Translations under genes and position numbers: made by a program
The notes under the pieces: model-generated
The model's database searches: none
What the model saw: only the letters and a program-made list of their open reading frames with translations
What the model was told of the DNA's origin: nothing
Assembly (NCBI GenBank): GCA_017519305.1
Contig: JAFWSN010000001.1
Coordinates: 246,296 to 310,295 of the forward strand
Source of the DNA: Candidatus Saccharimonadota bacterium
Lineage (GTDB): Bacteria; Patescibacteriota; Saccharimonadia; Saccharimonadales; Saccharimonadaceae
Direction: 5' to 3'
Length of the DNA stretch: 64,000 bases
Shown here: positions 1 to 64,000 of the stretch, in pieces
How the letters are laid out: each line of letters opens with the position of its first letter
Numbering within the stretch: position 1 is the first letter of the stretch

Positions 1-213
1 GTTAAGACCGACGGCGTTAAAGAAGTTATCATCGCCACTAACCCTTCAATCGAGGGCGAAGGAACTGCACTTCTTATCGAAAAAATTTTGCACGAAGAAA
101 ATAAAGATCTCAAAATCACTCGCCTCGCACGCGGTTTGCCACTTGGCGTTGATCTGTCCTATGCCGATCAAATCACTCTTTCTGCCGCACTTGAAAACCG
201 CACCAATCTTTAA
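1..213 (+). CDS. recR: Recombination protein RecR, C-terminal part (5' end outside window)
   Basis: Reading frame 1 is open from the window edge to TAA at 211-213 and gives about 70 residues. It holds the end of the TOPRIM fold ([15 protein letters not shown]) and the RecR signature [17 protein letters not shown], which precedes the C-terminal helix. RecR works with RecO/RecF to load RecA at single-strand gaps. The family is about 200 aa, so roughly the last third is here. cdsA follows 46 nt downstream with its own -10 box. Confidence 0.93.
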
Positions 214-232
214 TCTTTTTTTGCTACAACAG

Positions 233-241
233 TGTTATAAT
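233..241 (+). promoter_or_regulatory. Extended -10 promoter of cdsA
   Basis: TGT-TATAAT, 18 nt before the cdsA ATG. The short leader contains AAGGAG at 248-253, so this transcript has a Shine-Dalgarno site. Confidence 0.6.
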
Positions 242-259
242 CAAGCCAAGGAGAGCAAT

Positions 260-943
260 ATGTCAAAGAGTTTTCAAACCAGACTTCTAGCTTCGTTAGC
301 TTTACTTGCTATTGCTGCTGCTACTATTTTTACGTTGGATAGTATGCCTTTTAAAATCTTCTACGGCGTTTTTGCCATTGTTGCTGGCATCGAATTACTC
401 AGCTTTTTCAAGAATAAAGTTAGTTTTTGGCATATTTTATTGGTCCTTATTGAATTAGCTCTGCTCGTATTCGGGTCAATCTTTATTGCCAGAATCACTG
501 CACTACAAATCATCTTAATAATCTTTGGCGTCTGCGGCTACGACGTCTTCGCCTATATTTTCGGCGGTCTACTTGGCGGCAAAATCTTTAAAAAATCCCG
601 CCCATTCCGCTTTGTTTCGAAAAACAAAACTTGGGAGGGGACTTTCCTTGGGCTCGCCAGCTCGTTCCTTCTCGTTGGCGCCATCTTGCTCGCCTGCAAC
701 TCATACGATTACATCTTTCTGGCATCCGGAATTTTTGCCTTAATGGGAGATTTGCTTGAAAGCTTCATTAAACGCCAATTCAAAATCAAAGATTCGGGTG
801 AAATTCTTGTCACCAACAAAATCTTCGACAAACTCGAAATTCTAGTCGGTGGCAAAGGTGGTCACGGCGGCTATCTCGACCGCATTGATTCTATGGCCTT
901 CGCTAACACCGTGATGTTTGTACTATTTTTGCTGATCTTTTAG
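260..943 (+). CDS. cdsA: Phosphatidate cytidylyltransferase (CDP-diacylglycerol synthase)
   Basis: Makes CDP-diacylglycerol from phosphatidate and CTP in the membrane, the entry point to phospholipid head groups. The 227-aa protein has about six hydrophobic segments. Near the C-terminus it carries the CdsA signature: GDLLESFIKRQFKIKDSG followed by GGHGGYLDRIDSM, with the conserved Lys-Asp and His-Gly-Gly/Asp residues. The start at 260 follows AAGGAG; an in-frame ATG at 143 lies inside recR and is rejected. It is somewhat shorter than typical homologues (about 260-280 aa), missing part of the N-terminal helices. Its 3' end overlaps the convergent yqeG by 21 nt. Confidence 0.92.
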   Translation: MSKSFQTRLLASLALLAIAAATIFTLDSMPFKIFYGVFAIVAGIELLSFFKNKVSFWHILLVLIELALLVFGSIFIARITALQIILIIFGVCGYDVFAYIFGGLLGGKIFKKSRPFRFVSKNKTWEGTFLGLASSFLLVGAILLACNSYDYIFLASGIFALMGDLLESFIKRQFKIKDSGEILVTNKIFDKLEILVGGKGGHGGYLDRIDSMAFANTVMFVLFLLIF

Positions 944-1369
944 ATAACTTTTACGATGCTCAACTTTCCAAGCTCTAATGCCAGCAAATTTAGCCGCCAA
1001 AAGATCGGTAGAATATTTATCGCCTAACATGGCGGTATTTTTCTTGGCAATTTTTAGCTCTTTACGTGTGCGGGTAAGGTGAGTACTGAGTGGCTTTTTA
1101 GCCCACCAAACACAGCGAATGCCATATGGTTCGCTAAAACTCTGAACACGCTTTTTGAAAATATTATTCGAAACAATGACTAGCTCTACGCCAGCACTTT
1201 TTACATCTTTGATCCATTCTTCAAGGCCTTCAACCGGCTCACTAGAAAGGCGCTCCGTCAGGGTATTATCAAGGTCACAAAGAAGCAATTTAATTTTTTC
1301 TGCTCGCAAAACCTCTGGCGTCACGTCCTCAAAACGATCAAACTTCCTATCTACTAATAGAATACTCAT
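923..1369 (-). CDS. yqeG: YqeG-family HAD-superfamily phosphatase (subfamily IIIA)
   Basis: A 148-aa single-domain HAD phosphatase. Motif I is LLCDLDNTL (nucleophile and acid Asp), motif II IVSNN, and motif IV LGDKYSTDLLAAKFAG. This pattern and length match the YqeG group; some relatives act on phosphatidylglycerophosphate, which would fit its pairing with cdsA, but the substrate here is inferred. It is transcribed toward cdsA and overlaps its 3' end. No Shine-Dalgarno is seen: the ATG lies 6 nt after TGT-TATAAT (1376-1384 on the minus strand), so the mRNA is probably leaderless. Confidence 0.85.
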   Translation of the reverse strand: MSILLVDRKFDRFEDVTPEVLRAEKIKLLLCDLDNTLTERLSSEPVEGLEEWIKDVKSAGVELVIVSNNIFKKRVQSFSEPYGIRCVWWAKKPLSTHLTRTRKELKIAKKNTAMLGDKYSTDLLAAKFAGIRAWKVEHRKSYLKDQQK

Positions 1370-1375
1370 GGAATG

Positions 1376-1384
1376 ATTATAACA
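1376..1384 (-). promoter_or_regulatory. Leaderless extended -10 promoter of yqeG
   Basis: Minus-strand TGT-TATAAT with 6 nt to the yqeG ATG. It is back-to-back with the nrnA promoter; the two -10 boxes are only 15 bp apart. Confidence 0.7.
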
Positions 1385-1393
1385 CAGCCCATA

Positions 1394-1402
1394 TGGTATA
1401 AT
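1394..1402 (+). promoter_or_regulatory. Leaderless extended -10 promoter of nrnA
   Basis: TGG-TATAAT with 6 nt to the nrnA ATG and no Shine-Dalgarno. It overlaps a CCATATGG palindrome (1390-1396 region). Confidence 0.7.
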
Positions 1403-1408
1403 TTAAGC

Positions 1409-2392
1409 ATGTATAGTGTTTTTTCAGATTTTATTAAAGACAAGCAGTCTATCTGCATCATTCAGGCCGAAAATCCGGACGGCGATTCGCTCGGTTCCGC
1501 AATCGCGCTGGATTATCTTTTGAGAGACAAGGATGTAAGTCTTTATTGCCCGGTAGATATTCCAAAATACCTACACTATTTTGCTGATTGGTCCCGCGTT
1601 ACGAACGAATTTAATTTTAGAGCCGACGGCTACATTATTGTTGATACCGCCGCCGAAATCCTAATTAGCAAATTAATGGAAGATGCCGCAATTAAAAACC
1701 GCCTATTTGCTGCGCCGGTCCTTGTTCTCGATCACCACGAAACCGCCGACGATCTTAGCTTCCCACACGAGAGTATTATCGAAACACTACCAGCTTGCTG
1801 TAGCTTAATTTATCGCATCGCTAAATCTGAAAATATCCCAATCGACAAATCAGCCGCCGAAGCAATCTTCCAAGGCATTTTGTCTGATACTTTGGGCCTC
1901 ACTAGCGCTTCGGTTTCATCGGATACATTCCTAGTTTCGGCCGAACTTACCGACCTTGGCGCCAACATTTCCGAGCTTGAAGAACGCCGTCGTGAATTCA
2001 TGAAAAAATCACCACGCATCTTAGATTACAAAGCCGATTTGATTAAACGCATCGAGTACTCGCTTGATGGCGAGCTTGCCACCGTTCATATTCCATGGGA
2101 CGACATTCGTGAATATTCTGACGAATACAACCCAAACGTCTTGATTCTTGAAGAAATGCGTCTCGTCGAAGGCGTCAAAGTCGCCGTTGCTATTAAGACT
2201 TATCCGGATGGTAAAGTTACTGGCAAAATTCGCACCAGCTCCGACGCGCCAATTGCCGAAAAAATCGCTGGCTACTTTGGTGGCGGCGGCCACCCATTCG
2301 CAGCCGGCTTCCGCACCTACGACACCACTTACGAAGAAGTCGTGCGCGACTTGGTTAAACTTGTACCAGAGTTGGAGACCGCTGATGTTTAA
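1409..2392 (+). CDS. nrnA: DHH/DHHA1 phosphoesterase, NrnA-like oligoribonuclease/pAp phosphatase
   Basis: A 327-aa DHH phosphoesterase. NPDGDSLGSAIAL near residue 22 and IVDTAAE supply the first metal ligands, LDHHETADD is the DHH motif, and GILSDTLGLTS follows. The C-terminal DHHA1 domain ends in GGGGHPFAAGF, the substrate-binding glycine loop. NrnA proteins degrade nanoRNAs and dephosphorylate 3'-phosphoadenosine 5'-phosphate. The start at 1409 is chosen because it lies 6 nt after a -10 box and gives the usual N-terminus; the upstream in-frame ATG at 1373 falls in the promoter. It overlaps the next gene by 8 nt. Confidence 0.88.
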   Translation: MYSVFSDFIKDKQSICIIQAENPDGDSLGSAIALDYLLRDKDVSLYCPVDIPKYLHYFADWSRVTNEFNFRADGYIIVDTAAEILISKLMEDAAIKNRLFAAPVLVLDHHETADDLSFPHESIIETLPACCSLIYRIAKSENIPIDKSAAEAIFQGILSDTLGLTSASVSSDTFLVSAELTDLGANISELEERRREFMKKSPRILDYKADLIKRIEYSLDGELATVHIPWDDIREYSDEYNPNVLILEEMRLVEGVKVAVAIKTYPDGKVTGKIRTSSDAPIAEKIAGYFGGGGHPFAAGFRTYDTTYEEVVRDLVKLVPELETADV

Positions 2393-3104
2393 GAAATTAA
2401 TCCTGAAAAAAGGGTACGATAGCAAAACTAAATCCGCCAAGCTCACCGTAGTGTGCTTACACGGAATTGCCACCGATTCACATAGCTGGCAAAAGGCTAT
2501 CAAGTTTCTTAAAGGAACCTACAGCCTCCGCAAAATCCGTTTTATCGCTTTCGATTGGCTTGGCTACGGTAAATCATCACATAGCCACTCTCTTAAGTAT
2601 GATTACGAAGACCAACTCACCGCACTGTCAAATGCTTTGGCCAAAATCGACACGCCAATCGTTTTAGTTGGCCATTCGCTCGGTACTTTGCTTGCTGCAC
2701 GCTATGCTTTTGAAAATAAAAAAGCTACCCGGCATTTGATTTTGCTCTCGCCGCCAGTTTATAACCGCGACGAAATTAAATTCATCCAAAACGGCCCAGC
2801 CAAAAATCTTTTCTACGACAAGCTAGATAAAAAACAGCTCAAAAATCGTGCCTTTAATGCGATGATGGAGAATATTGTTTTTAACATCAAGAATCAAAAC
2901 ACTTTTGAAAAACTTACCGTTAAAACTGATTTAATTTATGGCGACGAAGACCAGCTCATTTCTGCCAAAAACCTCAGCGCTCTCGCCAAACGCAACAAAA
3001 AATACCTTAATTTAGTTAAAACTCATGGACATCACGGCATTACTCGTGTTAAATATAATAAAATCATCGATATATTAGAGGAGATCGCGAATGAAGCTCT
3101 ATAA
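2385..3104 (+). CDS. Alpha/beta hydrolase
   Basis: A 239-aa single-domain alpha/beta-hydrolase. VCLHGIATDSHSWQK provides the oxyanion loop (HG motif), VGHSLGTLLAARYA the nucleophile elbow with Ser in G-H-S-L-G, DLIYGDEDQLI the acid, and HGHHGITR near the C-terminus the catalytic His. No signal peptide is seen, so it is likely cytosolic. The substrate cannot be told from sequence. The start ATG overlaps the nrnA stop by 8 nt and the 3' end overlaps cysS by 14 nt, so nrnA-hydrolase-cysS is one operon with translational coupling. Confidence 0.85.
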   Translation: MFKKLILKKGYDSKTKSAKLTVVCLHGIATDSHSWQKAIKFLKGTYSLRKIRFIAFDWLGYGKSSHSHSLKYDYEDQLTALSNALAKIDTPIVLVGHSLGTLLAARYAFENKKATRHLILLSPPVYNRDEIKFIQNGPAKNLFYDKLDKKQLKNRAFNAMMENIVFNIKNQNTFEKLTVKTDLIYGDEDQLISAKNLSALAKRNKKYLNLVKTHGHHGITRVKYNKIIDILEEIANEAL

Positions 3105-4440
3105 TACTGCCACCAAAAAACTCGAAACATTCAAACCGATTTCTGATGAAATCGTCAAGATTTATACCTGTGGTCCGACCGTCTACAGTTCGCCGCACAT
3201 CGGCAATTTTGCTTCATATATTTACTGGGACTTGCTTATCCGCACTCTAATCGCCAACGGTTACAAAGTTAACCGCGTTATGAATATGACCGACGTTGGC
3301 CACCTTACTTCAGACGGTGATGACGGGGAAGACAAGCTCGAAAAAGGCGCCCGCAAAGAAAACAAGACCGTCTGGGAAGTCGCCGACTATTATATTAAAG
3401 AATTCATGGACAGCTTCCATGCACTAAATTTACTCGAACCAGAAAAAATCTGCCGTGCCACCGATTACGTCAACGAAGATATGGTAGCGGTCGACATGAT
3501 GACCAAAAATGGTTTTACTTACGAAACTACTGACGGTATTTACTACGACACCTCTAAATTTACGAACTATGCTAAGTTTGCCAATCTCGACCTTGAAAAC
3601 ATCAAGGCCGGCGCCCGCGTCGAGTTTAGCAGCGAAAAACGCAACCCTTCGGATTTTGCCGTTTGGAAATTCATCCAGCCAGGCGAAAATCATGCTATGC
3701 GCTGGGATTATCTTGGCCGCCCAGGCTATCCAGGCTGGCATCTTGAATGCTCTACCATCATCAATACCGAACTTGGCGAGCCAATCGATATCCACACTGG
3801 CGGCATTGACCATATTCCGGTTCACCATACTAACGAAATCGCTCAAACCTACGCCATTTCCGGCAAACCACTTGCCAATTACTGGCTACATTGCAATTTC
3901 ATCAATATCGACGGCCAGCGCATCGCGAAATCTACCGGCAACATCTACACCTTAGCCGATCTCGCCGAGAAAGGTTTTTCACCACTCGATTACAAACTTT
4001 GGGTATTACAGGGCCACTTCCAGGGTGACCGCAACTTCACCTTTGAGGGCCTCGAAGCCGCCAAAAACCGCCGTCTCGGCTGGAAAAACCGCATCGCCCT
4101 AGAACTCCAAAAACCACAGGAAACCGACGGAAGATTCCACGAACAAATCCTAGAAGCCTTAAACAATAACCTCAACTCGGCCGAAGCTTTCGCTTTGATT
4201 GATAATACCGCCGAATTATCGCTTGGCGACTGGCGCGATATCGACAGCTTGTTTGGTTTAAATCTTATCGACGAAGTCCAAGACATCCCAAAAGAAGACA
4301 AAAAGCTGATCGCCGAACGCGAAACTGCCCGCAAAAACAAAGACTGGGGCACTTCCGATCTCATTCGCAGCAAGCTAGAGGAAAAGGGAATCACCGTCAA
4401 AGACACTGCCGATGGTCCAATCTGGCAATATTTGAAATAA
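3091..4440 (+). CDS. cysS: Cysteinyl-tRNA synthetase
   Basis: Charges tRNA-Cys. The 449-aa class I enzyme has TCGPTVYSSPHIGNF (HIGH region is PHIGN) with the first zinc Cys at its start, WHLECSTI and HHTNE with the other zinc ligands, and GQRIAKSTGNIYT as the KMSKS loop, here IAKST. Length is normal. GAGGAG sits before the ATG, inside the end of the preceding hydrolase gene. A bidirectional terminator follows. Confidence 0.97.
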   Translation: MKLYNTATKKLETFKPISDEIVKIYTCGPTVYSSPHIGNFASYIYWDLLIRTLIANGYKVNRVMNMTDVGHLTSDGDDGEDKLEKGARKENKTVWEVADYYIKEFMDSFHALNLLEPEKICRATDYVNEDMVAVDMMTKNGFTYETTDGIYYDTSKFTNYAKFANLDLENIKAGARVEFSSEKRNPSDFAVWKFIQPGENHAMRWDYLGRPGYPGWHLECSTIINTELGEPIDIHTGGIDHIPVHHTNEIAQTYAISGKPLANYWLHCNFINIDGQRIAKSTGNIYTLADLAEKGFSPLDYKLWVLQGHFQGDRNFTFEGLEAAKNRRLGWKNRIALELQKPQETDGRFHEQILEALNNNLNSAEAFALIDNTAELSLGDWRDIDSLFGLNLIDEVQDIPKEDKKLIAERETARKNKDWGTSDLIRSKLEEKGITVKDTADGPIWQYLK

Positions 4441-4441
4441 A

Positions 4442-4473
4442 AAAGAAGCTTCGCTAAAAGCGAAGCTCTTTTG
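4442..4473. terminator. Bidirectional intrinsic terminator (cysS / small membrane gene)
   Basis: Stem AGCTTCGC (4447-4454) and GCGAAGCT (4460-4467), loop TAAAA, flanked by an A-run on the left and a T-run on the right, so it can stop transcription from both sides. Confidence 0.8.
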
Positions 4474-4488
4474 ATGTACTAAGAAATT

Positions 4489-4626
4489 TCAGCAACAATG
4501 GTCTACTACTACCTTGAACAGGCTTGCAACAACAACTAGGCAACCGGAAACTCCGATTACAAAGCTGACAACGGCGCCAGGATCACTGACAAACTCTGAA
4601 ATTCTCTTCTTAATATTATTATCCAT
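4489..4626 (-). CDS. 45-residue single-pass membrane peptide, unknown
   Basis: Short reading frame: ATG at 4626, TGA at 4489-4491. It begins MDNNIKKRISEFVSDPG, continues with a hydrophobic stretch of about 24 residues (AVVSFVIGVSGCLVVVASLF), and ends KVVVDHCC. Support for a real gene is a strong AGGAGG eight nt upstream, a promoter (TTGCTT-17 nt-TATAAT) about 57 nt upstream, and a terminator directly after. A small hairpin TGTTCA-TGCG-TGAACA lies in its leader. The function is unknown; the two terminal cysteines are unusual. It could be a toxin-like or regulatory small membrane protein, but nothing in the sequence decides this. Confidence 0.6.
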   Translation of the reverse strand: MDNNIKKRISEFVSDPGAVVSFVIGVSGCLVVVASLFKVVVDHCC

Positions 4627-4682
4627 ACGTACCCTCCTATTCTTTTGTTCACGCATGAACACTCTTAATGTACCATACCTAT

Positions 4683-4711
4683 ATTATAGCACGAAACGGC
4701 CAAAAAAGCAA
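4683..4711 (-). promoter_or_regulatory. Promoter of the 45-aa peptide gene
   Basis: Minus strand: TTGCTT, 17-nt spacer, TGC-extended TATAAT. Almost the same layout lies upstream of the SH3b gene (5725-5753), including the following leader AGGTAYATTAA-like sequence. Confidence 0.7.
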
Positions 4712-4748
4712 TAGCGCAATAGCTCGCTCACCCCTATAAAATAGGGAA

Positions 4749-4782
4749 TAAAAAAGCCCCGCATGCTATGCACACGAGGCTG
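4749..4782 (-). terminator. Intrinsic terminator of the SH3b-like gene
   Basis: Minus-strand stem AGCCTCG/CGGGGCT followed by TTTTTT. It shares its arms with the terminators at 5793-5826 and 6579-6612. Confidence 0.75.
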
Positions 4783-4807
4783 TTTTCTGCACCCCCATCG
4801 ATCGGTC

Positions 4808-5674
4808 TTACTTATAAATCGGATCGGCGTACTCCGCCGAAATCCAGAGGATTCCATCGGCGTCATAGTAGATATGTCCATAGGACTCATCATACAAGTA
4901 TGCCTCGACGTAGGCTGCGCTCACTCCGAAGAATGCGCGATGGCCATCAGTCTTAATGGTTTCCCATTCGCCGACGACAATTCTTGCGTCGCTAATGCGG
5001 CCGTAAATATTGCCGTCGGTCGTCGTTGTCGGAGTACTCCGAACCCGTGGGTTTCCGTGGACTTCGAACCCGATGATATTAGGATCTTCTACGTCCATGA
5101 TCTCCAAGTTCTTCACTTCCGGTGCGTTTTCCGGCAGATACCCCCATGCATCACAATCGACGTAATAGGTATACAGCCAGAAGATGCCGTCCGCATCTGC
5201 TTCGAGCAAATCGCCAAGAAACTCTTGGTGATAAGCATCTCCGCGGAAGCCGTAGAATTGCCCATCGTGATAGAGAGTGTCCACGTAAAACTGCGTTCCG
5301 TTTGCCAGATCAACCGATGTTTTTTCAGCATCACTAAGATCCGGGTTGTAACGGAGATGAACCGGCCCATCAGTTGACACGATGGTCATTCTGATGTTGC
5401 CCTCACGGATTGGAGTAAACTCCTTTGCCTTGAAGGTAGAAACCGGAGCCGGAGCCGGAGCCGACGTCGTCGCCGTCGTTTCGGCATTCACCTTGTTACT
5501 GCAGCCAGTAGCAAGCAGCACTAAGACGATAATCAAGACAACGAAAATTGTCATCACAAAAACCATCTTATTGCGCTGGTGTCTCCACTTGCGCTCCGCA
5601 CGTTCTTCTTCCGCGCGGATAAGCTCTTTATTGAAGCCCTCTGGTAATGTATCGATCCAATTGTTCTTTTTCAT
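4808..5674 (-). CDS. Membrane-anchored protein with two SH3b-like repeats
   Basis: 288 aa. Residues 1-36 are charged and Glu/Arg-rich, then one hydrophobic segment (about 37-56) ends in LLATGCSNK, which looks like a lipobox although it sits unusually far from the N-terminus. A short Ala/Pro/Thr linker follows. Two similar extracellular modules come next: one from GPVHLRYNPDL to IFWLYTYYV and one from NPRVRSTPTT to ILWISAEYA. Each starts like the bacterial SH3 motif (VRxxP) and ends with a DGIxWxxxxY strand. I infer SH3b-type wall- or ligand-binding domains. The start has GGGGG nine nt upstream. It has its own promoter and terminator. Function unknown. Confidence 0.7.
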   Translation of the reverse strand: MKKNNWIDTLPEGFNKELIRAEEERAERKWRHQRNKMVFVMTIFVVLIIVLVLLATGCSNKVNAETTATTSAPAPAPVSTFKAKEFTPIREGNIRMTIVSTDGPVHLRYNPDLSDAEKTSVDLANGTQFYVDTLYHDGQFYGFRGDAYHQEFLGDLLEADADGIFWLYTYYVDCDAWGYLPENAPEVKNLEIMDVEDPNIIGFEVHGNPRVRSTPTTTTDGNIYGRISDARIVVGEWETIKTDGHRAFFGVSAAYVEAYLYDESYGHIYYDADGILWISAEYADPIYK

Positions 5675-5724
5675 TTTTAAGTCCCCCTTTCAAGACCAAT
5701 ATTTTGTTAATGTACCTATCTATA

Positions 5725-5753
5725 ATTATAGCACAAAAACGTTAAAAAAGCAA
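5725..5753 (-). promoter_or_regulatory. Promoter of the SH3b-like gene
   Basis: TTGCTT, 17-nt spacer, TGC-TATAAT on the minus strand; about 50 nt of leader with GGGGGAC before the ATG. Confidence 0.7.
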
Positions 5754-5792
5754 TACCGGAATAACTGAACCCACCCCTGTTAAACAGGGGAA

Positions 5793-5826
5793 TGAAAAAA
5801 GCCCCGCCAGATACTCGGCGAGGCTT
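5793..5826 (-). terminator. Intrinsic terminator of the 218-aa unknown gene
   Basis: Minus-strand stem AGCCTCGCC/GGCGGGGCT followed by TTTTTT. Confidence 0.75.
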
Positions 5827-5829
5827 ATT

Positions 5830-6486
5830 TTAAGGTAGGTATTCGTTGATATTTTCTTTAATTTCTTTAGTTAAGCCGCATAAACCATCTAAGCACTTTT
5901 CTTTAGCCGTCCATAAAGCATCTTCGCCATACCAAATCGCTAAACAATCGACTACAGAAAACGTGTTCCAGAATAAATTTTTAAAATTATCAAACATAGA
6001 ATCATCCGAGTCTAGCCACTCCAAAGACGGAGACCAAGTACCAGGACTACGCCTGCAAATTCCTATTGAAACATGATAACTCTCCTTGCCGTGGCTAAGA
6101 GACATCTTGTAGTCGCCATCCACCTTTTTCGGATCGGCCCTCATGGTATATTCAACAATACCAAACGAGCACGCCGCACCATGGAATATATTGACAGGAT
6201 CACTACTGCTGTCTTCATCCGGATGGTCTTTTATCCAATCTTCGACAAATGAGATATTGCGATCTTTTGACGAGTACAAAAGACGACACCTTTGCCCATC
6301 AAGCTCCGACTTGATACCAAACTCAGAACTATTAACCTTCACGTCTATGCGAACGGTAAAATCTTCCATTTCGGTAAACATCTCGTAGTTCATCTTGGCA
6401 ATGACGACATTGAATATCTTGTTTAGTGCTCTTGCAATTTTTGGCCCAGTCACTTTCTTCAAAACTTCACGTCTTCGTTCCACCAT
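5830..6486 (-). CDS. Unknown protein A (218 aa), related to the 6621-7166 protein
   Basis: Not recognised. It is soluble in appearance, with no signal peptide or membrane segment. It shares a pattern with the neighbouring unknown protein: an N-terminal helix LNKIFNVVIAKMNY (neighbour LKDLFDVIASKMIY), a strand VRIDVKV (neighbour IWFDVEL), RCRLLYSS (neighbour ECRLVYSS), and a later YHVSIGI (neighbour YKITVNY). This suggests two diverged copies of one family. GGGGG precedes the ATG. Codons include ATA and AGA, which the housekeeping genes avoid. The leader carries a hairpin also seen before tgt. Function unknown. Confidence 0.65.
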   Translation of the reverse strand: MVERRREVLKKVTGPKIARALNKIFNVVIAKMNYEMFTEMEDFTVRIDVKVNSSEFGIKSELDGQRCRLLYSSKDRNISFVEDWIKDHPDEDSSSDPVNIFHGAACSFGIVEYTMRADPKKVDGDYKMSLSHGKESYHVSIGICRRSPGTWSPSLEWLDSDDSMFDNFKNLFWNTFSVVDCLAIWYGEDALWTAKEKCLDGLCGLTKEIKENINEYLP

Positions 6487-6528
6487 CTTACACCCCCTAA
6501 TTAATCAAAAAACAAATACCTAACTGTT

Positions 6529-6550
6529 AAAAAACGTGGGACAAACCCAC
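6529..6550 (-). promoter_or_regulatory. Leader hairpin of unknown gene A (same element as before tgt)
   Basis: On the minus strand: AGTGGG, 5-nt loop TTTGT, CCCAC, then GTTTTTTAA. It is preceded by TTTTGTGTTAT, as in the tgt leader. It looks like a terminator but lies between promoter and ATG, so attenuation is possible. It also has a T-run on the plus strand. Confidence 0.55.
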
Positions 6551-6578
6551 TTTTTATAAAATAACACAAAAACAGAGA

Positions 6579-6612
6579 ATAAAAAAGCCCCGCTACCGGG
6601 AGCGAGGCTCTT
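6579..6612 (-). terminator. Intrinsic terminator of unknown gene B
   Basis: Minus-strand stem AGCCTCGCT/AGCGGGGCT, loop CCCGGT, then TTTTTT. Confidence 0.8.
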
Positions 6613-6620
6613 TATTTTAG

Positions 6621-7166
6621 TTAGTCGTCAATCCACGCCACAAGATTCTTAAAATACAGCAGACTTTCTTCTATGCAAGTCTTTAGCAAAGCAAAACCTT
6701 CCTCGAAAGCCATCCACTTCTTTTCCTCGGCAAGATCGCCGTAGTTAACGTCGAATGGCGTATCGAAATATTCCGTATAGTTCACCGTAATCTTATAACA
6801 TTGTCTGAGCTGATTTATTGGTGTTCCAGGGCCATCGCTGGTGCTACTACTCATCCGTTTAGTCAGATATTCTTTGACTGACAGCTGGTATTGCGCATAT
6901 CTGATGTTCGGGATTAATTCATCCACAAGATCAAGCCGGCTATCCTCTTTATATGATGAATAAACCAACCGGCATTCATCCGACCCTGCGGATTCTATCG
7001 GCTTCATGTCGACATCGCACAGCTCAACATCAAACCAGATAAGTATTCGTGCCCAGCGGTCATGTTGATAAATCATTTTGCTAGCAATCACATCGAACAG
7101 ATCTTTCAAGCGCCTTGATTCTCTTAGCCCTTTTACCGTTCTGTAAATTTCAAAAACTTCAGCCAC
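6621..7166 (-). CDS. Unknown protein B (181 aa), downstream of tgt
   Basis: Not recognised; a probable paralogue of unknown protein A (5830-6486), sharing the LFDVIASKMIY helix, FDVEL strand and ECRLVYSS motif. No membrane segment or signal peptide. I choose the GTG at 7166 because AGGAGG lies 8 nt before it; the in-frame GTG at 7175 overlaps that Shine-Dalgarno. It follows tgt by 51 nt on the same strand with only a hairpin without a T-run between them, so it is probably co-transcribed with tgt. A terminator follows. Function unknown. Confidence 0.62.
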   Translation of the reverse strand: MAEVFEIYRTVKGLRESRRLKDLFDVIASKMIYQHDRWARILIWFDVELCDVDMKPIESAGSDECRLVYSSYKEDSRLDLVDELIPNIRYAQYQLSVKEYLTKRMSSSTSDGPGTPINQLRQCYKITVNYTEYFDTPFDVNYGDLAEEKKWMAFEEGFALLKTCIEESLLYFKNLVAWIDD

Positions 7167-7199
7167 ATTTTTCACCTCCTCTTTAGTATCGGTAAAGTC

Positions 7200-7217
7200 G
7201 GGGGCTAAAATGCCCCC
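7200..7217 (-). other. GC hairpin between tgt and unknown gene B
   Basis: GGGGGC-ATTTTA-GCCCCC directly after the tgt stop codon, without a T-run. It is a weak terminator or mRNA 3'-end/processing hairpin, which would lower but not stop expression of gene B. Confidence 0.5.
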
Positions 7218-8408
7218 CTATTCACCGTAATAACGTGTCAGAAATTCTTTCTTGAACTCTTCGAAACGATCATCCAAGATTGATTGACGGATCTCTTCCA
7301 TTAGGCGCACACTGAAGCGCACATTATGGATAGAAGCCAAATTCCAATACTGAACCTTTTTCTCCACATCACCACTGCGCCATAACGCCCTCAAATCACC
7401 TCTGGTCCAACCAGCACGACAAGTTGCACAGTCACAATCATGATCGAGCGGCTCAGTAGAACCAGTGAATTTGCGCAAATTAATATTGCCGTCTCTAGTG
7501 TAAATCTTGCCGTGACGAGCTTCGCGCGTCGGAGCTACACAGTCAAAAGTATCTGCACCCATCTCGACACCGATAAAGATGTCATCCGGGTGAGAAAGAC
7601 CGAGCAAGTGTCTTGGTTTTTCGAACGGCAACTCTTCAGTACACCATCTCAAGATTTCACCAAGATTCTCTTTCTCAAGAGCTCCGCCCAAGCCATAACC
7701 GTCGAAGTCCATCGCGCCAAGTTTCTTGGCTGTAGAACGACGCAAATCCTCCCAACGACCACCCTGTAAAACACCATAAAGATTCTGGTGATAACCGAGG
7801 TCATCACAGTGCTTTTTATGCTCCGCCAGGGAACGCTCAGCCCAACGCTCAGTACGAGCGAGAGATTCAGCACTCTGATCGTGATCCTTGTCAAAAGAAG
7901 TGAGTTCGTCAAAAGCCATGTGAATATCGGCGCCAATCTGGCACTGAATTCGCATAGATTCTTCTGGACCGATAAAGTCTTTTTCTTTGCTTTCCGGATC
8001 GGTGAATTCTACACCTTCCTCAGTAACAACAGCATGACATTTATCACCCTCATCTCTGTTGATCTTCACTCCAAGTTCACGCGTCATTGCTACTTTTTTG
8101 CCCCAGCCATCGCCAAGCGACATAACCTGGAAACCGCCAGAGTCAGTTACAGTGGGGCCATTCCAGCCAGAATACTTAGCAAGGCCACCGGCCTCAGCAA
8201 TTTCTGCCGCTTTGTTACGAAGATGATAACAGTTCGAAAGCATCGCCTGTGCACCAAGTGCATGCAATTCTTCCATACTAATAAAACGAACTTCGCCACC
8301 AGTGCCAACCGCTGTAAAAGCTGGCGTTTTAATTTCGCCGTGTGCGGTTTTGATAGTGCCGATACGGCCAAGGCCGTTCGGTAAAGCCTTATCAATCTTA
8401 AATTCCAT
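7218..8408 (-). CDS. tgt: tRNA-guanine transglycosylase (Tgt), divergent
   Basis: Exchanges G34 of GUN-anticodon tRNAs for a queuosine precursor or queuine. 396 aa. Catalytic elements present: TDSGGFQVMSL (general acid Asp), FDELTSF (substrate Asp), VLQGGRW (Gln), GVEMGADTFDCVAPTREARHG (nucleophile Asp), and CDCATC plus a later His for zinc. Odd points: about 25 extra residues after SGGFQVMSL; the pocket Cys after FDE is Leu; GGLAVGE is replaced by GGALEKE; and the usual LMG is LLG. No other queuosine gene is in view. AAGGAAG precedes the ATG. Gene B follows in the same operon. Confidence 0.92.
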   Translation of the reverse strand: MEFKIDKALPNGLGRIGTIKTAHGEIKTPAFTAVGTGGEVRFISMEELHALGAQAMLSNCYHLRNKAAEIAEAGGLAKYSGWNGPTVTDSGGFQVMSLGDGWGKKVAMTRELGVKINRDEGDKCHAVVTEEGVEFTDPESKEKDFIGPEESMRIQCQIGADIHMAFDELTSFDKDHDQSAESLARTERWAERSLAEHKKHCDDLGYHQNLYGVLQGGRWEDLRRSTAKKLGAMDFDGYGLGGALEKENLGEILRWCTEELPFEKPRHLLGLSHPDDIFIGVEMGADTFDCVAPTREARHGKIYTRDGNINLRKFTGSTEPLDHDCDCATCRAGWTRGDLRALWRSGDVEKKVQYWNLASIHNVRFSVRLMEEIRQSILDDRFEEFKKEFLTRYYGE

Positions 8409-8449
8409 TTATTCACTTCCTTTCAAATCGAGAACTAACCAAAAATTTT

Positions 8450-8470
8450 AAAAAACGTGGGCTTGCCCAC
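8450..8470 (-). promoter_or_regulatory. Leader hairpin of tgt
   Basis: On the minus strand GTGGG-CAAG-CCCAC followed by GTTTTTT, between the -10 box and the Shine-Dalgarno. The same hairpin stands before unknown gene A (6529-6550). Attenuator or 5'-stabilising hairpin. Confidence 0.55.
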
Positions 8471-8477
8471 TCCCCCT

Positions 8478-8486
8478 ACTATAACA
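8478..8486 (-). promoter_or_regulatory. Extended -10 promoter of tgt
   Basis: Minus-strand TGT-TATAGT; the transcript would start just before the leader hairpin. A second minus-strand TGG-TATAAT lies at 8541-8549. Confidence 0.55.
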
Positions 8487-8566
8487 CAAAACCACCCCTA
8501 TTAAAAGCTTAATCATTATCAGTAAGAGTACGTTTTAAATATTATACCACGCGCCCAAAGTCTTTA

Positions 8567-8575
8567 TGATATAAT
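8567..8575 (+). promoter_or_regulatory. Extended -10 promoter of the AI-2E-like transporter gene
   Basis: TGA-TATAAT, 19 nt before the ATG, with AAGGAGG at 8585-8591 in the leader. Confidence 0.6.
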
Positions 8576-8594
8576 TAACTTATTAAGGAGGCAT

Positions 8595-9704
8595 ATGTCA
8601 AAACATACTGTAGAAATCGATACTAGAACTATTCTTCGTTTCTGGCTCGTTCTGCTCGGTATCGCACTTGTTATCTTTTTCTTTTATAAAGCCCTCACCG
8701 GCCTTATGATTATTGGTATTTCAATTTTCTTAGCTATCGCCCTTAAGCCACTCGTCAACCGTCTGAACAGGTTCCTAACCAAACACCTTGGCGTCAATAA
8801 ATCACACCGCACTGCCTCCGCAGCACTGGCTTATTCAACTATCGTAATTTTCTTCCTTGCCATCGTTGCCATCGTTGGCCCAGTCGTCGTTAACGAAACT
8901 TCTAAATTTGTTCAGCAACTGCCAACCGCATTTAACGAAGGTGTTGGCGGATGGGAGGGTATTAATGAATTCGGCCACAGCATCGGCATCAACAATTTGC
9001 AGGAAGAAATTTCCAAAGCCCTCACCGGTTTGTCTGACAATCTCGTCGGTAACCTCGGCAATACCGTCGTGGCCAGCCTCGGCACCATCGGCGACATCGT
9101 AATGAAGGGCGCTTTGATCCTAATTTTGACCTTACTTTTCATGCTAGAAGGACACGAAATTACCGACATGATTTGGAAGAGCCTCGGCTCTCGCAAAGAA
9201 GACAAGAAGGCCGTAGCTGTAGCCGAACGTATCGTCTCTCGCATGGGTAACGTAATCTCGACCTACGTTTCACGCCAAGTGCTCGTCGCCTTGCTCGACG
9301 GCGCCGCTACTATGCTATTCGTTTTCATCTTGTCACTCATCTTTAACTTCTCAGCCAGCCTCGCCGTACCGATGGGTCTAATCGCCTTCGTCTTTTATCT
9401 TATTCCAATGTTTGGTCAAATTATCAGCGCTTGTCTCGTTTCACTCATTCTAGCTTTCTCTAGCCCAGTCGCCGCCGCAATTTATTTGGCCGTCTATGTT
9501 GTCTACGCCCAGATCGAAAACAACATTATCGCACCAAAAATCCAAGGCGACGCTTTGAAGCTTCCAGCCGTCGTTATTCTCGCCGCCATCGTTATTGGCA
9601 TGTATATCTTTGGCCTCGTTGGTGCTATAATTGCTATTCCGATCGCCGGCTGTATCCGTGTGCTCATCGAAGAATACCCAAATATCAAATCAATCCGTGA
9701 ATAA
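8595..9704 (+). CDS. AI-2E family transporter (PerM/UPF0118)
   Basis: 369-aa polytopic membrane protein with about seven to eight hydrophobic segments: two near the N-terminus, one at about 80-100, then a soluble stretch (about 105-160) and a cluster in the C-terminal half ending GLVGAIIAIPIAGCIRVLIEE. The order and the closing motif match the AI-2E transporter family, whose members export signal molecules or act as Na+/H+ antiporters; the substrate here is unknown. AAGGAGG precedes the ATG. It forms an operon with the next gene, 1 nt away. Confidence 0.88.
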   Translation: MSKHTVEIDTRTILRFWLVLLGIALVIFFFYKALTGLMIIGISIFLAIALKPLVNRLNRFLTKHLGVNKSHRTASAALAYSTIVIFFLAIVAIVGPVVVNETSKFVQQLPTAFNEGVGGWEGINEFGHSIGINNLQEEISKALTGLSDNLVGNLGNTVVASLGTIGDIVMKGALILILTLLFMLEGHEITDMIWKSLGSRKEDKKAVAVAERIVSRMGNVISTYVSRQVLVALLDGAATMLFVFILSLIFNFSASLAVPMGLIAFVFYLIPMFGQIISACLVSLILAFSSPVAAAIYLAVYVVYAQIENNIIAPKIQGDALKLPAVVILAAIVIGMYIFGLVGAIIAIPIAGCIRVLIEEYPNIKSIRE

Positions 9705-9705
9705 T

Positions 9706-10767
9706 ATGCAAGACAAGAAAACTAAAAAATCGCCACGTAAAATTTTATTAACCATCCTTTTTGTGGCTATCAATATCGCCGTGATTGCTATTACTGCATT
9801 TTCTGAATTCGGCAACTCCGAAAATGCCACCAAGTTATCCGAAGTACAATTTAACTTCTGGTATTTGATTCCAGCTATCGTTATTTTCCTGGTTGCGCTT
9901 TATATTGAAATTCATAAGTTTGCCATGGTCACCAAAAAAACTTGCAAACTCACTACTCGCGCCGAGATTAAAAAAGCCAACAAAGACGCTCGCCGCGCTT
10001 ATCTCATTGGCCGCTATTATGACAACATCACACCAGCCGCTATCGGCGGCCAACCGTTCCAAATTTATTACATGAACAAGAATGCTGGCGTCAGTGGTGG
10101 TCTCGCTACCACAATCCCAATCATTAGTATGATTTCGGGCCAAATCGGCTTCTTAATTATCGCCGTCATCTGCTTCTCGCTCGGCAGTCTCGTCGTACAA
10201 AATGCCACCTTGATCGCTGCGGCTTGTTTTGGGCTTTTATTCTATGCTTTCTGGCCAGTTGCAGTATTAATCGCCACCTTCTTGCCAAAAACCACCGCCG
10301 AAATTATCACCCTTGGCGTTAGGTTCCTAGCCAAACTTCACATTATCAAGAATAAAACCGCCGCCATCGAAAAAGCTAAACATGGCGTTAATGAATACGC
10401 TCGCTGCGTCAAGCTAATTCTTAAGACTCGTGGACTATTTATTAAGACCATCCTAATGTCCGTTGCGTTCCATTTGCTAATTTCGAGCATTCCATTCTTC
10501 GTCCTGAACGCATTCGGTAGCAATATCGAATTTATTCCATGCTTCGTCACCGTAGTCGCCGTTACTTCAGCCGTCTACTTTATTCCAACACCAGGCAACG
10601 CCGGCGCCGCCGAAGGCACCTTCTATGCCGTATTCTCATCGCTTTCATCTGGCTACATCTTCTGGGCTATGCTCGCTTGGCGCTTCTTCTCGTATTACGC
10701 ATACATTATCTTTGGTGGCCTCACCTATCTCTCTATGCATCTCGAAAAGAAGAAATCGAAGCGCTAG
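9706..10767 (+). CDS. Flippase-like membrane protein (LPG synthase TM-region/UPF0104 family)
   Basis: 353 aa with about eight membrane segments. YDNITPAAIGGQPFQIYYMNK and TPGNAGAAEGTFYAVF are the two conserved loops of the lysylphosphatidylglycerol-synthase transmembrane family, here without the C-terminal aminoacyl-transferase domain. Such stand-alone proteins are thought to flip lipids or glycolipids. The start ATG comes 1 nt after the preceding stop; the in-frame ATG at 9631 lies inside the upstream gene and is rejected. Export of a lipid together with the neighbour is only inferred. Confidence 0.85.
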   Translation: MQDKKTKKSPRKILLTILFVAINIAVIAITAFSEFGNSENATKLSEVQFNFWYLIPAIVIFLVALYIEIHKFAMVTKKTCKLTTRAEIKKANKDARRAYLIGRYYDNITPAAIGGQPFQIYYMNKNAGVSGGLATTIPIISMISGQIGFLIIAVICFSLGSLVVQNATLIAAACFGLLFYAFWPVAVLIATFLPKTTAEIITLGVRFLAKLHIIKNKTAAIEKAKHGVNEYARCVKLILKTRGLFIKTILMSVAFHLLISSIPFFVLNAFGSNIEFIPCFVTVVAVTSAVYFIPTPGNAGAAEGTFYAVFSSLSSGYIFWAMLAWRFFSYYAYIIFGGLTYLSMHLEKKKSKR

Positions 10768-10789
10768 CTTGATTATTTAGGCCAAATAT

Positions 10790-10797
10790 TGTATAAT
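10790..10797 (+). promoter_or_regulatory. -10 promoter of the 142-aa unknown gene
   Basis: TG-TATAAT, 35 nt before the ATG, followed by GAGGAGG at 10817-10823. Confidence 0.55.
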
Positions 10798-10832
10798 TAG
10801 ACTAATCTTGTACCATGAGGAGGTGAGTATGC

Positions 10833-11261
10833 ATGGGAAAGATCGTAGTCGTCGACAAGAGTGGGAAAATTGTCGATAAAAAAATTCGGGAGAAAGTCTT
10901 CGAAATCCTTCGCGCTGCTCTAGTTCCTGGAGTACGAGATTCGGAAAATCGAAGGTTTGTCGAGATGATTAATGACATTAAGATTAACGAAAAAATATCG
11001 AAAAAGTATAAAGAACCTTTGTCGTTTTATCGTTCAGTTAAAATAAACGACATCAGAAACTTGACTATAGTGTTTTCGTATAATCCGGCAGATGAATTCT
11101 TCGCCAAATGCCAAATATTCTCAAGTAGCGAAGAGGGGATCGATCGGTTGTTCTGTGGTTTCTTCTCAGACTCAGAGAAAAACCCAACCCAGACAACATT
11201 ATCAATCGAAGAAATGCACCAAACATCTCTTTGGCTACCCGAATTAAATAGAATTAGATAA
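10833..11261 (+). CDS. Unknown protein (142 aa), single-gene transcription unit
   Basis: Not recognised. Soluble, charged, no signal peptide or membrane segment. It opens MGKIVVVDKSGKIVDKKIREKVFEILR and has a mid-protein strand LTIVFSYNP. GAGGAGG lies 9 nt before the chosen ATG; an ATG 4 nt earlier opens a short unrelated frame and is rejected. GGA/GGG glycine and CGG codons differ from the neighbours. Own promoter and terminator. It resembles in style, not clearly in sequence, the unknown genes at 4489-7166. Confidence 0.65.
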   Translation: MGKIVVVDKSGKIVDKKIREKVFEILRAALVPGVRDSENRRFVEMINDIKINEKISKKYKEPLSFYRSVKINDIRNLTIVFSYNPADEFFAKCQIFSSSEEGIDRLFCGFFSDSEKNPTQTTLSIEEMHQTSLWLPELNRIR

Positions 11262-11298
11262 GCAGCGACATCCCCACAATATCAGTCGCTGCTTTTTC
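11261..11298 (+). terminator. Intrinsic terminator after the 142-aa gene
   Basis: AGCAGCGAC (11261-11269) pairs with GTCGCTGCT (11285-11293), then TTTTT. Confidence 0.85.
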
Positions 11299-11322
11299 AT
11301 TGAAAAAACTTGTTTAAAGCAT

Positions 11323-11328
11323 TATAAT
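11323..11328 (+). promoter_or_regulatory. -10 box of the heterodimeric ABC exporter operon
   Basis: TATAAT 9 nt before the ATG, no Shine-Dalgarno; probably leaderless. Confidence 0.55.
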
Positions 11329-11337
11329 TAAGTCTTA

Positions 11338-13092
11338 ATGTTGAGGTTATTCAGATTCCTAAAACCATATATTTGGCAGATTATTATTCTGCTTCTTTCG
11401 ACAGCTCTACAGGTTTATTGCACGTTGCGTTTGCCAGCGCTCATGGCCGACATCATCAACAACGGCATCGTGCCGGGCGACACTAACCACATTTGGCAAG
11501 CCGGGCTTTTGATGCTCGGGCTCGCCGTACTTTCGGCGGTTGGCGCACTCGTTTCTAATTTCTTTGCCGCTCACATTGGCTCAAACTTTGCTAAAGATTT
11601 ACGTCGTGCCGTCTTCAAGAAGGTTATCAGCCTCGATCTCGTTGATACTAAAACTTTTAGCACCGCCTCGCTCATCACTCGTACCACTAATGACATCAAC
11701 CAGGTTCAGCAAGCCACCATCATGATTTTATCGATGCTGGTGCGCGCGCCAATGTTCTGTATTATCGCGCTCATCATGGCCTTCGAAACCGCACCAGATA
11801 TGACTTGGATTATTGCCGTCGCCGCGGGTTCCATCTTGCTTTCCGTTTTCACCATCATGTTACTCGTGGTGCCGAAATTCAAAATCTTCCAAAAATTACT
11901 CGACAAACTCACCCTTCTCACACGCGAAAATCTCACAGGGCTCCGTGTTATCCGTGCTTTCAACAAAGAAAAATTCGAGCAGGACAAATTTGCTAAAGAA
12001 AATAACCGCATGACCAAGTTAATCATTTTTATTGAAAAAATTCTCAACTTGCAAAATCCACTCATCAACATAGTCTTTAACGGCATGACTTTGCTTTGTT
12101 CATGGGTCGGCATCTCGCTACTTCAAAAAGACATCGCCTATCTAGGAAATATGAGCGCTTTCGCCCAATACGTCACGCAAGTGATGATTTCATTCCTCTT
12201 ACTTTCAATTCTTTTCATTATGCTCCCACGCGCCAACGTTTCGGCTGGACGTATCAACGAAGTATTAAAAACCGCACCAAAAATCCATTGGAAGAAAAAT
12301 ACTAGCGGCACACCAAATGAGACGCCATCCGTCGAATTTAAGAACGTTGACTTTGCTTACGAAAAAGCCGAAGAAAAAGTTTTGTCCAATGTTTCATTCC
12401 GCGCTGAAGTTGGCAAGACTACAGCGCTCATCGGTTCAACTGGTTCCGGCAAATCTACTTTAATCAACTTAGTGCCACGTTTCTTTGAAGCCACCGGCGG
12501 CGAGATTTTAATTAATGATTTAAACATCAAAAACTACTCACGCGAAGATTTAATGAAGTTAATTGGCTTCGTACCACAGCGCGGCATGTTATTCTCAGGC
12601 AGCGTCAAGGAAAATATCGCTTTCGGCGCACCAGACGCTTCAATGGAAGACATTAAGACGGCCGCCAAAATCGCCCAGGCCGACGACTTTATCAAAAAGC
12701 TACCAAAAGACTACAACTATCACATTGCACAAGGTGGCACCAATGTTTCGGGCGGCCAGAAACAACGCCTCTCAATCGCCCGCGCCATTTGTAAAAAACC
12801 AAGCATCTTCGTATTTGATGATTCTTTCTCGGCACTTGATATGAAGACTGATGCCAAGCTTCGCCAGGCTTTGAAACCGCTAATTAAGGGCGCTGTAACT
12901 TTGATTGTAGCGCAGCGCGTTAGTACCATCAAAGACGCCGATCAAATCATTGTACTTGATAAAGGCAAAGTCGTTGGCAAAGGGAACCATCGCGAACTTC
13001 TAAAATCTTGTGAAGTTTATCAAGAAATCGTTAAGTCACAAATTTCTGAAGCAGAATATAAGAAAGAATTGGAGGGAGCTCGCCATGCCTAA
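11338..13092 (+). CDS. ABC exporter half-transporter, subunit 1 (degenerate ATPase site)
   Basis: 584 aa: six-helix transmembrane domain (about 1-310), then an ATPase domain. Walker A is GSTGSGKST, the signature VSGGQKQR is canonical, but the Walker B end reads FVFDDS, with Asp in place of the catalytic Glu, and the H-loop is VAQRVSTI, with Gln for His. This is the pattern of the degenerate half of heterodimeric exporters such as TM287/288 or BmrCD. Overlaps its partner gene by 8 nt. Exports an unknown substrate, possibly a drug or lipid. Confidence 0.9.
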   Translation: MLRLFRFLKPYIWQIIILLLSTALQVYCTLRLPALMADIINNGIVPGDTNHIWQAGLLMLGLAVLSAVGALVSNFFAAHIGSNFAKDLRRAVFKKVISLDLVDTKTFSTASLITRTTNDINQVQQATIMILSMLVRAPMFCIIALIMAFETAPDMTWIIAVAAGSILLSVFTIMLLVVPKFKIFQKLLDKLTLLTRENLTGLRVIRAFNKEKFEQDKFAKENNRMTKLIIFIEKILNLQNPLINIVFNGMTLLCSWVGISLLQKDIAYLGNMSAFAQYVTQVMISFLLLSILFIMLPRANVSAGRINEVLKTAPKIHWKKNTSGTPNETPSVEFKNVDFAYEKAEEKVLSNVSFRAEVGKTTALIGSTGSGKSTLINLVPRFFEATGGEILINDLNIKNYSREDLMKLIGFVPQRGMLFSGSVKENIAFGAPDASMEDIKTAAKIAQADDFIKKLPKDYNYHIAQGGTNVSGGQKQRLSIARAICKKPSIFVFDDSFSALDMKTDAKLRQALKPLIKGAVTLIVAQRVSTIKDADQIIVLDKGKVVGKGNHRELLKSCEVYQEIVKSQISEAEYKKELEGARHA

Positions 13093-14863
13093 ACCGACCA
13101 CTCCCGCCGCTAAAGCCAAAAACACCAAGCTCGCCTTTAAGAGCCTAGTTCACTCACTCAAAAAATTCCGCGTCGCAATCATCTTTGCTATTATTTTAGC
13201 TGTCGCTTCAGCCGTTACTGGACTCTTTACGCCAAAAATTCTCGGCGAAATGACCGACATCGCCAAAGACACCCTCGCCACCGGCCTAGACTGGAACGCC
13301 CTAGGCGAAAAAGCTTTGTTTGCCATCTTTTTGTTTGCGATTTCTGGTTTACTTACTTACATCGAATCCTGCATTTTGTCGATCGTGACCGCCAAATATA
13401 CTAGGTCGCTTCGCGCTGACATTATTGCTAAGATTTCTCGTTTGCCAATTAGCTATTTCGATAATCATCAATTCGGCGACATTTTATCACGCATGTCGAA
13501 CGATGTTGATATTATCGCCATGAACTTACGCCAGGAAATCGCCGACCTTTCATTTAATATCATCACTTTGATCGGCGTCATCATTATCATGGCCATGACT
13601 TCCGTGCCGCTCCTTATTATTTCGCTCGTAGTCGTGATCTTCTCAATCTTAGTCGTCGGCAAAATTGCCGCCTTTGCTCAAAAATATTTCCGCAAACAGC
13701 AAACTATCCTCGGCGAATTAAATAGCAAAATCGAAGAAAGCTATTCCGGCCAAATCGTCATTAAATCTAGCTTCCACGAGGCCGCAACTTTAGACGACTT
13801 TGACGAAACCAATAAGAAACTTGCTAAAACAACCTTCAAAGCTCAAGTCTGCTCAATGCTAGCAATTCCAGTAACTCACATCTTCACTAACATCGGCTAC
13901 GTCGTCACTTGTATCGTCGGTGGACATTTCGTGCTCGAAGGCCGCATCAGCCTTGGCGACATCCAAGCTTTCATCCAATATGTCACACATTTTAATCGCC
14001 CAATCAACGAAGTCGCTTCGCTCACATCCACGATCCAATCCGTACTAGCCGCCACAGAACGTATTTTTGAATTCTTGAACGAACCAGAGGAAGAACCGGA
14101 TCCAGTCGACGCCAAAGTTCTCGACAAAGTTACTGGTGCGGTCGAATTCCACGATGTCAGCTTTAGCTACGACAAAGAACACCCGGTCATCAAAAACTTC
14201 TCAGCCAAAATTACGCCAGGCCAACAGGTCGCCATCGTTGGCCCAACCGGCGCTGGCAAAACTACCATCATTAATCTCTTGATGCGCTTCTACGAACCAG
14301 ACTCCGGCTACATTACTATCGACGGCGTCCCAACTAGGGAATTAAAACGCGCCGACGTACGCAGGATGTTCGGTATGGTTCTGCAAGACACCTGGTTATT
14401 CTCCGGCACCATCGCCGACAACCTCAAATATGGCAACTTGGAAGTTAATGACGAAGAAGTCGTCCGCGCTGCCAAGATCTCCAATGTCCATCACGTCATC
14501 GAATCTCTCAGCCACGGCTACAAAACCGTCATCGACGAAGACTCCGACAATATTTCTTCCGGCGAAAAACAACTCCTTACTATCGCCCGCGTCGTTACCG
14601 CCAACCCACAAATGATTATCCTAGACGAAGCCACCTCGAACGTCGACACTCGCACCGAACATCTCGTACAGGCTGCCTTTGAAAAGATCACAAAGGGCCG
14701 TACCTCGTTCGTAATTGCGCACCGCTTGTCTACTATTCGTAACGCCGATTTGATCCTCGTAATGAAAGACGGCAACATCGTAGAGCAAGGCAATCATGCT
14801 GAACTTTTGAAGAAAAACGGTTTCTATGCCGAACTTTATAATTCACAATTTGCAGACAATTAA
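13085..14863 (+). CDS. ABC exporter half-transporter, subunit 2 (catalytic ATPase site)
   Basis: 592 aa with a six-helix membrane domain and ATPase domain. Walker A GPTGAGKTT, Walker B MIILDEATS with catalytic Glu, and H-loop IAHRLSTI are intact, but the signature is ISSGEKQLL in place of LSGGQ. The degenerate site of the pair is thus subunit 1 Walker/H-loop with subunit 2 signature, as expected for an asymmetric heterodimer. GGAGGG lies before the ATG; an in-frame ATG at 13010 lies inside subunit 1. Confidence 0.9.
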   Translation: MPKPTTPAAKAKNTKLAFKSLVHSLKKFRVAIIFAIILAVASAVTGLFTPKILGEMTDIAKDTLATGLDWNALGEKALFAIFLFAISGLLTYIESCILSIVTAKYTRSLRADIIAKISRLPISYFDNHQFGDILSRMSNDVDIIAMNLRQEIADLSFNIITLIGVIIIMAMTSVPLLIISLVVVIFSILVVGKIAAFAQKYFRKQQTILGELNSKIEESYSGQIVIKSSFHEAATLDDFDETNKKLAKTTFKAQVCSMLAIPVTHIFTNIGYVVTCIVGGHFVLEGRISLGDIQAFIQYVTHFNRPINEVASLTSTIQSVLAATERIFEFLNEPEEEPDPVDAKVLDKVTGAVEFHDVSFSYDKEHPVIKNFSAKITPGQQVAIVGPTGAGKTTIINLLMRFYEPDSGYITIDGVPTRELKRADVRRMFGMVLQDTWLFSGTIADNLKYGNLEVNDEEVVRAAKISNVHHVIESLSHGYKTVIDEDSDNISSGEKQLLTIARVVTANPQMIILDEATSNVDTRTEHLVQAAFEKITKGRTSFVIAHRLSTIRNADLILVMKDGNIVEQGNHAELLKKNGFYAELYNSQFADN

Positions 14864-14871
14864 ATCTCCGG

Positions 14872-14880
14872 TGCTATAAT
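14872..14880 (+). promoter_or_regulatory. Leaderless extended -10 promoter of tmk
   Basis: TGC-TATAAT with 6 nt to the ATG; no Shine-Dalgarno and no clear -35 box. Confidence 0.7.
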
Positions 14881-14886
14881 AAAATC

Positions 14887-15501
14887 ATGTATATAGTGAT
14901 TGAAGGGCAGGATGCCACTGGCAAATCAACACAAGTTGAATTACTTGCCGAATACCTACGCAAAAAAACCGGTAAAAAAGTTATTACCATGCACGAACCG
15001 GACGGCGATCTCGACTCCGCTCACGAACTTCGCAAAATCATCAAAGATAAGAATTACAACCTCGAACCACTCACACACGTGTTATTGTTTACTGCCGCCC
15101 GCAAAGAGCTTTGGCGAAAACTTGCTGAGCCAGTTCTAAAAGAAGGCGGTTTTGTGATTTCTGCTCGCAACTGGTGGTCCACACTCGCTTATCAGGGCTA
15201 CGGCCAAGGAATTTCGCGCAGTAAAATTATTCGTATTACTAAAGAAGCCATGCCTGATCAATACGTCAATCCAGATAAAAGCGTAATTCTAACCCTCGAG
15301 GACAGCATCCGTCTTTCTCGCCAAACCGGCCGCGACGACAATTCCAAAAACGACACCTTCGAATCCAAGTCAATGGATTTTCAGCACAAAGTTGACCACG
15401 CCTATCTTAATATTGCCAAGGATTTCAATATCCCAACTTTTGATGCTAGCCCATCCATTGAAGAAATTCATGCCGAACTCATAAAACTCTTCGAACTCTA
15501 A
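14887..15501 (+). CDS. tmk: Thymidylate kinase, divergent
   Basis: Phosphorylates dTMP to dTDP. 204 aa. P-loop EGQDATGKST at the N-terminus, HEPDG after strand 2, and LAYQG after the region that normally holds the DR(Y/F/W) motif; here that reads ISARNWWSTLAYQG, so the Asp is replaced by Ala. The lid has GRDDNSKND. The fold and order fit thymidylate kinase; a related deoxynucleoside kinase cannot be excluded. ung starts 1 nt after the stop, so the two are an operon. Confidence 0.82.
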   Translation: MYIVIEGQDATGKSTQVELLAEYLRKKTGKKVITMHEPDGDLDSAHELRKIIKDKNYNLEPLTHVLLFTAARKELWRKLAEPVLKEGGFVISARNWWSTLAYQGYGQGISRSKIIRITKEAMPDQYVNPDKSVILTLEDSIRLSRQTGRDDNSKNDTFESKSMDFQHKVDHAYLNIAKDFNIPTFDASPSIEEIHAELIKLFEL

Positions 15502-15502
15502 A

Positions 15503-16150
15503 ATGCACGAATCCTGGAAACCGTTTTTAAGCGCCGAATTTGAAAAACCATATTTTAAAGAATTAGCTGAATTTTTGCACGAAGCCTACGAAACCAAAAC
15601 GATTTTTCCAGTCAAACAAAATGTTTTTCGCGCCTTTCTAACCGACTTAAACGAAGTCCACGTTGTCATTCTCGGCCAAGATCCTTACCACACGCCAGGC
15701 GCTGCCATGGGTCTTGCTTTTTCAGTGCCAGACCGTGCACCCGTACCGCCGTCGCTCATTAACATTTATAAAGAAATCGACAGCGATATTGGTCATCACG
15801 CCAACAAAACCGGCAACTTGGTTAACTGGCAAAACCAGGGCGTACTACTGCTCAACAACGTCCTTACCGTCGAAGCCCACAAAGCCGGCAGTCACCGTGG
15901 CAAAGGCTGGGAAATTTTTACCGAAGCCGTCATTAAATACTTGAACGACAATAAAGAAAATCTTGTCTTTATTTTGTGGGGCCGTGACGCGCGTAGTAAA
16001 AAATCTCTTATTGATACATCCAAACATTTAGTTCTAGAATCCGCCCATCCATCGCCGCTTTCGGCTCACAACGGATTCTTTGGCAGTAAACCATTCTCAA
16101 AAACCAACGCCTACTTAGAGGCGCATGGTTTTAAGAAAATTGATTGGTGA
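15503..16150 (+). CDS. ung: Uracil-DNA glycosylase, family 1
   Basis: Removes uracil from DNA. 215 aa. ILGQDPYHTPGAAMGLAFS carries the catalytic Asp and water-activating loop, VLLLNNVLTVEAHKAGSH the uracil-binding Asn region, and HPSPLSAHNGFFG the catalytic His and Leu minor-groove loop. Length is normal. It sits between thymidylate kinase and a convergent dCMP deaminase, so uracil control and dTTP supply genes are grouped. Confidence 0.97.
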   Translation: MHESWKPFLSAEFEKPYFKELAEFLHEAYETKTIFPVKQNVFRAFLTDLNEVHVVILGQDPYHTPGAAMGLAFSVPDRAPVPPSLINIYKEIDSDIGHHANKTGNLVNWQNQGVLLLNNVLTVEAHKAGSHRGKGWEIFTEAVIKYLNDNKENLVFILWGRDARSKKSLIDTSKHLVLESAHPSPLSAHNGFFGSKPFSKTNAYLEAHGFKKIDW

Positions 16151-16151
16151 T

Positions 16152-16700
16152 TTAGAGCCAACTTTTTAGTTTTTTGTATTCTTCGGAATCTTTTGGATAG
16201 GATTCGAGGATTTCCTCGATATAAGTTTTACCATTTGTAATATTGTAAGTTTCTACTTCTGGCATCGAAGCGAGCAAGCGCACAACAGCTTCGTCCGATT
16301 CGTAATTAGTCATTGACTTACTTGGATCGGTTTTGTAAGAATTAACCCTAAATTGTTTGTAAACGAAACGCTTAATGCCGGCCTGCAAGCAATATTTGAG
16401 ACAGTTATCACAGGTGGCCATCAGGTTATAAATCGTACAATCTTTTAAGTCGCGATGCGAAAATAAAATTGCGTTCATTTCAGAATGTGTTGAGAAATGA
16501 TATTTCATTGGGCGCTCAGAAAGCGTCATTTTAGACTCGTCCGCACCGCGAATCAAACCGTTATAACCCATCGATACGACACGATGGTCTGGATCAACAA
16601 TCACGCAGCCGTTTTTGCTCACTGGATCCTTGGATTTAAGCGCAGCGGTTTCGGCAATTTTCATGAAATATTCATCCCAGCCTTGTTGTTTCTTATCCAT
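16152..16700 (-). CDS. dCMP deaminase (ComEB-like cytidine/deoxycytidylate deaminase)
   Basis: Converts dCMP to dUMP, feeding dTMP synthesis. 182 aa. HSEMNAIL supplies zinc His and catalytic Glu; ATCDNCLKYCL supplies the two zinc Cys (the usual Pro before the first Cys is Thr). GCVIVDPDHRVVSMGYNG is the substrate-side loop. GGAGG precedes the ATG. Convergent with ung, 1 nt apart. The C-terminal extension of about 60 residues is longer than minimal family members. Confidence 0.88.
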   Translation of the reverse strand: MDKKQQGWDEYFMKIAETAALKSKDPVSKNGCVIVDPDHRVVSMGYNGLIRGADESKMTLSERPMKYHFSTHSEMNAILFSHRDLKDCTIYNLMATCDNCLKYCLQAGIKRFVYKQFRVNSYKTDPSKSMTNYESDEAVVRLLASMPEVETYNITNGKTYIEEILESYPKDSEEYKKLKSWL

Positions 16701-16719
16701 TTTTCCTCCGTTTCAATTC

Positions 16720-16728
16720 ATTATATCA
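16720..16728 (-). promoter_or_regulatory. Extended -10 promoter of the dCMP deaminase gene
   Basis: Minus-strand TGA-TATAAT, 19 nt before the ATG, with GGAGG in the short leader. Confidence 0.6.
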
Positions 16729-16737
16729 CGCCAAGGG

Positions 16738-16766
16738 TTGATTTTTGTTTTATCTATGCTAACAAT
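16738..16766 (+). promoter_or_regulatory. Putative promoter of the cutinase-VWA gene
   Basis: TTGATT, 16-nt spacer ending TGC, then TAACAAT; AGGAGGA follows at 16784-16790. Confidence 0.5.
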
Positions 16767-16795
16767 CACCGCGAAAACTAAACAGGAGGAAAAAA

Positions 16796-18547
16796 GTGAC
16801 CAAAAAATTTATTATATTACTGCTAATTATTGGGTTATTCGGACTCAATTTTCCGACCCAAACTTTCGCCCGGAGCAAAGAATGTCCGGACATTCGGTTT
16901 GTGTTCGTTCGCGGCTCAGGCGAAGAACAAAACTACAGCCAAAGCTACCTAGAATTTAAACGCGCATTCGAAGACAAGATGCAGTATCTACCGTCAATCA
17001 GCTACGATTTTGTCGATCTTAACTATCCGGCCATTTCGGTCGCCGACGATTTATCCGTGCCAATCAAAGCGTTCTTTAGTGGCGGCGAAAGCTATGAGTT
17101 TGGCAACAGTGTCAATGCTGGCGTACTCGAACTCGAAAATATGGTTAATGGTACCTGCCCAAACACGAAGTTTGTCCTAGCCGGTTACTCGCAAGGCGCC
17201 ATGGTAATTACAAAAACTCTACCAACCTTAAATGCTGACAAAATCATCTACGCCGCAACCTTTGGCGATCCGAAACTCTATTTACCGGAAGGCGAGAATT
17301 TTTATCATCCGGCCGCTTGCTACGATGGCACGCTTTCAGAGTATCGCCGCTACGTGCCAGATTGCCATACCTTCGAGGGAATCCTTGGCAGCTATCGCCC
17401 ATATAGACCAGAAAACTTTACCGGCAAAGTCGGCGTCTGGTGTAATAACAAAGACATCGTCTGCAATCGCAGCATCTTTGGCTCTATTGGCGACCACCTC
17501 GACTACGTTTCGGATGGGCTTTACGAAGACGCCTCGCGCTACGTTTTTAATAAAATTACTGAACATTTTGGCGTCGAAAATAACTATGTTTCACCGCACG
17601 ACACGGCAATACTAATCGATTCTACCGGCTCCATGTGGTCGATGGTTGAAACATATAAAACCGAAGCCTTGCGCCTCGCCAACGAAACTTTCGCCGCCGG
17701 TGGACGCGTGGCGCTTTACGACTATCGCGATTTGCAAGAGCTTTACGAACCGCGCAAGCATTGCGATTTTACTACCTGCACGCCAGAAGTTTTTGCCGCC
17801 GAACTCGATTCTATTGTCTTTGAAAATGGCGGGGACGAACCAGAATCTTTCTTGTCGGCTGCGTTTCACATGATGAGTGAACTTACTTGGCAAGAAGGTG
17901 CCACCAAATCGGTCGTCGCAATAACCGACGCCGGCTACCATATGCCAGACATCGATCATGTACAAATCGATGACGTCGTAGCGCTTAGTCGCCGTATCGA
18001 TCCGGTCAATTTCTACATCGTCACCGACCCACGCTTCGTTGAAGATTACCAAAAAATCGCTGAGCCAACCGATGGAGCCGTCGCCGTAGACGTCAACAGT
18101 TTGCACGTCATCAACGATACTATCATGGAACGTTTTGATAGTCTCCCGGCACTAGAAGAACACGAAACCATCACGGATCCGGAACTACCAATACTTGATT
18201 TTGTCGATGTTGCCCAAATTGACGAAAACGCCTTCCATGTCTCCACTGGTTATACTGGAAAACTAATCGTTTTTCTCAATGAAACCTGCCTCGGTTTAAT
18301 CAACGCCTCCGCATTCGACATTACCGACATCGATTTTTCTAAACAAAACATTCTACGCATTGTACCGTTTGACGGAACCGCTCGTGGCGACGCCATAGAA
18401 GTAGAGCTAGTCGACACCTTTAAACACGATCATTCAGAACCCGAGCAACATACCGAAATTGCCACACCGACTAAAACACCAGAAGAAGTCGTCCAAGAAA
18501 CGTTACTTTATCTGGTTCCAAAGGTCCCAAATACTGGCAGAAAATAA
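16796..18547 (+). CDS. Secreted cutinase-like esterase fused to a VWA domain, VPNTG at C-terminus
   Basis: 583 aa, GTG start after AGGAGGA. Residues 1-25 are a signal peptide. The cutinase-like domain (about 28-260) starts CPDIRFVFVRGSGE and holds a full triad: Ser132 in AGYSQGA, Asp220 in WCNNKDIVCN (the family Cys-x(n)-D-x-V-C motif) and His234 in GDHLDYV. The VWA domain (about 268-440) has the metal site Asp275-Ser-Thr-Gly-Ser279 and VVAITDAGYH. A beta-rich module follows. The chain stops at KVPNTGRK: the VPxTG-like motif of the two adhesins at 52298-56382 but with no membrane segment after it. Cutinase family members cleave lipid or polyester esters; action on a host or partner lipid is inferred. 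Confidence 0.85.
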   Translation: MTKKFIILLLIIGLFGLNFPTQTFARSKECPDIRFVFVRGSGEEQNYSQSYLEFKRAFEDKMQYLPSISYDFVDLNYPAISVADDLSVPIKAFFSGGESYEFGNSVNAGVLELENMVNGTCPNTKFVLAGYSQGAMVITKTLPTLNADKIIYAATFGDPKLYLPEGENFYHPAACYDGTLSEYRRYVPDCHTFEGILGSYRPYRPENFTGKVGVWCNNKDIVCNRSIFGSIGDHLDYVSDGLYEDASRYVFNKITEHFGVENNYVSPHDTAILIDSTGSMWSMVETYKTEALRLANETFAAGGRVALYDYRDLQELYEPRKHCDFTTCTPEVFAAELDSIVFENGGDEPESFLSAAFHMMSELTWQEGATKSVVAITDAGYHMPDIDHVQIDDVVALSRRIDPVNFYIVTDPRFVEDYQKIAEPTDGAVAVDVNSLHVINDTIMERFDSLPALEEHETITDPELPILDFVDVAQIDENAFHVSTGYTGKLIVFLNETCLGLINASAFDITDIDFSKQNILRIVPFDGTARGDAIEVELVDTFKHDHSEPEQHTEIATPTKTPEEVVQETLLYLVPKVPNTGRK

Positions 18548-18579
18548 GCATTAGGCGTCTAGACACCTCTGGGATTTTG

Positions 18580-18588
18580 TGTTATAAT
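18580..18588 (+). promoter_or_regulatory. Leaderless extended -10 promoter of typA
   Basis: TGT-TATAAT with 7 nt to the ATG; no Shine-Dalgarno. Confidence 0.7.
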
Positions 18589-18595
18589 CGCTGTC

Positions 18596-20413
18596 ATGAC
18601 TTTAGCAGAAACTCTAATTAGAAATGTTGCGATTATCGCCCACGTCGACCACGGCAAGACGACTCTTGTTGATGGCCTCCTCAAACAATCCCACACTTTC
18701 CGCGATAATCAGGCCGAGATGTCTCAGACGCTCATTATGGATTCTATGGATCAGGAGCACGAACGCGGCATCACTATTACCGCCAAACAAACCGCTGTTT
18801 TTTATGATGGTTATAAAATCAACATCATCGATACCCCAGGCCACGCCGATTTCTCTGGCGAAGTCGAACGTACTCTAAACATGGCAGACGGTGTCATCTT
18901 GATCGTCGACGCTCAAGAAGGCCCAATGCCACAGACTAAATTCGTGCTCAAAAAAGCTCTTGAGCTCAAGCTCAAACCAGTCGTCGTAATCAACAAAATT
19001 GATAAACCAGCTGCTCGTATCGAAGAGGTTAAAGATGAAATATCCGATCTCTTTCTCGAGCTTGCCACCGACGAATCCCAGCTTAACTACCCAATTTACT
19101 ACGCTATTGCTCGCGACGGTAAAGCTGGCAAAACCACCGATCTAGACGACGATTTGCACGTAATCTTTGAATCAATCATCAATGATATTCCAGCACCAAA
19201 AGTCGACGAAGACGAGTCTAAAGGTGCCCAACTTCTTGTTGCTGCGCTTGCCGCCGATAATTATCTCGGCAAATACTGCATCGGCAAAATCTTCCGCGGC
19301 TCCCTTAAAAAAGGCCAAGCTGTCAAAATTTTGCAAAATGGCACCAGTAAAAACGCCAAAATCGACCGCCTTTTCACCTATAAAGGCCTTGGTAAAGAGG
19401 AAACTGAATCCGCTATCGCCGGCGACATCGTCGCTCTTACCGGTGTTAGCGAAGCCAATATCGGCGACACTATCGCCAGTGGCGACAATCCAGAAGCTTT
19501 GCCGACTATTGAACTCGAACCACCAACCCTTTCTATCTACATCGGCCCAAATACTTCACCACTCAAAGGTAAAGAGGGCGAATTCACTACCTCTCGTCAA
19601 ATTGCTGAACGCCTCGAAAAAGAGCTCGAAACCAACATCGCTCTTAAAATCGAACCAGATGGCCTTGGTTACAAAGTTTCCGGCCGCGGGGAATTACATC
19701 TCTCTGTTCTAATCGAAACTATGCGCCGCGAAGGTTACGAACTTGAAGCCGGCCGTCCAGAGGTAGTCTACAAAGATATCGACGGTGTTAAATGCGAGCC
19801 CATCGAAGATTTAACCATCGAAGTTGAGCCAGAATTCGTCGGTGCCGTATCACAGGAACTCGGTATCAGAAAAGCTGAACTCAAAACCCAAGATCTAACT
19901 TCTACCGGCGCCACTCGCTTTACCTATGAAATTTCTACTTCCGCCCTTATTGGTCTTCGTAATATGTTGATGACCGCCACCAAGGGTACCGTCCTTATGT
20001 CTAGCGTTGCTAACGGCTACCGTCCAGTAGATTCTAAGTACAAACCAGAGCGTAACGGCGCTCTCGTCGCCTTCGAATCTGGCGTTTCTACCTCTTATGC
20101 CCTTGATGCTGCCCAAGCCCGCGGTGTTCTCTATATCCCTCCACAAGTTCCGGTCTACCAAGGTATGATTGTTGGTCTTTCCAACAAAAAAGATGATCTC
20201 GATATTAACGTCTGCAAAGAGAAGCAGCTCACTAATATGCGCACTCACGCCTCTGACGGCGCTATCCAGCTCACCCCTTATACTCAACTTTCTCTTGAAC
20301 AATGCCTCGATTTCTTGCTCGACGACGAGCTTCTTGAAGTTACCCCTAAATCCTTGCGCCTCAGAAAACGTCAACTCGACCCAATCAAGAGAAAACGCGA
20401 AAACCGCGCCTAA
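18596..20413 (+). CDS. typA: Translational GTPase TypA/BipA
   Basis: 605-aa ribosome-associated GTPase. G1 AHVDHGKTT, G2 in RGITITAKQ, G3 DTPGHADF, and G4 NKID are all present in the first 130 residues, followed by domain II, the EF-G-like III and V domains (GRGELHLSVLIETMRREGYEL) and the BipA-specific C-terminal domain ending KRKRENRA. Acts in 50S assembly and stress. Single gene with own promoter and terminator. Confidence 0.96.
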   Translation: MTLAETLIRNVAIIAHVDHGKTTLVDGLLKQSHTFRDNQAEMSQTLIMDSMDQEHERGITITAKQTAVFYDGYKINIIDTPGHADFSGEVERTLNMADGVILIVDAQEGPMPQTKFVLKKALELKLKPVVVINKIDKPAARIEEVKDEISDLFLELATDESQLNYPIYYAIARDGKAGKTTDLDDDLHVIFESIINDIPAPKVDEDESKGAQLLVAALAADNYLGKYCIGKIFRGSLKKGQAVKILQNGTSKNAKIDRLFTYKGLGKEETESAIAGDIVALTGVSEANIGDTIASGDNPEALPTIELEPPTLSIYIGPNTSPLKGKEGEFTTSRQIAERLEKELETNIALKIEPDGLGYKVSGRGELHLSVLIETMRREGYELEAGRPEVVYKDIDGVKCEPIEDLTIEVEPEFVGAVSQELGIRKAELKTQDLTSTGATRFTYEISTSALIGLRNMLMTATKGTVLMSSVANGYRPVDSKYKPERNGALVAFESGVSTSYALDAAQARGVLYIPPQVPVYQGMIVGLSNKKDDLDINVCKEKQLTNMRTHASDGAIQLTPYTQLSLEQCLDFLLDDELLEVTPKSLRLRKRQLDPIKRKRENRA

Positions 20414-20414
20414 G

Positions 20415-20443
20415 AAAAATAGCCCAGCAAATGGGCTATTTTT
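20415..20443 (+). terminator. Intrinsic terminator of typA
   Basis: AAATAGCCCA, loop GCAAA, TGGGCTATTT with T-run to 20443. Confidence 0.85.
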
Positions 20444-20449
20444 AAGACA

Positions 20450-20669
20450 TGGAAAAGGCCTGACGCTTGGAAGCTGATATTGTCAGGCCTGGCTAGAGTA
20501 TTCAATTTTGCTTTTGAGAGTTTTTTATAAGATAAGGTACATTCATGATTGAAAGGGAAGGGTATTCTTTCCACTTTGAAAAAATGAATAAATCAGAAAG
20601 TGGTGAAGCGCTTCAACTGGTAAGGGCCGAAGCATAAAAGTGGTGGAAAGAACACTGGAATACTCTAGC
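20450..20669 (-). ncRNA. Candidate structured noncoding RNA, about 220 nt
   Basis: Minus-strand unit in the 330-nt gap between typA and tatD. The predicted +1 is the G at 20669. The first 12 nt (GCTAGAGTATTC) are perfectly complementary to GAATACTCTAGC at plus 20492-20503, just before a terminator hairpin, so the RNA is closed by a long end-to-end helix. Inside, TTCTTTCCAC can pair with GTGGAAAGAA over 10 bp, competing with a CCACTTT/AAAGTGG hairpin. A C-rich stretch ACCCTTCCCTTTC could pair with Shine-Dalgarno sites. It has no frame of note on either strand. The closed-end shape recalls 6S RNA, but I see no sequence that identifies it; RNase P, tmRNA and SRP signatures are absent. Confidence 0.7.
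20451..20489 (-). terminator. Terminator of the ncRNA
   Basis: Minus strand: GGCCTGAC (20489-20482), 17-nt loop, GTCAGGCC (20464-20457), then TTTT. Confidence 0.8.
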
Positions 20670-20675
20670 TTTATC

Positions 20676-20704
20676 ATTATAGCATATCAAATCAAAAAAG
20701 TCAA
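20676..20704 (-). promoter_or_regulatory. Strong promoter of the ncRNA
   Basis: TTGACT, exactly 17 nt, TGC-extended TATAAT on the minus strand. It is among the best matches to the full sigma-70 consensus in this window. Confidence 0.8.
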
Positions 20705-20730
20705 GCTTATTACTCTTATCTAATAGTTTT

Positions 20731-20739
20731 TGCTATAAT
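20731..20739 (+). promoter_or_regulatory. Leaderless extended -10 promoter of tatD
   Basis: TGC-TATAAT, 6 nt before the ATG. Confidence 0.7.
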
Positions 20740-20745
20740 GAAAAT

Positions 20746-21474
20746 ATGTTAATTGATTCTCATTGTCACCTGCACGACCGCGAGTTCTTCTCTAATGAAG
20801 AGGCAAAAAGCGCCCTCAAAAAAGCCGCGGCCACCGATGTTACTAAGATTATTTGTATCGGCACCGACCCAGACGACTCCGAAGCCGCCCGCCTCTTTGC
20901 CGAACAAAATAGCAATGTCTTCTATACCTACGGTATTCACCCCAGTGAATGCCAAAAATTTGCCGTCGAAAAACCAGCCGGCAGCGCCAAATTAGTCGGT
21001 ATCGGTGAAATCGGCCTCGATTACCACTACTCACCAGAAACTCGCGAAGATCAAATCAAGTTATTCGAGCAACTACTCCAGCTTGCTACCGACAAAAATC
21101 TACCAGTTAGCTTCCATGTCCGCGAAGCTTTTGATGACTTCTTCGGCGTTATCCAAAATTTTCCAAGAATCCGCGGCGTCGTGCATTCATTTTCAGATAG
21201 CAAAAAGGTCCTGAAGCGCATTTTGAATGAAACTGATTTTTATGTCGGCTTGAACGGCCTCGCGACCTATTCCACCCTGCCAACTCCGCCACTCGAGAAA
21301 ATTCTACTCGAAACCGACGCACCGTTCCTAGCCCCGACCCCATTCCGCGGCACCAAAAACGAGCCGGCTTACATTAAGGAAATTGCTCTCTGGCTCGCCG
21401 AACACCTCGGCACCGACATTGTCACCGTTTCCGAAACCACTTCAAAAAATGTCCACGATTTGTTTAATATTTAA
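20746..21474 (+). CDS. tatD: TatD-family metal-dependent hydrolase/DNase
   Basis: 242-aa TIM-barrel hydrolase. DSHCHLHD gives the first metal His pair, GIGEIGLDYHYS the Glu, FHVREAFDD the next His, VVHSFSD the last His, and LLETDAPFLAP the catalytic Asp; RGTKNEPAYI follows as in the family. About 12 residues are missing between the VGLNG strand and LEKILLETD compared with typical members. TatD proteins are 3'-5' DNases or D-aminoacyl-tRNA deacylase relatives. The next gene follows 21 nt later with its own -10 box. Confidence 0.92.
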   Translation: MLIDSHCHLHDREFFSNEEAKSALKKAAATDVTKIICIGTDPDDSEAARLFAEQNSNVFYTYGIHPSECQKFAVEKPAGSAKLVGIGEIGLDYHYSPETREDQIKLFEQLLQLATDKNLPVSFHVREAFDDFFGVIQNFPRIRGVVHSFSDSKKVLKRILNETDFYVGLNGLATYSTLPTPPLEKILLETDAPFLAPTPFRGTKNEPAYIKEIALWLAEHLGTDIVTVSETTSKNVHDLFNI

Positions 21475-21480
21475 AACTTA

Positions 21481-21489
21481 TGCTAAAAT
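21481..21489 (+). promoter_or_regulatory. Leaderless -10 promoter of the 142-aa membrane protein gene
   Basis: TGC-TAAAAT with 6 nt to the ATG at 21496. Confidence 0.6.
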
Positions 21490-21495
21490 GAAAAT

Positions 21496-21924
21496 ATGAA
21501 AAAGCGTATCCCACTCATTGTTTTTATTATTGGCATCGTAACACTGCTTGCCGGTGTTGGTTTCTTGCTATTTAAACTCTTAAAGCAGCCAGATACTCGC
21601 GACGCCGAATATCTTGTTGAGGTTGGCGAATGGGTCGAAAATGACGCCGATAGCGTAATCTGGAAATTCACAGAAATCGGCAAGGGCTCTCTCACTACAA
21701 ACAATCATTTCAACGACTATGATTTCATCTGGGCCATTGAGGGCGAAACCCTCAAAATCGAAACCAAATGGCTTTATGATTTGAACGATGAATACACTTA
21801 TTCGCTTGACCGCGGAGCTAAAACCCTTACATTAACCAAGGGCGACGAGTCCATTATTTTCTCAGCTAAAGCCGAGGAGCCAGTTGAAGAGCCGGTCGAA
21901 GAACCAGTTGAAGAAACCGAATAA
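21496..21924 (+). CDS. Small membrane-anchored protein with EEPV repeats, unknown
   Basis: 142 aa. One N-terminal membrane segment (residues 6-27), then an extracytoplasmic beta-rich domain of about 85 residues with WKFTEIGKGSL and YTYSLDRGAKTLTLTKG, which resembles small lipocalin-like or DUF-type domains that test substitution of a ligand, but I do not recognise it. The C-terminus repeats EEPVEEPVEEPVEETE. It may be an accessory envelope protein. Ends in a bidirectional terminator. Confidence 0.7.
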   Translation: MKKRIPLIVFIIGIVTLLAGVGFLLFKLLKQPDTRDAEYLVEVGEWVENDADSVIWKFTEIGKGSLTTNNHFNDYDFIWAIEGETLKIETKWLYDLNDEYTYSLDRGAKTLTLTKGDESIIFSAKAEEPVEEPVEEPVEETE

Positions 21925-21952
21925 AAAAGACCCCTAGAGGGGTCTTTTTTTT
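21924..21952. terminator. Bidirectional terminator (membrane protein / DUF1846 gene)
   Basis: AAAAAAGACCCC, loop TAGA, GGGGTCTTTTTTTT. It overlaps the last two bases of the convergent DUF1846 gene. Confidence 0.85.
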
Positions 21953-23414
21953 AATTCATATCAATTTCTGTACCCGAAGTAGCATTGATACCGAGATTTG
22001 ATAAAACCACCATCTCGTCATCCGGAATCATGTGCGTAGCATGAAGTTGCGCACCGGCCATTTTGTCGAGATTAGAAAGCGCCTTTTTAACGATCGGATT
22101 AGTCGTAGAGCAAATCGACAAAGCAATCAAAACTTCGCCGAGCCTCAGATAGCTTTCGCGGAAATTCGAGGTTTTATTTTTAATTTCAAGAATCGGTTCA
22201 AGCACCGCAGGCGAAATCAAATCAACCTCATCCGGAATCTTAGTTAAAGTCTTAATCGCATTAATCATTGTGCTAGAAATCGGTGAAAGATACCCAGTTT
22301 TACGGCCCACAACGGTCTTGCGACCAATCGTAATCGCCGCAGCCGGCAAATTGCCGGAAGCTATGCGTTTTTCTTCGGCTTTTTGTACGACGGTGCGATC
22401 TTTTTCGGAAATTCCTAATTCATTCATCAAAAGCTTGATACGATCCGGCACCACTGGCTCCGCCAAGCCACGCTTCACGTCAATTAGTGCGCGATAATAG
22501 CGGCGAATAATCTCGTCTTTGGCTGCCTGGCAGGCCACAGCATCGTCTACGATACAATCGCCCACGGCGTTCACGCCCATATCGGTCGGGGAATAATAGA
22601 TACTTTTACCCATAATGCGGGTCAAAATCTCCTTAAGCACCGGGAAAGTTTCAAGGTCACGGTTATAATTTACTGCAGTTTTGCCATATTTTTCTAGGTG
22701 GAAATAATCAATCATGTTTTTATCGTTAAGATCGGCGGTCGCCGCTTCGTAAGCGATATTTACTGGATGTTTCAAAGGCATGTTCCAGACTGGGAAAGTC
22801 TCAAGCTTAGCATAGCCAACTTTTACGCCATGCTTGTTTTCGTGATAAAGCTGAGAAAGGGAAGTAGCAAGCTTGCCAGAATTTGGACCCGGCGCCGACA
22901 CGATTACAAGTTTCTTGGTCGTCTCGATATATGGATTTGCACCATAACCCTCGTCCGACACAATCGTATTTACGTCGGTCGGATAACCCTTAGTAAAAGT
23001 ATGGAAGTAGGTACGTACATTATAATCTTCGAGTTTTTTCGCAAAATCTTTAGCCTTCTTTTGACCGTTAAATAGCGTAATTACTACGCTCGAAACAGTA
23101 AGCCCGCGGCTACGCAAAAATTCAATCAAGCGCAAAACCTCGGTTTCGTAAGAAATCATGTGGTCCGCACGAATCTTGCTATTCTCGATTGCACTCGCAT
23201 TAATACAGAGAATAATTTCAGCTTCTTTCTTGAATTCTTGAAGGAGACGGATCTTTAGGTCTGGTGGGAAGCCCGGCAAAGTACGCGCCGCGTGCTGGTC
23301 ATCAATTAGTTTGCCACCAAACTCGATATAAAGTTTGTCGAACATTTTGATGCGTTCTTCGATGCGGGATTTCTGGATTTTCAGATACTTGTTAGCATCA
23401 AAACATTTCTTCAT
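21951..23414 (-). CDS. DUF1846 (UPF0371) family protein
   Basis: 487 aa. FGGKLIDDQHAARTLPGFPPDLKIRLLQ at the N-terminus, SAPGPNSGKLATSLSQLYHE in the middle and YYSPTDMGVNAVGDCIVDD are strongly conserved blocks of the DUF1846 family, found in many anaerobic bacteria. The structure of one member suggests a nucleotide- or NAD-related fold, but the reaction is unknown. AAAGGAGG precedes the ATG, with TGC-TATAAT further upstream. Confidence 0.9.
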   Translation of the reverse strand: MKKCFDANKYLKIQKSRIEERIKMFDKLYIEFGGKLIDDQHAARTLPGFPPDLKIRLLQEFKKEAEIILCINASAIENSKIRADHMISYETEVLRLIEFLRSRGLTVSSVVITLFNGQKKAKDFAKKLEDYNVRTYFHTFTKGYPTDVNTIVSDEGYGANPYIETTKKLVIVSAPGPNSGKLATSLSQLYHENKHGVKVGYAKLETFPVWNMPLKHPVNIAYEAATADLNDKNMIDYFHLEKYGKTAVNYNRDLETFPVLKEILTRIMGKSIYYSPTDMGVNAVGDCIVDDAVACQAAKDEIIRRYYRALIDVKRGLAEPVVPDRIKLLMNELGISEKDRTVVQKAEEKRIASGNLPAAAITIGRKTVVGRKTGYLSPISSTMINAIKTLTKIPDEVDLISPAVLEPILEIKNKTSNFRESYLRLGEVLIALSICSTTNPIVKKALSNLDKMAGAQLHATHMIPDDEMVVLSNLGINATSGTEIDMN

Positions 23415-23437
23415 GTAGACCTCCTTTAACTTTTTTC

Positions 23438-23446
23438 ATTATAGCA
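23438..23446 (-). promoter_or_regulatory. Extended -10 promoter of the DUF1846 gene
   Basis: Minus-strand TGC-TATAAT, 23 nt before the ATG, with AAAGGAGG in the leader. Confidence 0.6.
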
Positions 23447-23487
23447 TACTGTTTTTTCCCGCTATGGTTTATTTTACAGAGAAAATA

Positions 23488-23496
23488 TGTTATAAT
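23488..23496 (+). promoter_or_regulatory. Leaderless extended -10 promoter of the cysteine desulfurase gene
   Basis: TGT-TATAAT, 7 nt to the ATG. Confidence 0.7.
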
Positions 23497-23503
23497 ATAT
23501 GAC

Positions 23504-24646
23504 ATGATTTATCTTGATCATGCCGCTGCTACGCCAGTTTCTAAAAAAGCCCGCGCCGCCATGGAACCATACCTCGCGGACAACTTTTTTAATCCTTCCG
23601 CAGCTTATCTTCCGGCCAAAAAAGTTCGTGCCGATTACGAAGAAGCCAAGTCTACCATCGCCCACTGTATTGGCGCCAAAGGTAGCGACATTATCATGAC
23701 TTCCGGTGCTACCGAAGCCAACAACCTCGCTTTCTCACTCATTAAATCAAAATGTTTAGTACTTGCCACCGAGCACGATTCCGTCCTCAAGGTTGCAAAA
23801 AATTACGACCACGCCGAAATCGCCGTCTTAAAAAACGGTCTCATTGATCTGGCTGATTTTAAAAAGAAACTCGACGACAAAGTTGATTTTGTTTCAATCG
23901 CTTTAGCCGGCAACGAACTCGGCACCATTCAGCCACTCGCCGAAATTGCCGAAATCATTCGCGCTGAACGTCTGCGCCGCCTCAAAAACGGTAACAAAAC
24001 TCCGCTTTTCCTACATTCAGACGCCTCTCAAGCTATGAATTTGCTCGACATCAACGTTGCCCGTCTCGGCGTAGATTTGCTTACTATTAACTCCGCCAAA
24101 GTCTATGGGCCAAAAGGCGTTGGCGCGCTTTATCTTTCGCATGATGTACGCCTTACACCAATGCTATTTGGCGGTGGCCAAGAAAACGGCCTCCGTTCTG
24201 GCACCGAAAATGTCGCCGGCGTGATTGGCTTTGCTACCGCTTTTAAAGAAGCCAAAGAGCATCTAAATGGCAACCGCAAAAAGTATGAAAAACTCGTTAA
24301 AATTTTGCGCGATGGTTTAAAAGAAAGCGCCATTGAACCAATTTTTCTCGGCGCTGATAAGCATCAGCTAACTAACTTCTGCCCAGTTTCTTACCCAGGC
24401 ATCGACGCCGAACGCGTAATCTTCAAACTTGAAGAAAACGAAGTCTACGTTTCAACCGGTGCTGCCTGCGCCGCATCCAAAGGCCAAAAATCTCACACGC
24501 TCGCCGCAATTGGCCTAACCGACACCGAAATTTCCGGCTCGCTCCGTTTGTCGCTCGGCGAACTGAACGACGAAGAGAATATTAAGCAAGCGGTCGAAAT
24601 TATCAATCGCACAGTTAAGGAAGAATATGAACGCAACCAAAAATAA
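23504..24646 (+). CDS. Cysteine desulfurase (NifS/IscS family)
   Basis: 380-aa PLP enzyme that takes sulfur from cysteine. YLDHAAATPVS opens the fold, SGATEANNLA follows, HSDASQA binds PLP, and INSAKVYGPKGVGALY holds the PLP Lys. The catalytic Cys is in VSTGAACAASKGQKSHTL. It overlaps mnmA by 20 nt, so its likely job is to supply sulfur for tRNA 2-thiouridine; no Fe-S scaffold gene is next to it. Confidence 0.93.
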   Translation: MIYLDHAAATPVSKKARAAMEPYLADNFFNPSAAYLPAKKVRADYEEAKSTIAHCIGAKGSDIIMTSGATEANNLAFSLIKSKCLVLATEHDSVLKVAKNYDHAEIAVLKNGLIDLADFKKKLDDKVDFVSIALAGNELGTIQPLAEIAEIIRAERLRRLKNGNKTPLFLHSDASQAMNLLDINVARLGVDLLTINSAKVYGPKGVGALYLSHDVRLTPMLFGGGQENGLRSGTENVAGVIGFATAFKEAKEHLNGNRKKYEKLVKILRDGLKESAIEPIFLGADKHQLTNFCPVSYPGIDAERVIFKLEENEVYVSTGAACAASKGQKSHTLAAIGLTDTEISGSLRLSLGELNDEENIKQAVEIINRTVKEEYERNQK

Positions 24647-25664
24647 GACCGTTTACCTTGGTATGAGTGGCGGCGTCGATTCTAGTGTTTCGGCTTTACT
24701 TTTGAAAGAGCAAGGCTACAAGGTAATTGGCGTCTATATGAAAAACTGGTCCAAAGATTTGCCAGGCATGAAATGCCCATGGGCCGAAGATCTAGCCGAC
24801 GCTAAGCGTGTTGCGGTCAAACTCGACCTTGATTTTGAAGTTTGGGATTTTGAAGAAGCTTATAAGAAGCGCGTGGTCGACTATATGCTCGAGGAATTCA
24901 AAAAAGGCAACACGCCAAACCCAGACATCATGTGTAACCAAGAAATTAAATTCAAATTGTTTTACGAAGAGGCCATGCGCCGCGGCGGTGATTATATTGC
25001 TACTGGTCACTATGCTAAAACTGACGGTAAAAATCTCCTTCGCGCTGCTGATGAGAACAAGGATCAAACTTATTTCCTTTATCGTATTTCAAACGAATCC
25101 TTGGAGCACACACTTTTTCCAATTGGCGACATGAAAAAACCAGACGTCAAAAAACTAGCCGAGAAAAACAATTTGCACAATGCCTACAAAAAAGAATCTA
25201 TGGGCGTCTGTTTTGTTGGTGAAGTTGGTATGAAGGATTTTCTTAAAGAATACATCGATATTAAACCGGGCGAAATCCGCGAAGTCGAAAGCGATACCGT
25301 GCTCGGCTATCACGAAGGCGCCGTCTTCTACACCATCGGCCAACGTCACGGCCTCTACATCAGCGGCGGCTTGCCATATTACGTCGTGAAAAAAGATCTC
25401 GCAAAAAATATCGTCTACGTGTCAAAGAATCTTAACGATGACAACTTGTGGACCACAGAACTTGAACTCGGCGACATTATCATCCGCACTAAAAAAGCTC
25501 CAACCGAAGTATTAGTTCGCCTACGCCACCGCGCGCCACTTATTCCAGCCAAATTTAACGGCAAAAAAGTAGTCTTTGAAAACGCCATCAAACGCCCAGC
25601 TTCCGGCCAGTCCGTCGTCTTGTACGACAACGAAATCTGCCTCGGCGGCGGCATTATTATTTAA
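24627..25664 (+). CDS. mnmA: tRNA-specific 2-thiouridylase MnmA
   Basis: Thiolates U34 of Glu, Gln and Lys tRNAs. 345 aa. GMSGGVDSSVSALLL is the PP-loop ATP site; DIMCNQEIKF and GVCFVGE carry the two catalytic Cys. ADENKDQTYFLYR is the conserved tRNA-binding loop. AAGGAAG lies before the ATG, inside the end of the desulfurase gene. Convergent with the GH3 gene by 8 nt overlap. No tusA-E relay is seen, so direct transfer from the desulfurase, as in Bacillus YrvO-MnmA, is likely. Confidence 0.95.
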   Translation: MNATKNKTVYLGMSGGVDSSVSALLLKEQGYKVIGVYMKNWSKDLPGMKCPWAEDLADAKRVAVKLDLDFEVWDFEEAYKKRVVDYMLEEFKKGNTPNPDIMCNQEIKFKLFYEEAMRRGGDYIATGHYAKTDGKNLLRAADENKDQTYFLYRISNESLEHTLFPIGDMKKPDVKKLAEKNNLHNAYKKESMGVCFVGEVGMKDFLKEYIDIKPGEIREVESDTVLGYHEGAVFYTIGQRHGLYISGGLPYYVVKKDLAKNIVYVSKNLNDDNLWTTELELGDIIIRTKKAPTEVLVRLRHRAPLIPAKFNGKKVVFENAIKRPASGQSVVLYDNEICLGGGIII

Positions 25665-26808
25665 TCAAACCTTTTTGAATCTTAAGCGCCAAGACTGGCA
25701 CCAAAATATAATCAATCTGCGACTCAGAAATCACACCGTCCGTTACAGCTTGCTTAATCTCATTAAACGCCGTCACGTAATCCGTCACGATTAGCATATT
25801 GTGACCAGCGAGAACCGCCTGCACGGTGGCCGAATATTGCCCTTCGTAAAACTCACTAATTGCCGCCATCGACAAATCATCCGTAATCGAGATACCCGAA
25901 AAATTCAAATCTTGTGTCAGGATTTGATGCACAGTCTTCGACATAGAAGCAGGATTTTCAGCATCGATTGTGGTCATTATATTATGTGCAGTCATCACAA
26001 AATCGGCTCCAGCCTCAATCCCGGCCACAAACGGAATTGCATCACTTGCTAAAATTTCATCTTTTGAACGTTCATCGCGCGCTAGATCGAAGTGCGTATC
26101 GACATTTTTGGCATAACCAGGGAAATGTTTTAACGTCGCAGAAATATTCGCGTCTTGATATATTTTTACGACCCGTTTAGCGAACTCAGCCACCTGCTCC
26201 GGATCGCCACTAAAACTACGATTAAATATATATGCCTCTTCGTCGCCGCAAACATCAACCACCGGCGCAAAATTTACATTTATACCAAGCTCTTTTAAAG
26301 TACTCGCTTTTTCTTGCTCTACCTGTTCTAAAAGTTCAAAACCTCCCTGTAAGTAGAGTTCTCTTGGCGAACCATAATCCGCAAGACCAGCATATGAAAG
26401 TCTTGAAACCTCACCACCCTCTTCATCAATGCCGATGAACATGTCAATCTCCGCCGTTTCTTGCCAGCGAGAAATCTTGTTTTTGATTGATTCCAGAGTC
26501 TGTCCCTCGATATCACGACCAAACAAAATATACCCGCCAAAATGATAAGCATTTATATCACGTATGATATTTTCCTGGGGAACACGAACAAACAAAAGTT
26601 GGCCAATCTTTTCGTCCAAAGTCATTTCATCCAACAAATCGTTTGCACCCGAGTAATTACCAGAAAATTTTTCTACCATCGGAGTCGGAGCCGCCAAATC
26701 ACCCTCTTCAAAATTCACCGGCTGGCTCTTCGCGAAGAACATCATGAAGCCAAAAAGTGTCATCAAACTACCAGTTATTACCAGCAGAGCAACCCTGAGC
26801 TTCTTCAT
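25657..26808 (-). CDS. Glycoside hydrolase family 3, NagZ-like beta-N-acetylhexosaminidase, membrane-anchored
   Basis: 383 aa. A signal anchor (about residues 4-27) precedes the GH3 barrel. IGIDEEGGEVSRL, LKHFPGYAKNVDTHFDLARDE (the NagZ His/Asp acid-base loop) and ISITDDLSMAAI (nucleophile Asp) identify the NagZ type, which releases GlcNAc from muropeptides or wall. I choose the ATG at 26808, because it lies 6 nt after TGG-TAGAAT; the ATG at 26814 touches the -10 box. The outward location suggests a role in wall turnover or use of a partner's wall. Confidence 0.9.
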   Translation of the reverse strand: MKKLRVALLVITGSLMTLFGFMMFFAKSQPVNFEEGDLAAPTPMVEKFSGNYSGANDLLDEMTLDEKIGQLLFVRVPQENIIRDINAYHFGGYILFGRDIEGQTLESIKNKISRWQETAEIDMFIGIDEEGGEVSRLSYAGLADYGSPRELYLQGGFELLEQVEQEKASTLKELGINVNFAPVVDVCGDEEAYIFNRSFSGDPEQVAEFAKRVVKIYQDANISATLKHFPGYAKNVDTHFDLARDERSKDEILASDAIPFVAGIEAGADFVMTAHNIMTTIDAENPASMSKTVHQILTQDLNFSGISITDDLSMAAISEFYEGQYSATVQAVLAGHNMLIVTDYVTAFNEIKQAVTDGVISESQIDYILVPVLALKIQKGLIK

Positions 26809-26814
26809 ACCCAT

Positions 26815-26823
26815 ATTCTACCA
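26815..26823 (-). promoter_or_regulatory. Leaderless -10 promoter of the GH3 gene
   Basis: Minus-strand TGG-TAGAAT, 6 nt to the ATG at 26808. Shares the palindrome ACCATATATGGT (26820-26831) with the alaS promoter. Confidence 0.6.
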
Positions 26824-26827
26824 TATA

Positions 26828-26836
26828 TGGTATAAT
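26828..26836 (+). promoter_or_regulatory. Leaderless extended -10 promoter of alaS
   Basis: TGG-TATAAT, 7 nt to the ATG. Confidence 0.7.
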
Positions 26837-26843
26837 TATCCCT

Positions 26844-28715
26844 ATGAATGCAAACGAAGTCCGTCAAAAATTTTTAGATTTTCAAATTAAAAAAGGCCAC
26901 AAAATGATCGCGCCAGCACCACTCGTGCTCGAAAACGATCCGACCACGCTTTTTACCGGCTCTGGCATGCAACCACTTTTACCATATCTTCTTGGCAAAC
27001 CACACCAGGACGGCACTAGACTGACCGATTCTCAACCATCTCTCCGTTTGCAAGATATCGAAGACGTTGGCGACCCTCGTCACACGACGGTCTTCGAAAT
27101 GCTTGGTAACTGGTCACTCGGTGACTACTTTAAAGAAGAGCAAATCCGCAATTTCTTTGAATTCTTAACCAAAGAAATCGGCCTCGACCCAAACAAAATC
27201 TACGTCACTTGTTTCATTGGTGACGAGAAATATGGTATTCCGAAGGACGACGAAGCTGCTCATATTTGGCAAGAAGTCTTTAGAGAAGCCGGCATCGACG
27301 CAAAAATTGCTGAAATCGGCTCTGCAGAAGAAGGCGACAAACGCGGCATTAAACCAGGCGAACATATTTTCTTCTACGACGACCATGAGAACTGGTGGAG
27401 CCGTGGCGGCGGTATCGAAACTACCCCACTTGGCGATCCATGTGGTCCAGACTCTGAAGTCTTCTACGACTTCGGCGAAGATAAACAAGACGTCGAAAAA
27501 TACGGCCTCGCTCATCCAGCTTCAGACGGTGCTCGTTTCATGGAAATCGGCAACCAAGTCTTTATGCAATATCGCAGAAAAGACGATGGTACTTTTGAAG
27601 AACTCGAGAAAAAGAACGTCGACTTTGGTGGTGGCCTTGAACGTATCACCGCTGCTTCCATCAATAGCTTTGACGTGTTCAAAATCTCCCTCATGAAACC
27701 TATTGTCGAAAAACTCGAAGCTTTGTCTGGCAAATCTTACGACAACAATACCGACGAAATGCGCATTATTGCCGACCATTTACGTGGCGCTTATCTACTT
27801 TCTGCTCAAGGCCTAACACCTTCCAACAAAGCCCATGGCTATGCTTTGCGCCGTCTCATTCGCCGCGCTATTTTGCGTGCTCTTGATCTTGGCATTGCTG
27901 ACAACTTCTTACCAGAAATTGTGCCAGTCATTGCCGGAAACTACACCGAACTTAGCGACGACATCTTGAGCCACCGCGCCGACGCCCTTGCTGTACTCGA
28001 AAAAGAGGAACGCGCCTTCCGCCAGACTCTTAACAAAGGCCTTCGCGAACTTCGCAAACTTGGCGACTCGCTCACTGGCTACGATCTATTTAAACTCCAA
28101 GATACCTATGGCTTCCCACTCGAACTTTCGATTGAAGAATGCTACCGCGAAAACATCAAACTTTCCGAGAATTACCAAAAAGAATTCGAGGAAGCTTTAG
28201 CTGAACAACGCGAGCGTAGCAAAACTGCTTCAAAAGGCATGTTTAAGGGTGGTCTCGAAGACCACGGCGAACAAACCGTCAAATATCATACTGCTTGCCA
28301 TTTGTTGCTTGCCGCCTTGCAAAAATTAGTTAATCCAACTATCTGTCAGAAGGGTTCTAATATTACTTCTGAGCGCGTCCGTTTCGATTTTAATCTCGAT
28401 CATAAAATGACCGAGGAAGAACTCGCCAAAGTCGAGGCCCAAGTTAACGAATGGATTAAAGCTGACCTTCCAGTCATCCATGCTGAATACGAAAAAAATT
28501 ACGCCAAAAACGAACTGAAAGCCCATGGCCAATTCTGGGACAAATACCCAGACATGCTTACCGTCTATACTATCGGTGACGAAAGCGACCCAGTCTCCCG
28601 CGAGGTTTGTGGTGGCCCACACGTTGAACATACTGGTGTTCTAAATTCATTCAAAATCGTCAAAGAAGAATCTTCCGCTGCTGGCATTCGCCGCATAAAA
28701 GCTATCCTTAAATAA
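26844..28715 (+). CDS. alaS: Alanyl-tRNA synthetase, short form without C-Ala domain
   Basis: Charges tRNA-Ala. 623 aa compared with about 875 in most bacteria. The catalytic class II core (FTGSGMQPLLPYLLG, RHTTVFEMLGNWSLGDYFKEE), tRNA-recognition region and editing domain (HTACHLLLAAL, CGGPHVEHTG zinc site, with Pro for the usual Thr in CGGTH) are present. The chain ends soon after the editing domain at IRRIKAILK, so the DHHA1/oligomerisation module is absent. The stop and the neighbour's promoter follow directly, so the short form is not a sequencing break. Confidence 0.95.
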   Translation: MNANEVRQKFLDFQIKKGHKMIAPAPLVLENDPTTLFTGSGMQPLLPYLLGKPHQDGTRLTDSQPSLRLQDIEDVGDPRHTTVFEMLGNWSLGDYFKEEQIRNFFEFLTKEIGLDPNKIYVTCFIGDEKYGIPKDDEAAHIWQEVFREAGIDAKIAEIGSAEEGDKRGIKPGEHIFFYDDHENWWSRGGGIETTPLGDPCGPDSEVFYDFGEDKQDVEKYGLAHPASDGARFMEIGNQVFMQYRRKDDGTFEELEKKNVDFGGGLERITAASINSFDVFKISLMKPIVEKLEALSGKSYDNNTDEMRIIADHLRGAYLLSAQGLTPSNKAHGYALRRLIRRAILRALDLGIADNFLPEIVPVIAGNYTELSDDILSHRADALAVLEKEERAFRQTLNKGLRELRKLGDSLTGYDLFKLQDTYGFPLELSIEECYRENIKLSENYQKEFEEALAEQRERSKTASKGMFKGGLEDHGEQTVKYHTACHLLLAALQKLVNPTICQKGSNITSERVRFDFNLDHKMTEEELAKVEAQVNEWIKADLPVIHAEYEKNYAKNELKAHGQFWDKYPDMLTVYTIGDESDPVSREVCGGPHVEHTGVLNSFKIVKEESSAAGIRRIKAILK

Positions 28716-28720
28716 TTTTG

Positions 28721-28729
28721 TGTTATACT
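28721..28729 (+). promoter_or_regulatory. Leaderless extended -10 promoter of the FtsA-like gene
   Basis: TGT-TATACT with 6 nt to the ATG. Confidence 0.65.
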
Positions 28730-28735
28730 TTAAGT

Positions 28736-29953
28736 ATGAGCACTATACTTGCTTTAGACATTGGGACCGAATTTGTTAAAGCCGTCATTGCCAAAGCTAG
28801 TCGCAAGGGCAATCTTGAGGTAATTGGTGTTGGCCGCGCCAAACAAGCACCAGCAAATATTTTTGCCGGCGCCATCGCCGATATTCCAGCTGTCGTTTCG
28901 GTTTGCGAAAAAGCCTTGCTCGATGCCGAAGAAGAAGCCAAAGAATCCGCCAAACTCACTGTTGTTGGTATTGCTGGCGAACTTATTAAGGGCTCCACTA
29001 CTACTGTCCGTTATCACCGCGAAAACCCAAACAAGCCAATCACCGAAAACGAAATGTCGATCATCATCAAGAAGGTACAGGAACGTGCTGGCGAAGCGGC
29101 CAAGAAAACCGTCGCACTCGAAACCGGCAATAAAAATGTCGAGGTCCGTTTGATTAATTCCGCAATCGTTTCACTTATGATCGATGGATACAAAATTTCC
29201 AATCCGATCGGTTTCAAAGGTTCTGATATTATTATTCAATTCTATACTGCTTTCGCACCACTTATTCACGTTGCAGCCATTGAAAAAGTCTGCGCCGAGC
29301 TCGACCTCGAACTACTCACCGTTGCGGTTGAGCCATTCGCAGTTTGCCGCGCTTGTCTCGGCGATGACTTAGATTCTAATTTCTCCGGCATCGTCATGGA
29401 TATTGGCGGCGGCACTACCGATATTGCCGTAGTTGACGATGGTGGTGTTGATGGCACCAAAATGTTCTCAATCGGCGGCCGCAGCTTTACTCGTCAAATC
29501 GCCGAAGGTTTAGGCGTTGATTACGACACGGCCGAAGAATATAAGCTCGATTTCGAAAATCTTGACGCACCAATCAAAGAAAAAGTCGAAGCTACTATTG
29601 CTAGAAATCTCAAAGTTTGGGTTTCCGGCGTAGAAGTTGCACTTGAAGATTTTAATACTGTCGAAGTCCTACCGCGCAACATCTTACTCTGTGGCGGTGG
29701 CGCCGGTCTATCCACTTTGCAAGAAACCCTTGCGCTTTCCGACTGGTATAAAGACCTCCCATTCTCGCGTCGCCCAACCATCAATATTATTGACGTTAAT
29801 ACCTTACCAAACATTAAGTTCAGCTCAAAAACCCCACTCGATCACTCTTACGCTACAGCACTTGGCTTGCTGCGCGTCGGCATGGATACCCTAGCTAGCA
29901 ACCCAGACGGCGACGGCATCCGTGCTAAAATTTCTAAGTTATTGCAAAACTAA
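28736..29953 (+). CDS. FtsA/PilM-type actin-like ATPase
   Basis: 405 aa. Phosphate 1 loop LALDIGTEFVKAVI, an SHS2-like subdomain (VVGIAGELIKGSTTTVRY, then ITENEMSIIIKKVQ), phosphate 2 loop GIVMDIGGGTTDIAVV and adenosine motif LLCGGGAGL mark the FtsA/PilM group. No division-cluster gene is adjacent and the C-terminus lacks an obvious FtsA amphipathic tail, so PilM-like or a lineage-specific member is possible. The start at 28736 follows the -10 by 6 nt; the in-frame ATG at 28718 is before the promoter. Overlaps convergent rluB-like gene by 4 nt. Confidence 0.82.
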   Translation: MSTILALDIGTEFVKAVIAKASRKGNLEVIGVGRAKQAPANIFAGAIADIPAVVSVCEKALLDAEEEAKESAKLTVVGIAGELIKGSTTTVRYHRENPNKPITENEMSIIIKKVQERAGEAAKKTVALETGNKNVEVRLINSAIVSLMIDGYKISNPIGFKGSDIIIQFYTAFAPLIHVAAIEKVCAELDLELLTVAVEPFAVCRACLGDDLDSNFSGIVMDIGGGTTDIAVVDDGGVDGTKMFSIGGRSFTRQIAEGLGVDYDTAEEYKLDFENLDAPIKEKVEATIARNLKVWVSGVEVALEDFNTVEVLPRNILLCGGGAGLSTLQETLALSDWYKDLPFSRRPTINIIDVNTLPNIKFSSKTPLDHSYATALGLLRVGMDTLASNPDGDGIRAKISKLLQN

Positions 29954-30636
29954 TATTTTTCAACTTTTTCGTATTGGCCTTCTTTAAGGCCAGCTAGCTG
30001 ATATCTGCCAAATTGGATACGATGTAATTTTGTGACTTTATAGCCCAGTGCTGCAAAGGTGCGACGAATCTGGCGGTTGCGCCCCTCGCCGAGAACCACT
30101 TGAAAATGTCTGCGGTCATCATTGGTTTTTATTACCGTAAATTTAGATTTGCCGTCCTCAAGATCCACACCAAAATCCGAAATCATTTGTTGATGAAGCG
30201 GCTCCAAAACGCGGTCTAGTTCAATTTCATAAACCTTTTCCTTATAAAACTTCGGGTGCGTCATTTCAAACGCAAAATCACCATCATTGGTTAGGATAAT
30301 TAAACCGGAAGAATCTTTGTCTAAGCGGCCCACAGTCTTTAATTTTTGAAAATCTGCTGGCAAAAGGGAATAAAGCGTCGGAGCATCGCCCTGTGCTCGA
30401 CGCGAACAAACAAATCCAACCGGCTTATTAAAAGCGACATAAGAAAAGCCCACTTCAAATGGGACTACCTTTTTATTATAGCATACTTTACTGTTTTTGT
30501 CAACTCTGGCCCCTAAAGCGGCCGGTTTATCGTCGACTAAAACTTTACCGCTCGCAATTGCGTCGTCTGCTTCACGGCGAGATAAACCTAATCTCTCGGC
30601 CAAGAATTTATTGAGCCGGATTGACTGGGACTGCAT
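29950..30636 (-). CDS. Pseudouridine synthase, RsuA/RluB/RluF family
   Basis: 228 aa. The N-terminal S4 RNA-binding domain (IRLNKFLAERLGLSRREADDAI) precedes the catalytic domain with VGRLDKDSSGLIILTNDG, where the Asp is catalytic, and GRNRQIRRTF near the C-terminus. It modifies rRNA; the exact site cannot be told. The start overlaps the response regulator gene by 29 nt, so it is the third gene of the kinase-regulator operon. Confidence 0.92.
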   Translation of the reverse strand: MQSQSIRLNKFLAERLGLSRREADDAIASGKVLVDDKPAALGARVDKNSKVCYNKKVVPFEVGFSYVAFNKPVGFVCSRRAQGDAPTLYSLLPADFQKLKTVGRLDKDSSGLIILTNDGDFAFEMTHPKFYKEKVYEIELDRVLEPLHQQMISDFGVDLEDGKSKFTVIKTNDDRRHFQVVLGEGRNRQIRRTFAALGYKVTKLHRIQFGRYQLAGLKEGQYEKVEKY

Positions 30637-31126
30637 TAACCGCTCCTTGTGCTGGTTGAACCGGGGCCATTGCCGGGACTGCCGCTGGTTGAGCTACTGG
30701 TGCTACTGGCTGAGCTGGTACTGCTGCTTGTGCTGGCGCTGCCGGAGCTGGAGCTGCCGCATCACCAAGTACTTCATGAATCACGTTTACCACATCTTCA
30801 ATACCAACCTGAGACTTTACCAAATAGCGATCAGCGCCCAAAGATTCACCGCGCGCACGTTGTTCTGGTGAAGAAAGCGCCGTCATCATAACAACTTTCA
30901 CGTCCTTCAATTCTGGTGTAGAACGGATAATATCAAGCATATCGAAACCGGAAATTTTCGGCATCATTACATCGGACAAAATCAAATCAGGTTTTTCTTG
31001 CACAGCAACTGCAAGAGCCTCTTCGCCATCGCCAGCCACCACAATCGTGTAACCTTCAGCCGTCAAGCGGATGCTATAAATCTCACGAAGCGCGATATCG
31101 TCTTCTACAATCATTAATTTTGTCAT
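30608..31126 (-). CDS. Stand-alone response regulator with Pro/Ala/Gln-rich tail
   Basis: 172 aa. Receiver domain (1-118): acidic Asp9-Asp10, phospho-acceptor Asp52 in LILSDVMMP, MMTALS and YLVKS. There is no DNA-binding or enzyme domain; the last 50 residues are Ala/Pro/Gln/Val low-complexity sequence. The upstream kinase ends in a similar tail. It overlaps the kinase gene by 4 nt (ATGA), so the two are a cognate pair. Output must be through protein contacts, possibly through the tail. Confidence 0.9.
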   Translation of the reverse strand: MTKLMIVEDDIALREIYSIRLTAEGYTIVVAGDGEEALAVAVQEKPDLILSDVMMPKISGFDMLDIIRSTPELKDVKVVMMTALSSPEQRARGESLGADRYLVKSQVGIEDVVNVIHEVLGDAAAPAPAAPAQAAVPAQPVAPVAQPAAVPAMAPVQPAQGAVNAVPVNPAQ

Positions 31127-32541
31127 ATCTGTCCTCCATTATTTATTGGTTGGTTAGCTTGAACTGGTTGAATTGGCGGCTGCGGTTGCGTCGGTTGTGG
31201 CTGCGCCGGTACTGGCTGTGCCGGAACTATCTGCGGTTGGACCGGTACTACTTGCGGCGCTGATTGCGACTGTACTACCGGCGCTGGTTGAGCTGCCGGA
31301 GCTGGAGCCGGAGCCGCCTGTGGCTGCATTGCTTTTTGCATTGCCGCGAACTGTTCTTGATTCTTTTTAACGATCATTCTTTTTTCATATTCCTCAGACG
31401 AAATCCTTGGCAAAGATACAAAGAAGGTCGAACCTTCACCAAAGCCGGACTCTACCCAAATTTTACCGCCCATCGCCTCAACGCGCTGTTTGGTGAGATA
31501 AAGGCCAAGGCCAGTTCCGCCAATCTCGCGCGTGTCAGAGTTGTCTGCACGATAGAATTTCTGGAAAATATGCTGAATATCTTCAGACGAAATGCCGATA
31601 CCGGTGTCGGTGACATTAATTAAAACGCGATCACCGTCACCACGCACGTTTACCCAAACCGAACCACCCTTCGGGGTGTATTTGAGCGCATTTTCGAGCA
31701 AATTATCCATGATTTCTTGCATGAAACTAACATCGATCGAGGCGTAAACTACTTGCGCAATACGCAAATCCGATGCAGTCAAACGCCCATCAGACGAACC
31801 GAAAGTATAATTAATTTTATTGTCTTTGTTGAACTGCATACAGTAGTTATCAGACATTTGATGAATCAAAGTAATCATTTCGGCCGGTTCAAATTTTGGC
31901 ATAATCTTACCGTCATCAGTCTTAGTTACGTCGAGCAAATCCTGGAACAATTTGCCGAGATGTTTGGATGCGGCATGCGCGGCTTCCAGATATCCGTGAG
32001 CACGCTCGTCGATCGTTGCGGTTTGCGGATTCAAAGCGAGAGACAAATAGCCTTCGATCGAAGCAACCGGCGTGCGCATCTCGTGCGAAGCCGTAGAAAT
32101 AAATTCCGTCTGAGCCCCTTCCTCCTCAAGCTCCTTGGCAATATTTCTAAACGTTATAATCTTGTTTCCGGCAGAATCTCGAACATCAATTACTGAAATT
32201 GCAATCGGAATACGCTTACCGGTTACGCCCATAATCAAGCTGCCACGGAAAGAATCTAGCACCTCATTATTCATAACTGCACGAATTAAAGGATTCTCCT
32301 CTTCGGAAAGTTCACGACCTTCTTTAGACTCTAGACGAATAACATCTTTATAGTCAGCCCCAATCGGGTCGAGCATAGTATTATATTCGACCATCCTTTT
32401 GGCGGCTGGATTAATAAAGCAAACTTTTCCAGCGCGATCAACAATTACCACTCCATCATTAATTGAGTTCAAAGCTAGTTCGGACATAGCCGAACCATTA
32501 CTACCAGGTTGGATTGCCTGCTTACGCTTAAAAATACTCAT
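31123..32541 (-). CDS. Cytosolic PAS histidine kinase with Pro/Gln-rich tail
   Basis: 472 aa, no membrane segment. PAS-like domain (about 20-130, DGVVIVDRAGKVCFINPAAKRMV), HisKA with the phospho-His in STASHEMRTPVASI, and HATPase with N-box LLENALKYTPKGG, DTGIGIS and GGTGLGLYL. The last 75 residues are Ala/Pro/Gln/Val-rich, like the tail of its response regulator. I choose ATG 32541, 7 nt after TGT-TAAAAT; a GTG stands one codon before. First gene of the operon kinase, regulator, pseudouridine synthase. Confidence 0.92.
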   Translation of the reverse strand: MSIFKRKQAIQPGSNGSAMSELALNSINDGVVIVDRAGKVCFINPAAKRMVEYNTMLDPIGADYKDVIRLESKEGRELSEEENPLIRAVMNNEVLDSFRGSLIMGVTGKRIPIAISVIDVRDSAGNKIITFRNIAKELEEEGAQTEFISTASHEMRTPVASIEGYLSLALNPQTATIDERAHGYLEAAHAASKHLGKLFQDLLDVTKTDDGKIMPKFEPAEMITLIHQMSDNYCMQFNKDNKINYTFGSSDGRLTASDLRIAQVVYASIDVSFMQEIMDNLLENALKYTPKGGSVWVNVRGDGDRVLINVTDTGIGISSEDIQHIFQKFYRADNSDTREIGGTGLGLYLTKQRVEAMGGKIWVESGFGEGSTFFVSLPRISSEEYEKRMIVKKNQEQFAAMQKAMQPQAAPAPAPAAQPAPVVQSQSAPQVVPVQPQIVPAQPVPAQPQPTQPQPPIQPVQANQPINNGGQI

Positions 32542-32548
32542 CACTTTT

Positions 32549-32557
32549 ATTTTAACA
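32549..32557 (-). promoter_or_regulatory. Leaderless -10 promoter of the kinase operon
   Basis: Minus-strand TGT-TAAAAT, 7 nt to the ATG; divergent from the promoter at 32574. Confidence 0.6.
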
Positions 32558-32573
32558 CAAGCAGAATAAAATG

Positions 32574-32582
32574 TGATATATT
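32574..32582 (+). promoter_or_regulatory. Leaderless -10 promoter of the envelope operon
   Basis: TGA-TATATT, 6 nt to the ATG at 32589. Confidence 0.6.
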
Positions 32583-32588
32583 TTAAAT

Positions 32589-34430
32589 ATGAACAAAGAC
32601 GTTATTTATATTGAACCGGATGATGATATCACTGATATCATTTCGAAACTCGAATCCGCAAAAGAACAAATCGTCGCCCTAGTTCCACCAAAAAAGAGTG
32701 GAGTCTTAAGAAGTGTGGTGAATATAAAATTAATTACTAAGGCTAGCGCCGCTAACAAAAAGAAGCTTGTTATTGTTACGACTGATCCTTCCATTCTAAA
32801 ACTTGCTGCTGCTTCCAAAATCCCAGTAACTAAGAACCTGCAAACCGCGCCAGCCATCCCATCTGAAGACGACATCGAAGAGGAAGTCGTTTCCGAAGAG
32901 GTCAGCGAGGGCGAAGTCACAGTCACCGACGGGACCGCTGTAGAGCCAGAAGAAAATGAAGAAGAAGATGACGATGACGATGATGATGATGAAGATGACG
33001 ATAAAAAGGCTGAGGAAGATTCCGAATCAGAAGAACCTGACGAAAAAGAAGACGACAAAGAGGATGGCAAAGAAGATGACGATGCCAAAATCGACGAAAA
33101 AGCTGCCGCTGCCGCCATCAAAGATATAAAGTCTGAGAATAAGAAAAAAGAGAAAGAAGAAAAAGAGGCAAAAGAAAAAGCCAAAAAAGACAAGAAAGAG
33201 AAAAAGGAAATCAAAAATCCAGTTCTCGCTTGGATTATTAATTACAAGAAATGGGTTATCGCCGGCGCTGCCGCTACTGTTTTGATCGTATTATTCCTTA
33301 TTTGGGCCCTAGTAATTGCACCAGCCGTCAAAATCACCGTTGCTGTTCGTACCGATTCCAATAACTTCTCCGAACTAGTTTCCTTCACTTCAGATCCAGC
33401 CGCCGAAAACACCGACGAAGGTGTCTTCTATCTTGAAGAAATCAAAATTGAAGAAGAGCAAAAAACAGAATTTACCGCCACCGGCACTAAGAACATCGGT
33501 GAAAAAGCCCACGGCACCATTATTGTTCAAATCGGTTTCCGCTTTAACGAAATTAACAAGCCGGTCAATATCAACGCCGGTTCCGCGTTCAAAGCCAGCG
33601 GCCTCACCTTCTATAGCGACTCAGATGTTTCACTCTCCTGGAATGGCAACAGTGGCGAATGTGAATCTAGCTTCCTCGGTAACGGCTGTATCCGTTCAGC
33701 CAAAGTTTCAGTCACGGCTGCCGCACCAGGCGAAGTCTATAACATCGACAAAACCAGCTTCACCGCTCCTAGCGACCGCGTCACTGCCTATTCCGACGGT
33801 GCATTCACTGGCGGTACCGATAAGAATGTCACCATCGTCACCTCCGAAAACGTCGAAGCTGCCCGCACTATAATGTCCAACAACATTAAAGAAAAAGAAG
33901 ACGAATACAAGAACGAACTTTACGCTAAAATCGGCGACAGCAAACTCGCGATTGATTCTAGCTATAAGCAAAAACTTTCCGAACTAACTTCCTCGCCAAA
34001 CGTCGATGAAGAAGTTAGCGAAACAGTCGTCCCATCCGCAACGGCTACCGTCACCTTCACGATTTACGCCATCGACAAAACCAAGCTCGAAGAGTTTATC
34101 ACCCAAAAAGCCAAACTCGCCGAAGACCAAAAGATTTACGAAATCAGCAATCCATTCATCGAAAGCTTCGTCTCGACCGAATCTGGTTACACCGGCAAGC
34201 TTAAGACCTCTTATAAAACTGGTCCAAAAGTTACCGAAAATGATATAATAGAGCTCGTCAAGGGTAAAGGCGTTGGAGATATTAAGCACGATCTTGGTTC
34301 AGTTAATGGCCTTACCGTTAAATCAATCGATACTTCCTATCCATGGGTAACTTCAGCCCCGAACGACAGTAATCGTATTACCCTTGTCTTAGAAATTGAA
34401 GGACAAACCAACCCTAATTCAGAGGAATAA
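32589..34430 (+). CDS. Bitopic membrane protein with acidic/KE-rich linker, CPR-type family
   Basis: 613 aa. Residues 1-95 form a small cytosolic alpha/beta domain (IYIEPDDDITDIISKLESAKEQIVALVPP, then KKLVIVTTDP) of a type I associate with CPR genomes but cannot name. Residues 95-170 are very acidic, with runs of Asp and Glu, and 175-215 are Lys/Glu-rich, probably a charged coiled coil. One membrane segment (about 222-244) leads to a 370-residue outside part of repeated beta domains. It heads an operon with mltG and a wall amidase, so a role in wall assembly or division is inferred. Confidence 0.75.
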   Translation: MNKDVIYIEPDDDITDIISKLESAKEQIVALVPPKKSGVLRSVVNIKLITKASAANKKKLVIVTTDPSILKLAAASKIPVTKNLQTAPAIPSEDDIEEEVVSEEVSEGEVTVTDGTAVEPEENEEEDDDDDDDDEDDDKKAEEDSESEEPDEKEDDKEDGKEDDDAKIDEKAAAAAIKDIKSENKKKEKEEKEAKEKAKKDKKEKKEIKNPVLAWIINYKKWVIAGAAATVLIVLFLIWALVIAPAVKITVAVRTDSNNFSELVSFTSDPAAENTDEGVFYLEEIKIEEEQKTEFTATGTKNIGEKAHGTIIVQIGFRFNEINKPVNINAGSAFKASGLTFYSDSDVSLSWNGNSGECESSFLGNGCIRSAKVSVTAAAPGEVYNIDKTSFTAPSDRVTAYSDGAFTGGTDKNVTIVTSENVEAARTIMSNNIKEKEDEYKNELYAKIGDSKLAIDSSYKQKLSELTSSPNVDEEVSETVVPSATATVTFTIYAIDKTKLEEFITQKAKLAEDQKIYEISNPFIESFVSTESGYTGKLKTSYKTGPKVTENDIIELVKGKGVGDIKHDLGSVNGLTVKSIDTSYPWVTSAPNDSNRITLVLEIEGQTNPNSEE

Positions 34431-34431
34431 A

Positions 34432-36018
34432 ATGAAAATTCTTGGCCTAGACGTCGGCGAGAAAAGGATCGGCGTCGCACGAGTTGACTCCGCCACAAGA
34501 ATCGCTGTTCCAGTGAGCTTCATAGAAGTTAATGGCAACGAATGGCAAGAACTAGCTCGTCTCACCAATCTACACAACACGAAATTCTTCGTTATCGGTC
34601 TACCGCGCAGTAATGAGGGAAACGAAACTAAGCAATCACTTTACGCTCGTAATTTCGCTAAAATTCTTACCGAAAAAATACCTGGAGCAAAAATTCGCTT
34701 CCAAGACGAATCTCTCACTTCGGTCGAGGCCGAATCTAGGCTAAAAAGTCGTCAAAAGAAATACGAAAAAGGCGACATCGACGCCGAAGCAGCTTCCATT
34801 ATCTTGCAGGACTTCATCGAAACCTTTTCCGAAGAAGATTCTGGCAAGGAGGAACCCCTGCCAGGCGTAATTGAAGAAAACGCCAGAAAAGTCGTCAAGA
34901 AAGCCCGTCTAAATTCCAAAAAAGCTATAGAAAGTTCTAAAAAAATCGTGAAAAAAACCAAAAGAAACTTTATTATTACCTCAATTATTATCGCTCTAGC
35001 TCTTGCCGCAGTCTGTGGCGGTATCGTATTTTGGTATTTCAACTCGCTCAGCCCAGTTATTAAAAATTGTGACGCGGAACGCTGCCCGGATATCGAATTC
35101 ACCGTCGCCCAAGGAGAATCTGTTGACACTATCGCCAACAATCTAAGTAACGCTGAGCTGATTAGAAGTTCTTTCTTCTTTAAAGTTAATCTGAAATTGT
35201 CTTTTGGTGACGCTGCACTCAGAACCGGCAAATATACCCTCAACAAAGGCATGAGTGCCTCAGATATCGCTAAAATCCTCACCGAAGGTATTGGTGGTTC
35301 CGAAGTATTTAGCTTCACAATTTTGCCAGGTCAAACCATTTTCGATGTTCAAAAAAATCTCCTGTCGCTCGGCTATTCAAGAGAGGAAATCGATGCCGCT
35401 TTTAACGCCGACTACGATATGCCAATGCTAAAAAACCGCCCAAGTGGGGCTTCACTCGAAGGTTACCTCTATGGAGAAACTTATGAATTCTTTAAAGATG
35501 CCACTGTTAAAGAAATCCTTAAAACCTTCCTGGATGGCACCGAAAAAGTTATCGAAGAAAACGACCTCGAAGCTCGCTTCAGAGACCGTGGACTATCGCT
35601 TCACGAGGGAATCACACTTGCTTCTGTCGTCCAAAAAGAAGCCCATACTGCCGACCAGCCAACCGTTGCCCAGGTCTTCTTAAAACGCCTTTCTATGTAT
35701 ATTCCTCTTGGTAGCGACGTCACCGTAACCTATGCACTCGATGTACTTAACCCAGATCGTAACCGCGACGACACTGCCGTTGGCGACGCTATCCAAGTTG
35801 ATTCTTGCTATAATACGCGCAAGTACACCGGTCTACCATGTGGCCCAATCTCAAATCCGGGCCTTTCTGCCATGACTGCTGTCGCCGATCCGTCTGATAC
35901 CGATTATCTTTATTTCTTGACAGGCGACGACGGAAGGATGTATTATAGTTATACAGAGGACGAACACAACCAGAACGCCCGCGACCACTGTCAAGTTCTC
36001 TGTGACGTATCGTTATGA
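34432..36018 (+). CDS. YqgF (RuvX-like) domain fused to endolytic murein transglycosylase MltG
   Basis: 528 aa. Residues 1-135 are a complete YqgF nuclease-like domain: LGLDVGEKRIGVA, FVIGLP, DESLTSVEAE and DAEAASIIL carry the acidic residues. YqgF matures 16S rRNA ends. A Lys-rich stretch and one membrane segment (about 180-202) lead to a MltG/YceG domain outside: catalytic Glu343 in SLEGYLYGETYEF, LASVVQKEA, and the LPCGPISNPG motif. Six or more Cys in the outer part suggest disulfides. GAGGAA precedes the ATG; an in-frame ATG at 34396 lies in the upstream gene. It overlaps the CHAP gene by 4 nt. Confidence 0.9.
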   Translation: MKILGLDVGEKRIGVARVDSATRIAVPVSFIEVNGNEWQELARLTNLHNTKFFVIGLPRSNEGNETKQSLYARNFAKILTEKIPGAKIRFQDESLTSVEAESRLKSRQKKYEKGDIDAEAASIILQDFIETFSEEDSGKEEPLPGVIEENARKVVKKARLNSKKAIESSKKIVKKTKRNFIITSIIIALALAAVCGGIVFWYFNSLSPVIKNCDAERCPDIEFTVAQGESVDTIANNLSNAELIRSSFFFKVNLKLSFGDAALRTGKYTLNKGMSASDIAKILTEGIGGSEVFSFTILPGQTIFDVQKNLLSLGYSREEIDAAFNADYDMPMLKNRPSGASLEGYLYGETYEFFKDATVKEILKTFLDGTEKVIEENDLEARFRDRGLSLHEGITLASVVQKEAHTADQPTVAQVFLKRLSMYIPLGSDVTVTYALDVLNPDRNRDDTAVGDAIQVDSCYNTRKYTGLPCGPISNPGLSAMTAVADPSDTDYLYFLTGDDGRMYYSYTEDEHNQNARDHCQVLCDVSL

Positions 36019-37109
36019 AAAAGAAAATCAATTTTCAAAAAATTCGTACAATTCTAATCTATCTTTTGACTAGTGCCGCTATTCTCGGAGTACTTTTTGT
36101 CGGTATTTTAGATAAGAGAAATGGTTCAAATGTCGACCTTACCTCTTTATCCGTAAACGACACTAAAATTTCAACCGACCAAATCTCCGAGCTTTATGTT
36201 GTAGCGGATCTTTCTGATGCGCTCAACCTTGCTAGTGCCACCGACGTAGCTTATAACTACGTTGCAACCTCGGCCTTGTACAACGTCGGACAAACCTCTA
36301 TTGGTAGCGGTAAAATCGAAAAGAATATTACTACTGATACTTCAAGTTTCTCTCGTGGCGTTATCGCTTATACCGTTAGCGCCGGTGAATCGATGGAAGA
36401 TATTGCTAATAAATTTGGCCTTACTACCGACCAAATCCGTTGGTCAAACAAGCTTAAAACTACCAGTATCTCAGAGGGCGACACCCTTTATCTCACTAAG
36501 AACGTCTCTGGTATTGTTTATACCGTCAAGGAAGATGATACTCTCGAATCAATCGCCGAGAAATACGGTTCTACTGCCGAAGACATCAAACATTTAAATG
36601 ACATTGAGGTTTCTGGCATCTCCGAAGGTATGCGTATTGCTATCGAAGGTGGTACTTTACCAGAAAAAGAACGCCCAGAATATGTTCCACCGGCCCCAGT
36701 AATTACTTACACTACCTACGCCTACACTACATCCGGTAGTAGCGCTTCTCGTCTTACTCTTACTGTTATCAACAGCAGCCTTTGGCTTTCAGGCCCGTAT
36801 ACCTCTGGCCAATGTACGAGCTATGCTTGGTATATGCGCCAAGACCTCCCTGGTACCCTTGGCAACGCCAATACCTGGGCCGCAAACGCCGCTGCTGCCG
36901 GTTTCCCAGTCGATCACAATCCACAGCCTGGCGATATTTTCCAAACCTCTAGTGGTTGGTACGGCCACGTGGGCTACGTTGTCGCCGTCAACGATGATGG
37001 TACTATTTTGATTCGCGAAATGAACTTCAACTACCGCGCCGGTGTCGTTACCGAATCCCTTATTTCTGCCTCTACTGTCAATAACTTCCTCTATATCCAC
37101 CACAAATAA
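36015..37109 (+). CDS. LysM-CHAP cell-wall amidase/peptidase
   Basis: 364 aa. Signal anchor at about 11-32; two LysM repeats (about 116-160 and 166-210, with YTVSAGESMEDIANKFG and YTVKEDDTLESIAEKYG) bind wall glycan; a CHAP domain (about 255-362) holds Cys267 in SGQCTSYAW and His318 in GWYGHVGYV. It cleaves peptide or amide bonds in peptidoglycan. It is coupled to the MltG fusion by an ATGA overlap, so glycan-strand and peptide cleavage are made together. Confidence 0.93.
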   Translation: MKKKINFQKIRTILIYLLTSAAILGVLFVGILDKRNGSNVDLTSLSVNDTKISTDQISELYVVADLSDALNLASATDVAYNYVATSALYNVGQTSIGSGKIEKNITTDTSSFSRGVIAYTVSAGESMEDIANKFGLTTDQIRWSNKLKTTSISEGDTLYLTKNVSGIVYTVKEDDTLESIAEKYGSTAEDIKHLNDIEVSGISEGMRIAIEGGTLPEKERPEYVPPAPVITYTTYAYTTSGSSASRLTLTVINSSLWLSGPYTSGQCTSYAWYMRQDLPGTLGNANTWAANAAAAGFPVDHNPQPGDIFQTSSGWYGHVGYVVAVNDDGTILIREMNFNYRAGVVTESLISASTVNNFLYIHHK

Positions 37110-37148
37110 TCGCCAGATTGGTTCAAGCGTGACTTTTTGACGGAATTA

Positions 37149-37157
37149 TGTTATAAT
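37149..37157 (+). promoter_or_regulatory. Extended -10 promoter of the 251-aa orphan gene
   Basis: TGT-TATAAT, then a hairpin GTTATA/TATAAC (37164-37179) in the leader and AGGAGG at 37194-37199. Confidence 0.65.
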
Positions 37158-37207
37158 ATAAAAGTTATATTTTTATAACGCATCTTACGAATTAGGAGGA
37201 CAAGGCC

Positions 37208-37963
37208 ATGAAAAGCACTTGTAAGAACAAAGCCGATTTACCGAGCTCCTTTCGTGATCTTGGTATGAAAGAGGACATCGCTGCGATTTTCGACGCAGCA
37301 GGAATGACACCAAAAAGCATGATAGATCAGGCCAGGACCTACGGTATAAACAACGAGCTGGTTCGCATGGATGACGGGAGATTTCATCTTTCAGTTAAAA
37401 ACATAAGAGATGAAGAAACGCTCATTCCCACAGGCCTGAAGGCGGAAATGGTTATAGGTAATCCACCTGGTGGAGGAATTGGTTGGACACATGCACTCGA
37501 CGCAGGCCATCTGAGAGTAAATTTTTACCAGGTGGGAGTTCCTTATCTCACGGACTATATTCGAGAGGATGCTCATGAACAACTCGAGCGGATAGAGAGG
37601 GACTATTATCTAGCATTTTTACACGGTACTTTTTATGTAAGAAATGACCTCATGTATTATGTATACAGGTGTACATTAAAACTCTGTTTAGAGCACTATG
37701 ACGACCTGGAAACCATCCAAGCAAATCCAAATCCCACTGTCAGACAGCTACGAAAGCTCATGAAACAGCACTACCACCCCAATCATCTTGTCGCCTACAA
37801 CAAGCTCCTTGCCGAGGCCCGCAAGAGCAAAAAGAAGGAAAGCAGAAACTACAACGATGTCTTAATGGGTATTTTGAGAGAGCTTTCTAACTATGAGTCG
37901 ATCTATCACTTGGCCGAGGAGGCCTTTTCTGTTAAAGAAGAGCCTCAAAACAAACTCCCGTAA
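37208..37963 (+). CDS. Unknown protein (251 aa) with unusual codon use
   Basis: Not recognised. Soluble in appearance. Notable stretches: a Gly-rich GNPPGGGIGW near residue 84, an aromatic-rich central part (RDYYLAFLHGTFYVRNDLMYYVYRC), and Lys/Arg-rich C-terminal helices. Codons ATA, AGA, AGG, CTG, GGA and ACA are frequent, unlike the ATC, CGC, GGC and ACC of the flanking genes, which points to recent arrival. It has AGGAGG, a hairpin in its leader, and a terminator whose loop holds the stop codon. Function unknown. Confidence 0.68.
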   Translation: MKSTCKNKADLPSSFRDLGMKEDIAAIFDAAGMTPKSMIDQARTYGINNELVRMDDGRFHLSVKNIRDEETLIPTGLKAEMVIGNPPGGGIGWTHALDAGHLRVNFYQVGVPYLTDYIREDAHEQLERIERDYYLAFLHGTFYVRNDLMYYVYRCTLKLCLEHYDDLETIQANPNPTVRQLRKLMKQHYHPNHLVAYNKLLAEARKSKKKESRNYNDVLMGILRELSNYESIYHLAEEAFSVKEEPQNKLP

Positions 37964-37980
37964 GCAGCGGGAGTTTTTTT
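37955..37980 (+). terminator. Intrinsic terminator of the 251-aa gene
   Basis: CTCCCG, loop containing the stop codon TAA, CGGGAG, TTTTTTT. Confidence 0.85.
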
Positions 37981-37981
37981 A

Positions 37982-37990
37982 TGTTATAAT
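37982..37990 (+). promoter_or_regulatory. Leaderless extended -10 promoter of obg
   Basis: TGT-TATAAT, 6 nt to the ATG, directly after the preceding terminator's T-run. Confidence 0.7.
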
Positions 37991-37996
37991 ATTGAT

Positions 37997-39298
37997 ATGT
38001 TTGTAGATACGGCAAAAGTTAGTTTGAAAGCTGGTAAGGGCGGAGACGGCGCCGTATCTTTTCGCCGCGAAATCTATATTCCAAAAGGTGGCCCGGATGG
38101 CGGCGACGGCGGTAAAGGCGGCTCAATTATCTTTAAAGCCGACAAGGACACCAACACTCTACTTGATTTTAAATTTACCCCAATCCTAACCGCCGAAGAC
38201 GGCAAAAACGGCTCCGGCACCCGCTCAGCTGGCCGCTCCGGCAAAGACTTAATTGTCGAAGTTCCAATTGGCACCGTCGTCTACAAAGCCGGCGAAGAAA
38301 GAGTTTTGCTCGCTGATTTAGTTAAAGATGGTCAAGAAGCAGTTATCGCCAAAGGTGGCGACGGCGGCTTTGGCAACGCCCACTTTAAATCTAGTACCCG
38401 CCAAGCCCCAATCATCGCCGAAGTTGGCGAACCGGGCGAAGAATTCGAAGCCGAACTCGAGCTCAAACTCCTAGCCGATGTTGGCCTAGTTGGCTTGCCA
38501 AATGCCGGCAAATCCACCTTCCTCTCGGTCGTCTCAAACGCCAAACCAGAAATCGCCGATTATCCATTCACCACTCTTACGCCAAACCTTGGTATTGCCA
38601 AAGTTAACGATGGCAGTATCCTAATCGCCGATATTCCTGGCCTTATTGAAGGCGCTTCCGAAGGTAAAGGCTTAGGGCATGACTTCCTTCGCCATGTCGA
38701 CCGCACCGCAGTTCTTCTTCATCTTGTCGACGTCTACAATAATGACGCCGGCGAAGCCTATAAGACTATCCGCACCGAGCTCGAAAAATATTCCGACTTA
38801 AAGGATCGTCCAGAAATCGTCGCTCTCACCAAATGCGAAGGCGTCGACGAAGAAATTGTCAAAATGCAGATGGCCGCTATCTTGGCTATTAATCCAAACG
38901 CCGAAGTCTACGCTATTTCCGCACCAGCCCACCAGGGAATCGATGAGCTTTTGAAACGCCTTCTCTTCCTAGTCTCCGAACGCAAAGCCGAGCGCGAAGC
39001 TGAAATTCCAGAAGAAATCGAAGAGGCAAAAGACATCCCAACCATCTCGCTCAGTCGCGAAGAAGCTAGCGACACTTGGAACGTCGAACGTACCGACGAT
39101 GGCAAATTCATCGTCACTGGTGAAAAAATTGAGAAATTCGCTCGTCGTACCGACCTTAATAATTATGCCAGCGTCAACCGCCTCCGCGACATCATGAAAA
39201 AGCTAGGAATCAAGGCCGAATTGACCTCTCTTGGCGCCGAACCAGAATCAATTATTTCAATCGCCGGCAAAGAATTTACTCTGGTAGAAGACTATTAA
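37997..39298 (+). CDS. obg: GTPase Obg (CgtA)
   Basis: 433-aa ribosome-assembly GTPase. The Gly-rich Obg fold (KAGKGGDGAVSFRREIYIPKGGPDGGDGGKGG) fills 1-157; the G domain has GLPNAGKST, DIPGLIEGA and TKCE (G4 with Cys for Asp neighbourhood NKxD read as LTKCEG); a C-terminal OCT domain ends SIAGKEFTLVEDY. All three domains of the Obg family are present and length is typical. Confidence 0.96.
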   Translation: MFVDTAKVSLKAGKGGDGAVSFRREIYIPKGGPDGGDGGKGGSIIFKADKDTNTLLDFKFTPILTAEDGKNGSGTRSAGRSGKDLIVEVPIGTVVYKAGEERVLLADLVKDGQEAVIAKGGDGGFGNAHFKSSTRQAPIIAEVGEPGEEFEAELELKLLADVGLVGLPNAGKSTFLSVVSNAKPEIADYPFTTLTPNLGIAKVNDGSILIADIPGLIEGASEGKGLGHDFLRHVDRTAVLLHLVDVYNNDAGEAYKTIRTELEKYSDLKDRPEIVALTKCEGVDEEIVKMQMAAILAINPNAEVYAISAPAHQGIDELLKRLLFLVSERKAEREAEIPEEIEEAKDIPTISLSREEASDTWNVERTDDGKFIVTGEKIEKFARRTDLNNYASVNRLRDIMKKLGIKAELTSLGAEPESIISIAGKEFTLVEDY

Positions 39299-39338
39299 AC
39301 TGTTGTAAAAATTACAAAAATATTTCCTAAAAACCCAC

Positions 39339-39367
39339 TTGACTTTTTAATGCTTATGCTTTATTAT
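39339..39367 (+). promoter_or_regulatory. Consensus promoter of the second noncoding transcript
   Basis: TTGACT, 17 nt, TATTAT. GCTTATG (39352-39358) and CATAAGC (39371-39377) form an inverted repeat around the -10, a possible operator. Confidence 0.7.
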
Positions 39368-39373
39368 AAACAT

Positions 39374-39531
39374 AAGCTGATACGCTTCACAGGGGTTCCA
39401 CTGAGTAATTAGTGGAGTGTGGAGACTTACATTAAAAACAAAAACAGCGGATTAAAACAAAACAATGTGCCCCAAGGGTGGGCGCGCATCAGCGCAAAAA
39501 GAGAGACCTGTCGCAAGACGTCTCTTTTTTT
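39374..39531 (+). ncRNA. Candidate ncRNA or T-box-like leader before glyS, about 160 nt
   Basis: Fills most of the 259-nt gap between obg and glyS. Visible helices: TCCACT/AGTGGA within a larger CTTCACA/TGTGGAG arm (39384-39424), TGTGCCC/GGGCGCG (39466-39486), and the terminator with a GCAA tetraloop. AAGGGTGG followed by GCGCG at 39474-39486 resembles the T-box antiterminator motif, and the next gene is an aminoacyl-tRNA synthetase. Against a T-box: the motif lacks the AC of UGGNACC, no specifier loop is clear, and glyS has its own -10 box after the terminator. A stand-alone RNA is at least as likely. Confidence 0.6.
39501..39531 (+). terminator. Terminator of the transcript before glyS
   Basis: AGAGAC, inner GTC-GCAA-GAC, GTCTCT, TTTTTTT. 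Confidence 0.85.
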
Positions 39532-39541
39532 ATCTCAAAAA

Positions 39542-39550
39542 TGGTATAAT
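39542..39550 (+). promoter_or_regulatory. Leaderless extended -10 promoter of glyS
   Basis: TGG-TATAAT, 7 nt to the ATG. Confidence 0.7.
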
Positions 39551-39557
39551 AATTAAC

Positions 39558-40919
39558 ATGAACAACTTAGACGACATTGTAAGCTTATGTAAACGCCGCG
39601 GCTTTATTTTTCCAGGTTCCGACGTCTACGGCGGCATGGCCGGTACGTGGGACTTTGGCCCGCTCGGCGTCACTCTCAAAAACAACATTGTAAATACCTG
39701 GTGGAATTATTGGGTCGACCAGCGTGATGATATGTTTGGTATCGACGCCGCTATTTTAATGAATCCTCGCACCTGGGTCGCTTCCGGTCACACTTCTACT
39801 TTTGCCGATCCATTGGTCGAATGTAAAGAGTGTCACTCTCGTTTCCGTGCCGACAAGCTTGTCGACGGCTATTCCGAAAGCATCACCACCGAAGAATTTC
39901 TAGCCCAAAACCCAGTCTGTCCAGTCTGTGGCAAAACCAACTGGAGCAGCATCCGTAAATTCAACATGATGTTCACTACCCACGTAGGCGCTGTGACGCC
40001 AGAAGATGCCGAAGGCGACGAAGCCGCCAAAGAACTCTTGAACCGTAGCACCACCTATCTCCGCCCAGAAACTGCTCAGGGTATCTTCACCAACTATAAA
40101 AATGTCGTCGACACCATTTATCCAAACCTTCCATTTGGCCTTTGCCAACAGGGTAAATCTTTCCGCAACGAAATCTCTCCACGCGACTTCATCTTGCGCG
40201 ACCGCGAATGTTCGCAGCTCGAAATTGAGTATTTTGTGCACCCAGATACTTGGTCAGAAAACTTCGACAAAATCCTCGAAGAATACCGTGGCTTCTTAAA
40301 AGACAAAATGGGTCTTCCAACCGAAAAAATCCACGAACTCGAAGTTCCAGCCGAAGACCGCGCCCACTATTCAAAGCGCACCGTCGATATTATGTTCGAT
40401 TATCCAAACGGCGAGGAAGAGCTCATGGGCATCGCCTATCGCACAGATTTTGATTTGCAAAACATCGCTCGCGAATCCGGCAAAAACATGGATTACCGCG
40501 ATAAGAACACTGGCGAGACTTTCGTTCCGCACGTCATCGAACCATCCATTGGTGTCGAACGTCTATTCCTGGCCGTGCTTAGCACTGCCTACACCGAAGA
40601 CGAGATTAATGGTGAAAAACGTATCGTTTTGAGACTCCCAGAAAATCTCGCACCGTACAAATTCTGCGTTTCACCACTACTTAAAAACAAACCGGAACTC
40701 GTCGAGAAAGCTAAAACTGTCTACGAAAAACTCAAAGCCAAATATACTTTTGTAACTTGGGATGATTCCGGCAACATTGGTAAACGCTATCGCAAGCAAG
40801 ACGAAATCGGTACGCCAAAATGCGTCGTCATCGACTTCGATACCCTAGAAGATGGCACTGTCACCGTCCGCGACCGCGACACTGCCGAGCAAGTTCGCGT
40901 CAAGATTGAAGAATTATAG
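39558..40919 (+). CDS. glyS: Glycyl-tRNA synthetase, dimeric (eukaryote/Gram-positive) type
   Basis: 453-aa class II synthetase charging tRNA-Gly. GFIFPGSDVYGGMAGTWDFGPLG opens motif 1; two Cys pairs CKECHSRF and CPVCGKTNW form the zinc knuckle; RPETAQGIF and FRNEISPRDFILRDRE are motif 2; EPSIGVERLF is motif 3; the anticodon domain ends at the stop. The start at 39558 gives the family N-terminus; an in-frame ATG at 39465 would lie inside the upstream terminator transcript and is rejected. SD-led ABC genes follow at 12 nt. Confidence 0.96.
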   Translation: MNNLDDIVSLCKRRGFIFPGSDVYGGMAGTWDFGPLGVTLKNNIVNTWWNYWVDQRDDMFGIDAAILMNPRTWVASGHTSTFADPLVECKECHSRFRADKLVDGYSESITTEEFLAQNPVCPVCGKTNWSSIRKFNMMFTTHVGAVTPEDAEGDEAAKELLNRSTTYLRPETAQGIFTNYKNVVDTIYPNLPFGLCQQGKSFRNEISPRDFILRDRECSQLEIEYFVHPDTWSENFDKILEEYRGFLKDKMGLPTEKIHELEVPAEDRAHYSKRTVDIMFDYPNGEEELMGIAYRTDFDLQNIARESGKNMDYRDKNTGETFVPHVIEPSIGVERLFLAVLSTAYTEDEINGEKRIVLRLPENLAPYKFCVSPLLKNKPELVEKAKTVYEKLKAKYTFVTWDDSGNIGKRYRKQDEIGTPKCVVIDFDTLEDGTVTVRDRDTAEQVRVKIEEL

Positions 40920-40931
40920 GAGTTACAAAAA

Positions 40932-41885
40932 ATGAGCAAAACCACAGCTGGGTCTATTATTGAAGTCAAAAACTTGACCAAAAAATATAAAGAACTCACC
41001 GCCATCGATAATTTATCTTTCGACGTTAAAAAAGGCGAAATTTTGGGCCTACTCGGGCCAAACGGTTCCGGCAAATCTACTACCATCAACTGTATTTTGT
41101 CTCTTCTTAAATTCGACCAAGGCGAAATCAAAATCTTAGGCAAAACCATGGCGCCAGATGCGCTCGATATCAAACGCGAAATCGGTGTAGTATTCCAGGA
41201 TGTAGCCGTTTTCGATGAACTCACAGTTTGGGAAAACGTTAATTATTTCTGCGGACTTTATATCAACGACAAGGAGACTTGCAAACAATATACCGAAGAA
41301 GCCTTAAAGCTCGTCGGCCTTGAAGATTTTAAGAAATTCCTACCTAAAAAACTTTCCGGTGGTTTGCTTCGTCGTCTAAACATCGCCTGCGGCATCGCTC
41401 ACAAACCGAAAATCATTTTTCTCGACGAGCCAACCGTAGCTGTCGATCCACAATCCAGGAATAATATTTTGGATGGCATTAAGAAACTTCGCGACGATGG
41501 CGCCACGATCATTTACACCACCCACTACATGGAAGAAGTCGAGATTTTGTGTGACCGTATTATTATTCTGGATCGCGGTAAGATTATTGCTGCTGGCACC
41601 AACGATTCACTGAAAGATCTCGCTAAAGTCAAAGAGCGCATCACTATCGAAGCTGAACTCTCGACCAAAATTCAAGCCAAAATCGCCGAGCTTCGCGACG
41701 TTGTCAACGTCAAATACGACGGCAAAACTATGGTTATTTCTTATAAAGATGCTCGCAAAAACCTCGCCGAACTCGTCAGTCTGCTCGAAAGTAGCCGCAT
41801 ATCATATGGCAAAATCTTCTCCGAACGCCCAACCCTAAATGACGTTTTCCTCGAACTCACCGGCAAGGAACTTCGCGACCAATGA
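40932..41885 (+). CDS. ABC-2 type exporter, ATP-binding protein
   Basis: 317 aa. Walker A GPNGSGKST, signature LSGGLLRR, Walker B IIFLDEPTVAVD and H-loop TTHYMEE are intact; the C-terminal 80 residues are the extension seen in drug- or lipid-exporting ABC-2 ATPases. AGGAG overlaps the glyS stop. The two permease genes follow with 4- and 14-nt overlaps. Confidence 0.92.
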   Translation: MSKTTAGSIIEVKNLTKKYKELTAIDNLSFDVKKGEILGLLGPNGSGKSTTINCILSLLKFDQGEIKILGKTMAPDALDIKREIGVVFQDVAVFDELTVWENVNYFCGLYINDKETCKQYTEEALKLVGLEDFKKFLPKKLSGGLLRRLNIACGIAHKPKIIFLDEPTVAVDPQSRNNILDGIKKLRDDGATIIYTTHYMEEVEILCDRIIILDRGKIIAAGTNDSLKDLAKVKERITIEAELSTKIQAKIAELRDVVNVKYDGKTMVISYKDARKNLAELVSLLESSRISYGKIFSERPTLNDVFLELTGKELRDQ

Positions 41886-42991
41886 AGCGCTTGTTATATA
41901 ATTTCAAAATCACATTCAAAAACAAAGAACTAATTTTTTGGGCCTTTGGTTTCCCGATTATTATGGCAACTTTGTTTTATGGGGCTTTTTCATCGCTCAT
42001 CAATTATGACGGCATGGAGCCGGTTAAAATTGCCTTTGTCGAAAACGAAGAGAATCAACTCTATCCGGTATATAATCTCGTAATTCATTCGCTCAGCGTC
42101 GAAGATGGCGCCACCAAAACTTCGGATAGTAAAATATTTGCCACTACTTATATCAACAATAGAGAATCAGCCGAGACGTCATTAAGGAAAGATGAAATCG
42201 ACGGCATGATTTATTTCGACAACGCCACCGATTTCCCAAAACTCATGGTCATGACCAATAGTCTAAACAGTACTATTATCCAGAACGTCATGACTGAAAT
42301 CGAACAGTCTATTACTGCTGGACACACATTTGAACCAGCTAATCTCAAAAGCGCCGGCGATCAAAAAATGGATTACATCATGGTTGAATTCTATACCTTA
42401 CTTGCCATGGCCTGCTTATACGGCGGCATGATTGCGACCAAGGCGCTAGATAAGAATCTCGCCAACATGACCTCAAGCGGTCGCCGCATTGCCGTCTCGG
42501 CTGTCTCGAAAGCCAAAATTATTCTTGGCACTTTACTTACTAGCTATATCATTCAGCTCATCGGCCTCGCAATCCTATTCGTGTATCTCACTATGGTTCT
42601 TCATCTTGACTTCGGACCGCATTTCCCGATGGTTGTATTCTTTACGATGGTGGGCGCACTCACTGGACTTGCGCTCGGCACCTTCGTTTCGGCCGTATTT
42701 AAGGTTAATGAAAACACTAAGGACGGTATTCTTACCGGTATCACTATGCTTGGCTGTTTCTTCGGCGGCATGATGGGCCCAAGCATGAAATATTTGGTCG
42801 ATTCGACCATTCCAATCGTCAATAAAATCAATCCGTCAGCCATTATTTCGGATGGATTCTACGCATTAAACGCTTTTGACCCAGACTCCAACAGGTTTTG
42901 GCTTGACGTCGTTAGTTTATTCATTATTACCAGTATTCTCAGCACCGTTTCGATTATTGTTTTGAGGAGACAAAAATATGACAGCATCTAA
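41882..42991 (+). CDS. ABC-2 type permease, subunit 1
   Basis: 369 aa. One membrane segment near the N-terminus (about 15-37), an extracytoplasmic loop of about 140 residues, then five membrane segments (about 170-365), the ABC-2 membrane layout. FDSxxM-like motifs are not diagnostic for substrate. Translationally coupled to the ATPase (ATGA). Confidence 0.88.
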   Translation: MKRLLYNFKITFKNKELIFWAFGFPIIMATLFYGAFSSLINYDGMEPVKIAFVENEENQLYPVYNLVIHSLSVEDGATKTSDSKIFATTYINNRESAETSLRKDEIDGMIYFDNATDFPKLMVMTNSLNSTIIQNVMTEIEQSITAGHTFEPANLKSAGDQKMDYIMVEFYTLLAMACLYGGMIATKALDKNLANMTSSGRRIAVSAVSKAKIILGTLLTSYIIQLIGLAILFVYLTMVLHLDFGPHFPMVVFFTMVGALTGLALGTFVSAVFKVNENTKDGILTGITMLGCFFGGMMGPSMKYLVDSTIPIVNKINPSAIISDGFYALNAFDPDSNRFWLDVVSLFIITSILSTVSIIVLRRQKYDSI

Positions 42992-44111
42992 AGCCTACTT
43001 CAAAATCGTACGTAAAAATCTCTGGCTCATTATTATGTACACCCTAATTTTGTGCATCTGTAGCGTCATGAATATGCACTCCGAAATCAATACCACAAAC
43101 TTTGAAGCTGCCAAGGCTAATATCGTAGTCTTCGACAATGACCATTCGGAGCTATCCAACGCCTTTATTAAATACCTCGACGAACGCACCGATATCAAAA
43201 ATTTCAAAGATGACGATTCACTCCAGGACGCTCTATATTATGGCGAAATTTATTTTGTACTTTACATCGATGCTGGTTATGGCGAACAAATTAGCCAGGG
43301 AATTAACGCCGAACTTCGCTACAAACAGACCGACCAATCCGCTAGCATGCTCGTTGGAACCATCGTAAATCGTTATGCCAAAGTCGCCTATAGCTTTGCG
43401 CCAAACCCACAAAGCATCATCGTCGAAAAAACTAATGAAGTTGTCGCAAAAGAAGCCGAAGTTACTATCGCCTCCAGCCTAGACGTCAATAAACTGAGCG
43501 ATCTAGGTCTTTATTTCAATTTTCTAAACTATGCTTTGCTGGCCGGACTAGTCTTTGCGGTTTCGTTTGCCACACTCGGCTTCAAACGAACCATGGTTAA
43601 AAAACGCATGACGGTTTCCGCCACCAGCTACCGTACTACCAACCGCCAAATTCTATTATGTAATTTCATGCTCGGATCCATCTTATGGCTCGTTTATATT
43701 GGTATCGGCGCCATCCTAGTCGGCGATATGTTATTTACCACGCACGGCCTCATTATGATAGCAAATTCCGCCATCTTTATGGTCTTCGCCATGGCCTTCG
43801 CGTTCCTACTTTCCAACCTCTTCTCATCCGCCAGTGTACTATTACCAATCATTAACGTAGTTTCGATTGGCTCTAGCTTCATTTGCGGCGTGTTTATCCC
43901 GGCCGAATGGATGCCAAGCTTCATTAATAGTCTCGCCCACATTCTACCAAGCTATTATTACGTCAACAGCAATTACCGCCTCATCGAAATGGAGAACTTC
44001 AGCATTGAAACTATGCAGCCAATTATCCTCAACGCTAGCATATTAATCGCATCGACAATAGCAATCATCATACTCAACAACTATATCTCAAAACGAAAAC
44101 AAGAATCCTAA
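42978..44111 (+). CDS. ABC-2 type permease, subunit 2
   Basis: 377 aa with the same layout as subunit 1: N-terminal helix, large outer loop (about 40-175) and five C-terminal helices including FICGVFIPAEWMPSFINSLAHILPSYYYV, a typical ABC-2 ending. With subunit 1 it should form a heterodimeric channel exporting an unknown substrate. A bidirectional terminator follows. Confidence 0.88.
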   Translation: MTASKAYFKIVRKNLWLIIMYTLILCICSVMNMHSEINTTNFEAAKANIVVFDNDHSELSNAFIKYLDERTDIKNFKDDDSLQDALYYGEIYFVLYIDAGYGEQISQGINAELRYKQTDQSASMLVGTIVNRYAKVAYSFAPNPQSIIVEKTNEVVAKEAEVTIASSLDVNKLSDLGLYFNFLNYALLAGLVFAVSFATLGFKRTMVKKRMTVSATSYRTTNRQILLCNFMLGSILWLVYIGIGAILVGDMLFTTHGLIMIANSAIFMVFAMAFAFLLSNLFSSASVLLPIINVVSIGSSFICGVFIPAEWMPSFINSLAHILPSYYYVNSNYRLIEMENFSIETMQPIILNASILIASTIAIIILNNYISKRKQES

Positions 44112-44141
44112 AAAAGAACCCTGCCAGCAGGGTTCTTTTTT
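44111..44141. terminator. Bidirectional terminator (ABC permease / ppa)
   Basis: AGAACCCTG-CCAG-CAGGGTTCT with A-run before and T-run after. Confidence 0.88.
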
Positions 44142-44151
44142 ATTTTATTAA

Positions 44152-44697
44152 TTATTTGCTTGCGCGATCAGATTCGTTCCAGCGCTTAATAGATTCGGCA
44201 ATCACTTCTTTTGCTTCATCCAAACCGAAGAAGCCTTTAACCTCAGTAGAACCTGGCTTCTTCAAGTCTTTGTAGTGGTTGAAGTGGAATTCAATTTGCT
44301 TCAAAGTTTGCTTTGGCAAATCTTCCAAGGTTTCGTAGCAATCACCATTATTGCGATCATCTTCTGGAACACAGATAATCTTATCGTCAACTTCGCCACC
44401 ATCGACGAATTTCATAACGCCAAGGATTTTGGCTTTCATCCAAATACCAGTTGTGAGTGGTTGGTCGGTAATCATGAGGACATCAAGCTCGTCGCCGTCT
44501 TCATCGATTGTCTGCGGAATAAAACCATAGTTGCATGGTTTAGCGAAAGCAACTGGTTCGACGCGATCTAGCATAAAGCAGGCGTGTTCGCGGTCCCATT
44601 CAATCTTGTGGTTTGAGCCAGTTGGGATTTCAATCACCACGTTAAGCTCGCCGTTTTCGTAGTCCCCCGGAGTCAAAACTTTATTAAAATCTGCCAT
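44152..44697 (-). CDS. ppa: Inorganic pyrophosphatase, family I
   Basis: 181 aa. Hydrolyses pyrophosphate in the cytosol. IEIPTGSNHKIEWD opens the fold, YGFIPQTIDEDGDELDVLM holds the metal Asp cluster (DEDGDELD), and FFGLDEAKE follows. GGAGAA precedes the ATG. Single gene, own promoter. Confidence 0.96.
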   Translation of the reverse strand: MADFNKVLTPGDYENGELNVVIEIPTGSNHKIEWDREHACFMLDRVEPVAFAKPCNYGFIPQTIDEDGDELDVLMITDQPLTTGIWMKAKILGVMKFVDGGEVDDKIICVPEDDRNNGDCYETLEDLPKQTLKQIEFHFNHYKDLKKPGSTEVKGFFGLDEAKEVIAESIKRWNESDRASK

Positions 44698-44733
44698 GTT
44701 TTCTCCATGTTACATGTTATTTTTATACCCTAC

Positions 44734-44742
44734 ATTATAACA
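44734..44742 (-). promoter_or_regulatory. Extended -10 promoter of ppa
   Basis: Minus-strand TGT-TATAAT, 36 nt before the ATG. Confidence 0.6.
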
Positions 44743-44796
44743 TGTTTTATTTTTTATAGAAAAAATGCCAAAATGCTTGCATTTATTCCGAAATTA

Positions 44797-44802
44797 TATA
44801 AT
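44797..44802 (+). promoter_or_regulatory. -10 box of the ABC exporter gene
   Basis: TATAAT 10 nt before the ATG at 44813 in an AT-rich stretch; no Shine-Dalgarno. Confidence 0.45.
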
Positions 44803-44812
44803 AATATATTTT

Positions 44813-46603
44813 ATGAAGAAAAAAGATAACATGACATCCCGCGTCCTTCATTATTATTGGCGCGAAGTAAAAAAGTACAAATGGCTGTCACTCGGCGTAT
44901 TTATTTTGACGCCAGTCGTTATCTTTATCCGTAACGTCCTTGGTGCGTTCATCTTTGCCGATATTATCGATAAAGTTTCTGCCGGCATTACTGAAGAACG
45001 AGTCTTCGCTGAGCTCTTACCGGAAGCGCTTATTTACTTAGCGCTTGCGCTTACCAACAGCTTATTATTCGAAAAGCTTAGGCTTTACTGTTGTTGGAAA
45101 ATGGAGCTTCTCGCCATGCGAGATCTCGACACCCTCGCCTTCACTACCGTTTGTGAACAATCCATGCAATTCCACAACGACCGTTTCTCTGGCTCGCTAG
45201 TCTCACAAACCAACAAGCTTACTAGTTCGTTTGAGCGCTTTATGGATGTAATCATTTGGGATCTCGTACCAATCCTTACTTATCTCATCTGTGTTACGGT
45301 AATTCTCTGGACACGCGCCCAGGGCTTCGCCATTGCCATCGTCGCCGTAGTCGCAATCTACACATTCTTTACTGCAATCTCATTTAAGAAAATCGCCGAC
45401 TACAGTGAACAAGAAGCTGCCGCTACCGCTAAGAAAACTGGGCAACTTTCCGATTCAGTTTCCAATATTACTTCAGTTAAATCCTATGCCAAAGAAAAAT
45501 ACGAGCAACAACGCTATAGCCGTTTCCAGAAAAATTGGTTAAATACTTCCTTTAAGATGATGCGCGCCACCATCAAACGCGATTTGCTCTTTAGTACCAT
45601 CATCATGAGTCTTACGGCCGCGCTTTTATTCTTCCTCATCACTGGCACGATTTGGTTTGGTCTCACTGTCGCTACATTGGTTCTTATCGTTAGCTACTCA
45701 CAAGGTATCCTCAGTGATTTGTGGAGTATTACTCACATCTTCAAGAACATCAACCGTAGCCTTGGTGATGCTCGCGACATGGTTCGCATTCTCGACATGA
45801 AAGACGACGTCGTTGATATGCCGGGCGCCAAAAATCTCGTCATCGCAAAGAGCACTATTTCATTCAATAACATTACCTTCAAACACCACGAAGCAAAAGA
45901 AAAAATCTTCGAGAACTTCTCGCTCGACATTAAACCGGGTGAAAGAATCGGCCTTGTTGGTATCTCTGGCTCCGGTAAAACCACTTTGACCAAACTCTTG
46001 CTGCGTTTCGCAGACGTTGATTCTGGTGAGATTTTAATCGACGGCCAAGACGTAAAAAAAGTCACCCAAGCTTCACTCAGGGATAGTATTGCCTATGTTC
46101 CACAAGAAACCGCCTTATTCCATCGCACCATCGCCGAAAATATTGCCTATTCTAATCCGAACGCCAAGAGGGAAGAAGTCACTCGCGCCGCCAAACTCGC
46201 CAACGTCGATGTCTTCATTAAGAATCTTCCAGACGGCTATGAAACTTTAGTTGGTGAACGCGGCATTAAGCTTTCTGGTGGCCAACGCCAACGTATCGCA
46301 ATTGCTCGTGCTATTTTGAAAAACGCCCCAATCCTTGTCTTAGACGAAGCAACCTCCGCACTAGATTCCGAATCCGAGGCTCTCATTCAAGACGCCTTGA
46401 ATAACCTCATGAAAAATCGCACATCTATTGTTATTGCTCACCGTCTTTCTACGGTCGCCAGCCTCGATCGTATCGTTGTACTCGAAGATGGTAAAATCGT
46501 CGAACAAGGCACCCACAACGAACTACTTAAAAAACATGGTAGCTACTTCCGCCTTTGGTCCCGTCAGTCTGGCGCCTTTATCGACAAGCCAGAAAACGAC
46601 TAA
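44813..46603 (+). CDS. ABC exporter, homodimer-type (membrane plus ATPase domain)
   Basis: 596 aa. Six-helix membrane domain (about 20-320), then ATPase with Walker A GISGSGKTT, signature LSGGQRQR, Walker B ILVLDEATSALD with Glu, and H-loop IAHRLSTV. All catalytic residues are intact, unlike the 11338 subunit. The start could be ATG 44813 or the ATG six codons later; an earlier in-frame ATG at 44765 lies before the -10 box. Convergent 4-nt overlap with rarA. Confidence 0.9.
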   Translation: MKKKDNMTSRVLHYYWREVKKYKWLSLGVFILTPVVIFIRNVLGAFIFADIIDKVSAGITEERVFAELLPEALIYLALALTNSLLFEKLRLYCCWKMELLAMRDLDTLAFTTVCEQSMQFHNDRFSGSLVSQTNKLTSSFERFMDVIIWDLVPILTYLICVTVILWTRAQGFAIAIVAVVAIYTFFTAISFKKIADYSEQEAAATAKKTGQLSDSVSNITSVKSYAKEKYEQQRYSRFQKNWLNTSFKMMRATIKRDLLFSTIIMSLTAALLFFLITGTIWFGLTVATLVLIVSYSQGILSDLWSITHIFKNINRSLGDARDMVRILDMKDDVVDMPGAKNLVIAKSTISFNNITFKHHEAKEKIFENFSLDIKPGERIGLVGISGSGKTTLTKLLLRFADVDSGEILIDGQDVKKVTQASLRDSIAYVPQETALFHRTIAENIAYSNPNAKREEVTRAAKLANVDVFIKNLPDGYETLVGERGIKLSGGQRQRIAIARAILKNAPILVLDEATSALDSESEALIQDALNNLMKNRTSIVIAHRLSTVASLDRIVVLEDGKIVEQGTHNELLKKHGSYFRLWSRQSGAFIDKPEND

Positions 46604-47820
46604 TCTTTCATCGTCGATTTAAAAATCTTCTCGTTCTTTATCTGGTCTGGTAAGTAATTTTTATCAAGATGAAAGCCAGACTCCCATTTTTGGCCCTTAC
46701 CAAAACCGAGGTCGGCCATAAGTTTGGTCGGGGCATTACGTAACCAAATCGGCACCGGCTCACCCATCGTTTTGCGTGCCAAATCTTGTGCTTTATACCA
46801 AGCGTCCGTCGTATCGCGATTTTTCTTAGATTTTGCGAGCGCCACCACGGTGTGCGCCAAAATCAAACCCGATTCCGGCATACCAACACGCTCCACCGCC
46901 TGGAAACAAGCTGTCGCAAGGCTAAGTGCACCATTGCCAGCCAGCCCAATATCTTCCGAAGCAAAAATTACCATACGCCTAGCAATAAACTTTGGGTCTT
47001 CGCCAGCTTCCACCATACGCGCAAGATAATAAAGCGCCGCATCCACATCCGAACCGCGCATCGATTTAATAAATGCCGAAATCGTATCGTAATGATTGTC
47101 GCCTTTTTTATCGTAACCTGGCAGTTTGCGACCGGCTGCTTCTTTAACGACGTCACGATCAATCTTGTCGGAAAGAGAAAGAGCAAGCTCCAGATCGCCA
47201 AGCGCCGAACGCGCATCGCCACCCGAAAGTTCCGCCAAATAATCTAACGCGTCTTCGGTAATTTTGCGACCAGCCGTTTTGGTCATTTTCTTAACAATCT
47301 TCAGCTTCTCACTTTTAACCGCACGAGTCAAGACTTCAAGAATCGCAGCCTTAGATAATGGCGACACTAACACCACGCGCGAGCGAGAAAGTAACGGCGA
47401 AATAACTTCAAAGGATGGGTTCTCGGTTGTAGCGCCAATCAAAGTAATTAGCCCAGACTCCACATGCGGCAAAAACGCATCTTGCTGCGCCTTATTAAAA
47501 CGGTGAATTTCATCCACGAAAAGTACGGTGCGAATTTTCAAATTCCAGTTGGTTTTAGCGCGTTGCACTACTTCTTCGATATCTTTTTTGCCGGAAGTTA
47601 CAGCAGAAATTTCAACAAAGTCAGCCTCAAACTCATGCGCCAAGATTCGTGCTAGGGTAGTTTTGCCAGTACCCGGAGGACCCCAAAAAATCAAATTCAC
47701 CGGCTCTTTAAGGCGCACAATTTCCGTCAAAATTTTGCCTTCGCCAATAATTTTGTCTTGCCCAACCACTTCGTCCAACTTTTTTGGACGCATTCTCTCC
47801 GCTAGTGGTACTCTGTTCAT
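46600..47820 (-). CDS. rarA: Replication-associated recombination protein RarA (MgsA)
   Basis: 406-aa clamp-loader-like AAA+ ATPase acting at stalled forks. Walker A GPPGTGKTT, Walker B LFVDEIHRFNKAQQDAFLP, sensor 1 GATTENPSFEV, and the C-terminal tetramerisation part with EDPKFIARRMVIFASEDIGLA. The start ATG 47820 lies 6 nt after TATAAT, so the mRNA is probably leaderless; the in-frame ATG at 47835 overlaps the -10. Confidence 0.95.
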   Translation of the reverse strand: MNRVPLAERMRPKKLDEVVGQDKIIGEGKILTEIVRLKEPVNLIFWGPPGTGKTTLARILAHEFEADFVEISAVTSGKKDIEEVVQRAKTNWNLKIRTVLFVDEIHRFNKAQQDAFLPHVESGLITLIGATTENPSFEVISPLLSRSRVVLVSPLSKAAILEVLTRAVKSEKLKIVKKMTKTAGRKITEDALDYLAELSGGDARSALGDLELALSLSDKIDRDVVKEAAGRKLPGYDKKGDNHYDTISAFIKSMRGSDVDAALYYLARMVEAGEDPKFIARRMVIFASEDIGLAGNGALSLATACFQAVERVGMPESGLILAHTVVALAKSKKNRDTTDAWYKAQDLARKTMGEPVPIWLRNAPTKLMADLGFGKGQKWESGFHLDKNYLPDQIKNEKIFKSTMKD

Positions 47821-47826
47821 ACCCCG

Positions 47827-47832
47827 ATTATA
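47827..47832 (-). promoter_or_regulatory. Leaderless -10 box of rarA
   Basis: Minus-strand TATAAT, 6 nt to the ATG. Confidence 0.6.
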
Positions 47833-47870
47833 CATAAAAACATAAAAATATTACACAAAAATTTTTTTTA

Positions 47871-47879
47871 TGTTATATT
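47871..47879 (+). promoter_or_regulatory. Extended -10 promoter of the 134-aa membrane protein gene
   Basis: TGT-TATATT, 34 nt before the ATG, with AAAGGAG in the leader. Confidence 0.5.
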
Positions 47880-47913
47880 TAAGTTAATAATACTAATAAA
47901 GGAGTTATTAAAA

Positions 47914-48318
47914 ATGAACCTCTCAGATTTGTATAGTCTTGGGAATCAACTAACCGCCGCAAGTAGCAATACTTGGAACCCAGAGACCAGCTGGCAAATC
48001 TGCACCATTGTCCTCGGTGCTATCTTTACAGCTGCCCTCTTCATCTTCTTCACCTACTTCAAAAAAGGTGCCGAAAAACGCAAACCAGCAGAAGACATTA
48101 AGAACTTCTTCCTCTTCAAAGGCAACTTCGCTGAGGATCTAGCTAGAATCTGCTTCTACTACGTTTCATTCAACTATCTCATGCTCGGTCTTAAGACCCT
48201 TACCACCTATGGCCAACCATGGGAAGCCTTTGAAACTTTCTTCTACTTGGTATTTATCCGCTTCGTCTACGAAGCAGCTATTGCCATCATTCGCTTTTGC
48301 AAAGGCAAGAAAGACTAA
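47914..48318 (+). CDS. Small membrane protein, possibly DUF4282-like
   Basis: 134 aa with three hydrophobic segments (about 27-50, 75-97 and 104-127). The second half, from FFLFKGNFAEDLARICFYY to RFVYEAAIAIIRF, resembles the DUF4282 pattern of two helices with a final R-x-x-x-E, but the match is weak. AAAGGAG precedes the ATG and a terminator follows. Function unknown. Confidence 0.7.
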   Translation: MNLSDLYSLGNQLTAASSNTWNPETSWQICTIVLGAIFTAALFIFFTYFKKGAEKRKPAEDIKNFFLFKGNFAEDLARICFYYVSFNYLMLGLKTLTTYGQPWEAFETFFYLVFIRFVYEAAIAIIRFCKGKKD

Positions 48319-48330
48319 TTTAGGACAACG

Positions 48331-48357
48331 AAAAATCCCCCAAATGGGGGATTTTTT
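48331..48357 (+). terminator. Intrinsic terminator of the 134-aa gene
   Basis: AAAAATCCCCC, loop AAAT, GGGGGATTTTTT; the trmD promoter starts at its end. Confidence 0.85.
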
Positions 48358-48365
48358 GTTATAAT
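48357..48365 (+). promoter_or_regulatory. Leaderless extended -10 promoter of trmD
   Basis: TGT-TATAAT, 9 nt to the ATG. Confidence 0.6.
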
Positions 48366-48374
48366 ATAATATAT

Positions 48375-49043
48375 ATGGCAAAAATCAAATTCACCATTAT
48401 CACGCTTTTTAAAGAAGCTCTCGAGCCTTATCTTAATACTTCCATGATGTGGAAGGCCCAAGATAAAGGTTTAGCTGAGTTTGATTTTGTTAACTTACGC
48501 GATTTTGGCCTTGGCCCACACAAATCCGTCGACGACACACCTTATGGCGGTGGTGATGGCATGCTACTACGCTGCGAACCGGTCTTTGACGCTATCGAAT
48601 CCGTTAAAGAAAAAGATCCATCCGCTAAAGTTATTCTCCCAACACCAGTCGGTACAATCTGGAATCAAGAAATGGCTCGCGAATTTGCCGAAGTCAAAGA
48701 CGACGAAACTAAGCATTTTATTATTCTTTGCCCACATTACGAAGGCTATGACGAACGCATTCTTTCAATCGTTGACTTTAAAGTTTCACTTGGCAAATTC
48801 GTCTTAACCGGCGGGGAATTACCGGCTCTCACGATAATCGATTCGGTCGTTCGTCTTATTCCGGGCGTACTCGGTGGCGAAACCTCAGCCGAAATCGAAT
48901 CTTTTTCGGATGGCGACAATCTAGAATACCCACAATACACCAAGCCTTATGATTTTCGCGGTATGACCGTGCCAGACGTTTTACTCTCCGGCAATCATGG
49001 CGAAGTCGACAAATGGCGCGCCGAGCACTCGAAGCGCGCTTAA
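48375..49043 (+). CDS. trmD: tRNA (guanine-37-N1)-methyltransferase TrmD
   Basis: Methylates G37 of tRNAs next to the anticodon, preventing frameshifts. 222 aa. DDTPYGGGDGM binds tRNA, LCPHYEGYDERI is the SAM-knot motif (usual CGHYEG has Pro for Gly here), and VLTGGELPALTIIDSVVRLIPGVLG closes the knot. The C-terminal domain is a little short. Not beside rpsP/rimM/rplS as in many bacteria. Confidence 0.95.
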   Translation: MAKIKFTIITLFKEALEPYLNTSMMWKAQDKGLAEFDFVNLRDFGLGPHKSVDDTPYGGGDGMLLRCEPVFDAIESVKEKDPSAKVILPTPVGTIWNQEMAREFAEVKDDETKHFIILCPHYEGYDERILSIVDFKVSLGKFVLTGGELPALTIIDSVVRLIPGVLGGETSAEIESFSDGDNLEYPQYTKPYDFRGMTVPDVLLSGNHGEVDKWRAEHSKRA

Positions 49044-49050
49044 GTAATTT

Positions 49051-49059
49051 TGCTATAAT
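49051..49059 (+). promoter_or_regulatory. Leaderless extended -10 promoter of recG
   Basis: TGC-TATAAT, 6 nt to the ATG. Confidence 0.7.
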
Positions 49060-49065
49060 AGTCTT

Positions 49066-51081
49066 ATGAATTTAGAGGAGTCAGTCGAGAGTCTAAAGGG
49101 TATCGGCCCAAAGACTGCTGAGATTTTAAAAAAAGCCGGCATCAAAACCGTGCGCGACTTTTTTTATAACCTGCCAAAAGACTATGAAAACTTCTCTGCG
49201 CCAACCACTATTGCCGCTATGGAGCCAGGCAAAGTCGTCATTAAAGGCCGTGTCACGGCAGCCGTCTCGCACCGCGCCAGGTTCCGCAAACTCACAGTCA
49301 CCGAAGGAGTTATTCGTGACGATACTGGATTCGTTAAAGCTGTTTGGTTTAATCAAGCTTATCGTGTCAACCAATTTAAGCCCGATAAAGAATATTATTT
49401 TACCGGCAGTTTTGAGCTTCGAAACGGACGCTACTGTCTAATGTCGCCATCCGCCGTTGAAGTCGACGAGATCGAACGCTCGTCCGGGCTCGCACCGATT
49501 TATGTCGCCCACGGCAAAGTTAAATCTACCGATTTCAAACGCCTAATCAATAACTCACGTGATAGATTCGCCGAAATCCCGGACTTCTTACCAACCGTAC
49601 CGGCAGGCAAACGTAGGGAATCTTTGTTTAAAGTGCATTTTCCAGAATCTACTAAATCTGTTACGGAAGCCCGCGAATATTTAGCCTACGAAGAACTCTT
49701 CGAATTGATTTTAGCCGCTAAGCTCAACCGCTCCGAAAACGACAAACTAGAATCTTTGCAGCTTCCATACCACAACGACAAGATTAATCAATTCGTTAAA
49801 GAACTTCCATTTACGCTAACTGCCGCTCAGAAAAAATCTGCCTGGGAAATTTTCCAAGACATGGAAAAATCTACGCCAATGAACAGATTGCTCCAGGGCG
49901 ACGTTGGCTCCGGTAAAACCATGGTCGCCGCTATGGCCGCTTACGAAGCCGTGCTCGGCGGCGCACAAGTTGCTTTGCTTGCGCCAACTGCTATTTTAGC
50001 CACTCAGCATTTCGAAAAATTGTCCAAACAACTCGGTATTTACGGCGTGAAAGTCGCCCTACTTACTGGCGCAACCAAACAAAAAGACAAGTTAAAAACC
50101 GCCATCAAAGCTGGCGAAATTAATTTCGTAATCGGTACGCACGCACTCCTCACCGACGATACCGAATTTAAAAATCTTGGCCTCGTCATTATCGATGAGC
50201 AGCATCGTTTTGGCGTAGAGCAAAGGCATAAATTATTACTCAAATCACCAAGCGAACTAGCGCCACATCTTCTTGCGATGACCGCCACACCAATTCCGAG
50301 ATCGCTTCAACTTACTGTCTTTGGCGATCTTGACGTTTCAATTTTAAATGAATTGCCAAAAGGCCGCCAGCCAATCACGACCAAAATTCTCGCCGAAACC
50401 AGCACCAGGGAATCACTGTATCCAAAAATTCGCGAGACTATTACCGCCGGCCAACAAGTTTATTGGATTTGCAAGGCCATTGATGATAATCCATCCTCCG
50501 AAGCCACTTCAGTTAAATCACGTACCGAAAAACTAAAAAAAGTTTTTCCAGAATACAAAATTGAATTCCTGCACGGCCGCATGAAGCCAGCCGAAAAAGA
50601 TGTCGTCATGGAACGCTTTGCAAATGGCAAAATCCAAATCCTAGTCTCTACCACCGTGGTGGAAGTTGGTGTCGACGTGCCAAATTCTACCTTAATGGTC
50701 ATCGAAAATGCCGAGAATTACGGCCTCGCCCAATTACATCAATTACGCGGGCGCGTTGGCCGCGGCAGCGTGGCATCATTCTGTTATCTACTTACTTCCG
50801 GCGACAATCAACCGTCCAGGCGTTTGAGAGAACTTGAAAAATCATCAGATGGTTTCTATCTCGCCGAAGTCGATCTTAAACTCCGCGGCCCAGGTGAAAT
50901 TTATGGTGCTTTGCAGCACGGCGCGCTTGATCTTCGCATTGCCACTTTTGGCGACACTAAACTCATCAAAAAAGCTCGCGACGACATCGAGGTATTCTTG
51001 AAAAATCCAGAAAATATGTTAAAATATAAAGAGCTTATGTCTGACATTAAGCGCTATCAACAATTAACGACATTAAACTAA
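49066..51081 (+). CDS. recG: ATP-dependent DNA helicase RecG
   Basis: 671-aa branch-migrating helicase for stalled forks. N-terminal helix-hairpin-helix and OB wedge (VESLKGIGPKTAEILKKAG, then VVIKGRVTAAV), motif I LLQGDVGSGKTMVA, DEQH motif II (IIDEQHRFGVEQR), motif III MTATPIPRS, and motif VI QLRGRVGRG. The C-terminal TRG region is present. rsmD follows 1 nt later. Confidence 0.97.
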   Translation: MNLEESVESLKGIGPKTAEILKKAGIKTVRDFFYNLPKDYENFSAPTTIAAMEPGKVVIKGRVTAAVSHRARFRKLTVTEGVIRDDTGFVKAVWFNQAYRVNQFKPDKEYYFTGSFELRNGRYCLMSPSAVEVDEIERSSGLAPIYVAHGKVKSTDFKRLINNSRDRFAEIPDFLPTVPAGKRRESLFKVHFPESTKSVTEAREYLAYEELFELILAAKLNRSENDKLESLQLPYHNDKINQFVKELPFTLTAAQKKSAWEIFQDMEKSTPMNRLLQGDVGSGKTMVAAMAAYEAVLGGAQVALLAPTAILATQHFEKLSKQLGIYGVKVALLTGATKQKDKLKTAIKAGEINFVIGTHALLTDDTEFKNLGLVIIDEQHRFGVEQRHKLLLKSPSELAPHLLAMTATPIPRSLQLTVFGDLDVSILNELPKGRQPITTKILAETSTRESLYPKIRETITAGQQVYWICKAIDDNPSSEATSVKSRTEKLKKVFPEYKIEFLHGRMKPAEKDVVMERFANGKIQILVSTTVVEVGVDVPNSTLMVIENAENYGLAQLHQLRGRVGRGSVASFCYLLTSGDNQPSRRLRELEKSSDGFYLAEVDLKLRGPGEIYGALQHGALDLRIATFGDTKLIKKARDDIEVFLKNPENMLKYKELMSDIKRYQQLTTLN

Positions 51082-51082
51082 T

Positions 51083-51595
51083 ATGCAAGTAATCTCCGGA
51101 ATCTACAAAGGCAAAAATCTCAAATCGCCACAATCCGACAAGACCCACCCAATGGGTTCGCGCGAGAAGTTGGCATTATTCAACATGCTTCTTCCATATC
51201 TCGAAAACGCCACCGTACTCGATGCTTTTGCCGGCACCGGAGCACTCGGCATTGAAGCTTTATCACGCGGGGCCCTTGATGTAACCTTCATTGAAAAAGA
51301 CCACAAAGTCGCCAAAGTTTTACGCGAAAACATTGCCAGCCTTAATACCTCAAACACCACTATTGTTGAAAAAAGCGTTGATAGTTTTACGACCGACAAA
51401 AACTTCGGTCTAATCATCGCCGACCCACCATATGATAATTTCAAACCAGAACAGATTGAATATTTAGCTAAATTTTTAAAGCCTGCCGGCATTTTAGCTT
51501 TGTCCCATCCTGGCGACACACCGGAATTCGCCGAGCTAAAACTTCTCAAATCACGCTCTTACGCTGGCGCCACAATCTCTATCTATCAGAAATAA
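51083..51595 (+). CDS. rsmD: 16S rRNA (guanine-966-N2)-methyltransferase RsmD
   Basis: 170 aa. VISGIYKGKNLKSP is the family opening, VLDAFAGTGALGIEALSRG the SAM site and LIIADPPYDNF the catalytic DPPY motif. Methylates G966 of 16S rRNA during 30S assembly. In an operon with recG. Confidence 0.94.
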   Translation: MQVISGIYKGKNLKSPQSDKTHPMGSREKLALFNMLLPYLENATVLDAFAGTGALGIEALSRGALDVTFIEKDHKVAKVLRENIASLNTSNTTIVEKSVDSFTTDKNFGLIIADPPYDNFKPEQIEYLAKFLKPAGILALSHPGDTPEFAELKLLKSRSYAGATISIYQK

Positions 51596-51599
51596 ACTA

Positions 51600-51608
51600 T
51601 GTTATAAT
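51600..51608 (+). promoter_or_regulatory. Extended -10 promoter of the tRNA-Leu gene
   Basis: TGT-TATAAT, about 70 nt upstream of the mature tRNA. Confidence 0.55.
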
Positions 51609-51633
51609 TGTGTAGCGAGCCCGTTTGCGAAGC

Positions 51634-51683
51634 GCGAACGAAGTGAGCCCGTTCGGCAACGTCGGGCGAACGAAGTGAGCCCG
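51634..51683 (+). repeat. Direct repeat GCGAACGAAGTGAGCCCG in the tRNA-Leu leader
   Basis: Two identical 18-nt copies at 51634-51651 and 51666-51683; the second runs into the first bases of the tRNA (acceptor strand GCCCG). A third, degraded relative (TTTGCGAAGC...AAGTGAAGCGAG) lies after the tRNA at about 51828-51866. Confidence 0.7.
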
Positions 51684-51763
51684 AGTGGTGAAATTGGTAT
51701 ACACGTATGCCTTAGGAGCATATGCCGTTTGGTGTGCAGGTTCAAGTCCTGTCTCGGGCACCA
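51679..51763 (+). tRNA. tRNA-Leu (anticodon TAG)
   Basis: 85 nt including encoded CCA at 51761-51763. Acceptor GCCCGAG pairs with CTCGGGC, discriminator A. The anticodon stem TATGC/GCATA encloses CTTAGGA, giving anticodon TAG. A class II variable arm (GCCGTTTGGTGT) and T-loop GGTTCAAGTCC are present. It reads CUN codons. Confidence 0.96.
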
Positions 51764-51778
51764 AAGAGACGAGCAACA

Positions 51779-51802
51779 AAAAAAAGAGCTCTCTCTTTTT
51801 TG
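51779..51802 (+). terminator. Terminator of tRNA-Leu
   Basis: AAAAAGAG, loop CTCT, CTCTTTTTT. Confidence 0.75.
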
Positions 51803-51889
51803 TTTGAGACGACGCCGGTGCCCTAGTTTTTGCGAAGCAAAAAACGTCGCACCAAGTGAAGCGAGTAAACAAAAAAGCTTGCTTTTTTA

Positions 51890-51898
51890 TGCTACAAT
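51890..51898 (+). promoter_or_regulatory. Leaderless extended -10 promoter of the 118-aa gene
   Basis: TGC-TACAAT, 6 nt to the ATG. Confidence 0.65.
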
Positions 51899-51904
51899 AA
51901 GCTT

Positions 51905-52261
51905 ATGGAAAAAGAGCTTAAAAAGTACGAAAAGTTCATCGAAAAAGCCGTGCGTGAAAAACATAGTCCACTCGAATGGAGCAAGCTTGCCGAAATCCAC
52001 CAAGAAACTGTCGCCAATTTCCAACACGAACGTTTGATTCACTTAATTATTACTTTATTTTTCGCTATGCTTTCGCTTGTTGCGATTAGCATCTCGGCTT
52101 GGGTTTTTACTACAATCGCTTTTTCGTTCTGTCTACTACCAATCTATCTCGTCGCACTCATTTTGGTTATCCTCACTGGATTCTATGTCAAACACTATTA
52201 TTTCCTCGAAAATCACATCCAAAAACTTTATAAATACACCGAAAAACTTCGCGACTATTAA
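51905..52261 (+). CDS. Small two-helix membrane protein, unknown
   Basis: 118 aa. A charged N-terminal helix (1-45, KELKKYEKFIEKAVREKHSPLEWSKLAEIHQE) is followed by two membrane segments (about 48-70 and 73-96) and a basic C-terminal helix. Such hairpin membrane proteins are common but not assignable. A bidirectional terminator separates it from the convergent adhesin gene. Confidence 0.72.
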   Translation: MEKELKKYEKFIEKAVREKHSPLEWSKLAEIHQETVANFQHERLIHLIITLFFAMLSLVAISISAWVFTTIAFSFCLLPIYLVALILVILTGFYVKHYYFLENHIQKLYKYTEKLRDY

Positions 52262-52288
52262 AAAACGGGCCGAAAGCCCGTTTTTTTG
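52259..52288. terminator. Bidirectional terminator (118-aa gene / adhesin 1)
   Basis: AAAAAACGGGC, CGAAA, GCCCGTTTTTTT. Confidence 0.88.
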
Positions 52289-52297
52289 CTGAACTTT

Positions 52298-54208
52298 TTA
52301 TTCTTCGTTTGTCCTCTTAATACCAATCATCACCATCACGAGACCAATTACAGCCACTACGTAGGCACCAGCATCGATAGCATTACTAGACTTATCAATA
52401 ATACCCATACCAGTGTTTGGCACTGCTGGCGTTTTGTCATCGATGTCCCCATCGTCACCTTCGTCATCGTCGCTTGGATCGTCTGGAATAACCGGTTCAT
52501 CGCTTTTTGCATTATAAACAATTACTCTTGTACCCTCCGCGTCGTCAGCACCAACGCCGAAGTCATTCGAATAAGCCACTTCGTCCACCTCGTCATATCC
52601 ATCAGTGAGTGTAGGATCATATCCTTCCGGAACAGAAACTTCTACCAAGCGATACGTACCAATGCCAAGATTAGTGAAGGTCAAAGTGCCGCCATCGGTC
52701 ACTGTTCTAATCAAAGTGCCGCCATCATTCGCAGTATAGTCTTCGTACACGTTATTACGTTTCAACTGCAATTTATAGGCGCCACCGTTAATCAATTCGC
52801 GACTGTTATAGTCTACGGTTACTACTTCTAGAGCTCTTGCCTGTACCTTAACTGAACCATAGATACCAACCAAGGTTGCTGAGTTAGTTAATATTTCCGG
52901 AGTATCGCCATAAGTAACGACCGCCGTAGAACTAACCGGCGTATCTTCATAAGCAACCGGATAAATCACATCAAAGTGATAAGACGGAGAAGGTACCTGA
53001 GAAATCACACTATCGTCACCGAAACAATCAATATAATAATTAATTAAATCTCGTCTTTTCGGAATATTATAATAACCCTGTGCGATTGCATTATCAGCAG
53101 CACTTTCTGCCCAAGTATTGGCACTACTAAATGGCGTATCGGCGCCGAGCAAACCGTAATTAATCACAAAGCGCAAGCCATCACTATCTTTGTAGAACCC
53201 ATATTGCAAAGGAGTAGCAACCACGCGCGCCTTAAATGACTCGTAAGACTCGTCCGCGTTTTGCGTAATTTGCGTAAAGTCGTCAACGTGATCAATCGAC
53301 TCCGCTGCTTTATGACCGGAAGGAGAATGTTCATCGTCTACATCCAGTGGCATCCTGTGAACTTCGTAAATCGTAAGCGGTCCATGATCAATCGCATCAG
53401 GATAAGTTTGTTCAACAACCGTTGCGATTGGAGTGCCTGAAGTACCACGGCTAGTTGAAAGTTCATTGGTTAAATCTGTGCCGATCCTGGTTTCCCACAA
53501 GATGCTATTGTTGGTAACTTGTCCAGTGTAAGTTACATCAGAGAGATTTCCTAAGCTCTTTTTGGCAATTCCAAAATAAAATCTCTGCGAAGCAACCGTA
53601 ATGTAGCCAAGCCTTGCAGAACCCAGCGAAGCTGAACGTACGGCATTGTTCATCGTAAGCGTGAGGTCCGAGAAGGAAGAAGCGCCCACTGCATTTTCAT
53701 TAAATTCTATAAGGATGCCCTCGTCGTCAGTAGCTTTTTTGAAAGTACCAATATTAGTACTTCCATCATAAAGCATGGCTTCACTAAAATCGTCCAGAAT
53801 CAAATCAAAGGTGGTTGGATTATCGTCCAAATAGCGCGTTACGACCGGAATCAAAACCGTATCGCCATCAGAAACCGTGCGACCATCAGTGAGATTCAAA
53901 TCAAGTACCAACTCCCAGTTGGTCGGAGTGTTGTGTGGCATTTTAACGGCATAATCGTACAAATCTCCCGTAGCATGAGCTTCATCAAACACAGTAATCT
54001 GGTTGCCGTTTTGCGATAAACTAAAACCGGTAATTGCAATATCAACTCCTAGATTGCTTGCAAAAACATTATTTTTGATAATCATAGCAACTGGAGCCAA
54101 CAAAAGAACGGTTCCTACTGCCAGGAGAATTTTATTGAGACCACTACGAACCTTAAACTTTTCGCCACACGAAAAGTGGTTCAAGATGGTTTTACGACGA
54201 TAATGCAT
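52298..54208 (-). CDS. VPxTG cell-surface adhesin 1 with SpaA-like domain
   Basis: 636 aa. N-terminus MHYRRKTILNHFSCGE, then a membrane segment (about 25-48) as signal. An adhesin-type region follows, then a central domain with an INYGLLGADTPFSSANTWAESAADNA block, then a SpaA/Cna-B-like beta module (GGAYKLQLKRNN to GTYRLVEVSVPEGYDPTLTDGYDE). An Asp/Glu/Pro spacer leads to VPNTG, a membrane segment and RTNEE, a sorting signal. No sortase gene is in the window. The start at 54208 follows AAGGAT; an in-frame ATG 16 codons earlier sits in the -10 box. Paralogue of the next gene. Confidence 0.88.
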   Translation of the reverse strand: MHYRRKTILNHFSCGEKFKVRSGLNKILLAVGTVLLLAPVAMIIKNNVFASNLGVDIAITGFSLSQNGNQITVFDEAHATGDLYDYAVKMPHNTPTNWELVLDLNLTDGRTVSDGDTVLIPVVTRYLDDNPTTFDLILDDFSEAMLYDGSTNIGTFKKATDDEGILIEFNENAVGASSFSDLTLTMNNAVRSASLGSARLGYITVASQRFYFGIAKKSLGNLSDVTYTGQVTNNSILWETRIGTDLTNELSTSRGTSGTPIATVVEQTYPDAIDHGPLTIYEVHRMPLDVDDEHSPSGHKAAESIDHVDDFTQITQNADESYESFKARVVATPLQYGFYKDSDGLRFVINYGLLGADTPFSSANTWAESAADNAIAQGYYNIPKRRDLINYYIDCFGDDSVISQVPSPSYHFDVIYPVAYEDTPVSSTAVVTYGDTPEILTNSATLVGIYGSVKVQARALEVVTVDYNSRELINGGAYKLQLKRNNVYEDYTANDGGTLIRTVTDGGTLTFTNLGIGTYRLVEVSVPEGYDPTLTDGYDEVDEVAYSNDFGVGADDAEGTRVIVYNAKSDEPVIPDDPSDDDEGDDGDIDDKTPAVPNTGMGIIDKSSNAIDAGAYVVAVIGLVMVMIGIKRTNEE

Positions 54209-54247
54209 ATTTATCCTTTTTATTTTTATATGACCACTACAACTCCC

Positions 54248-54275
54248 ATTATACATAAAATTCCTTATCTGTCAA
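54248..54275 (-). promoter_or_regulatory. Promoter of adhesin 1
   Basis: Minus strand: TTGACA, 16 nt, TATAAT. Nearly identical to the promoter of adhesin 2, including the following GGTCATA leader. Confidence 0.8.
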
Positions 54276-54294
54276 TCCTCTTATGCTTAGGGAA

Positions 54295-54327
54295 CAAAAA
54301 GACGAGCCATTTAGACTCGTCTTTTTC
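54295..54327 (-). terminator. Terminator of adhesin 2
   Basis: AAAAAGACGAG, 9-nt loop, CTCGTCTTTTT, between the two adhesin genes. Confidence 0.85.
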
Positions 54328-54333
54328 TATTTT

Positions 54334-56382
54334 TTAGTTCTTGCGAGTATTTTTGCAAAGTACTGCGAGGCCAATAATGAAGATATCAGTTGCAATCATT
54401 GCATAGACGCTATTGTCGACGCCGTCAATCGCAAGCCCAACACCAGTGTCTGGTACGGCTGGAACGTCATCTTTGCTACCAGTGTTGCTACCGGTATTGC
54501 TACCAGCGTTGCTGCCGCCATTTTCACCGTTATTGCCGTTGTTGCCATTATTGCCGTTTTCGCCATTGTTGCCATTGTTACCGTTCTCACCGTTTTCGCC
54601 ATTGTTGCCGCTATTACCACTATTGCCACCATTTGGATCGTCTGGATCATCTGGGTTGTCTTGAGTTCTTTCATTTCTCATGACTACCCTAGCACCACTT
54701 TCGTCATTAGCGCTAATAGTAAAGCTTTCTGAGTAAGCAACTTCATCAACTTCGTCATAGCCATCGCTAAGAGTAGGATCATAGCCATCTGGGACCGAAA
54801 CTTCTACTACGCGATAAGTACCATAACCGAGGTTCGAGAAGAGAAGGACGCCATCATCGACAACCTCTCTAATTAGACTACCGCCATCATTCGGGGTGTA
54901 ATCTCCATAGCCTTCATTACCCAAAATTTGCAATTTGTAGCTACCACCGTTCAATGCAGTACCACCGTATACATCGACGACCACGATTTGCGCAGCCCTC
55001 GTTTGAACATTGGAAGCGTCACCGAAAATACCAACCAAGGTTGCCGAAGCCGAACGGTCGACTGGCTCTTGACCAGCATAACGAATTATAGTGTCTGTAG
55101 CTACCGTAGTATCCTCAACAGCGGCTGGATAAATAGCGCGGAAGTTAAAGTATGAAGATGGGGATTGCTTAATCGCGCTGTCATCACCGAAACAATCAAG
55201 ATAATATTCAATCAAAGCTTCGCGATCGGCGTCAGCATAATAGCCAAGCGCAATAGCTTCGTCTGCAGCATTTTCTGCCCAGTTATTTGCACTTTCAAAC
55301 GGAGTATCTAGACCAAGACGGCCATAATTAATTACGAATTTTATACCCCCATCATATTTATAGAAACCATATTGCAAAGGATCTGCACTCACGCGAGCTT
55401 TAAACTGTGCATAAGTTTCATTGCTTCTTTGAGCAACTTCAGTGAAATATTCAACGCGGTTCACCTCGCTAGCGTTTCTATGAGAAGCACCGGAACCGGC
55501 AGACAGGCTTTTTGGTATCCTGCGTGCTTCAACAACCCTAAGCGGACCATGATCAATGGCGCCAGGACAGTCCTGCTCAACCACTAATGCAACCGGAGAG
55601 CCAGAAGCACCACGGCTAGAAGACACTTCGTTCGTTAGCGCAGAACCAATCCTCGTTTCCCAAAGCACATTATTATTAGTAATAAGACCGGTATAAGTTC
55701 TATCATCAACGAGAGAGCCAAGAGCCAAGTCGTCAATACCAAAATAGAATTTTTGTCCAGCAATCGTAATATAACCAACACGTTCATAACCGACAGCAGC
55801 CGAGCGTACAGCATTATTTAAAGTGAGCGACAAATCGTTGAAGGAAGCAATACCTGCTGCGTTTTCATTGAAAGTCAAGATAATGCCGCTAGAAGCGCCA
55901 CGACCAAAAGTACCAATGTTGGTTGAGCCGCTGTAAAGAGGCGCATTATCGAATTGGTCGATAACCAAATCAAACTTAGATGTTCCAGCAGAAATTACGT
56001 GTATCGCCGTTGGGATTGTCACCGTATCACCAGCAGAAATCGTACGACCACCACTCACGTGCAAGTCGAGCACCAAATTCATAGTTGTTGGCGAGTTGTG
56101 TTTCATGATGACTGCGTAGTCTTCGATGTTTTCCGAAGCATGTTCTTCATCAAATGTTGTGACTTCGCCATCAACACCGACCAAGCTAAAGCTCTTAATC
56201 TCGAAATCAGCTTCTAGAGAAGCCGCGAGAGTACGATTACTATTTTTAATAATTAAGGCTATTGGCAAAGATAACAACAATAGCCAAGCCACCAGTGCGG
56301 CCTTATTGAAACCACCCCTAGCAGGCTTAATCCTCTCACCACAAGAAAAATGGCTCAGGATAGTCTTGCGACGATAGTGCAT
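54334..56382 (-). CDS. VPxTG cell-surface adhesin 2 with SpaA-like domain and Asn/Gly linker
   Basis: 682 aa, collinear with adhesin 1: N-terminus MHYRRKTILSHFSCGE, membrane segment, FDEEHASENIEDYAVIMKHNSPT adhesin region, FNENAAGIASFNDLSLTLNNAVRSA, central INYGRLGLDTPFESANNW block, and SpaA-like module (GGSYKLQILGNE to YRVVEVSVPDGYDPTLSDG). It differs by an Asn/Gly/Glu-rich linker of about 60 residues (codons 585-640) before VPDTG, membrane segment and NTRKN. AAAGGAAA before the ATG. Likely the result of a tandem duplication that included the promoter. Confidence 0.88.
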   Translation of the reverse strand: MHYRRKTILSHFSCGERIKPARGGFNKAALVAWLLLLSLPIALIIKNSNRTLAASLEADFEIKSFSLVGVDGEVTTFDEEHASENIEDYAVIMKHNSPTTMNLVLDLHVSGGRTISAGDTVTIPTAIHVISAGTSKFDLVIDQFDNAPLYSGSTNIGTFGRGASSGIILTFNENAAGIASFNDLSLTLNNAVRSAAVGYERVGYITIAGQKFYFGIDDLALGSLVDDRTYTGLITNNNVLWETRIGSALTNEVSSSRGASGSPVALVVEQDCPGAIDHGPLRVVEARRIPKSLSAGSGASHRNASEVNRVEYFTEVAQRSNETYAQFKARVSADPLQYGFYKYDGGIKFVINYGRLGLDTPFESANNWAENAADEAIALGYYADADREALIEYYLDCFGDDSAIKQSPSSYFNFRAIYPAAVEDTTVATDTIIRYAGQEPVDRSASATLVGIFGDASNVQTRAAQIVVVDVYGGTALNGGSYKLQILGNEGYGDYTPNDGGSLIREVVDDGVLLFSNLGYGTYRVVEVSVPDGYDPTLSDGYDEVDEVAYSESFTISANDESGARVVMRNERTQDNPDDPDDPNGGNSGNSGNNGENGENGNNGNNGENGNNGNNGNNGENGGSNAGSNTGSNTGSKDDVPAVPDTGVGLAIDGVDNSVYAMIATDIFIIGLAVLCKNTRKN
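54510..54640 (-). repeat. Short-period repeat coding the Asn/Gly linker
   Basis: Period-9 type repeat of Asn, Gly and Glu codons (NGNNGENGNNG pattern) inside adhesin 2; probable length polymorphism by slippage. Confidence 0.7.
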
Positions 56383-56428
56383 TTTTTATTTTTCCTTTTT
56401 TATTTTTTGTATGACCTTTATACATTCC

Positions 56429-56456
56429 ATTATACACATTTTTTTCAATCTGTCAA
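56429..56456 (-). promoter_or_regulatory. Promoter of adhesin 2
   Basis: Minus strand: TTGACA, 16 nt, TATAAT; then GGTCATAC leader shared with adhesin 1. Confidence 0.8.
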
Positions 56457-56502
56457 CCCGCTTAAGCTTTTAATTTTTTCATATGACATTAACTCCGCGT
56501 CG

Positions 56503-56511
56503 TGTTATAAT
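56503..56511 (+). promoter_or_regulatory. Leaderless extended -10 promoter of the FAD oxidase gene
   Basis: TGT-TATAAT, 9 nt to the ATG. Confidence 0.6.
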
Positions 56512-56520
56512 TTATAAAGC

Positions 56521-58101
56521 ATGAGCAAAATTACGAAATATCTCAACCAACTTATTACTGGTAATGCTTTTGATTCTTCTGAAATTCTTGAAGCCTATTC
56601 TACCGACCAGTCTGCTCTCAAAATCAATCCGCGTCTCGTAGTTTTGCCAGAATCAACTGCCGACATCCAAAAATTAATGCAATTCTTCAACCAACTTTCC
56701 GAAAAAAACGTACGCATTCCAGTAGCAGTTCGCGGTTCTGGTTTAGACGAAATGGGCGCAGACCTCTCAACAGGTGCTGTCATTTCAATGGAAAAACTCA
56801 ACCGCCTCGAAGAAATCGACAAACGTGAACGTTTGGTTCGCGTACAGGCTGGCATCACGCTCAAAGAATTGAACACGGCTCTGCTCGTTAGTGGCATGAC
56901 TATTCCTATCAAGGCTAGCCAAAACGAGACCATCGGCAGCCTTATTGCTAACTGCCCGATCGATGATTACTCGGCTAAATATGGCGGCATTAAAAAATAT
57001 GTTGAACGTATCGAAGTGGTACTCGCCAATGGCGAACGCATTCAAACCGGTCGTGCCGGCACACGCCTACTTAAAAAAGCGGGCGACACTTTGGAAAGTC
57101 GCATTTACAAGGACCTTAACGAACTAGTTGCCGAAAATCCAAATATTTTACAGCAAATTTCTGAAAAACTATCCAACCAAGCTGGTTATCCAAACATTGT
57201 CTACGCTATCAAAAAGGGCACCATCGATTTAATGCCGCTATTCTTTGGCTCCGAAGGTACTCTCGGCATTATTTCCGAAGTCATTTTGCACGCCGAACTT
57301 TTGCCACCAAAACCAGTCCGTTTGGTTGCAACCTTTAGCAATCTCAAAGCAACACTCAACTTCCTCTCCGGCGTTACGCCACTCGACCCGCTCGAGTTAA
57401 ACATCTTTGATTTACGTATCCTCAAAATCGCCGAGGAACGCGGCAAGAGTCTGTCCAAAATCACTCACAAATTACAATCCGGTTACGTGGTATATGCCAG
57501 CTTCAATGATGGCGGCATCAAAATCAACAAGAAAATTCGCCGCGCACTCAAGCACATCCCGTCAACCGCATACTCTCTCATCGAAGACGAAAAAACCGCT
57601 GGCATCATTGATGAATTCGAAAATTCCATCGACAACTATCTCAACGCGTCCAACAACGGCGAGCGTGTGCCACTACTTTCGAATTTCCTCATTCCGTCTG
57701 GAAATCTTGTACCATTTTTAAAAGACCTTGAAACCCTGGAGCAAAAAATCCGCCTCGACTTACCGCTCTTTGGCTCCTTTATCACAGGGAATTACAGTAT
57801 TCGCCCATCACTTAGAATTAGCGAACCAAATCTCGAACAGCGCGTCGCGATTCTTTTAAAAACCGGTGACATCCTGATCAATACTCACGGCGGCGCAATC
57901 GCCGGCGGTTATCCAGAAGGCCGCGTGAAAGCTATCATTACTAATGAAACTATGGATAAAGACGAGAAAGCTTTCTACAAACGCATTAAGGAAATCTTCG
58001 ATCCAAACAACATCCTCACGCCAGACGCCAAACTCGGCACCGACAAGAATTTCACTTTGAAACACCTAAGAACTACAAAAACACCGAAGATTATGTTATA
58101 A
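56521..58101 (+). CDS. FAD-linked oxidase (GlcD/lactate-dehydrogenase-like)
   Basis: 526 aa, cytosolic. PCMH-type FAD domain in the first 230 residues: PRLVVLPESTADIQ, VAVRGSGLDEMGADLSTGAV (the FAD pyrophosphate loop), VRVQAGITLKELNTAL, ETIGSLIA, and FFGSEGTLGIISEV. The C-terminal half follows GlcD/D-lactate dehydrogenases and ends FDPNNILTPDAKL. No iron-sulfur partner gene is adjacent. Substrate unknown; D-lactate or another 2-hydroxy acid is a guess. The stop TAA lies inside the -10 box of tig. Confidence 0.85.
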   Translation: MSKITKYLNQLITGNAFDSSEILEAYSTDQSALKINPRLVVLPESTADIQKLMQFFNQLSEKNVRIPVAVRGSGLDEMGADLSTGAVISMEKLNRLEEIDKRERLVRVQAGITLKELNTALLVSGMTIPIKASQNETIGSLIANCPIDDYSAKYGGIKKYVERIEVVLANGERIQTGRAGTRLLKKAGDTLESRIYKDLNELVAENPNILQQISEKLSNQAGYPNIVYAIKKGTIDLMPLFFGSEGTLGIISEVILHAELLPPKPVRLVATFSNLKATLNFLSGVTPLDPLELNIFDLRILKIAEERGKSLSKITHKLQSGYVVYASFNDGGIKINKKIRRALKHIPSTAYSLIEDEKTAGIIDEFENSIDNYLNASNNGERVPLLSNFLIPSGNLVPFLKDLETLEQKIRLDLPLFGSFITGNYSIRPSLRISEPNLEQRVAILLKTGDILINTHGGAIAGGYPEGRVKAIITNETMDKDEKAFYKRIKEIFDPNNILTPDAKLGTDKNFTLKHLRTTKTPKIML

Positions 58102-58102
58102 T
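58094..58102 (+). promoter_or_regulatory. Leaderless extended -10 promoter of tig
   Basis: TGT-TATAAT, 7 nt to the ATG. The TATAAT contains the stop codon of the upstream gene. Confidence 0.7.
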
Positions 58103-58109
58103 CTTCCCT

Positions 58110-59390
58110 ATGAAAACCACTGTTAAGAAATTATCCGACACCAAAGTCGAGATTAAAGTTACTCTTGATGCTAAAGATTTAGCTCCAGCTCGCGAGAAAG
58201 CTATTGAAAAACTCGCTAAAGAAGTCAAAGTTGAAGGTTTCCGCAAAGGCAAAGTCCCAGCCGATATTGCTGAGAAGTTTATTCCGGAAAACGATTTGAG
58301 CGCCGAGACAATTGACCTTGCCATCCGCCTTACCGTCATTCAAGCCTTCACCGACAACAAACAATCATTAATCGCCATGCCACAAGTTGACGTTCTTAAA
58401 TACGTACCAGGCGAAATGGCCGAGTACACCGCTACCGCCGAAGTTTTGCCAGAAGTCAAACTTTGCGATTACAAAAATCTCAAAGTTAAAATGGAAAAAG
58501 CTACCGTTAGCGCCAAAGATGTCAACGACGTACTCGAAAACATCGCCAAATCTTACGCCGACAAGAAAGCTGTTAAGCGCGCGGCTAAGGAAGGCGATGA
58601 AGTCATCATTGATTTCGTTGGCAAAAAGGACGGCGAAGCCTTTAAGGGCGGCACCGCCAAAGATTATCGTTTGCCGCTTGGCTCACATACCTTTATTCCT
58701 GGCTTCGAAGAGGGAATTATTGGCCACGAACCTGGCGACAAATTTGATCTTAAGCTCACCTTCCCGAAAGATTACGGCATGAAAGATCTCGCTGGCGCCA
58801 AAACCGTCTTCGAGGTACTTTTGAAACAAGTTAACGAAGTCGAAACCGCCAAACTAGACGACGAACTCGCAAAAAAATGCGGTCCATTCAAGACTTTGGA
58901 CGAGCTTAAGAAAGACATCGAGAAAAATCTCGCTGCTCAAAACGAATATCGTGTAACCGAAAAATACAAAGACGACTTGATCAAAGCTGTTGTTGAGAAA
59001 TCTAAAATCCCAACTCCAGAAATTCTTATTAAAGATCAGATGCGCCTAATCGAAGATGACATCACCAGAAACGCCGCTTCTCACGGACTTTCCTTCGATG
59101 ATTATCTCGTCGAAACCGGCAAAACCCGCGAAGACTGGGAGAAAGAAGCTTCCGCTATCGCCGCAGAACGCGTCAAAGCTTCTCTTGCTCTTCAAATCAT
59201 CGCTCGCGACAACAAAATCACCGTCAAAGACGAATTGGTTGCCGCCAAAATCGCCGAACTTCGTGACGTTTATAAGAATTCAAAAGAAGCTATCGAAAGC
59301 CTCAAAGATCCAAACGTTGCTGCCGACATTAGAAATCGCTTAATCATTGAAGAAACCATCAATTTCTTGGTCAAAGCTAACAAAAAATAG
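58110..59390 (+). CDS. tig: Trigger factor (ribosome-bound chaperone, PPIase)
   Basis: 426 aa. Ribosome-binding GFRKGKVPADI at about 46-56, a FKBP-type PPIase domain (GDEVIIDFVGKKDGEAFKGGTAKDYRLPLGSHTFIPGFEEGIIGH) and the C-terminal helical cradle. All three domains are present; length is typical. Binds L23 at the exit tunnel and folds nascent chains. Confidence 0.96.
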   Translation: MKTTVKKLSDTKVEIKVTLDAKDLAPAREKAIEKLAKEVKVEGFRKGKVPADIAEKFIPENDLSAETIDLAIRLTVIQAFTDNKQSLIAMPQVDVLKYVPGEMAEYTATAEVLPEVKLCDYKNLKVKMEKATVSAKDVNDVLENIAKSYADKKAVKRAAKEGDEVIIDFVGKKDGEAFKGGTAKDYRLPLGSHTFIPGFEEGIIGHEPGDKFDLKLTFPKDYGMKDLAGAKTVFEVLLKQVNEVETAKLDDELAKKCGPFKTLDELKKDIEKNLAAQNEYRVTEKYKDDLIKAVVEKSKIPTPEILIKDQMRLIEDDITRNAASHGLSFDDYLVETGKTREDWEKEASAIAAERVKASLALQIIARDNKITVKDELVAAKIAELRDVYKNSKEAIESLKDPNVAADIRNRLIIEETINFLVKANKK

Positions 59391-59408
59391 GCCCTAAAAG
59401 CCAATCAG

Positions 59409-59436
59409 GAAAAACCGCAAATATAAGCGGTTTTTT
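59409..59436 (+). terminator. Terminator of tig
   Basis: AAAACCGC, 8-nt loop, GCGGTTTTTT. Confidence 0.85.
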
Positions 59437-59460
59437 CTTGCTTTTTCCACTAGAATGCGC

Positions 59461-59466
59461 TATAAT
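59461..59466 (+). promoter_or_regulatory. -10 box of rpsL-rpsG
   Basis: TATAAT with an 80-nt leader that can fold AACTC/GAGTT and CTTAG/CTAAG hairpins; candidate site for ribosomal-protein feedback. Confidence 0.5.
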
Positions 59467-59546
59467 AACTCAAAGAGTTTCATCTTAGTTTTTATTGCTG
59501 TAAAAAAGCTAAGGACAAAATATTAATTAAACAGGATATTTTTACT

Positions 59547-59960
59547 GTGCCAACTATTAATCAGTTGATTCGCAAGCCACGTAAGATGGCTGCAAAAAAG
59601 TCGAAAGCCCCAGCACTTGGCTCAATCGTCAATACGCTGAAGACTCGTTACTATGATCAAGCTGCTCCACTCAAACGTGGCGTTTGTATCAAAGTTACTA
59701 CCAAAACCCCAAAGAAACCAAACTCCGCTATGCGTAAAGTCGCTCGTGTGCGTCTTACCAACGGTCAGGAAGTTTGGGCTTACATCGGTGGTGAAGGTCA
59801 CAACCTCCAGGAGCACGCTGTCGTGTTAGTTCGTGGTGGTCGTGTACCAGATCTTCCAGGTGTGCGTTATCACATCGTTCGTGGTACGCTCGATCTTCAG
59901 GGTGTCCAGGGCCGCAAACAAGGCCGTTCTAAATACGGTGCTAAGAAGGAGGATAAGTAA
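59547..59960 (+). CDS. rpsL: 30S ribosomal protein S12
   Basis: 137 aa, GTG start. [36 protein letters not shown] and [22 protein letters not shown] are the conserved S12 blocks, including the Lys of KKPNSA where streptomycin-resistance changes occur. A 10-residue lysine-rich insertion follows the N-terminus as in many bacteria. No strong Shine-Dalgarno: only AGGA 14 nt before. rpsG is 2 nt downstream. Confidence 0.97.
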
Positions 59961-59962
59961 TT

Positions 59963-60442
59963 ATGCCACGCAAAACTACTAAATCCTTGGAGCGCAAAGT
60001 TTCTCCAGATCGTAAATACCAATCAATCTTGGTTCAACGCCTTATCAACAAATCTATGCTCGATGGTAAAAAACAAGCTGCCGAACGCGCTGTTTACTCT
60101 GCTATCGAAGGCGCTGCTAAGAAACTTAAAAGCGAAAACCCAGTCGAAGTTCTCGAAAAAGCTATTGCAAACGTTTCTCCAGACTTCGAAGTTAAATCCC
60201 GCCGCGTCGGTGGTGCTAACTACCAGATTCCATTCCCAATTTCTGGTCACCGCCAACTCCACTTTGCTTTCTCATGGCTAGTTCAATCAGCTCGCGCTCG
60301 CGGTGGCATGCCATATGCCAAACGCCTCGAAGCTGAAATCGTTGACGCCTACAACGAAGCTGGTGCTGCCTTCAAGAAAAAAGAAGACTGTCACCGTATG
60401 GCCGAAGCCAACCGTGCTTTCGCCCACTTCGCTCGCGGTTAA
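59963..60442 (+). CDS. rpsG: 30S ribosomal protein S7
   Basis: 159 aa. PDRKYQSILVQRLINKSMLDGKKQAAERAVY and RRVGGANYQIPFPISGHRQ are S7 signatures, binding the 16S 3' major domain. AAGGAGG 12 nt before the ATG. A terminator follows, and fusA and tufA, normal str-operon partners, are absent here. Confidence 0.97.
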   Translation: MPRKTTKSLERKVSPDRKYQSILVQRLINKSMLDGKKQAAERAVYSAIEGAAKKLKSENPVEVLEKAIANVSPDFEVKSRRVGGANYQIPFPISGHRQLHFAFSWLVQSARARGGMPYAKRLEAEIVDAYNEAGAAFKKKEDCHRMAEANRAFAHFARG

Positions 60443-60455
60443 TGAGATTAAAAAC

Positions 60456-60485
60456 AAAAAGCTCCCTCAAAGGGGAGTTTTTTGT
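60456..60485 (+). terminator. Terminator of rpsL-rpsG
   Basis: CTCCC, loop TCAAAG, GGGAG, TTTTTT. Confidence 0.85.
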
Positions 60486-60549
60486 TGTCTATCTTTTTAT
60501 TATATCATTTTTAGCGTCAAAAGTCAATACGTTTATGCTTAAACTATTA

Positions 60550-60558
60550 TGCTATAAT
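60550..60558 (+). promoter_or_regulatory. Extended -10 promoter of the gap operon
   Basis: TGC-TATAAT, about 26 nt before the ATG, with GGAG in the leader. Confidence 0.65.
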
Positions 60559-60584
60559 TATTCATAAGTATATTGGAGACATGC

Positions 60585-61592
60585 ATGATTAAAGTAGCTA
60601 TCAATGGTTTTGGCCGCATTGGCCGCAATGCATTGAAAATTTTATTGGAGCGCCGCGACGCTCAAATTGTTGCCATCAACGATTTAACCGATGCCGCCAC
60701 TCTTGCGCATCTTCTAAAACATGACTCATCTTATGGTGAATACGACAAAAAAGTCTCCGCTACCGATAAAAGTCTCTTAATTAATTCCCGCGAAATTCTA
60801 GTTTTCTCCGAAACCGAACCAGAAAAATTACCATGGAAAAAACTCGACATCGATGTCGTGATCGAATCTACTGGCCGCTTCACCAAACCAGAAGATGCCG
60901 CTAAGCACTTAGCTGCCGGCGCCAAAAAAGTTGTCATTTCCGCTCCGCCAAAAGGTGAAGGCGTCAAAACCATCGTGCTCGGCGTCAACGAAGAAATCGT
61001 CGAAAAGACCGACCAAATCATCTCCAATGCATCTTGTACTACCAATTGTATCGCTCCAATCATGAAAGTTCTCGAAGATAGCTTTGGTGTCGAAAAAGCC
61101 ATGATGACTACCGTACATTCTTACACTGCTTCGCAGCGCATTCTTGATGCGCCAGCCAAAGATCTCCGCGAAGCTCGCTCAGCTGCCGAAAATATCGTAC
61201 CAACTACCACCGGCGCTTCAAAAGCCGCCGCGCTCACTATTCCAACTCTCAAAGGTAAATTTAACGGTTTGTCAGTCCGCGTTCCAACCCCAGTCGTTTC
61301 ACTTGCCGACATTACCGCCGTTATTAAAACCAATACCACCAAAGAAGAGCTTCAAAAATTCTTTAAGCGCATCGCTAAAGAACCGTACTACGAGGGAATT
61401 ATCGGCGTCACTGAAGAAGAGCTGGTATCTAGCGATTTCATCGGCAATCCAAATTCTTGTATCGTAGATTTGCCATTAATTGATGTCGTGTGTGGGAATA
61501 TGATAAAAATTGTCGCCTGGTACGATAACGAATGGGGTTATTCAAACCGCCTCGTTGAGCTTGCCGTCGACTTCGGAAAGGAGAACAAATGA
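60585..61592 (+). CDS. gap: Glyceraldehyde-3-phosphate dehydrogenase
   Basis: 335 aa. NAD-binding INGFGRIGRNAL with Asp for adenosine ribose in INDLTD, catalytic Cys151 in SNASCTTNC, and His in MTTVHSYTASQ. GGAG lies 6 nt before ATG 60585; an in-frame TTG at 60573 is rejected. It heads an operon with rpiB, rpe-like, pfkB-like and LOG genes, giving the only energy-yielding step in the group. Confidence 0.96.
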   Translation: MIKVAINGFGRIGRNALKILLERRDAQIVAINDLTDAATLAHLLKHDSSYGEYDKKVSATDKSLLINSREILVFSETEPEKLPWKKLDIDVVIESTGRFTKPEDAAKHLAAGAKKVVISAPPKGEGVKTIVLGVNEEIVEKTDQIISNASCTTNCIAPIMKVLEDSFGVEKAMMTTVHSYTASQRILDAPAKDLREARSAAENIVPTTTGASKAAALTIPTLKGKFNGLSVRVPTPVVSLADITAVIKTNTTKEELQKFFKRIAKEPYYEGIIGVTEEELVSSDFIGNPNSCIVDLPLIDVVCGNMIKIVAWYDNEWGYSNRLVELAVDFGKENK

Positions 61593-62035
61593 TTTACATT
61601 GGTGCGGATCATCGTGGATTCGAAAAGAAAAACGAACTATTCAAATATCTCAAAGCTCAAGGTTTAGACATTAAAGATGTTGGTCCATATAGCTACGATC
61701 CAGATGATGATTACAACGACGTTGCCGTTACAGTTGCTCGCAGCATCCGCCGCGAACAAGAAGCCCGCGGAATTTTGATTTGTGGTTCAGCCCACGGCAT
61801 GGTAATTCAGGCCAATCGCTTTAAGGGCGTTCGCGCTATCACTGCTACCAATGCTGACCTTATCAAAGTTGGTCGCGAACACAACGACGCCAACGTGCTT
61901 TGTCTCTCCGCTGACTTCTTAACCGACGAACAAATGCGCGAGTTTATCAAACTCTTCCTTACGACTAAATCCAGCACCGAACCAAGATATATTCATCGCA
62001 CAGTACGCTTAGACGAAAGGGAGGACTATGCTTAG
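61589..62035 (+). CDS. rpiB: Ribose-5-phosphate isomerase B (RpiB/LacAB family)
   Basis: 148 aa. GADHRGFEKKNEL binds the sugar, catalytic Cys65 lies in LICGSAHGMVIQANRF (family GSGxG has Ala-His here), and REHNDANVLCLSA follows. It interconverts ribose 5-phosphate and ribulose 5-phosphate. ATGA overlap with gap, and an 8-nt overlap with the next gene. Confidence 0.9.
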   Translation: MIYIGADHRGFEKKNELFKYLKAQGLDIKDVGPYSYDPDDDYNDVAVTVARSIRREQEARGILICGSAHGMVIQANRFKGVRAITATNADLIKVGREHNDANVLCLSADFLTDEQMREFIKLFLTTKSSTEPRYIHRTVRLDEREDYA

Positions 62036-62684
62036 AACTATTTCGGTCGTACCAACAATTTTGGCCGGAGATAAAGACACTTACCGTGCCCAAGTTGAAA
62101 GGTGCAACACTATCGCGCGCCGCGTTCAAATCGACGTCACAGATGGTGAATTTGCCCCTGGTACCACCATTGGCGTAACCAGTATTTGGTGGCCAAAAAC
62201 CTGGACCGTCGACGTACACTATATGGCGGCCAAACCATCTGCCCAAATCGACACTATCATCAAACTTCATCCGTCACTTTGTATTTTGCATGCCGAAGCT
62301 AACGAAGATTTGATTCCGATTTTCAGAAAACTCAAAGACGCCGGCATCAAAGTCGGAGTTGCCTTGCTTCGTACTACTTACCCAGGCGACGTCCGCGCTT
62401 ATATCGAAATGGCTGACCATGTAATGATTTTTGCTGGCGAACTCGGCGCTCAGGGTTCCCGTGCTGACATGATGCAAACCGAAAAAGTTGCCCTCATTCA
62501 CGAAATTAATCCAGACGCCGAAATTGGTTGGGATGGCGGCGCCAATATCAATAATATTCGCGCTTTGGCTCATGCCGGTATCGACGTTATTAACGTTGGC
62601 AGTGCTTTGTCGCGCGCCGAAAACCCAGCTGGTATTTACCAAGCCCTCGTCGCAGAAATTGATAAAAATGGAGTGGTAATCTAA
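62028..62684 (+). CDS. Ribulose-phosphate 3-epimerase-like protein
   Basis: 218-aa TIM-barrel protein of the RPE family. VQIDVTDGEFAPG is the DVMDGxFVPN region, VDVHYMAAKP holds a metal His, and IGWDGGANINNI the second Asp and phosphate loop. The first metal His (normally H-x-D) is Gln here, and Met-Asp-Gly is Thr-Asp-Gly, so activity or substrate may differ. Position after rpiB supports action on ribulose/xylulose 5-phosphate. Confidence 0.85.
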   Translation: MLRTISVVPTILAGDKDTYRAQVERCNTIARRVQIDVTDGEFAPGTTIGVTSIWWPKTWTVDVHYMAAKPSAQIDTIIKLHPSLCILHAEANEDLIPIFRKLKDAGIKVGVALLRTTYPGDVRAYIEMADHVMIFAGELGAQGSRADMMQTEKVALIHEINPDAEIGWDGGANINNIRALAHAGIDVINVGSALSRAENPAGIYQALVAEIDKNGVVI

Positions 62685-63646
62685 TGGCCAGAATTCTTTC
62701 TATCGGTACTGCTTTGCAAAATGTTTTTCTCGTCGATCACGATGATTTATCGCCAACCGACATCGGCAGGGAATCAATTCTCGGCAAAATCTTAGTTGGT
62801 TCCGAAATCGACATCGACAGAATCACCTACGGAGTTGGCGGTGGTGGCGTTAACTCAGCCGTAACTTTTGCCAGACACGGTCACGAAACCATTCTTTCTA
62901 GCCGTATCGCAAGAGACGCTGCCGGCGACGCCGTACTCAGATTACTCGACAAAGAAAATATCGACAGTAGCTACGTCGACTGTGCCTCACGCGAAGCTAC
63001 GGGCACATCAGTTATTTTGCTCGACTCCAAATCCAGCGCCAAAACCACACTTACCTCACTTGGCGCAGCTAAAAGTTTTGATTATTTCGACGTTTCTGAT
63101 ATCGACTTGGCTCAACCAGATTGGATTTATGTCACAACCATGAACGGCGACTTCAATACACTAGATCGCATCTTCAGTAAAGCCAAAGATTCTGGCGTCA
63201 ACATCATGTTTAGCCCAGGACCAAAAGAACTTGCCGAGCCGAAAAAGCTAACCAACTTGTTTAGATATATCGATATTATTATCGTTAATAAAGGCGAAGC
63301 CTCTAAATTAATTCCTGGCACCGTCCTCGCCGAAATGATTTCGCATCTAAATAATTATGTCGAAACTGCCATCATTACCGATGGTCCGATGGGCGGCATC
63401 GCTAGCAACCGCAACGAGACCTACCGCTTTGGCATCTATGAAGATCTCAAAGTCAAAGACGCCACTGGCGCTGGCGACGCCTTTGGTGCAGGATTCCTCG
63501 CCCACTACGCCGCCGGAAAATCCTTCCGTTCTTCGCTCATTTTCGCTTCCGCTAATGCGACTTCAGTCATGTTAAAAATCAGTGCTAATGCCGGCGCATT
63601 AAAAGGCACCGAGCCTCTGCATCCAATGCCAATTCAAAAAATATAA
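62684..63646 (+). CDS. PfkB-family sugar/nucleoside kinase
   Basis: 320 aa. GGGGVNSAVTFARHGHE is the PfkB signature 1 region and DATGAGDAFGAGFLAHYAAGK signature 2 with the catalytic Asp. FSPGPKEL and INIIIVNKGEAS lie between. Ribokinase, adenosine kinase or another PfkB member; the neighbours favour ribose or a nucleoside. Start overlaps the upstream stop by 1 nt (TAATG). Confidence 0.9.
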   Translation: MARILSIGTALQNVFLVDHDDLSPTDIGRESILGKILVGSEIDIDRITYGVGGGGVNSAVTFARHGHETILSSRIARDAAGDAVLRLLDKENIDSSYVDCASREATGTSVILLDSKSSAKTTLTSLGAAKSFDYFDVSDIDLAQPDWIYVTTMNGDFNTLDRIFSKAKDSGVNIMFSPGPKELAEPKKLTNLFRYIDIIIVNKGEASKLIPGTVLAEMISHLNNYVETAIITDGPMGGIASNRNETYRFGIYEDLKVKDATGAGDAFGAGFLAHYAAGKSFRSSLIFASANATSVMLKISANAGALKGTEPLHPMPIQKI

Positions 63647-63654
63647 GGAGTAAT

Positions 63655-64000
63655 ATGGTCCCAGACGAACAAATGCAACTCATTAAAAAACTTTCTATTG
63701 CCGATATTGAACGCGCCCAAGCCTACGCTAAGGACTTAATTCAGGGCCTACAGATCGTACGTACTTTCCCACAAGGCGTTACGGTTTTTGGCTCCGCTCG
63801 CATTTCGGATCCAAACAATAAATACGTCAAAGCCGCCTACAAACTTGGCAATTTACTCGCTCAAAACGGCCACGCCGTAGTTACCGGTGGCGGTCCAAGC
63901 ATTATGGAAGCAGTCTCGAAAGGCGCCTACGAAATCGGCGGACGTGCAATTGGTTTCAATATTACTTTGGAACACGAACAATTCCCAAACCCATACCTCA
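63655..64000 (+). CDS. LOG-family protein (nucleotide phosphoribohydrolase-like), 3' end outside window
   Basis: 115 residues visible. AAGGAG precedes the ATG. VTVFGSARISDPN and VVTGGGPSIMEAVSKGAYE are the first LOG/TIGR00730 motifs; the PGGxGTxxE motif must lie beyond the edge. LOG and PpnN-type enzymes split nucleoside monophosphates to base and ribose 5-phosphate, which fits the following use by RpiB and the epimerase. Confidence 0.85.
   Translation, partial: MVPDEQMQLIKKLSIADIERAQAYAKDLIQGLQIVRTFPQGVTVFGSARISDPNNKYVKAAYKLGNLLAQNGHAVVTGGGPSIMEAVSKGAYEIGGRAIGFNITLEHEQFPNPYL

Follow-up and report, generated by a model that had tools for sequence, protein, structure and literature searches.

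What does it mean for the start of transcription and translation when a TATAAT-like box lies a few bases ahead of one start codon after another? The question is raised by the window analyzed here, a stretch of 64,000 nucleotides from a genome of the Saccharibacteria (TM7), tiny bacteria that depend on a host, near Candidatus Nanosyncoccus, in which a sequence-only reading had counted 22 genes with such a box and had taken their mRNAs to be leaderless. We accepted a hexamer when it kept A2 and T6 and matched TATAAT in at least five of six positions, or in four of six when TGN preceded it, and we call layout a -10 box of this kind ending 6-7 nt ahead of the ATG. The box before the ATG is indeed there: by this rule, 17 window genes have the layout (12 with an exact TATAAT and 16 with the TGN extension), and with four further genes in which an exact TATAAT lies 9-10 nt off, the total is 21 versus the 22 counted before, every gene that had been named being included (Table 1). 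Weaker matches at starts 31126, 51185, and 60585 were left out of the count. The start codons that had been proposed for GH3, the kinase, and rarA are the ATGs that fit the box, which also reassigns the start of nrnA. Divergent neighbors are the nrnA-like gene and yqeG (starts separated by 39 bases), GH3 and alaS (35 bases), and the histidine kinase-like gene and the 613-aa ORF (47 bases), while tig starts 8 bases after the preceding gene, so that its predicted promoter overlaps the end of that gene. The nrnA-like protein scores below the cut-off of its family, and the 613-aa ORF had no NCBIfam match at 1e-5.

Table 1. Window genes with the box. Gap, nucleotides between box and ATG; ATG, position of its A.
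Gene	Span	Strand	Box	Gap (nt)	ATG	Remark
yqeG (YqeG-family HAD phosphatase)	1367..1384	-	TGTTATAAT	6	1369	hexamer 1376-1381
nrnA-like	1394..1411	+	TGGTATAAT	6	1409	replaces ORF start 1373
ABC transporter	11323..11340	+	TATAAT	9	11338	near-leaderless, less certain
tmk	14872..14889	+	TGCTATAAT	6	14887	
typA	18580..18598	+	TGTTATAAT	7	18596	
tatD-like	20731..20748	+	TGCTATAAT	6	20746	
142-aa ORF	21481..21498	+	TGCTAAAAT	6	21496	
nifS-like	23488..23506	+	TGTTATAAT	7	23504	
GH3 (beta-N-acetylhexosaminidase-like)	26806..26823	-	TGGTAGAAT	6	26808	
alaS	26828..26846	+	TGGTATAAT	7	26844	
ftsA-like	28721..28738	+	TGTTATACT	6	28736	
histidine kinase-like	32539..32557	-	TGTTAAAAT	7	32541	
613-aa ORF	32574..32591	+	TGATATATT	6	32589	
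obg	37982..37999	+	TGTTATAAT	6	37997	
glyS	39542..39560	+	TGGTATAAT	7	39558	replaces ORF start 39465
ABC transporter	44797..44815	+	TATAAT	10	44813	least certain
rarA-like	47818..47832	-	TATAAT without TGN	6	47820	
trmD	48357..48377	+	TGTTATAAT	9	48375	
recG	49051..49068	+	TGCTATAAT	6	49066	
GlcD-like oxidase	56503..56523	+	TGTTATAAT	9	56521	
tig	58094..58112	+	TGTTATAAT	7	58110	

The spacing was assessed in the window independently of start choice by counting the ATGs at each distance downstream of TATAAT, up to 44 nt. Eight ATGs were found at distance 6 and six at distance 7, with seven and five of them, respectively, opening ORFs of at least 100 codons; at the other distances, ATGs numbered 0-5 and such ORFs 0-3. 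A further 200 kb of this genome, taken from outside the window, held 31 ATGs at distance 6 (26 opening ORFs of at least 100 codons) and 11 at distance 7 (7 such ORFs), and the enrichment is limited to ATG, as GTG was found 0 times and TTG twice at these two distances. Window and outside sample together hold 56 ATGs at 6-7 nt, compared with 3-10 in ten first-order Markov simulations; 45 of the 56 open ORFs of at least 100 codons and 11 shorter ones. The same peak appears in 80 related loci. Among the 238 mechanically called ORFs of the whole 264-kb sample (the window plus the 200 kb), 61 (26%) have the layout versus 6.7 expected from in-gene ATGs, so that a -10-like box lies some 10-12 bp ahead of the start codon more often than by chance. 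With the same caller, 0 of 147 ORFs had it in 150 kb of E. coli K-12, a weak control with 1.1 expected by chance. The lack of a genome-wide distance peak had been named as grounds for abandoning the leaderless proposal, and in the 264-kb sample the peak is present; the strict rule that had been proposed holds as an enrichment but not as a rule for all genes.

The box behaves as a promoter. Of 67 tRNA genes, 32 have it 8-27 nt upstream, where about 0.014 would be expected per tRNA, and the layout is found in 27 of the 58 divergently placed ORFs of the 264-kb sample, two of the 27 being probably false since they would overlap their neighbors by 52 and 101 bases. Among ORFs overlapping an upstream gene of the same orientation, the layout occurs in 0 of 57 when starts are chosen by signal and in 2 of 62 when the most upstream start is used for all. 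Directly ahead of the ATG stands a pyrimidine in 41 of 45 exact cases (31/33 at a gap of 6 nt and 10/12 at 7 nt) versus 26 of 58 genes with a strong Shine-Dalgarno sequence (binomial, about 8e-11). A pyrimidine followed by A is the usual initiator pair, and a pyrimidine at -1 is what we would expect if the RNA starts at the A of the AUG. TGN stands ahead of the hexamer in 49 of the 61 layout ORFs, although in our rule it could replace one mismatch, and TRTG in 28. No -35 element was found in these 61 ORFs at spacers of 15-19, which were no better matched than a control distance (means of 3.08/6 versus 2.92/6 in the 49 ORFs with TGN and 3.17/6 versus 3.08/6 in the 12 without); the box has the TGN of an extended -10 promoter and no -35 in evidence. 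In RpoD, the regions of which were recognized by eye, region 4 is ordinary and VHMVE, which may include residues that contact TG, lies at the position of region 3.0.

Shine-Dalgarno matches of at least 5 bases are present in 95 of the 238 ORFs, and genes led in this way are at least as common in the sample as those with the layout. The two hardly coincide, as a strong match (at least 5 bases, at a candidate start) was seen in just 3 of the 61 layout ORFs, a scarcity that the layout shares with the TA-led genes of other bacteria. The genome codes for IF3 and for an S1-like protein with four S1 domains in one frame, whose best families are ribosomal protein S1, below the curated cut-offs; given both, the ribosome shows no sign of specialization. 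In a check of the anti-Shine-Dalgarno sequence, we found no 16S gene in this genome nor in any of 20 genomes of the genus (this one included), an absence that may come from assembly, masking, or method, as the same search detected one in just 9 of 14 control genomes.

The best reading, which we hold to be highly probable, is that these genes have leaderless mRNAs transcribed from a sigma-70 extended -10 promoter set at the start codon. A promoter of the form TRTGNTATAAT, without a recognizable -35, would drive them, and the start point of RNA polymerase, some 7 nt downstream of the box, would coincide with the A of the ATG to within about a base. Because transcription would start on the ATG, the mRNA would begin with AUG, without leader or Shine-Dalgarno sequence, and a 70S ribosome, or a 30S subunit with initiator tRNA, would start at this 5'-terminal codon; we infer both the RNA 5' end and the route of the ribosome from the position of the promoter. 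About a quarter of the ORFs, those with their own promoter, would be expressed in this way alongside ordinary Shine-Dalgarno genes, and a short leader would remain where the box lies 9-10 nt from the ATG.

A fixed distance between box and start is also what a ribosome signal would show, and the AT-rich box could be a translational signal within a longer 5' leader, a noncanonical ribosome-binding site as in Bacteroidetes, and not a promoter. However, overlapping co-directional ORFs also need translation and the box is nearly absent from them, it stands ahead of almost half of the tRNA genes and, at 3 of the 30 two-way sites (see below), is flanked on one side by a tRNA-Val, and the TRTGN extension suits an extended -10. 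Operon position and tRNAs led us to reject such a ribosome site, and a translational role for the box is very improbable. We also think it very improbable that the boxes are real but minor and that most transcripts come from further upstream, either Shine-Dalgarno-led or read through from neighbors. Read-through could occur at the 18 layout ORFs that follow a gene of the same orientation by 0-29 nt, but strong Shine-Dalgarno matches are rare among layout ORFs, and seven divergent pairs lie 14-67 bases apart, with little or no noncoding room for another promoter and leader.

That the start codons are misplaced, the ATGs being internal or spurious, is scarcely credible: ORF calls were mechanical and the family leaves the GH3 start untouched, as its best match begins at ORF residue 88, yet family matches run from residue 1 in obg, alaS, and tmk, from residue 2 in recG, and from residue 5 in glyS, those of typA and tig begin at residues 8 and 11 with the profile itself from 1, and most exact matches open long ORFs. 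A variant counted within the probability of the preferred reading, and not added to it, is that the box is a promoter but transcription begins 1-3 nt ahead of the AUG, leaving a tiny leader. The four window genes whose box lies 9-10 nt away and the purine at -1 in all nine typA relatives with a 6-nt gap speak for it, while the pyrimidine followed by A at both 6- and 7-nt gaps speaks against it, and we regard it as rather unlikely; functionally, a start 1-3 nt earlier is little different from one at the AUG.

Leaderless initiation at the box is also consistent with its conservation. Of 80 typA relatives, 71 have the box 6-9 nt from the ATG, and it follows the start codon when this shifts by 3-12 nt; given the purine before the ATG in the nine relatives just mentioned, transcription may begin one base sooner in those. 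The layout is found in all 45 relatives of alaS, in 54 of 56 of the nifS-like gene, in 15 of 17 of the ftsA-like gene, in 44 of 77 of the tatD-like gene, and in 28 of 50 of the 142-aa ORF. A tie to particular genes does not hold, since of 42 tmk relatives whose start could be used, 6 show the layout and 26 a Shine-Dalgarno sequence only. The exact motif is commonest in the genus of the window and weaker across Patescibacteria, although a search with one exact motif undercounts lineages whose boxes are weaker; for 286 genomes, the reversed-pattern control, weak alone, was complemented by one comparison spacing (13-14 nt), which is not a full distance curve.

In its most compact form, the arrangement serves two genes. 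Within 20 bp, the unit CATGNTANAATTNTANCATG combines two start codons in divergent orientation with two promoters that overlap, the CA of each start being the TG of the opposite promoter, and the predicted starts are 15 bp apart, as the two hexamers have 2 bases (AT) in common. It occurs in 88 of 394 genomes of the family, for instance at the murC/tsaE pair, with none for the reversed-pattern control. Thirty sites, representing 16 distinct gene pairs, were read: 25 open ORFs of at least 80 codons in both directions, and at 3 one partner is an ORF and the other a tRNA, the box region facing tRNA-Val on one side and on the other a release factor gene, prfA (release factor 1; family scan, one copy). 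It seems likely that this clade has fused promoter and start codon into an element of about 18 bp, and that some head-to-head pairs have collapsed to the 20-bp near-palindrome, the complement of one start codon supplying the TG of the other gene, to give a complete unit for expression in both directions that has a 5' UTR on neither side and has emerged at many unrelated pairs.

The Patescibacteria form a large group that is mostly uncultivated and known chiefly from genome sequence. If our reading is right, gene finders that lean on Shine-Dalgarno sequences may misplace some of their starts, a promoter plus start of 18-20 bp could be used in reporter or marker cassettes for them, and their reduced ribosomes would be a natural system for leaderless and Shine-Dalgarno initiation in one cell, while the 20-bp unit probes the minimum size of a two-gene control region. 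A transformation system for Saccharibacteria has already been published (PMC10633639). Leaderless genes are already a known kind, and our searches of the full text of open papers turned up no account of leaderless transcription in Patescibacteria.

Sigma-70 extended -10 promoters have TGN ahead of the -10 and a weak or absent -35; the box shares the TGN with them but differs in being used very widely and in being locked to the start codon. In the TA-led genes described by Zheng et al. 2011 (PMC3160421), which make up to 46% of genes in Deinococcus, a TANNNT about 10-12 bp before the start is likewise taken as the promoter of a leaderless gene, whereas the box here comes close to the extended -10 consensus, keeps a narrow gap of 6-7 nt, and stands before AUG only. 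The group table of that paper names neither Saccharibacteria nor Patescibacteria and has an unspecified "Other Bacteria" row. As described for Mycobacterium (PMC3898074) and Deinococcus (PMC9031893), many genes would have their AUG at the 5' end or close to it, alongside genes led by a Shine-Dalgarno sequence; the work on those two includes mapped transcripts, while the layout here is read from sequence, and Mycobacterium smegmatis is described as using GUG well (PMC9031893), while here GTG and TTG are not enriched at the distance of the box. As predicted from its sequence, the two-way unit would resemble the bidirectional promoters described in E. coli and Salmonella (PMC12825309, PMC10268837), where one short, near-symmetric -10 region serves both strands, with starts 7-25 bp apart, 18 bp being commonest and other separations allowed. 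With its predicted 15 bp, CATGNTANAATTNTANCATG lies within that range but lacks the arrangement commonest in the Warman type, 18 bp with -7T and -11A reciprocally paired, and it differs from the promoters of those papers in that both predicted start points are start codons, with the CA of each serving as the TG of the other.

TGNTATAAT ends 6-7 nt ahead of many ATGs in the upstream sequences of the long window ORFs. The sequence-only reading had taken 22 window genes, with a -10 hexamer 6-10 nt before the ATG, as leaderless, and one fixed rule recovers most of them, with 17 genes at 6-7 nt (here called the layout) and TATAAT at 9-10 nt in 4 more. As a test free of start choice, we counted ATGs at distance k from TATAAT and those among them opening an ORF of at least 100 codons (ATGs/ORFs), which gave 8/7 (k=6) and 6/5 (k=7) in the window and 31/26 and 11/7 in a further 200 kb of this genome, where GTG and TTG starts at 6-7 nt numbered 0 and 2. 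At 80 related loci, where orthologues repeat and the counts are not independent, the values were 229/180 (k=6), 172/120 (k=7), and 83/36 (k=8), the remaining distances from 0 to 44 giving 16-67 ATGs and 1-35 ORFs (next best, 45/35 at k=9 and 52/33 at k=30). The distance peak anticipated beyond the window is therefore present, with 56 cases at 6-7 nt in the combined 264 kb versus 3-10 in first-order Markov simulations.

The genome of the window comprises 786 kb in 11 contigs (97% complete), and the plus strand of window 1-64000 has negative GC skew in 16/16 4-kb segments (-0.07 to -0.17). The 80 loci are typA relatives, kept from 177 found, with best segments 82-95% identical; they are labelled Saccharibacteria, one being Candidatus Nanosyncoccus alces. 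A 16S rRNA match was absent in 20/20 genomes of the genus, this one included and several 97-100% complete, in a search that also missed 5/14 control genomes.

With a 90-codon minimum, a mechanical caller yielded 238 ORFs in the 264 kb, not all of which will be genes. The layout precedes 61 of them versus 6.7 expected (rate at internal in-frame ATGs, 18/1244), a Shine-Dalgarno match of at least 5 bases precedes 95 (internal ATGs, 12/1244), and both signals occur together in 3. By context, the layout is found in 27/58 divergent and 34/164 co-directional ORFs and in 0/16 at stretch edges. No co-directional ORF overlapping its upstream neighbor has it (0/57) with signal-chosen starts, a choice that favors this split; with the most upstream start for all, the layout is found in 2/62 overlapping versus 32/102 nonoverlapping ones.

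Transcription initiators favor a pyrimidine followed by A, and the base before the ATG is C or T in 31/33 cases at gap 6 and 10/12 at gap 7 (related loci, 161/180 and 109/120), compared with 26/58 genes with a strong Shine-Dalgarno and 3158/8026 of all ATGs. As this pyrimidine is joined by a usual start about 7 bp past the -10 (at gap 6, the A itself), a distance described as the optimum in the excerpted text of PMC12825309, RNA synthesis in genes with the layout likely begins at the A of the AUG. Against this, a purine precedes the ATG in 9/9 gap-6 typA relatives.

The box itself is best read as a promoter, as it is preceded by a TRTGN extension and also stands before tRNA genes and before divergent Shine-Dalgarno genes. 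It lies 8-27 nt before 32/67 tRNA genes (about 0.014 expected per gene), that is, 9/14 in the window's genome and 20/45 and 3/8 in two sets of relatives, and 19-69 nt upstream in 7/15 divergent Shine-Dalgarno genes; no -35 enrichment was found upstream of it. The tRNA-Leu gene of the window has no TGNTATAAT box, and a repeated GCGAACGAAGTGAGC-type sequence before it runs into the tRNA. Sigma region 3.0 reads the TG of extended -10 elements. Sigma70_r4 has three matches in the genome, the third below the cutoff; one is RpoD, with VHMVE at the place of region 3.0, and another falls in a 343-aa ORF whose product is no complete sigma factor. This ORF sits downstream of a topoisomerase-like ORF (named by eye).

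Judged by exact-motif counts and weaker-box samples, the layout is broad across lineages, with the sharpest motif in the window's genus. Exact TGNTATAAT-N6/7-ATG matches, against the comparison spacing N13/14, number 96/9 in the window's own genome, 129/11 and 115/7 in two congeners, 354/44 in total in twelve family genomes, 63/17 in seven order genomes, 35/2 in three class genomes, and 2661/660 in 261 genomes from other classes, of which 230 have more at N6/7 than at N13/14, 17 as many, and 14 fewer; Nanosyncoccus alces has 119. In small samples, the layout precedes 17/77 ORFs in congeners (chance, 3.0), 16/59 and 9/61 in two family genomes (0.9 and 1.2), 2/12 in an order genome (0.0), and 4/33 in a class genome (0.9). 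An order-level genome with just 16 exact matches has a weaker-box layout in 13/62 sampled ORFs versus 0.5 expected, with a pyrimidine before the ATG in 10/13.

The GeneMarkS-2 study, which lies outside the open-licence full texts searched, reportedly models leaderless genomes and may include members of the phylum. Among the matches listed, those full texts yielded no report of leaderless genes in Patescibacteria, Candidate Phyla Radiation, TM7, or Saccharibacteria, nor any leaderless account among start-site reports for Saccharibacteria or Shine-Dalgarno reports for Patescibacteria. In the excerpts retrieved, leaderless mRNA comes up solely with YchF in PMC12641178, "leaderless" is confined to reference lists in PMC6851277, PMC7441243, PMC10434106, and PMC10523443, and Shine-Dalgarno appears in unrelated contexts in PMC12369343 and PMC10849945. 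Of the other hits, PMC13361665 concerns streptococcal peptides, and the rest of those for TM7 have titles on unrelated subjects.

A box matching at least 5/6 bases precedes typA at 71/80 loci (gap 6, 9; gap 7, 47; gap 8, 11; gap 9, 4; raw counts) and is missing at 9/80. By visual comparison the loci diverge upstream outside the box, which itself shifts along with the start codon when the start moves 3-12 nt. Other genes were scored for a box at 5-10 nt among usable relatives; yqeG and nrnA had zero relatives in reach. Relatives of window genes led by Shine-Dalgarno vary in class too, and since box and Shine-Dalgarno use varies among relatives of one gene, genes switch between the two classes over time.

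Start signals among relatives, and coordinates of features (bare numbers, window positions; G000, the window's genome; L, extracted loci)
Feature	Coordinates	Signal here	Box in relatives	Shine-Dalgarno only
nifS			54/56	
alaS			45/45	
ftsA-like			15/17	
tatD			44/77	
142-aa ORF			28/50	
tmk			6/42	26
GH3			2/2	
ORF	11338	box at 9 nt	21/40	
ORF one base past tmk	15503	no box	38/44	
ORF	8595	Shine-Dalgarno		10/10
ORF	10833	Shine-Dalgarno		1/1
ORF	13085	Shine-Dalgarno		28/40
ORF	16152	Shine-Dalgarno	15	29/46
ORF	16796	Shine-Dalgarno		24/44
ORF	21951	Shine-Dalgarno		25/26
ORF	24627	Shine-Dalgarno	11	1/52
ORF	29950	Shine-Dalgarno		1/14
ORF	30608	Shine-Dalgarno	5	6/11
tRNA-Leu and stretch before it	51630-51763			
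343-aa Sigma70_r4 ORF	L117 1435-2466			
CATGCTATAATTTTATCATG unit	G000:C10:15162-15181 (L085)			
tRNA-Val (CAC) sites	L128, L143, L150, ~1501-1520			

In the 264 kb, both members of seven divergent pairs have the layout, and their starts lie 14-67 bases apart (39, 35, and 47 for the three within the window). In the tightest pair, a murC-like gene and tsaE share the 20-bp unit CATGCTATAATTTTATCATG, which holds two start codons and two extended -10 hexamers sharing two bases, the complement of each start's CA forming the TG of the opposite promoter. Its general form, CATGNTANAATTNTANCATG, occurs in 88/394 family genomes, 69 of them of the window's genus by our own count of the table, against about 0.0004 per genome expected from base composition and 0 for a reversed-pattern control. 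We read the 30 sites retrieved as loci: 25 have ORFs of at least 80 codons both ways, some running past the locus end; 2 have shorter ORFs (one complete with 65 codons, one cut at a contig end after 36); and at 3 the unit is flanked by tRNA-Val (CAC) and, across from it, a release factor ORF, identified as prfA in the single copy scanned. They cluster into 18 pair types, 16 once the three tRNA sites are merged, including ruvC/ruvA, tdk/ung, and tpiA/HAD hydrolase. In the excerpts of PMC12825309 and PMC10268837, the commonest start separation of bidirectional promoters in E. coli and Salmonella is 18 bp, whereas that predicted for the CATGNTANAATTNTANCATG unit is 15 bp.

Follow-up and report, generated by a model that had tools for sequence, protein, structure and literature searches.

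Does the gap between the housekeeping genes typA and tatD in the genome of a rumen-type Saccharibacterium hold an RNA gene and, if it does, how might that RNA act? The stretch analyzed here (the window) is a 64-kb part of a 786-kb Saccharibacteria genome, whose relatives include many rumen or gut isolates, one of which is Candidatus Nanosyncoccus alces. A literature search turned up no publication on regulatory small RNAs in Saccharibacteria. In the window, typA (18596–20413) and tatD (20746–21474) both lie on the plus strand and are separated by 332 nt. On the minus strand of this gap, convergent with typA, a first-pass annotation had described a promoter, a 12-bp helix, and an intrinsic terminator, and all of these named elements were found. 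The promoter reads TTGACT-17-TGCTATAAT, and the predicted 3′ end of the RNA is 37 nt from the typA stop codon. The features are listed here in the direction of the candidate transcript, with the basis of each in brackets.

20676–20704, minus strand: promoter TTGACT-17-TATAAT with an extended −10 (TGC before TATAAT) [11 of 12 consensus positions]
20450–20669, minus strand: predicted ncRNA transcript of ~220 nt, spanning 20669 (+1) to the T-run of its terminator [6-nt spacing rule, terminator, fold]
20658–20669, minus strand: closing helix, 5′ strand, GCTAGAGTATTC [fold; compensatory pairs in both sister species]
20643–20655, minus strand: inner helix, 5′ strand, GTGTTCTTTCCAC [fold]
20562–20574, minus strand: inner helix, 3′ strand, GTGGAAAGAATAC [fold]
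20551–20561, minus strand: C-rich segment CCTTCCCTTTC, which contains UCCC, a candidate Shine-Dalgarno (SD) binder [fold]
20492–20503, minus strand: closing helix, 3′ strand, GAATACTCTAGC [fold; compensatory pairs in both sister species]
20450–20490, minus strand: intrinsic terminator with a AGGCCTGAC / GTCAGGCCT stem and a 17-nt loop, then TTTTCC [sequence and fold; equivalents in both sister species]
20415–20443, plus strand: second terminator hairpin, belonging to the convergent typA [read from sequence]

The start of the transcript was placed with a rule measured in the same genome. In a 385-kb sample, about half of the genome taken as stretches that include the window, and also the basis of the leader and target statistics given below, 36 genes have a start codon exactly 6 nt past a −10 box, which produces a sharp peak. 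The peak identifies mRNAs that are putatively leaderless and would begin with the A of the start codon, and it yields a genome-specific +1 rule that puts the start of the RNA at 20669 (TATAAT-GATAAA-G). As this is also the first base of the closing helix, the proposed coincidence of promoter and helix holds under the genome-wide 6-nt spacing. The RNA promoter ranked best of the four found (chance expectation, 1.0). In the window, typA and tatD themselves show a −10 box immediately before their ATG. Two consensus promoters, at 54275 and 56456 on the minus strand, lie ahead of similar leaders with a GGTCATA motif; the proteins encoded after them start alike (MHYRRKT...) and are apparently paralogous, and a third promoter, at L199:17666, has a similar leader.

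The 12-bp closing helix is perfect and runs end to end, pairing 20669–20658 with 20503–20492. No helix of this length was reached in 20,000 dinucleotide shuffles, the longest shuffled helix being 10 bp. Fold energy is −61.1 kcal/mol vs. a shuffle mean of −40.3 kcal/mol (z = −5.32) with promoter and terminator included, and z = −6.61 without them. The fold lies below all shuffles. An inner helix is present as described, with 13 pairs including one G-U in place of the 10 bp claimed, and the predicted loop between the two helices is lopsided (2 nt vs. 58 nt). Because an inverted repeat folds on either strand, and the plus strand likewise folds better than its shuffles (z = −4.59), the strand was assigned from the promoter and terminator, not from folding.

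Genomes related to this one provide a second line of evidence. The nearest relatives by typA, L031/G063 and L032/G140 (95% and 94% identical), carry an RNA at the corresponding position and in the same orientation between typA and tatD, with the same layout of promoter, helix, and terminator. Their promoters read TTGATT-17-TATAAT, the closing helix (GGTG..GAGTAT/ATACTC..CACC or GGTG.ATGAGTTA/TAACTCAT.CACT) begins a few bases past +1, and an inner helix follows (TTCTTTGTC/GACAAGAA). The predicted transcripts are ~330–350 nt, with interiors longer than that of the window RNA, and their folds are significant (z = −3.49 and −4.61). In all three species the RNA has its own terminator, which ends it before typA is reached, and in L032 this terminator abuts typA. 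MAFFT misaligned the closing helix when given all three RNAs, so pairs were counted in a hand-made structural register; of the ten pairs compared, four show double-sided compensatory changes and one a change from G-C to G-U. The L031 and L032 RNAs have about 64% of aligned bases in common. Their interiors could not be aligned with that of the window RNA, which is also not recognized by a covariance model of their 3′ half, so homology of the three RNAs rests on site, orientation, layout, and closing helix. The covariation looked for in related genomes is present as four compensatory pairs in two sister species, within a set of three species with unalignable interiors.

At the level of sequence, the candidate has its own promoter, its own terminator, no open reading frame (ORF), and a conserved structure, as would be expected of a small-RNA gene. 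We consider it very probable that the gap between typA and tatD encodes a real structured RNA. That it is also recently evolved is very probable because two sister species keep its architecture with compensating base changes.

Of 174 genomes, 3 have this RNA; no further member came to light when up to 174 genomes of the genus were searched by DNA, pattern, and covariance model. BLAST with the window RNA against 100 genus genomes returned short chance matches only, and with the L032 RNA the remaining matches were promoters, belonging to tRNAs and to other genes. The pattern TATAAT..GAGT..TTCTTT, which missed the known member G140 owing to its length limit, gave background and known members only in 174 genomes. 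The covariance model built from the 3′ halves of the L031 and L032 RNAs scored well in its two source genomes alone among the 174; its six best weak matches proved on inspection to be coding sequence or unrelated DNA, with the motif not in place. Since this model misses even the window RNA, a diverged copy elsewhere could escape it.

A pyrimidine-rich or C-rich segment, predicted to be very open in the sisters (GCCUCCUUUCA) and moderately open in the window (CCUUCCCUUUC), hints at a possible function. Binding of SD sequences by accessible UCCC or C-rich boxes is a well-documented mechanism (PMC3861533; PMC2837412). In the window RNA, the first half of the segment is predicted to be unpaired and its last few bases are partly paired. 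Over 13 nt, CCUUCCCUUUC has a mean unpaired probability of 0.68, and 32% of sequence windows are as open; it is not a perfect anti-SD and is located outside a hairpin loop. The L031 and L032 loops carry an identical GCCUCCUUUCA, with mean unpaired probabilities of 0.86 and 0.92 (2% of sequence windows of that length as open). We take GCCUCCUUUCA to contain, as a perfect match, the anti-SD sequence of 16S rRNA as generally known, the 3′ end of this genome's own 16S rRNA lying outside the sample. As support for anti-SD action, the 11-base identity of the two loops is suggestive only.

Such action would separate the genes of this genome by leader type. About 327 genes in the 385-kb sample comprise 54 putatively leaderless, 187 with an SD, and 86 others. 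Predicted pairing of the C-rich segment averages −7.2 to −7.5 kcal/mol with SD-bearing leaders, vs. −1.3 kcal/mol in the comparison, a difference between leader classes that is partly trivial because G-rich leaders favor pairing with any C-rich sequence. In target prediction over 333 sampled genes, the best duplex (−19.8) was no better than those of shuffled segments, and strong-promoter genes were not significantly preferred as targets.

The mechanism we favor runs as follows. A strong sigma-70 promoter would drive an RNA of ~220 nt that should be stable; pairing of its 5′ end with the segment before the terminator would seal the molecule, which should then resist 5′-end-dependent decay. The exposed C-rich segment may pair with the SD of leadered mRNAs and, acting in trans, would mask it and block 30S loading, and the many leaderless mRNAs of the genome would escape. 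A lineage-specific regulatory small RNA of this kind, whose possible binding to SD sites the first-pass annotation had suggested, is a tentative proposal that we place somewhat below an even chance, because no target rose above the shuffled controls and strong-promoter genes were not significantly preferred. A bolder version, in which a recently born Saccharibacterial RNA copies the ribosomal anti-SD and serves as a class-wide translational switch that damps SD-led mRNAs and spares leaderless ones, seems rather unlikely.

We weighed this proposal against the known RNA families and the functions they would imply. Rfam searches of the window region and both relatives, at gathering and at relaxed thresholds, gave nothing credible, the relaxed matches being chance. 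RNase P, tmRNA, and SRP RNA had been set aside at the outset, and covariance models indeed place none of them at the locus; RNase P and tmRNA are found elsewhere, on contig C2. The tmRNA at L207 (G000:C2:13652-14006) scores 77.7 bits with its covariance model, yet was missed by ARAGORN. The SRP RNA model (RF00169) had no match at the locus or anywhere in this genome, nor was it detected in the seven genus-mates tested, compared to matches in 11–13 of 14 control genomes; in this order, the SRP RNA may have diverged strongly. The suggestion that the candidate resembles 6S RNA by shape found no support. The 6S model (RF00013) has no match in the region even at E ≤ 10, its best score in the genome being a weak 18.2 bits elsewhere, and where 6S RNA, which binds RNA polymerase and templates product RNAs, has a symmetric central bubble that mimics an open promoter between two long flanking helices, the loop predicted here is 2 nt vs. 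58 nt. In an order-mate, a 6S-like candidate with 32.4 bits, below the cut-off, lies between rplT and rpmB (L171:1501-1654). Identification of a 6S RNA here by synteny with this order-mate was rejected because the rplT–rpmB gap is 30 nt in this genome, which leaves no room.

These searches bear on the idea that the RNA works through a protein partner, as in sequestration of RNA polymerase by a 6S-like RNA or through another RNA-binding protein, and not by base-pairing. Long end-sealed helices and a single-stranded side that is large and asymmetric would suit such a role, as would a sequence that drifts fast while its architecture is kept, and the genus sample reveals no 6S RNA anywhere else. 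Against it stand the absent 6S score, the lopsided loop, the better 6S-like candidate of the order-mate at a different place, and a distribution limited to three genomes when 6S RNA should be general. We regard a protein-mediated role as quite unlikely.

An equally slim chance attaches to a reading suggested by the gap itself. In other relatives, tatD directly follows typA, or the gap holds unrelated small SD-led ORFs (L033–L036), or the arrangement differs again, so that the space between typA and tatD looks like a variable slot. The small ORFs of L033–L036 are mutually unrelated and have strong SD sites and terminators, which suggests that their slot is a turnover site for small genes. In L031, an orphan ORF of 282 aa (L031:5833-6681) is divergent from the RNA; it matches no Pfam entry, no relative turned up among 295 genomes of the family, and its ribosome site TGAAAGAAGG is complementary to the loop of the L031 RNA at 9 of 10 positions. 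The locus could accordingly be read as variable cargo, with an RNA that silences a neighboring accessory gene in the manner of a type I toxin–antitoxin pair and that has been orphaned in the window genome. The variability of the slot, which is empty in many relatives, and the pairing in L031 speak for this reading. It is opposed by the lack of a partner ORF in the window, by the unclear remnant that is all L032 retains of one, and by the isolation of the L031 ORF; moreover, any anti-SD RNA would be expected to show complementarity to an SD.

Less probable again is a mainly cis-acting element 3′ of typA, in which a convergent transcript would exert antisense or collision control and the structure would be incidental. 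Convergence with typA, the short distance to its stop codon, and the terminator that abuts typA in L032 are consistent with it. We think it very unlikely, as the RNA terminates on its own before typA in three species, its structure is kept through compensatory changes, and most relatives lack this RNA yet regulate typA. A fortuitous inverted repeat next to a fortuitous promoter, with no functional RNA, is no better placed: the narrow distribution and unalignable interiors would fit, but the shuffles never reached the closing helix, and three species keep the layout of promoter, helix, and terminator, with the four compensatory pairs. Weakest by far is an mRNA for a small protein, which would match the slot and orientation of the small ORFs of sister species and could use a 54-aa minus-strand frame (20574–20410), but is highly improbable given that this frame runs through the terminator, that the window RNA has no SD-like motif (the three RNAs have almost none), and that no conserved ORF was seen across the RNAs of the three species.

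The small RNA proposed here is a clearly bounded candidate whose ends are predicted to the base and which covariation supports; it illustrates how an RNA gene can emerge and change quickly within one clade. Where leaderless and SD-led genes coexist in a genome, as they do here, an anti-SD RNA could keep the two classes of translation apart.

Compared to known systems, the candidate RNA belongs to none of the families tested. It shares with 6S RNA a size range and an end-closing helix, and differs in having no covariance-model score, no central bubble, and a narrow distribution. With the Rsa-type and LhrC-type small RNAs of Firmicutes it would share an unpaired UCCC or C-rich box for which pairing with sites of translation initiation is predicted (PMC3861533), but it has no Rfam match and differs in fold, phylum, and gene context. 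The C-rich or UCCC boxes of Staphylococcus aureus RNAIII and the Rsa RNAs are accessible and pair with SD sequences, and RNAIII, like the candidate, is a long structured RNA; its C-rich (UCCC) segments are able to mask SD sites, as that of the candidate may (PMC3861533; PMC2837412). The candidate is unrelated to RNAIII in sequence, lacks both an agr system and an internal delta-hemolysin ORF, and is half the size or less. In RNAIII, too, the 5′ and 3′ ends pair. Our leading interpretation is thus of a young, lineage-specific small-RNA gene that would resemble RNAIII in its way of working without being a member of that family.

Follow-up and report, generated by a model that had tools for sequence, protein, structure and literature searches.

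The window, a 64,000-nt stretch of DNA from a Candidatus Saccharimonadota bacterium, contains a short region immediately upstream of glyS on the forward strand. Within this region, we identified a conserved RNA core flanked by its own putative transcription signals. The features, all on the + strand, are as follows:

39339-39367, +: promoter of the RNA, comprising −35 TTGACT (39339-39344), a 17-nt spacer and −10 TATTAT (39362-39367); identified from the sequence, the genus alignment and homologous loci
39373-39493, +: conserved RNA core of 121 nt, representing the order's single-copy RNA family; delimited by blastn, the genus alignment and models R1 and R2
39376-39385, +: 5' strand of helix P1, GCUGAUACGC, paired with 39484-39493; compensatory changes at all 10 pairs among 50 sequences
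39392-39395, +: 5' strand of helix P2, GGGG, paired with 39470-39473; all 4 pairs covary
39397-39416, +: lineage-specific hairpin, UCCACUGA..UUAGUGGA, found in genus g32 as well as in the window's genus
39433-39464, +: apical loop, A-rich and unpaired in the consensus, whose two A-rich motifs persist across families (alignment A5)
39470-39473, +: 3' strand of P2, CCCC; covariation
39476-39483, +: 3'-side segment GGGUGGGC linking P2 to P1, nearly invariant; cross-family alignment
39484-39493, +: 3' strand of P1, GCGCAUCAGC; covariation
39500-39532, +: intrinsic terminator of the RNA, a hairpin with a T-run; sequence and fold, with a terminator-like element at 70 of 96 homologous loci
39542-39550, +: extended −10, TGGTATAAT, of a separate, probably leaderless glyS promoter; sequence
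39558-40919, +: glyS, encoding glycyl-tRNA synthetase, an incidental neighbour of the RNA; ORF and locus comparison

The elements described in a sequence-only reading of this locus were all present. Specifically, the TTGACT-17-TATTAT promoter occurs at 39339-39367, AAGGGTGG at 39474-39481 is followed by GCGCG at 39482-39486, and the transcript, in which that reading had seen several helices, has a compact fold with a predicted energy of −52.2 kcal/mol (z = −4.3 versus 200 shuffles). The terminator, which is visible in the fold, was missed by a simple terminator scan, probably owing to the loop limit of the scan; terminators are conserved among the homologues. Similarly, the separate −10 of glyS lies beyond the terminator, as had been noted, and ends 7 nt before the ATG at 39558, a spacing (39542-39560) at which glyS appears to be leaderless. 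The conserved RNA itself is confined to 39373-39493; the span considered earlier, 39339-39550, also took in the promoter, the terminator and the −10 of glyS.

The decisive support came from comparison: transcription signals were evaluated at 96 homologous loci. A promoter-like site was found within 50 nt upstream of the RNA at 67 loci, as compared with 12% in shuffles, and the −10 ended 5 to 7 nt before the conserved start in most loci. The terminator-like elements at 70 loci lay within 80 nt downstream, versus 1% in shuffles. In an alignment of 30 same-genus loci, most positions inside the core were invariant, while only CTTGAC and the −10 region stood out beyond it. These data support transcription from a dedicated sigma-70-type promoter, with a predicted start near 39373 and an end at the RNA's own terminator. 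The predicted RNA would be about 160 nt long in the window and roughly 110-165 nt elsewhere.

The distribution of the RNA was established using blastn and covariance models. A blastn search of 60 relatives recovered the RNA from 34 of the 36 same-genus genomes (83-95% identity), with no convincing match in any other family. Model R1, built from the 30 aligned same-genus loci, detected the RNA in 84 of the 88 same-genus genomes sampled, with a strong match in genus g32 and full-length matches (~85-91 nt) across many of the family's other genera. Forty R1 matches were fetched and realigned. A second model, R2, contained P1 and P2 only. The two models matched the RNA of the window's own genome at E-values of 3e-31 (R1) and 7e-21 (R2). 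Of the 294 genomes of the class, 228 had an R2 match, and only one of these lies outside the order. In addition to f1, the window's family, they covered f6, f7, f8, f9, f12, f16, f18, f19, f23, f26, f28, f30-f34 and f36. Thus, most members of the order, spanning at least 18 families, have the RNA, usually as one copy. Because synteny is shared, the distant matches appear to be of common descent.

Outside the Saccharibacteria order, the covariance models found nothing convincing in the other orders of the class or in 379 genomes of the phylum. Weak matches in G417 and five phylum genomes (E-values of 0.002-0.06) were judged to be chance, as was a 16-bit match in a contig of 74% GC titled Variovorax. 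Two contigs titled Nomurabacteria scored well with R2; exact-pattern matches in named genomes carried titles that were almost all Candidatus Saccharibacteria or TM7. Two doubtful matches, L166 (G087, 28.7 bits) and L167 (G417, 27.4 bits), were excluded from the final alignment; one of these is AT-rich and one is from another order. Carriage by phages or plasmids was rejected based on the lack of RNA matches in viral contigs and plasmids. No Rfam family matched the RNA, and a scan of the region that listed E-values up to 10 gave chance matches only. We found no description of the RNA in the open-access literature; an earlier one in subscription journals is possible.

The predicted architecture, which the covariation supports, comprises a closing helix P1 of 10 pairs, an asymmetric internal loop, a short helix P2 of 4 pairs and a large A-rich loop. 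Fitting of the alignments to the model favours the named helices; with this caveat, compensatory changes were found in 10 of the 14 P1 and P2 pairs among 40 sequences mainly of one family, in 13 among 31 sequences mainly of other families, none of which was used to build R2, and in all 14 in the combined set of 50 diverse sequences. This combined result, with 109 cells, was reached in none of 500 shuffles and was far above that of slid controls. The changes are plain in the sequences themselves: examples are CUGGUACGC/GCGUAACAG, UCGUGCGC/GCGCACGA and CGGGUGU/ACACCCG in P1, and GGGG/CCCC, GCGG/CCGC and GGCU/AGCC in P2. The A-rich loop and the almost invariant GGUGGGC in the 3' strand of the internal loop are the most constant parts of the RNA. 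Beyond the window's genus and g32, the hairpin at 39397-39416 is replaced by a short loop or a different hairpin. A potential protein-coding ORF from 39465 was rejected: the frame is lost in homologues, where the distance from CCCC to GGG varies by 1-2 nt.

Additional pairings differ between lineages. A helix of at least 4 bp around the 3' strand of P2 (P3, often CACCC/GGGUG) could form in 23 of 29 sequences from outside f1, as compared with 11.7 expected when the loop was shuffled. Together with P2, it would make a pseudoknot in many of these families. Within f1, P3 could form in 9 of 21 sequences versus 8.3 expected, and so is unsupported there. According to the fold, UUCAC is able to pair with GUGGG instead in the window's genus. 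Finally, a 5' hairpin competing with P1 is possible in 20 of 41 members of f1, versus 10.6 expected from shuffles, which is suggestive only.

The genes surrounding the RNA vary. Among the 30 same-genus loci, glyS adjoins the RNA in the window genome alone; most copies have obgE close by, which may be on either side and either strand. Downstream genes in the genus include trmD and obgE, as well as uvrB, which was recognized by eye from start codons. In other families, the upstream gene is usually ligA (33 loci in all); tRNA-Ala(GGC) is often nearby. In many genera of f1 outside the window's genus, the RNA is followed by a terminator and then by a −10 and tRNA-Ala(GGC). Such variety speaks against regulation in cis, and we therefore conclude from these comparisons that the predicted RNA does not regulate glyS in cis. 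A role as a leader of tRNA-Ala was likewise rejected: the terminator and a separate −10 intervene, and tRNA-Ala is sometimes convergent with the RNA, as in L155, L156 and L165.

A gene for an RRM RNA-binding protein lies beside the RNA at 22 loci. In many genera of the family (L061-L096), this gene is divergent from the adjoining RNA. None of the 36 genomes sampled from the window's genus had a detectable RRM protein, and almost all of these genomes carry the RNA; the protein was accordingly rejected as an obligate partner. In this genus, the RNA has the longer hairpin.

The sequence-only reading had offered either a degenerate T-box or a stand-alone RNA; the latter part held up and the former did not. 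The likeness to a T-box is real at the level of letters. The RNA contains AGGGUGG and then CGCG, a terminator follows, and in the window genome alone a synthetase gene lies downstream. As that reading had remarked, UGGNACC is incomplete: AGGGUGG is present and the NACC part is missing. The defining features of a T-box, however, fail. We take the T-box core to be AGGGUGGNACCGCG with a UGGN bulge; across families, only GGUGGGC is constant in the RNA. Moreover, the UGG stands on the 3' side of the hairpin, in contrast to the 5' side in a T-box. A Stem I with a specifier codon has no room in a core of 75-125 nt whose P1 and P2 are fixed by covariation, and the RNA lacks the mutually exclusive antiterminator and terminator of a T-box. 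A check with the T-box model had been suggested; RF00230 gave no match in the window region up to an E-value of 10, and none in 16 distant homologous loci up to an E-value of 3. As to the suggested look for conservation upstream of glyS in relatives, the window's locus is the only one of the 30 same-genus loci with glyS adjacent. Instead of leading an amino-acid-related gene, the RNA of relatives neighbours obgE, trmD, ligA and tRNA-Ala, with no link to synthetase genes. Thus, the RNA is conserved away from glyS and has no T-box score, the combination that had been named beforehand as speaking against a T-box. The AGGGUGG..CGCG lookalike is, in the predicted structure, the conserved 3' side of the P2-P1 loop together with the start of the 3' strand of P1. 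A degenerate T-box or other cis leader, of glyS or, in other families, of tRNA-Ala, is suggested by this lookalike, by the position before glyS and by the terminator; with glyS and tRNA-Ala each having its own −10 past the terminator and tRNA-Ala convergent at three loci, we consider such a leader extremely improbable. The occurrence of a T-box-like GGGUGG motif ahead of a synthetase gene can be coincidence.

The same motif allows for a sensor acting in trans, in which the invariant GGUGG, complementary to the terminal CCACC of tRNA-Ala and several other tRNAs, would detect uncharged tRNA 3' ends. Consistent with this, the UGG is invariant, AGGGUGG is identical to what we take to be part of the T-box core, and the long-standing neighbour tRNA-Ala(GGC) ends in CUCCACCA. 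However, in many families GGGUG can take part in P3, GUGGG can pair with UUCAC in the window's genus, and nothing resembling a Stem I is present to read an anticodon. Covariation is uninformative here since tRNA ends are invariant. We therefore regard a sensor of tRNA ends as very improbable, and hold equally little expectation of its more specific form, a stand-alone T-box-like RNA whose UGG loop would catch uncharged tRNAs by their CCA ends, with tRNA-Ala as the ancestral target. If true, the latter would provide these amino-acid-dependent parasites with a tRNA-charging sensor tied to no single gene.

Known housekeeping RNAs were also considered. The RNA resembles 6S RNA (RF00013) and SRP RNA (RF00169, RF01854) in being single-copy and stand-alone with a closing stem; it differs in having no match to their covariance models, no 6S bubble and no SRP domain IV. 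RNase P RNA was rejected as an identity, the RF00010 match being located elsewhere in the window genome (C2:17160-17487). The SRP RNA models, small and large, had no match in 20-30 genomes, although the first-look filter of these housekeeping-RNA searches may miss weak members: the large SRP model gave no match in Bacillus subtilis. A search of the window genome for the domain IV motif of SRP RNA was negative. Further, the M domain of Ffh (PF02978), which binds SRP RNA, was undetected in 20 genomes of the order, the window genome and 19 relatives, while 14 of 14 controls matched. SRP RNA was thus rejected as an identity. SRP subunits have been reported to be absent in many CPR bacteria (PMC8080830).

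For 6S RNA, RF00013 had no match in the window genome or in 17 genus mates, with controls matching, and none in the window region. A sub-threshold 6S match of 32.4 bits was observed in another family at L101 (G037:C51:16563-16716), ~400 nt from RNase P RNA and on the same strand. An RNA that stands in for 6S, binding RNA polymerase and tuning transcription, would suit a single-copy, housekeeping-type gene in a genus in which RF00013 is undetected. Nevertheless, the RNA has no long terminal stem and no central bubble resembling an open promoter, and the 6S-like match near RNase P RNA in G037 suggests that the order may keep a separate 6S. A 6S stand-in is accordingly quite improbable.

A trans-acting antisense sRNA, in which the G-rich loop (GGGUGGG) or the A-rich loop would pair with mRNAs and alter their translation or decay, is harder to dismiss: it would leave traces similar to those seen here. 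In particular, the RNA has its own promoter and terminator, conserved single-stranded segments and varied neighbours. Antisense sRNAs are usually less deeply conserved than order-wide, and the conservation of the present RNA across the order, with helices kept by covariation, is deeper than usual for this class. In addition, the complement GCCCACCC is not enriched within the window, where its one match is the RNA itself versus 0.93 expected. We consider an antisense role unlikely, while giving it some weight.

Genome comparison shows a conserved, structured RNA gene that is usually single-copy, has its own predicted signals, occurs across the order, matches no Rfam family and is not tied to glyS. 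Covarying helices, the promoter and terminator, and the varied neighbours are those expected of a stand-alone non-coding RNA. Expression is inferred because the promoter and terminator are conserved. Given its single copy, vertical inheritance, presence across the order and strongly conserved loops, the RNA probably has a housekeeping-type function in trans, most likely as part of a ribonucleoprotein. We assign a probability of approximately 0.6 to this overall reading, a single-copy, stand-alone, structured non-coding RNA gene specific to the Saccharibacteria order whose product works in trans in this capacity. In the proposed mechanism, the RNA would be made from its sigma-70-type promoter (~39373), end at its own terminator, and fold into P1, the asymmetric loop with GGUGGGC, P2 and the A-rich loop, with the P3 pseudoknot in many other families. 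It would then act in trans as the RNA part of a ribonucleoprotein, with a partner, whether a protein, the ribosome or RNA polymerase, reading the GGUGGGC loop and the A-rich loop.

As a family, the predicted RNA is new and without an Rfam entry; its kind, the stand-alone structured non-coding RNA, is already known. It is probably a core RNA of the parasitic Saccharibacteria. These organisms have tiny genomes, seemingly without a canonical SRP and, in the window's genus, without a detectable canonical 6S RNA. An RNA that the order keeps in one copy per genome, and whose structure shows strong covariation, likely matters to these epiparasites, and is testable in cultured strains.

Two further comparisons were made. 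In many families outside f1, the putative P2/P3 pairing and the A-rich connecting loop recall H-type pseudoknot RNAs with A-rich loops; unlike these, the present RNA is a free-standing gene with its own terminator and the additional closing helix P1. LOOT RNA (RF03000), an Rfam sRNA family, differs in sequence and had no match to the window region or the distant homologues. At L075, the LOOT RNA (781-898, − strand, 75.5 bits) and the present RNA occur as separate elements near each other and near tRNA-Ala.
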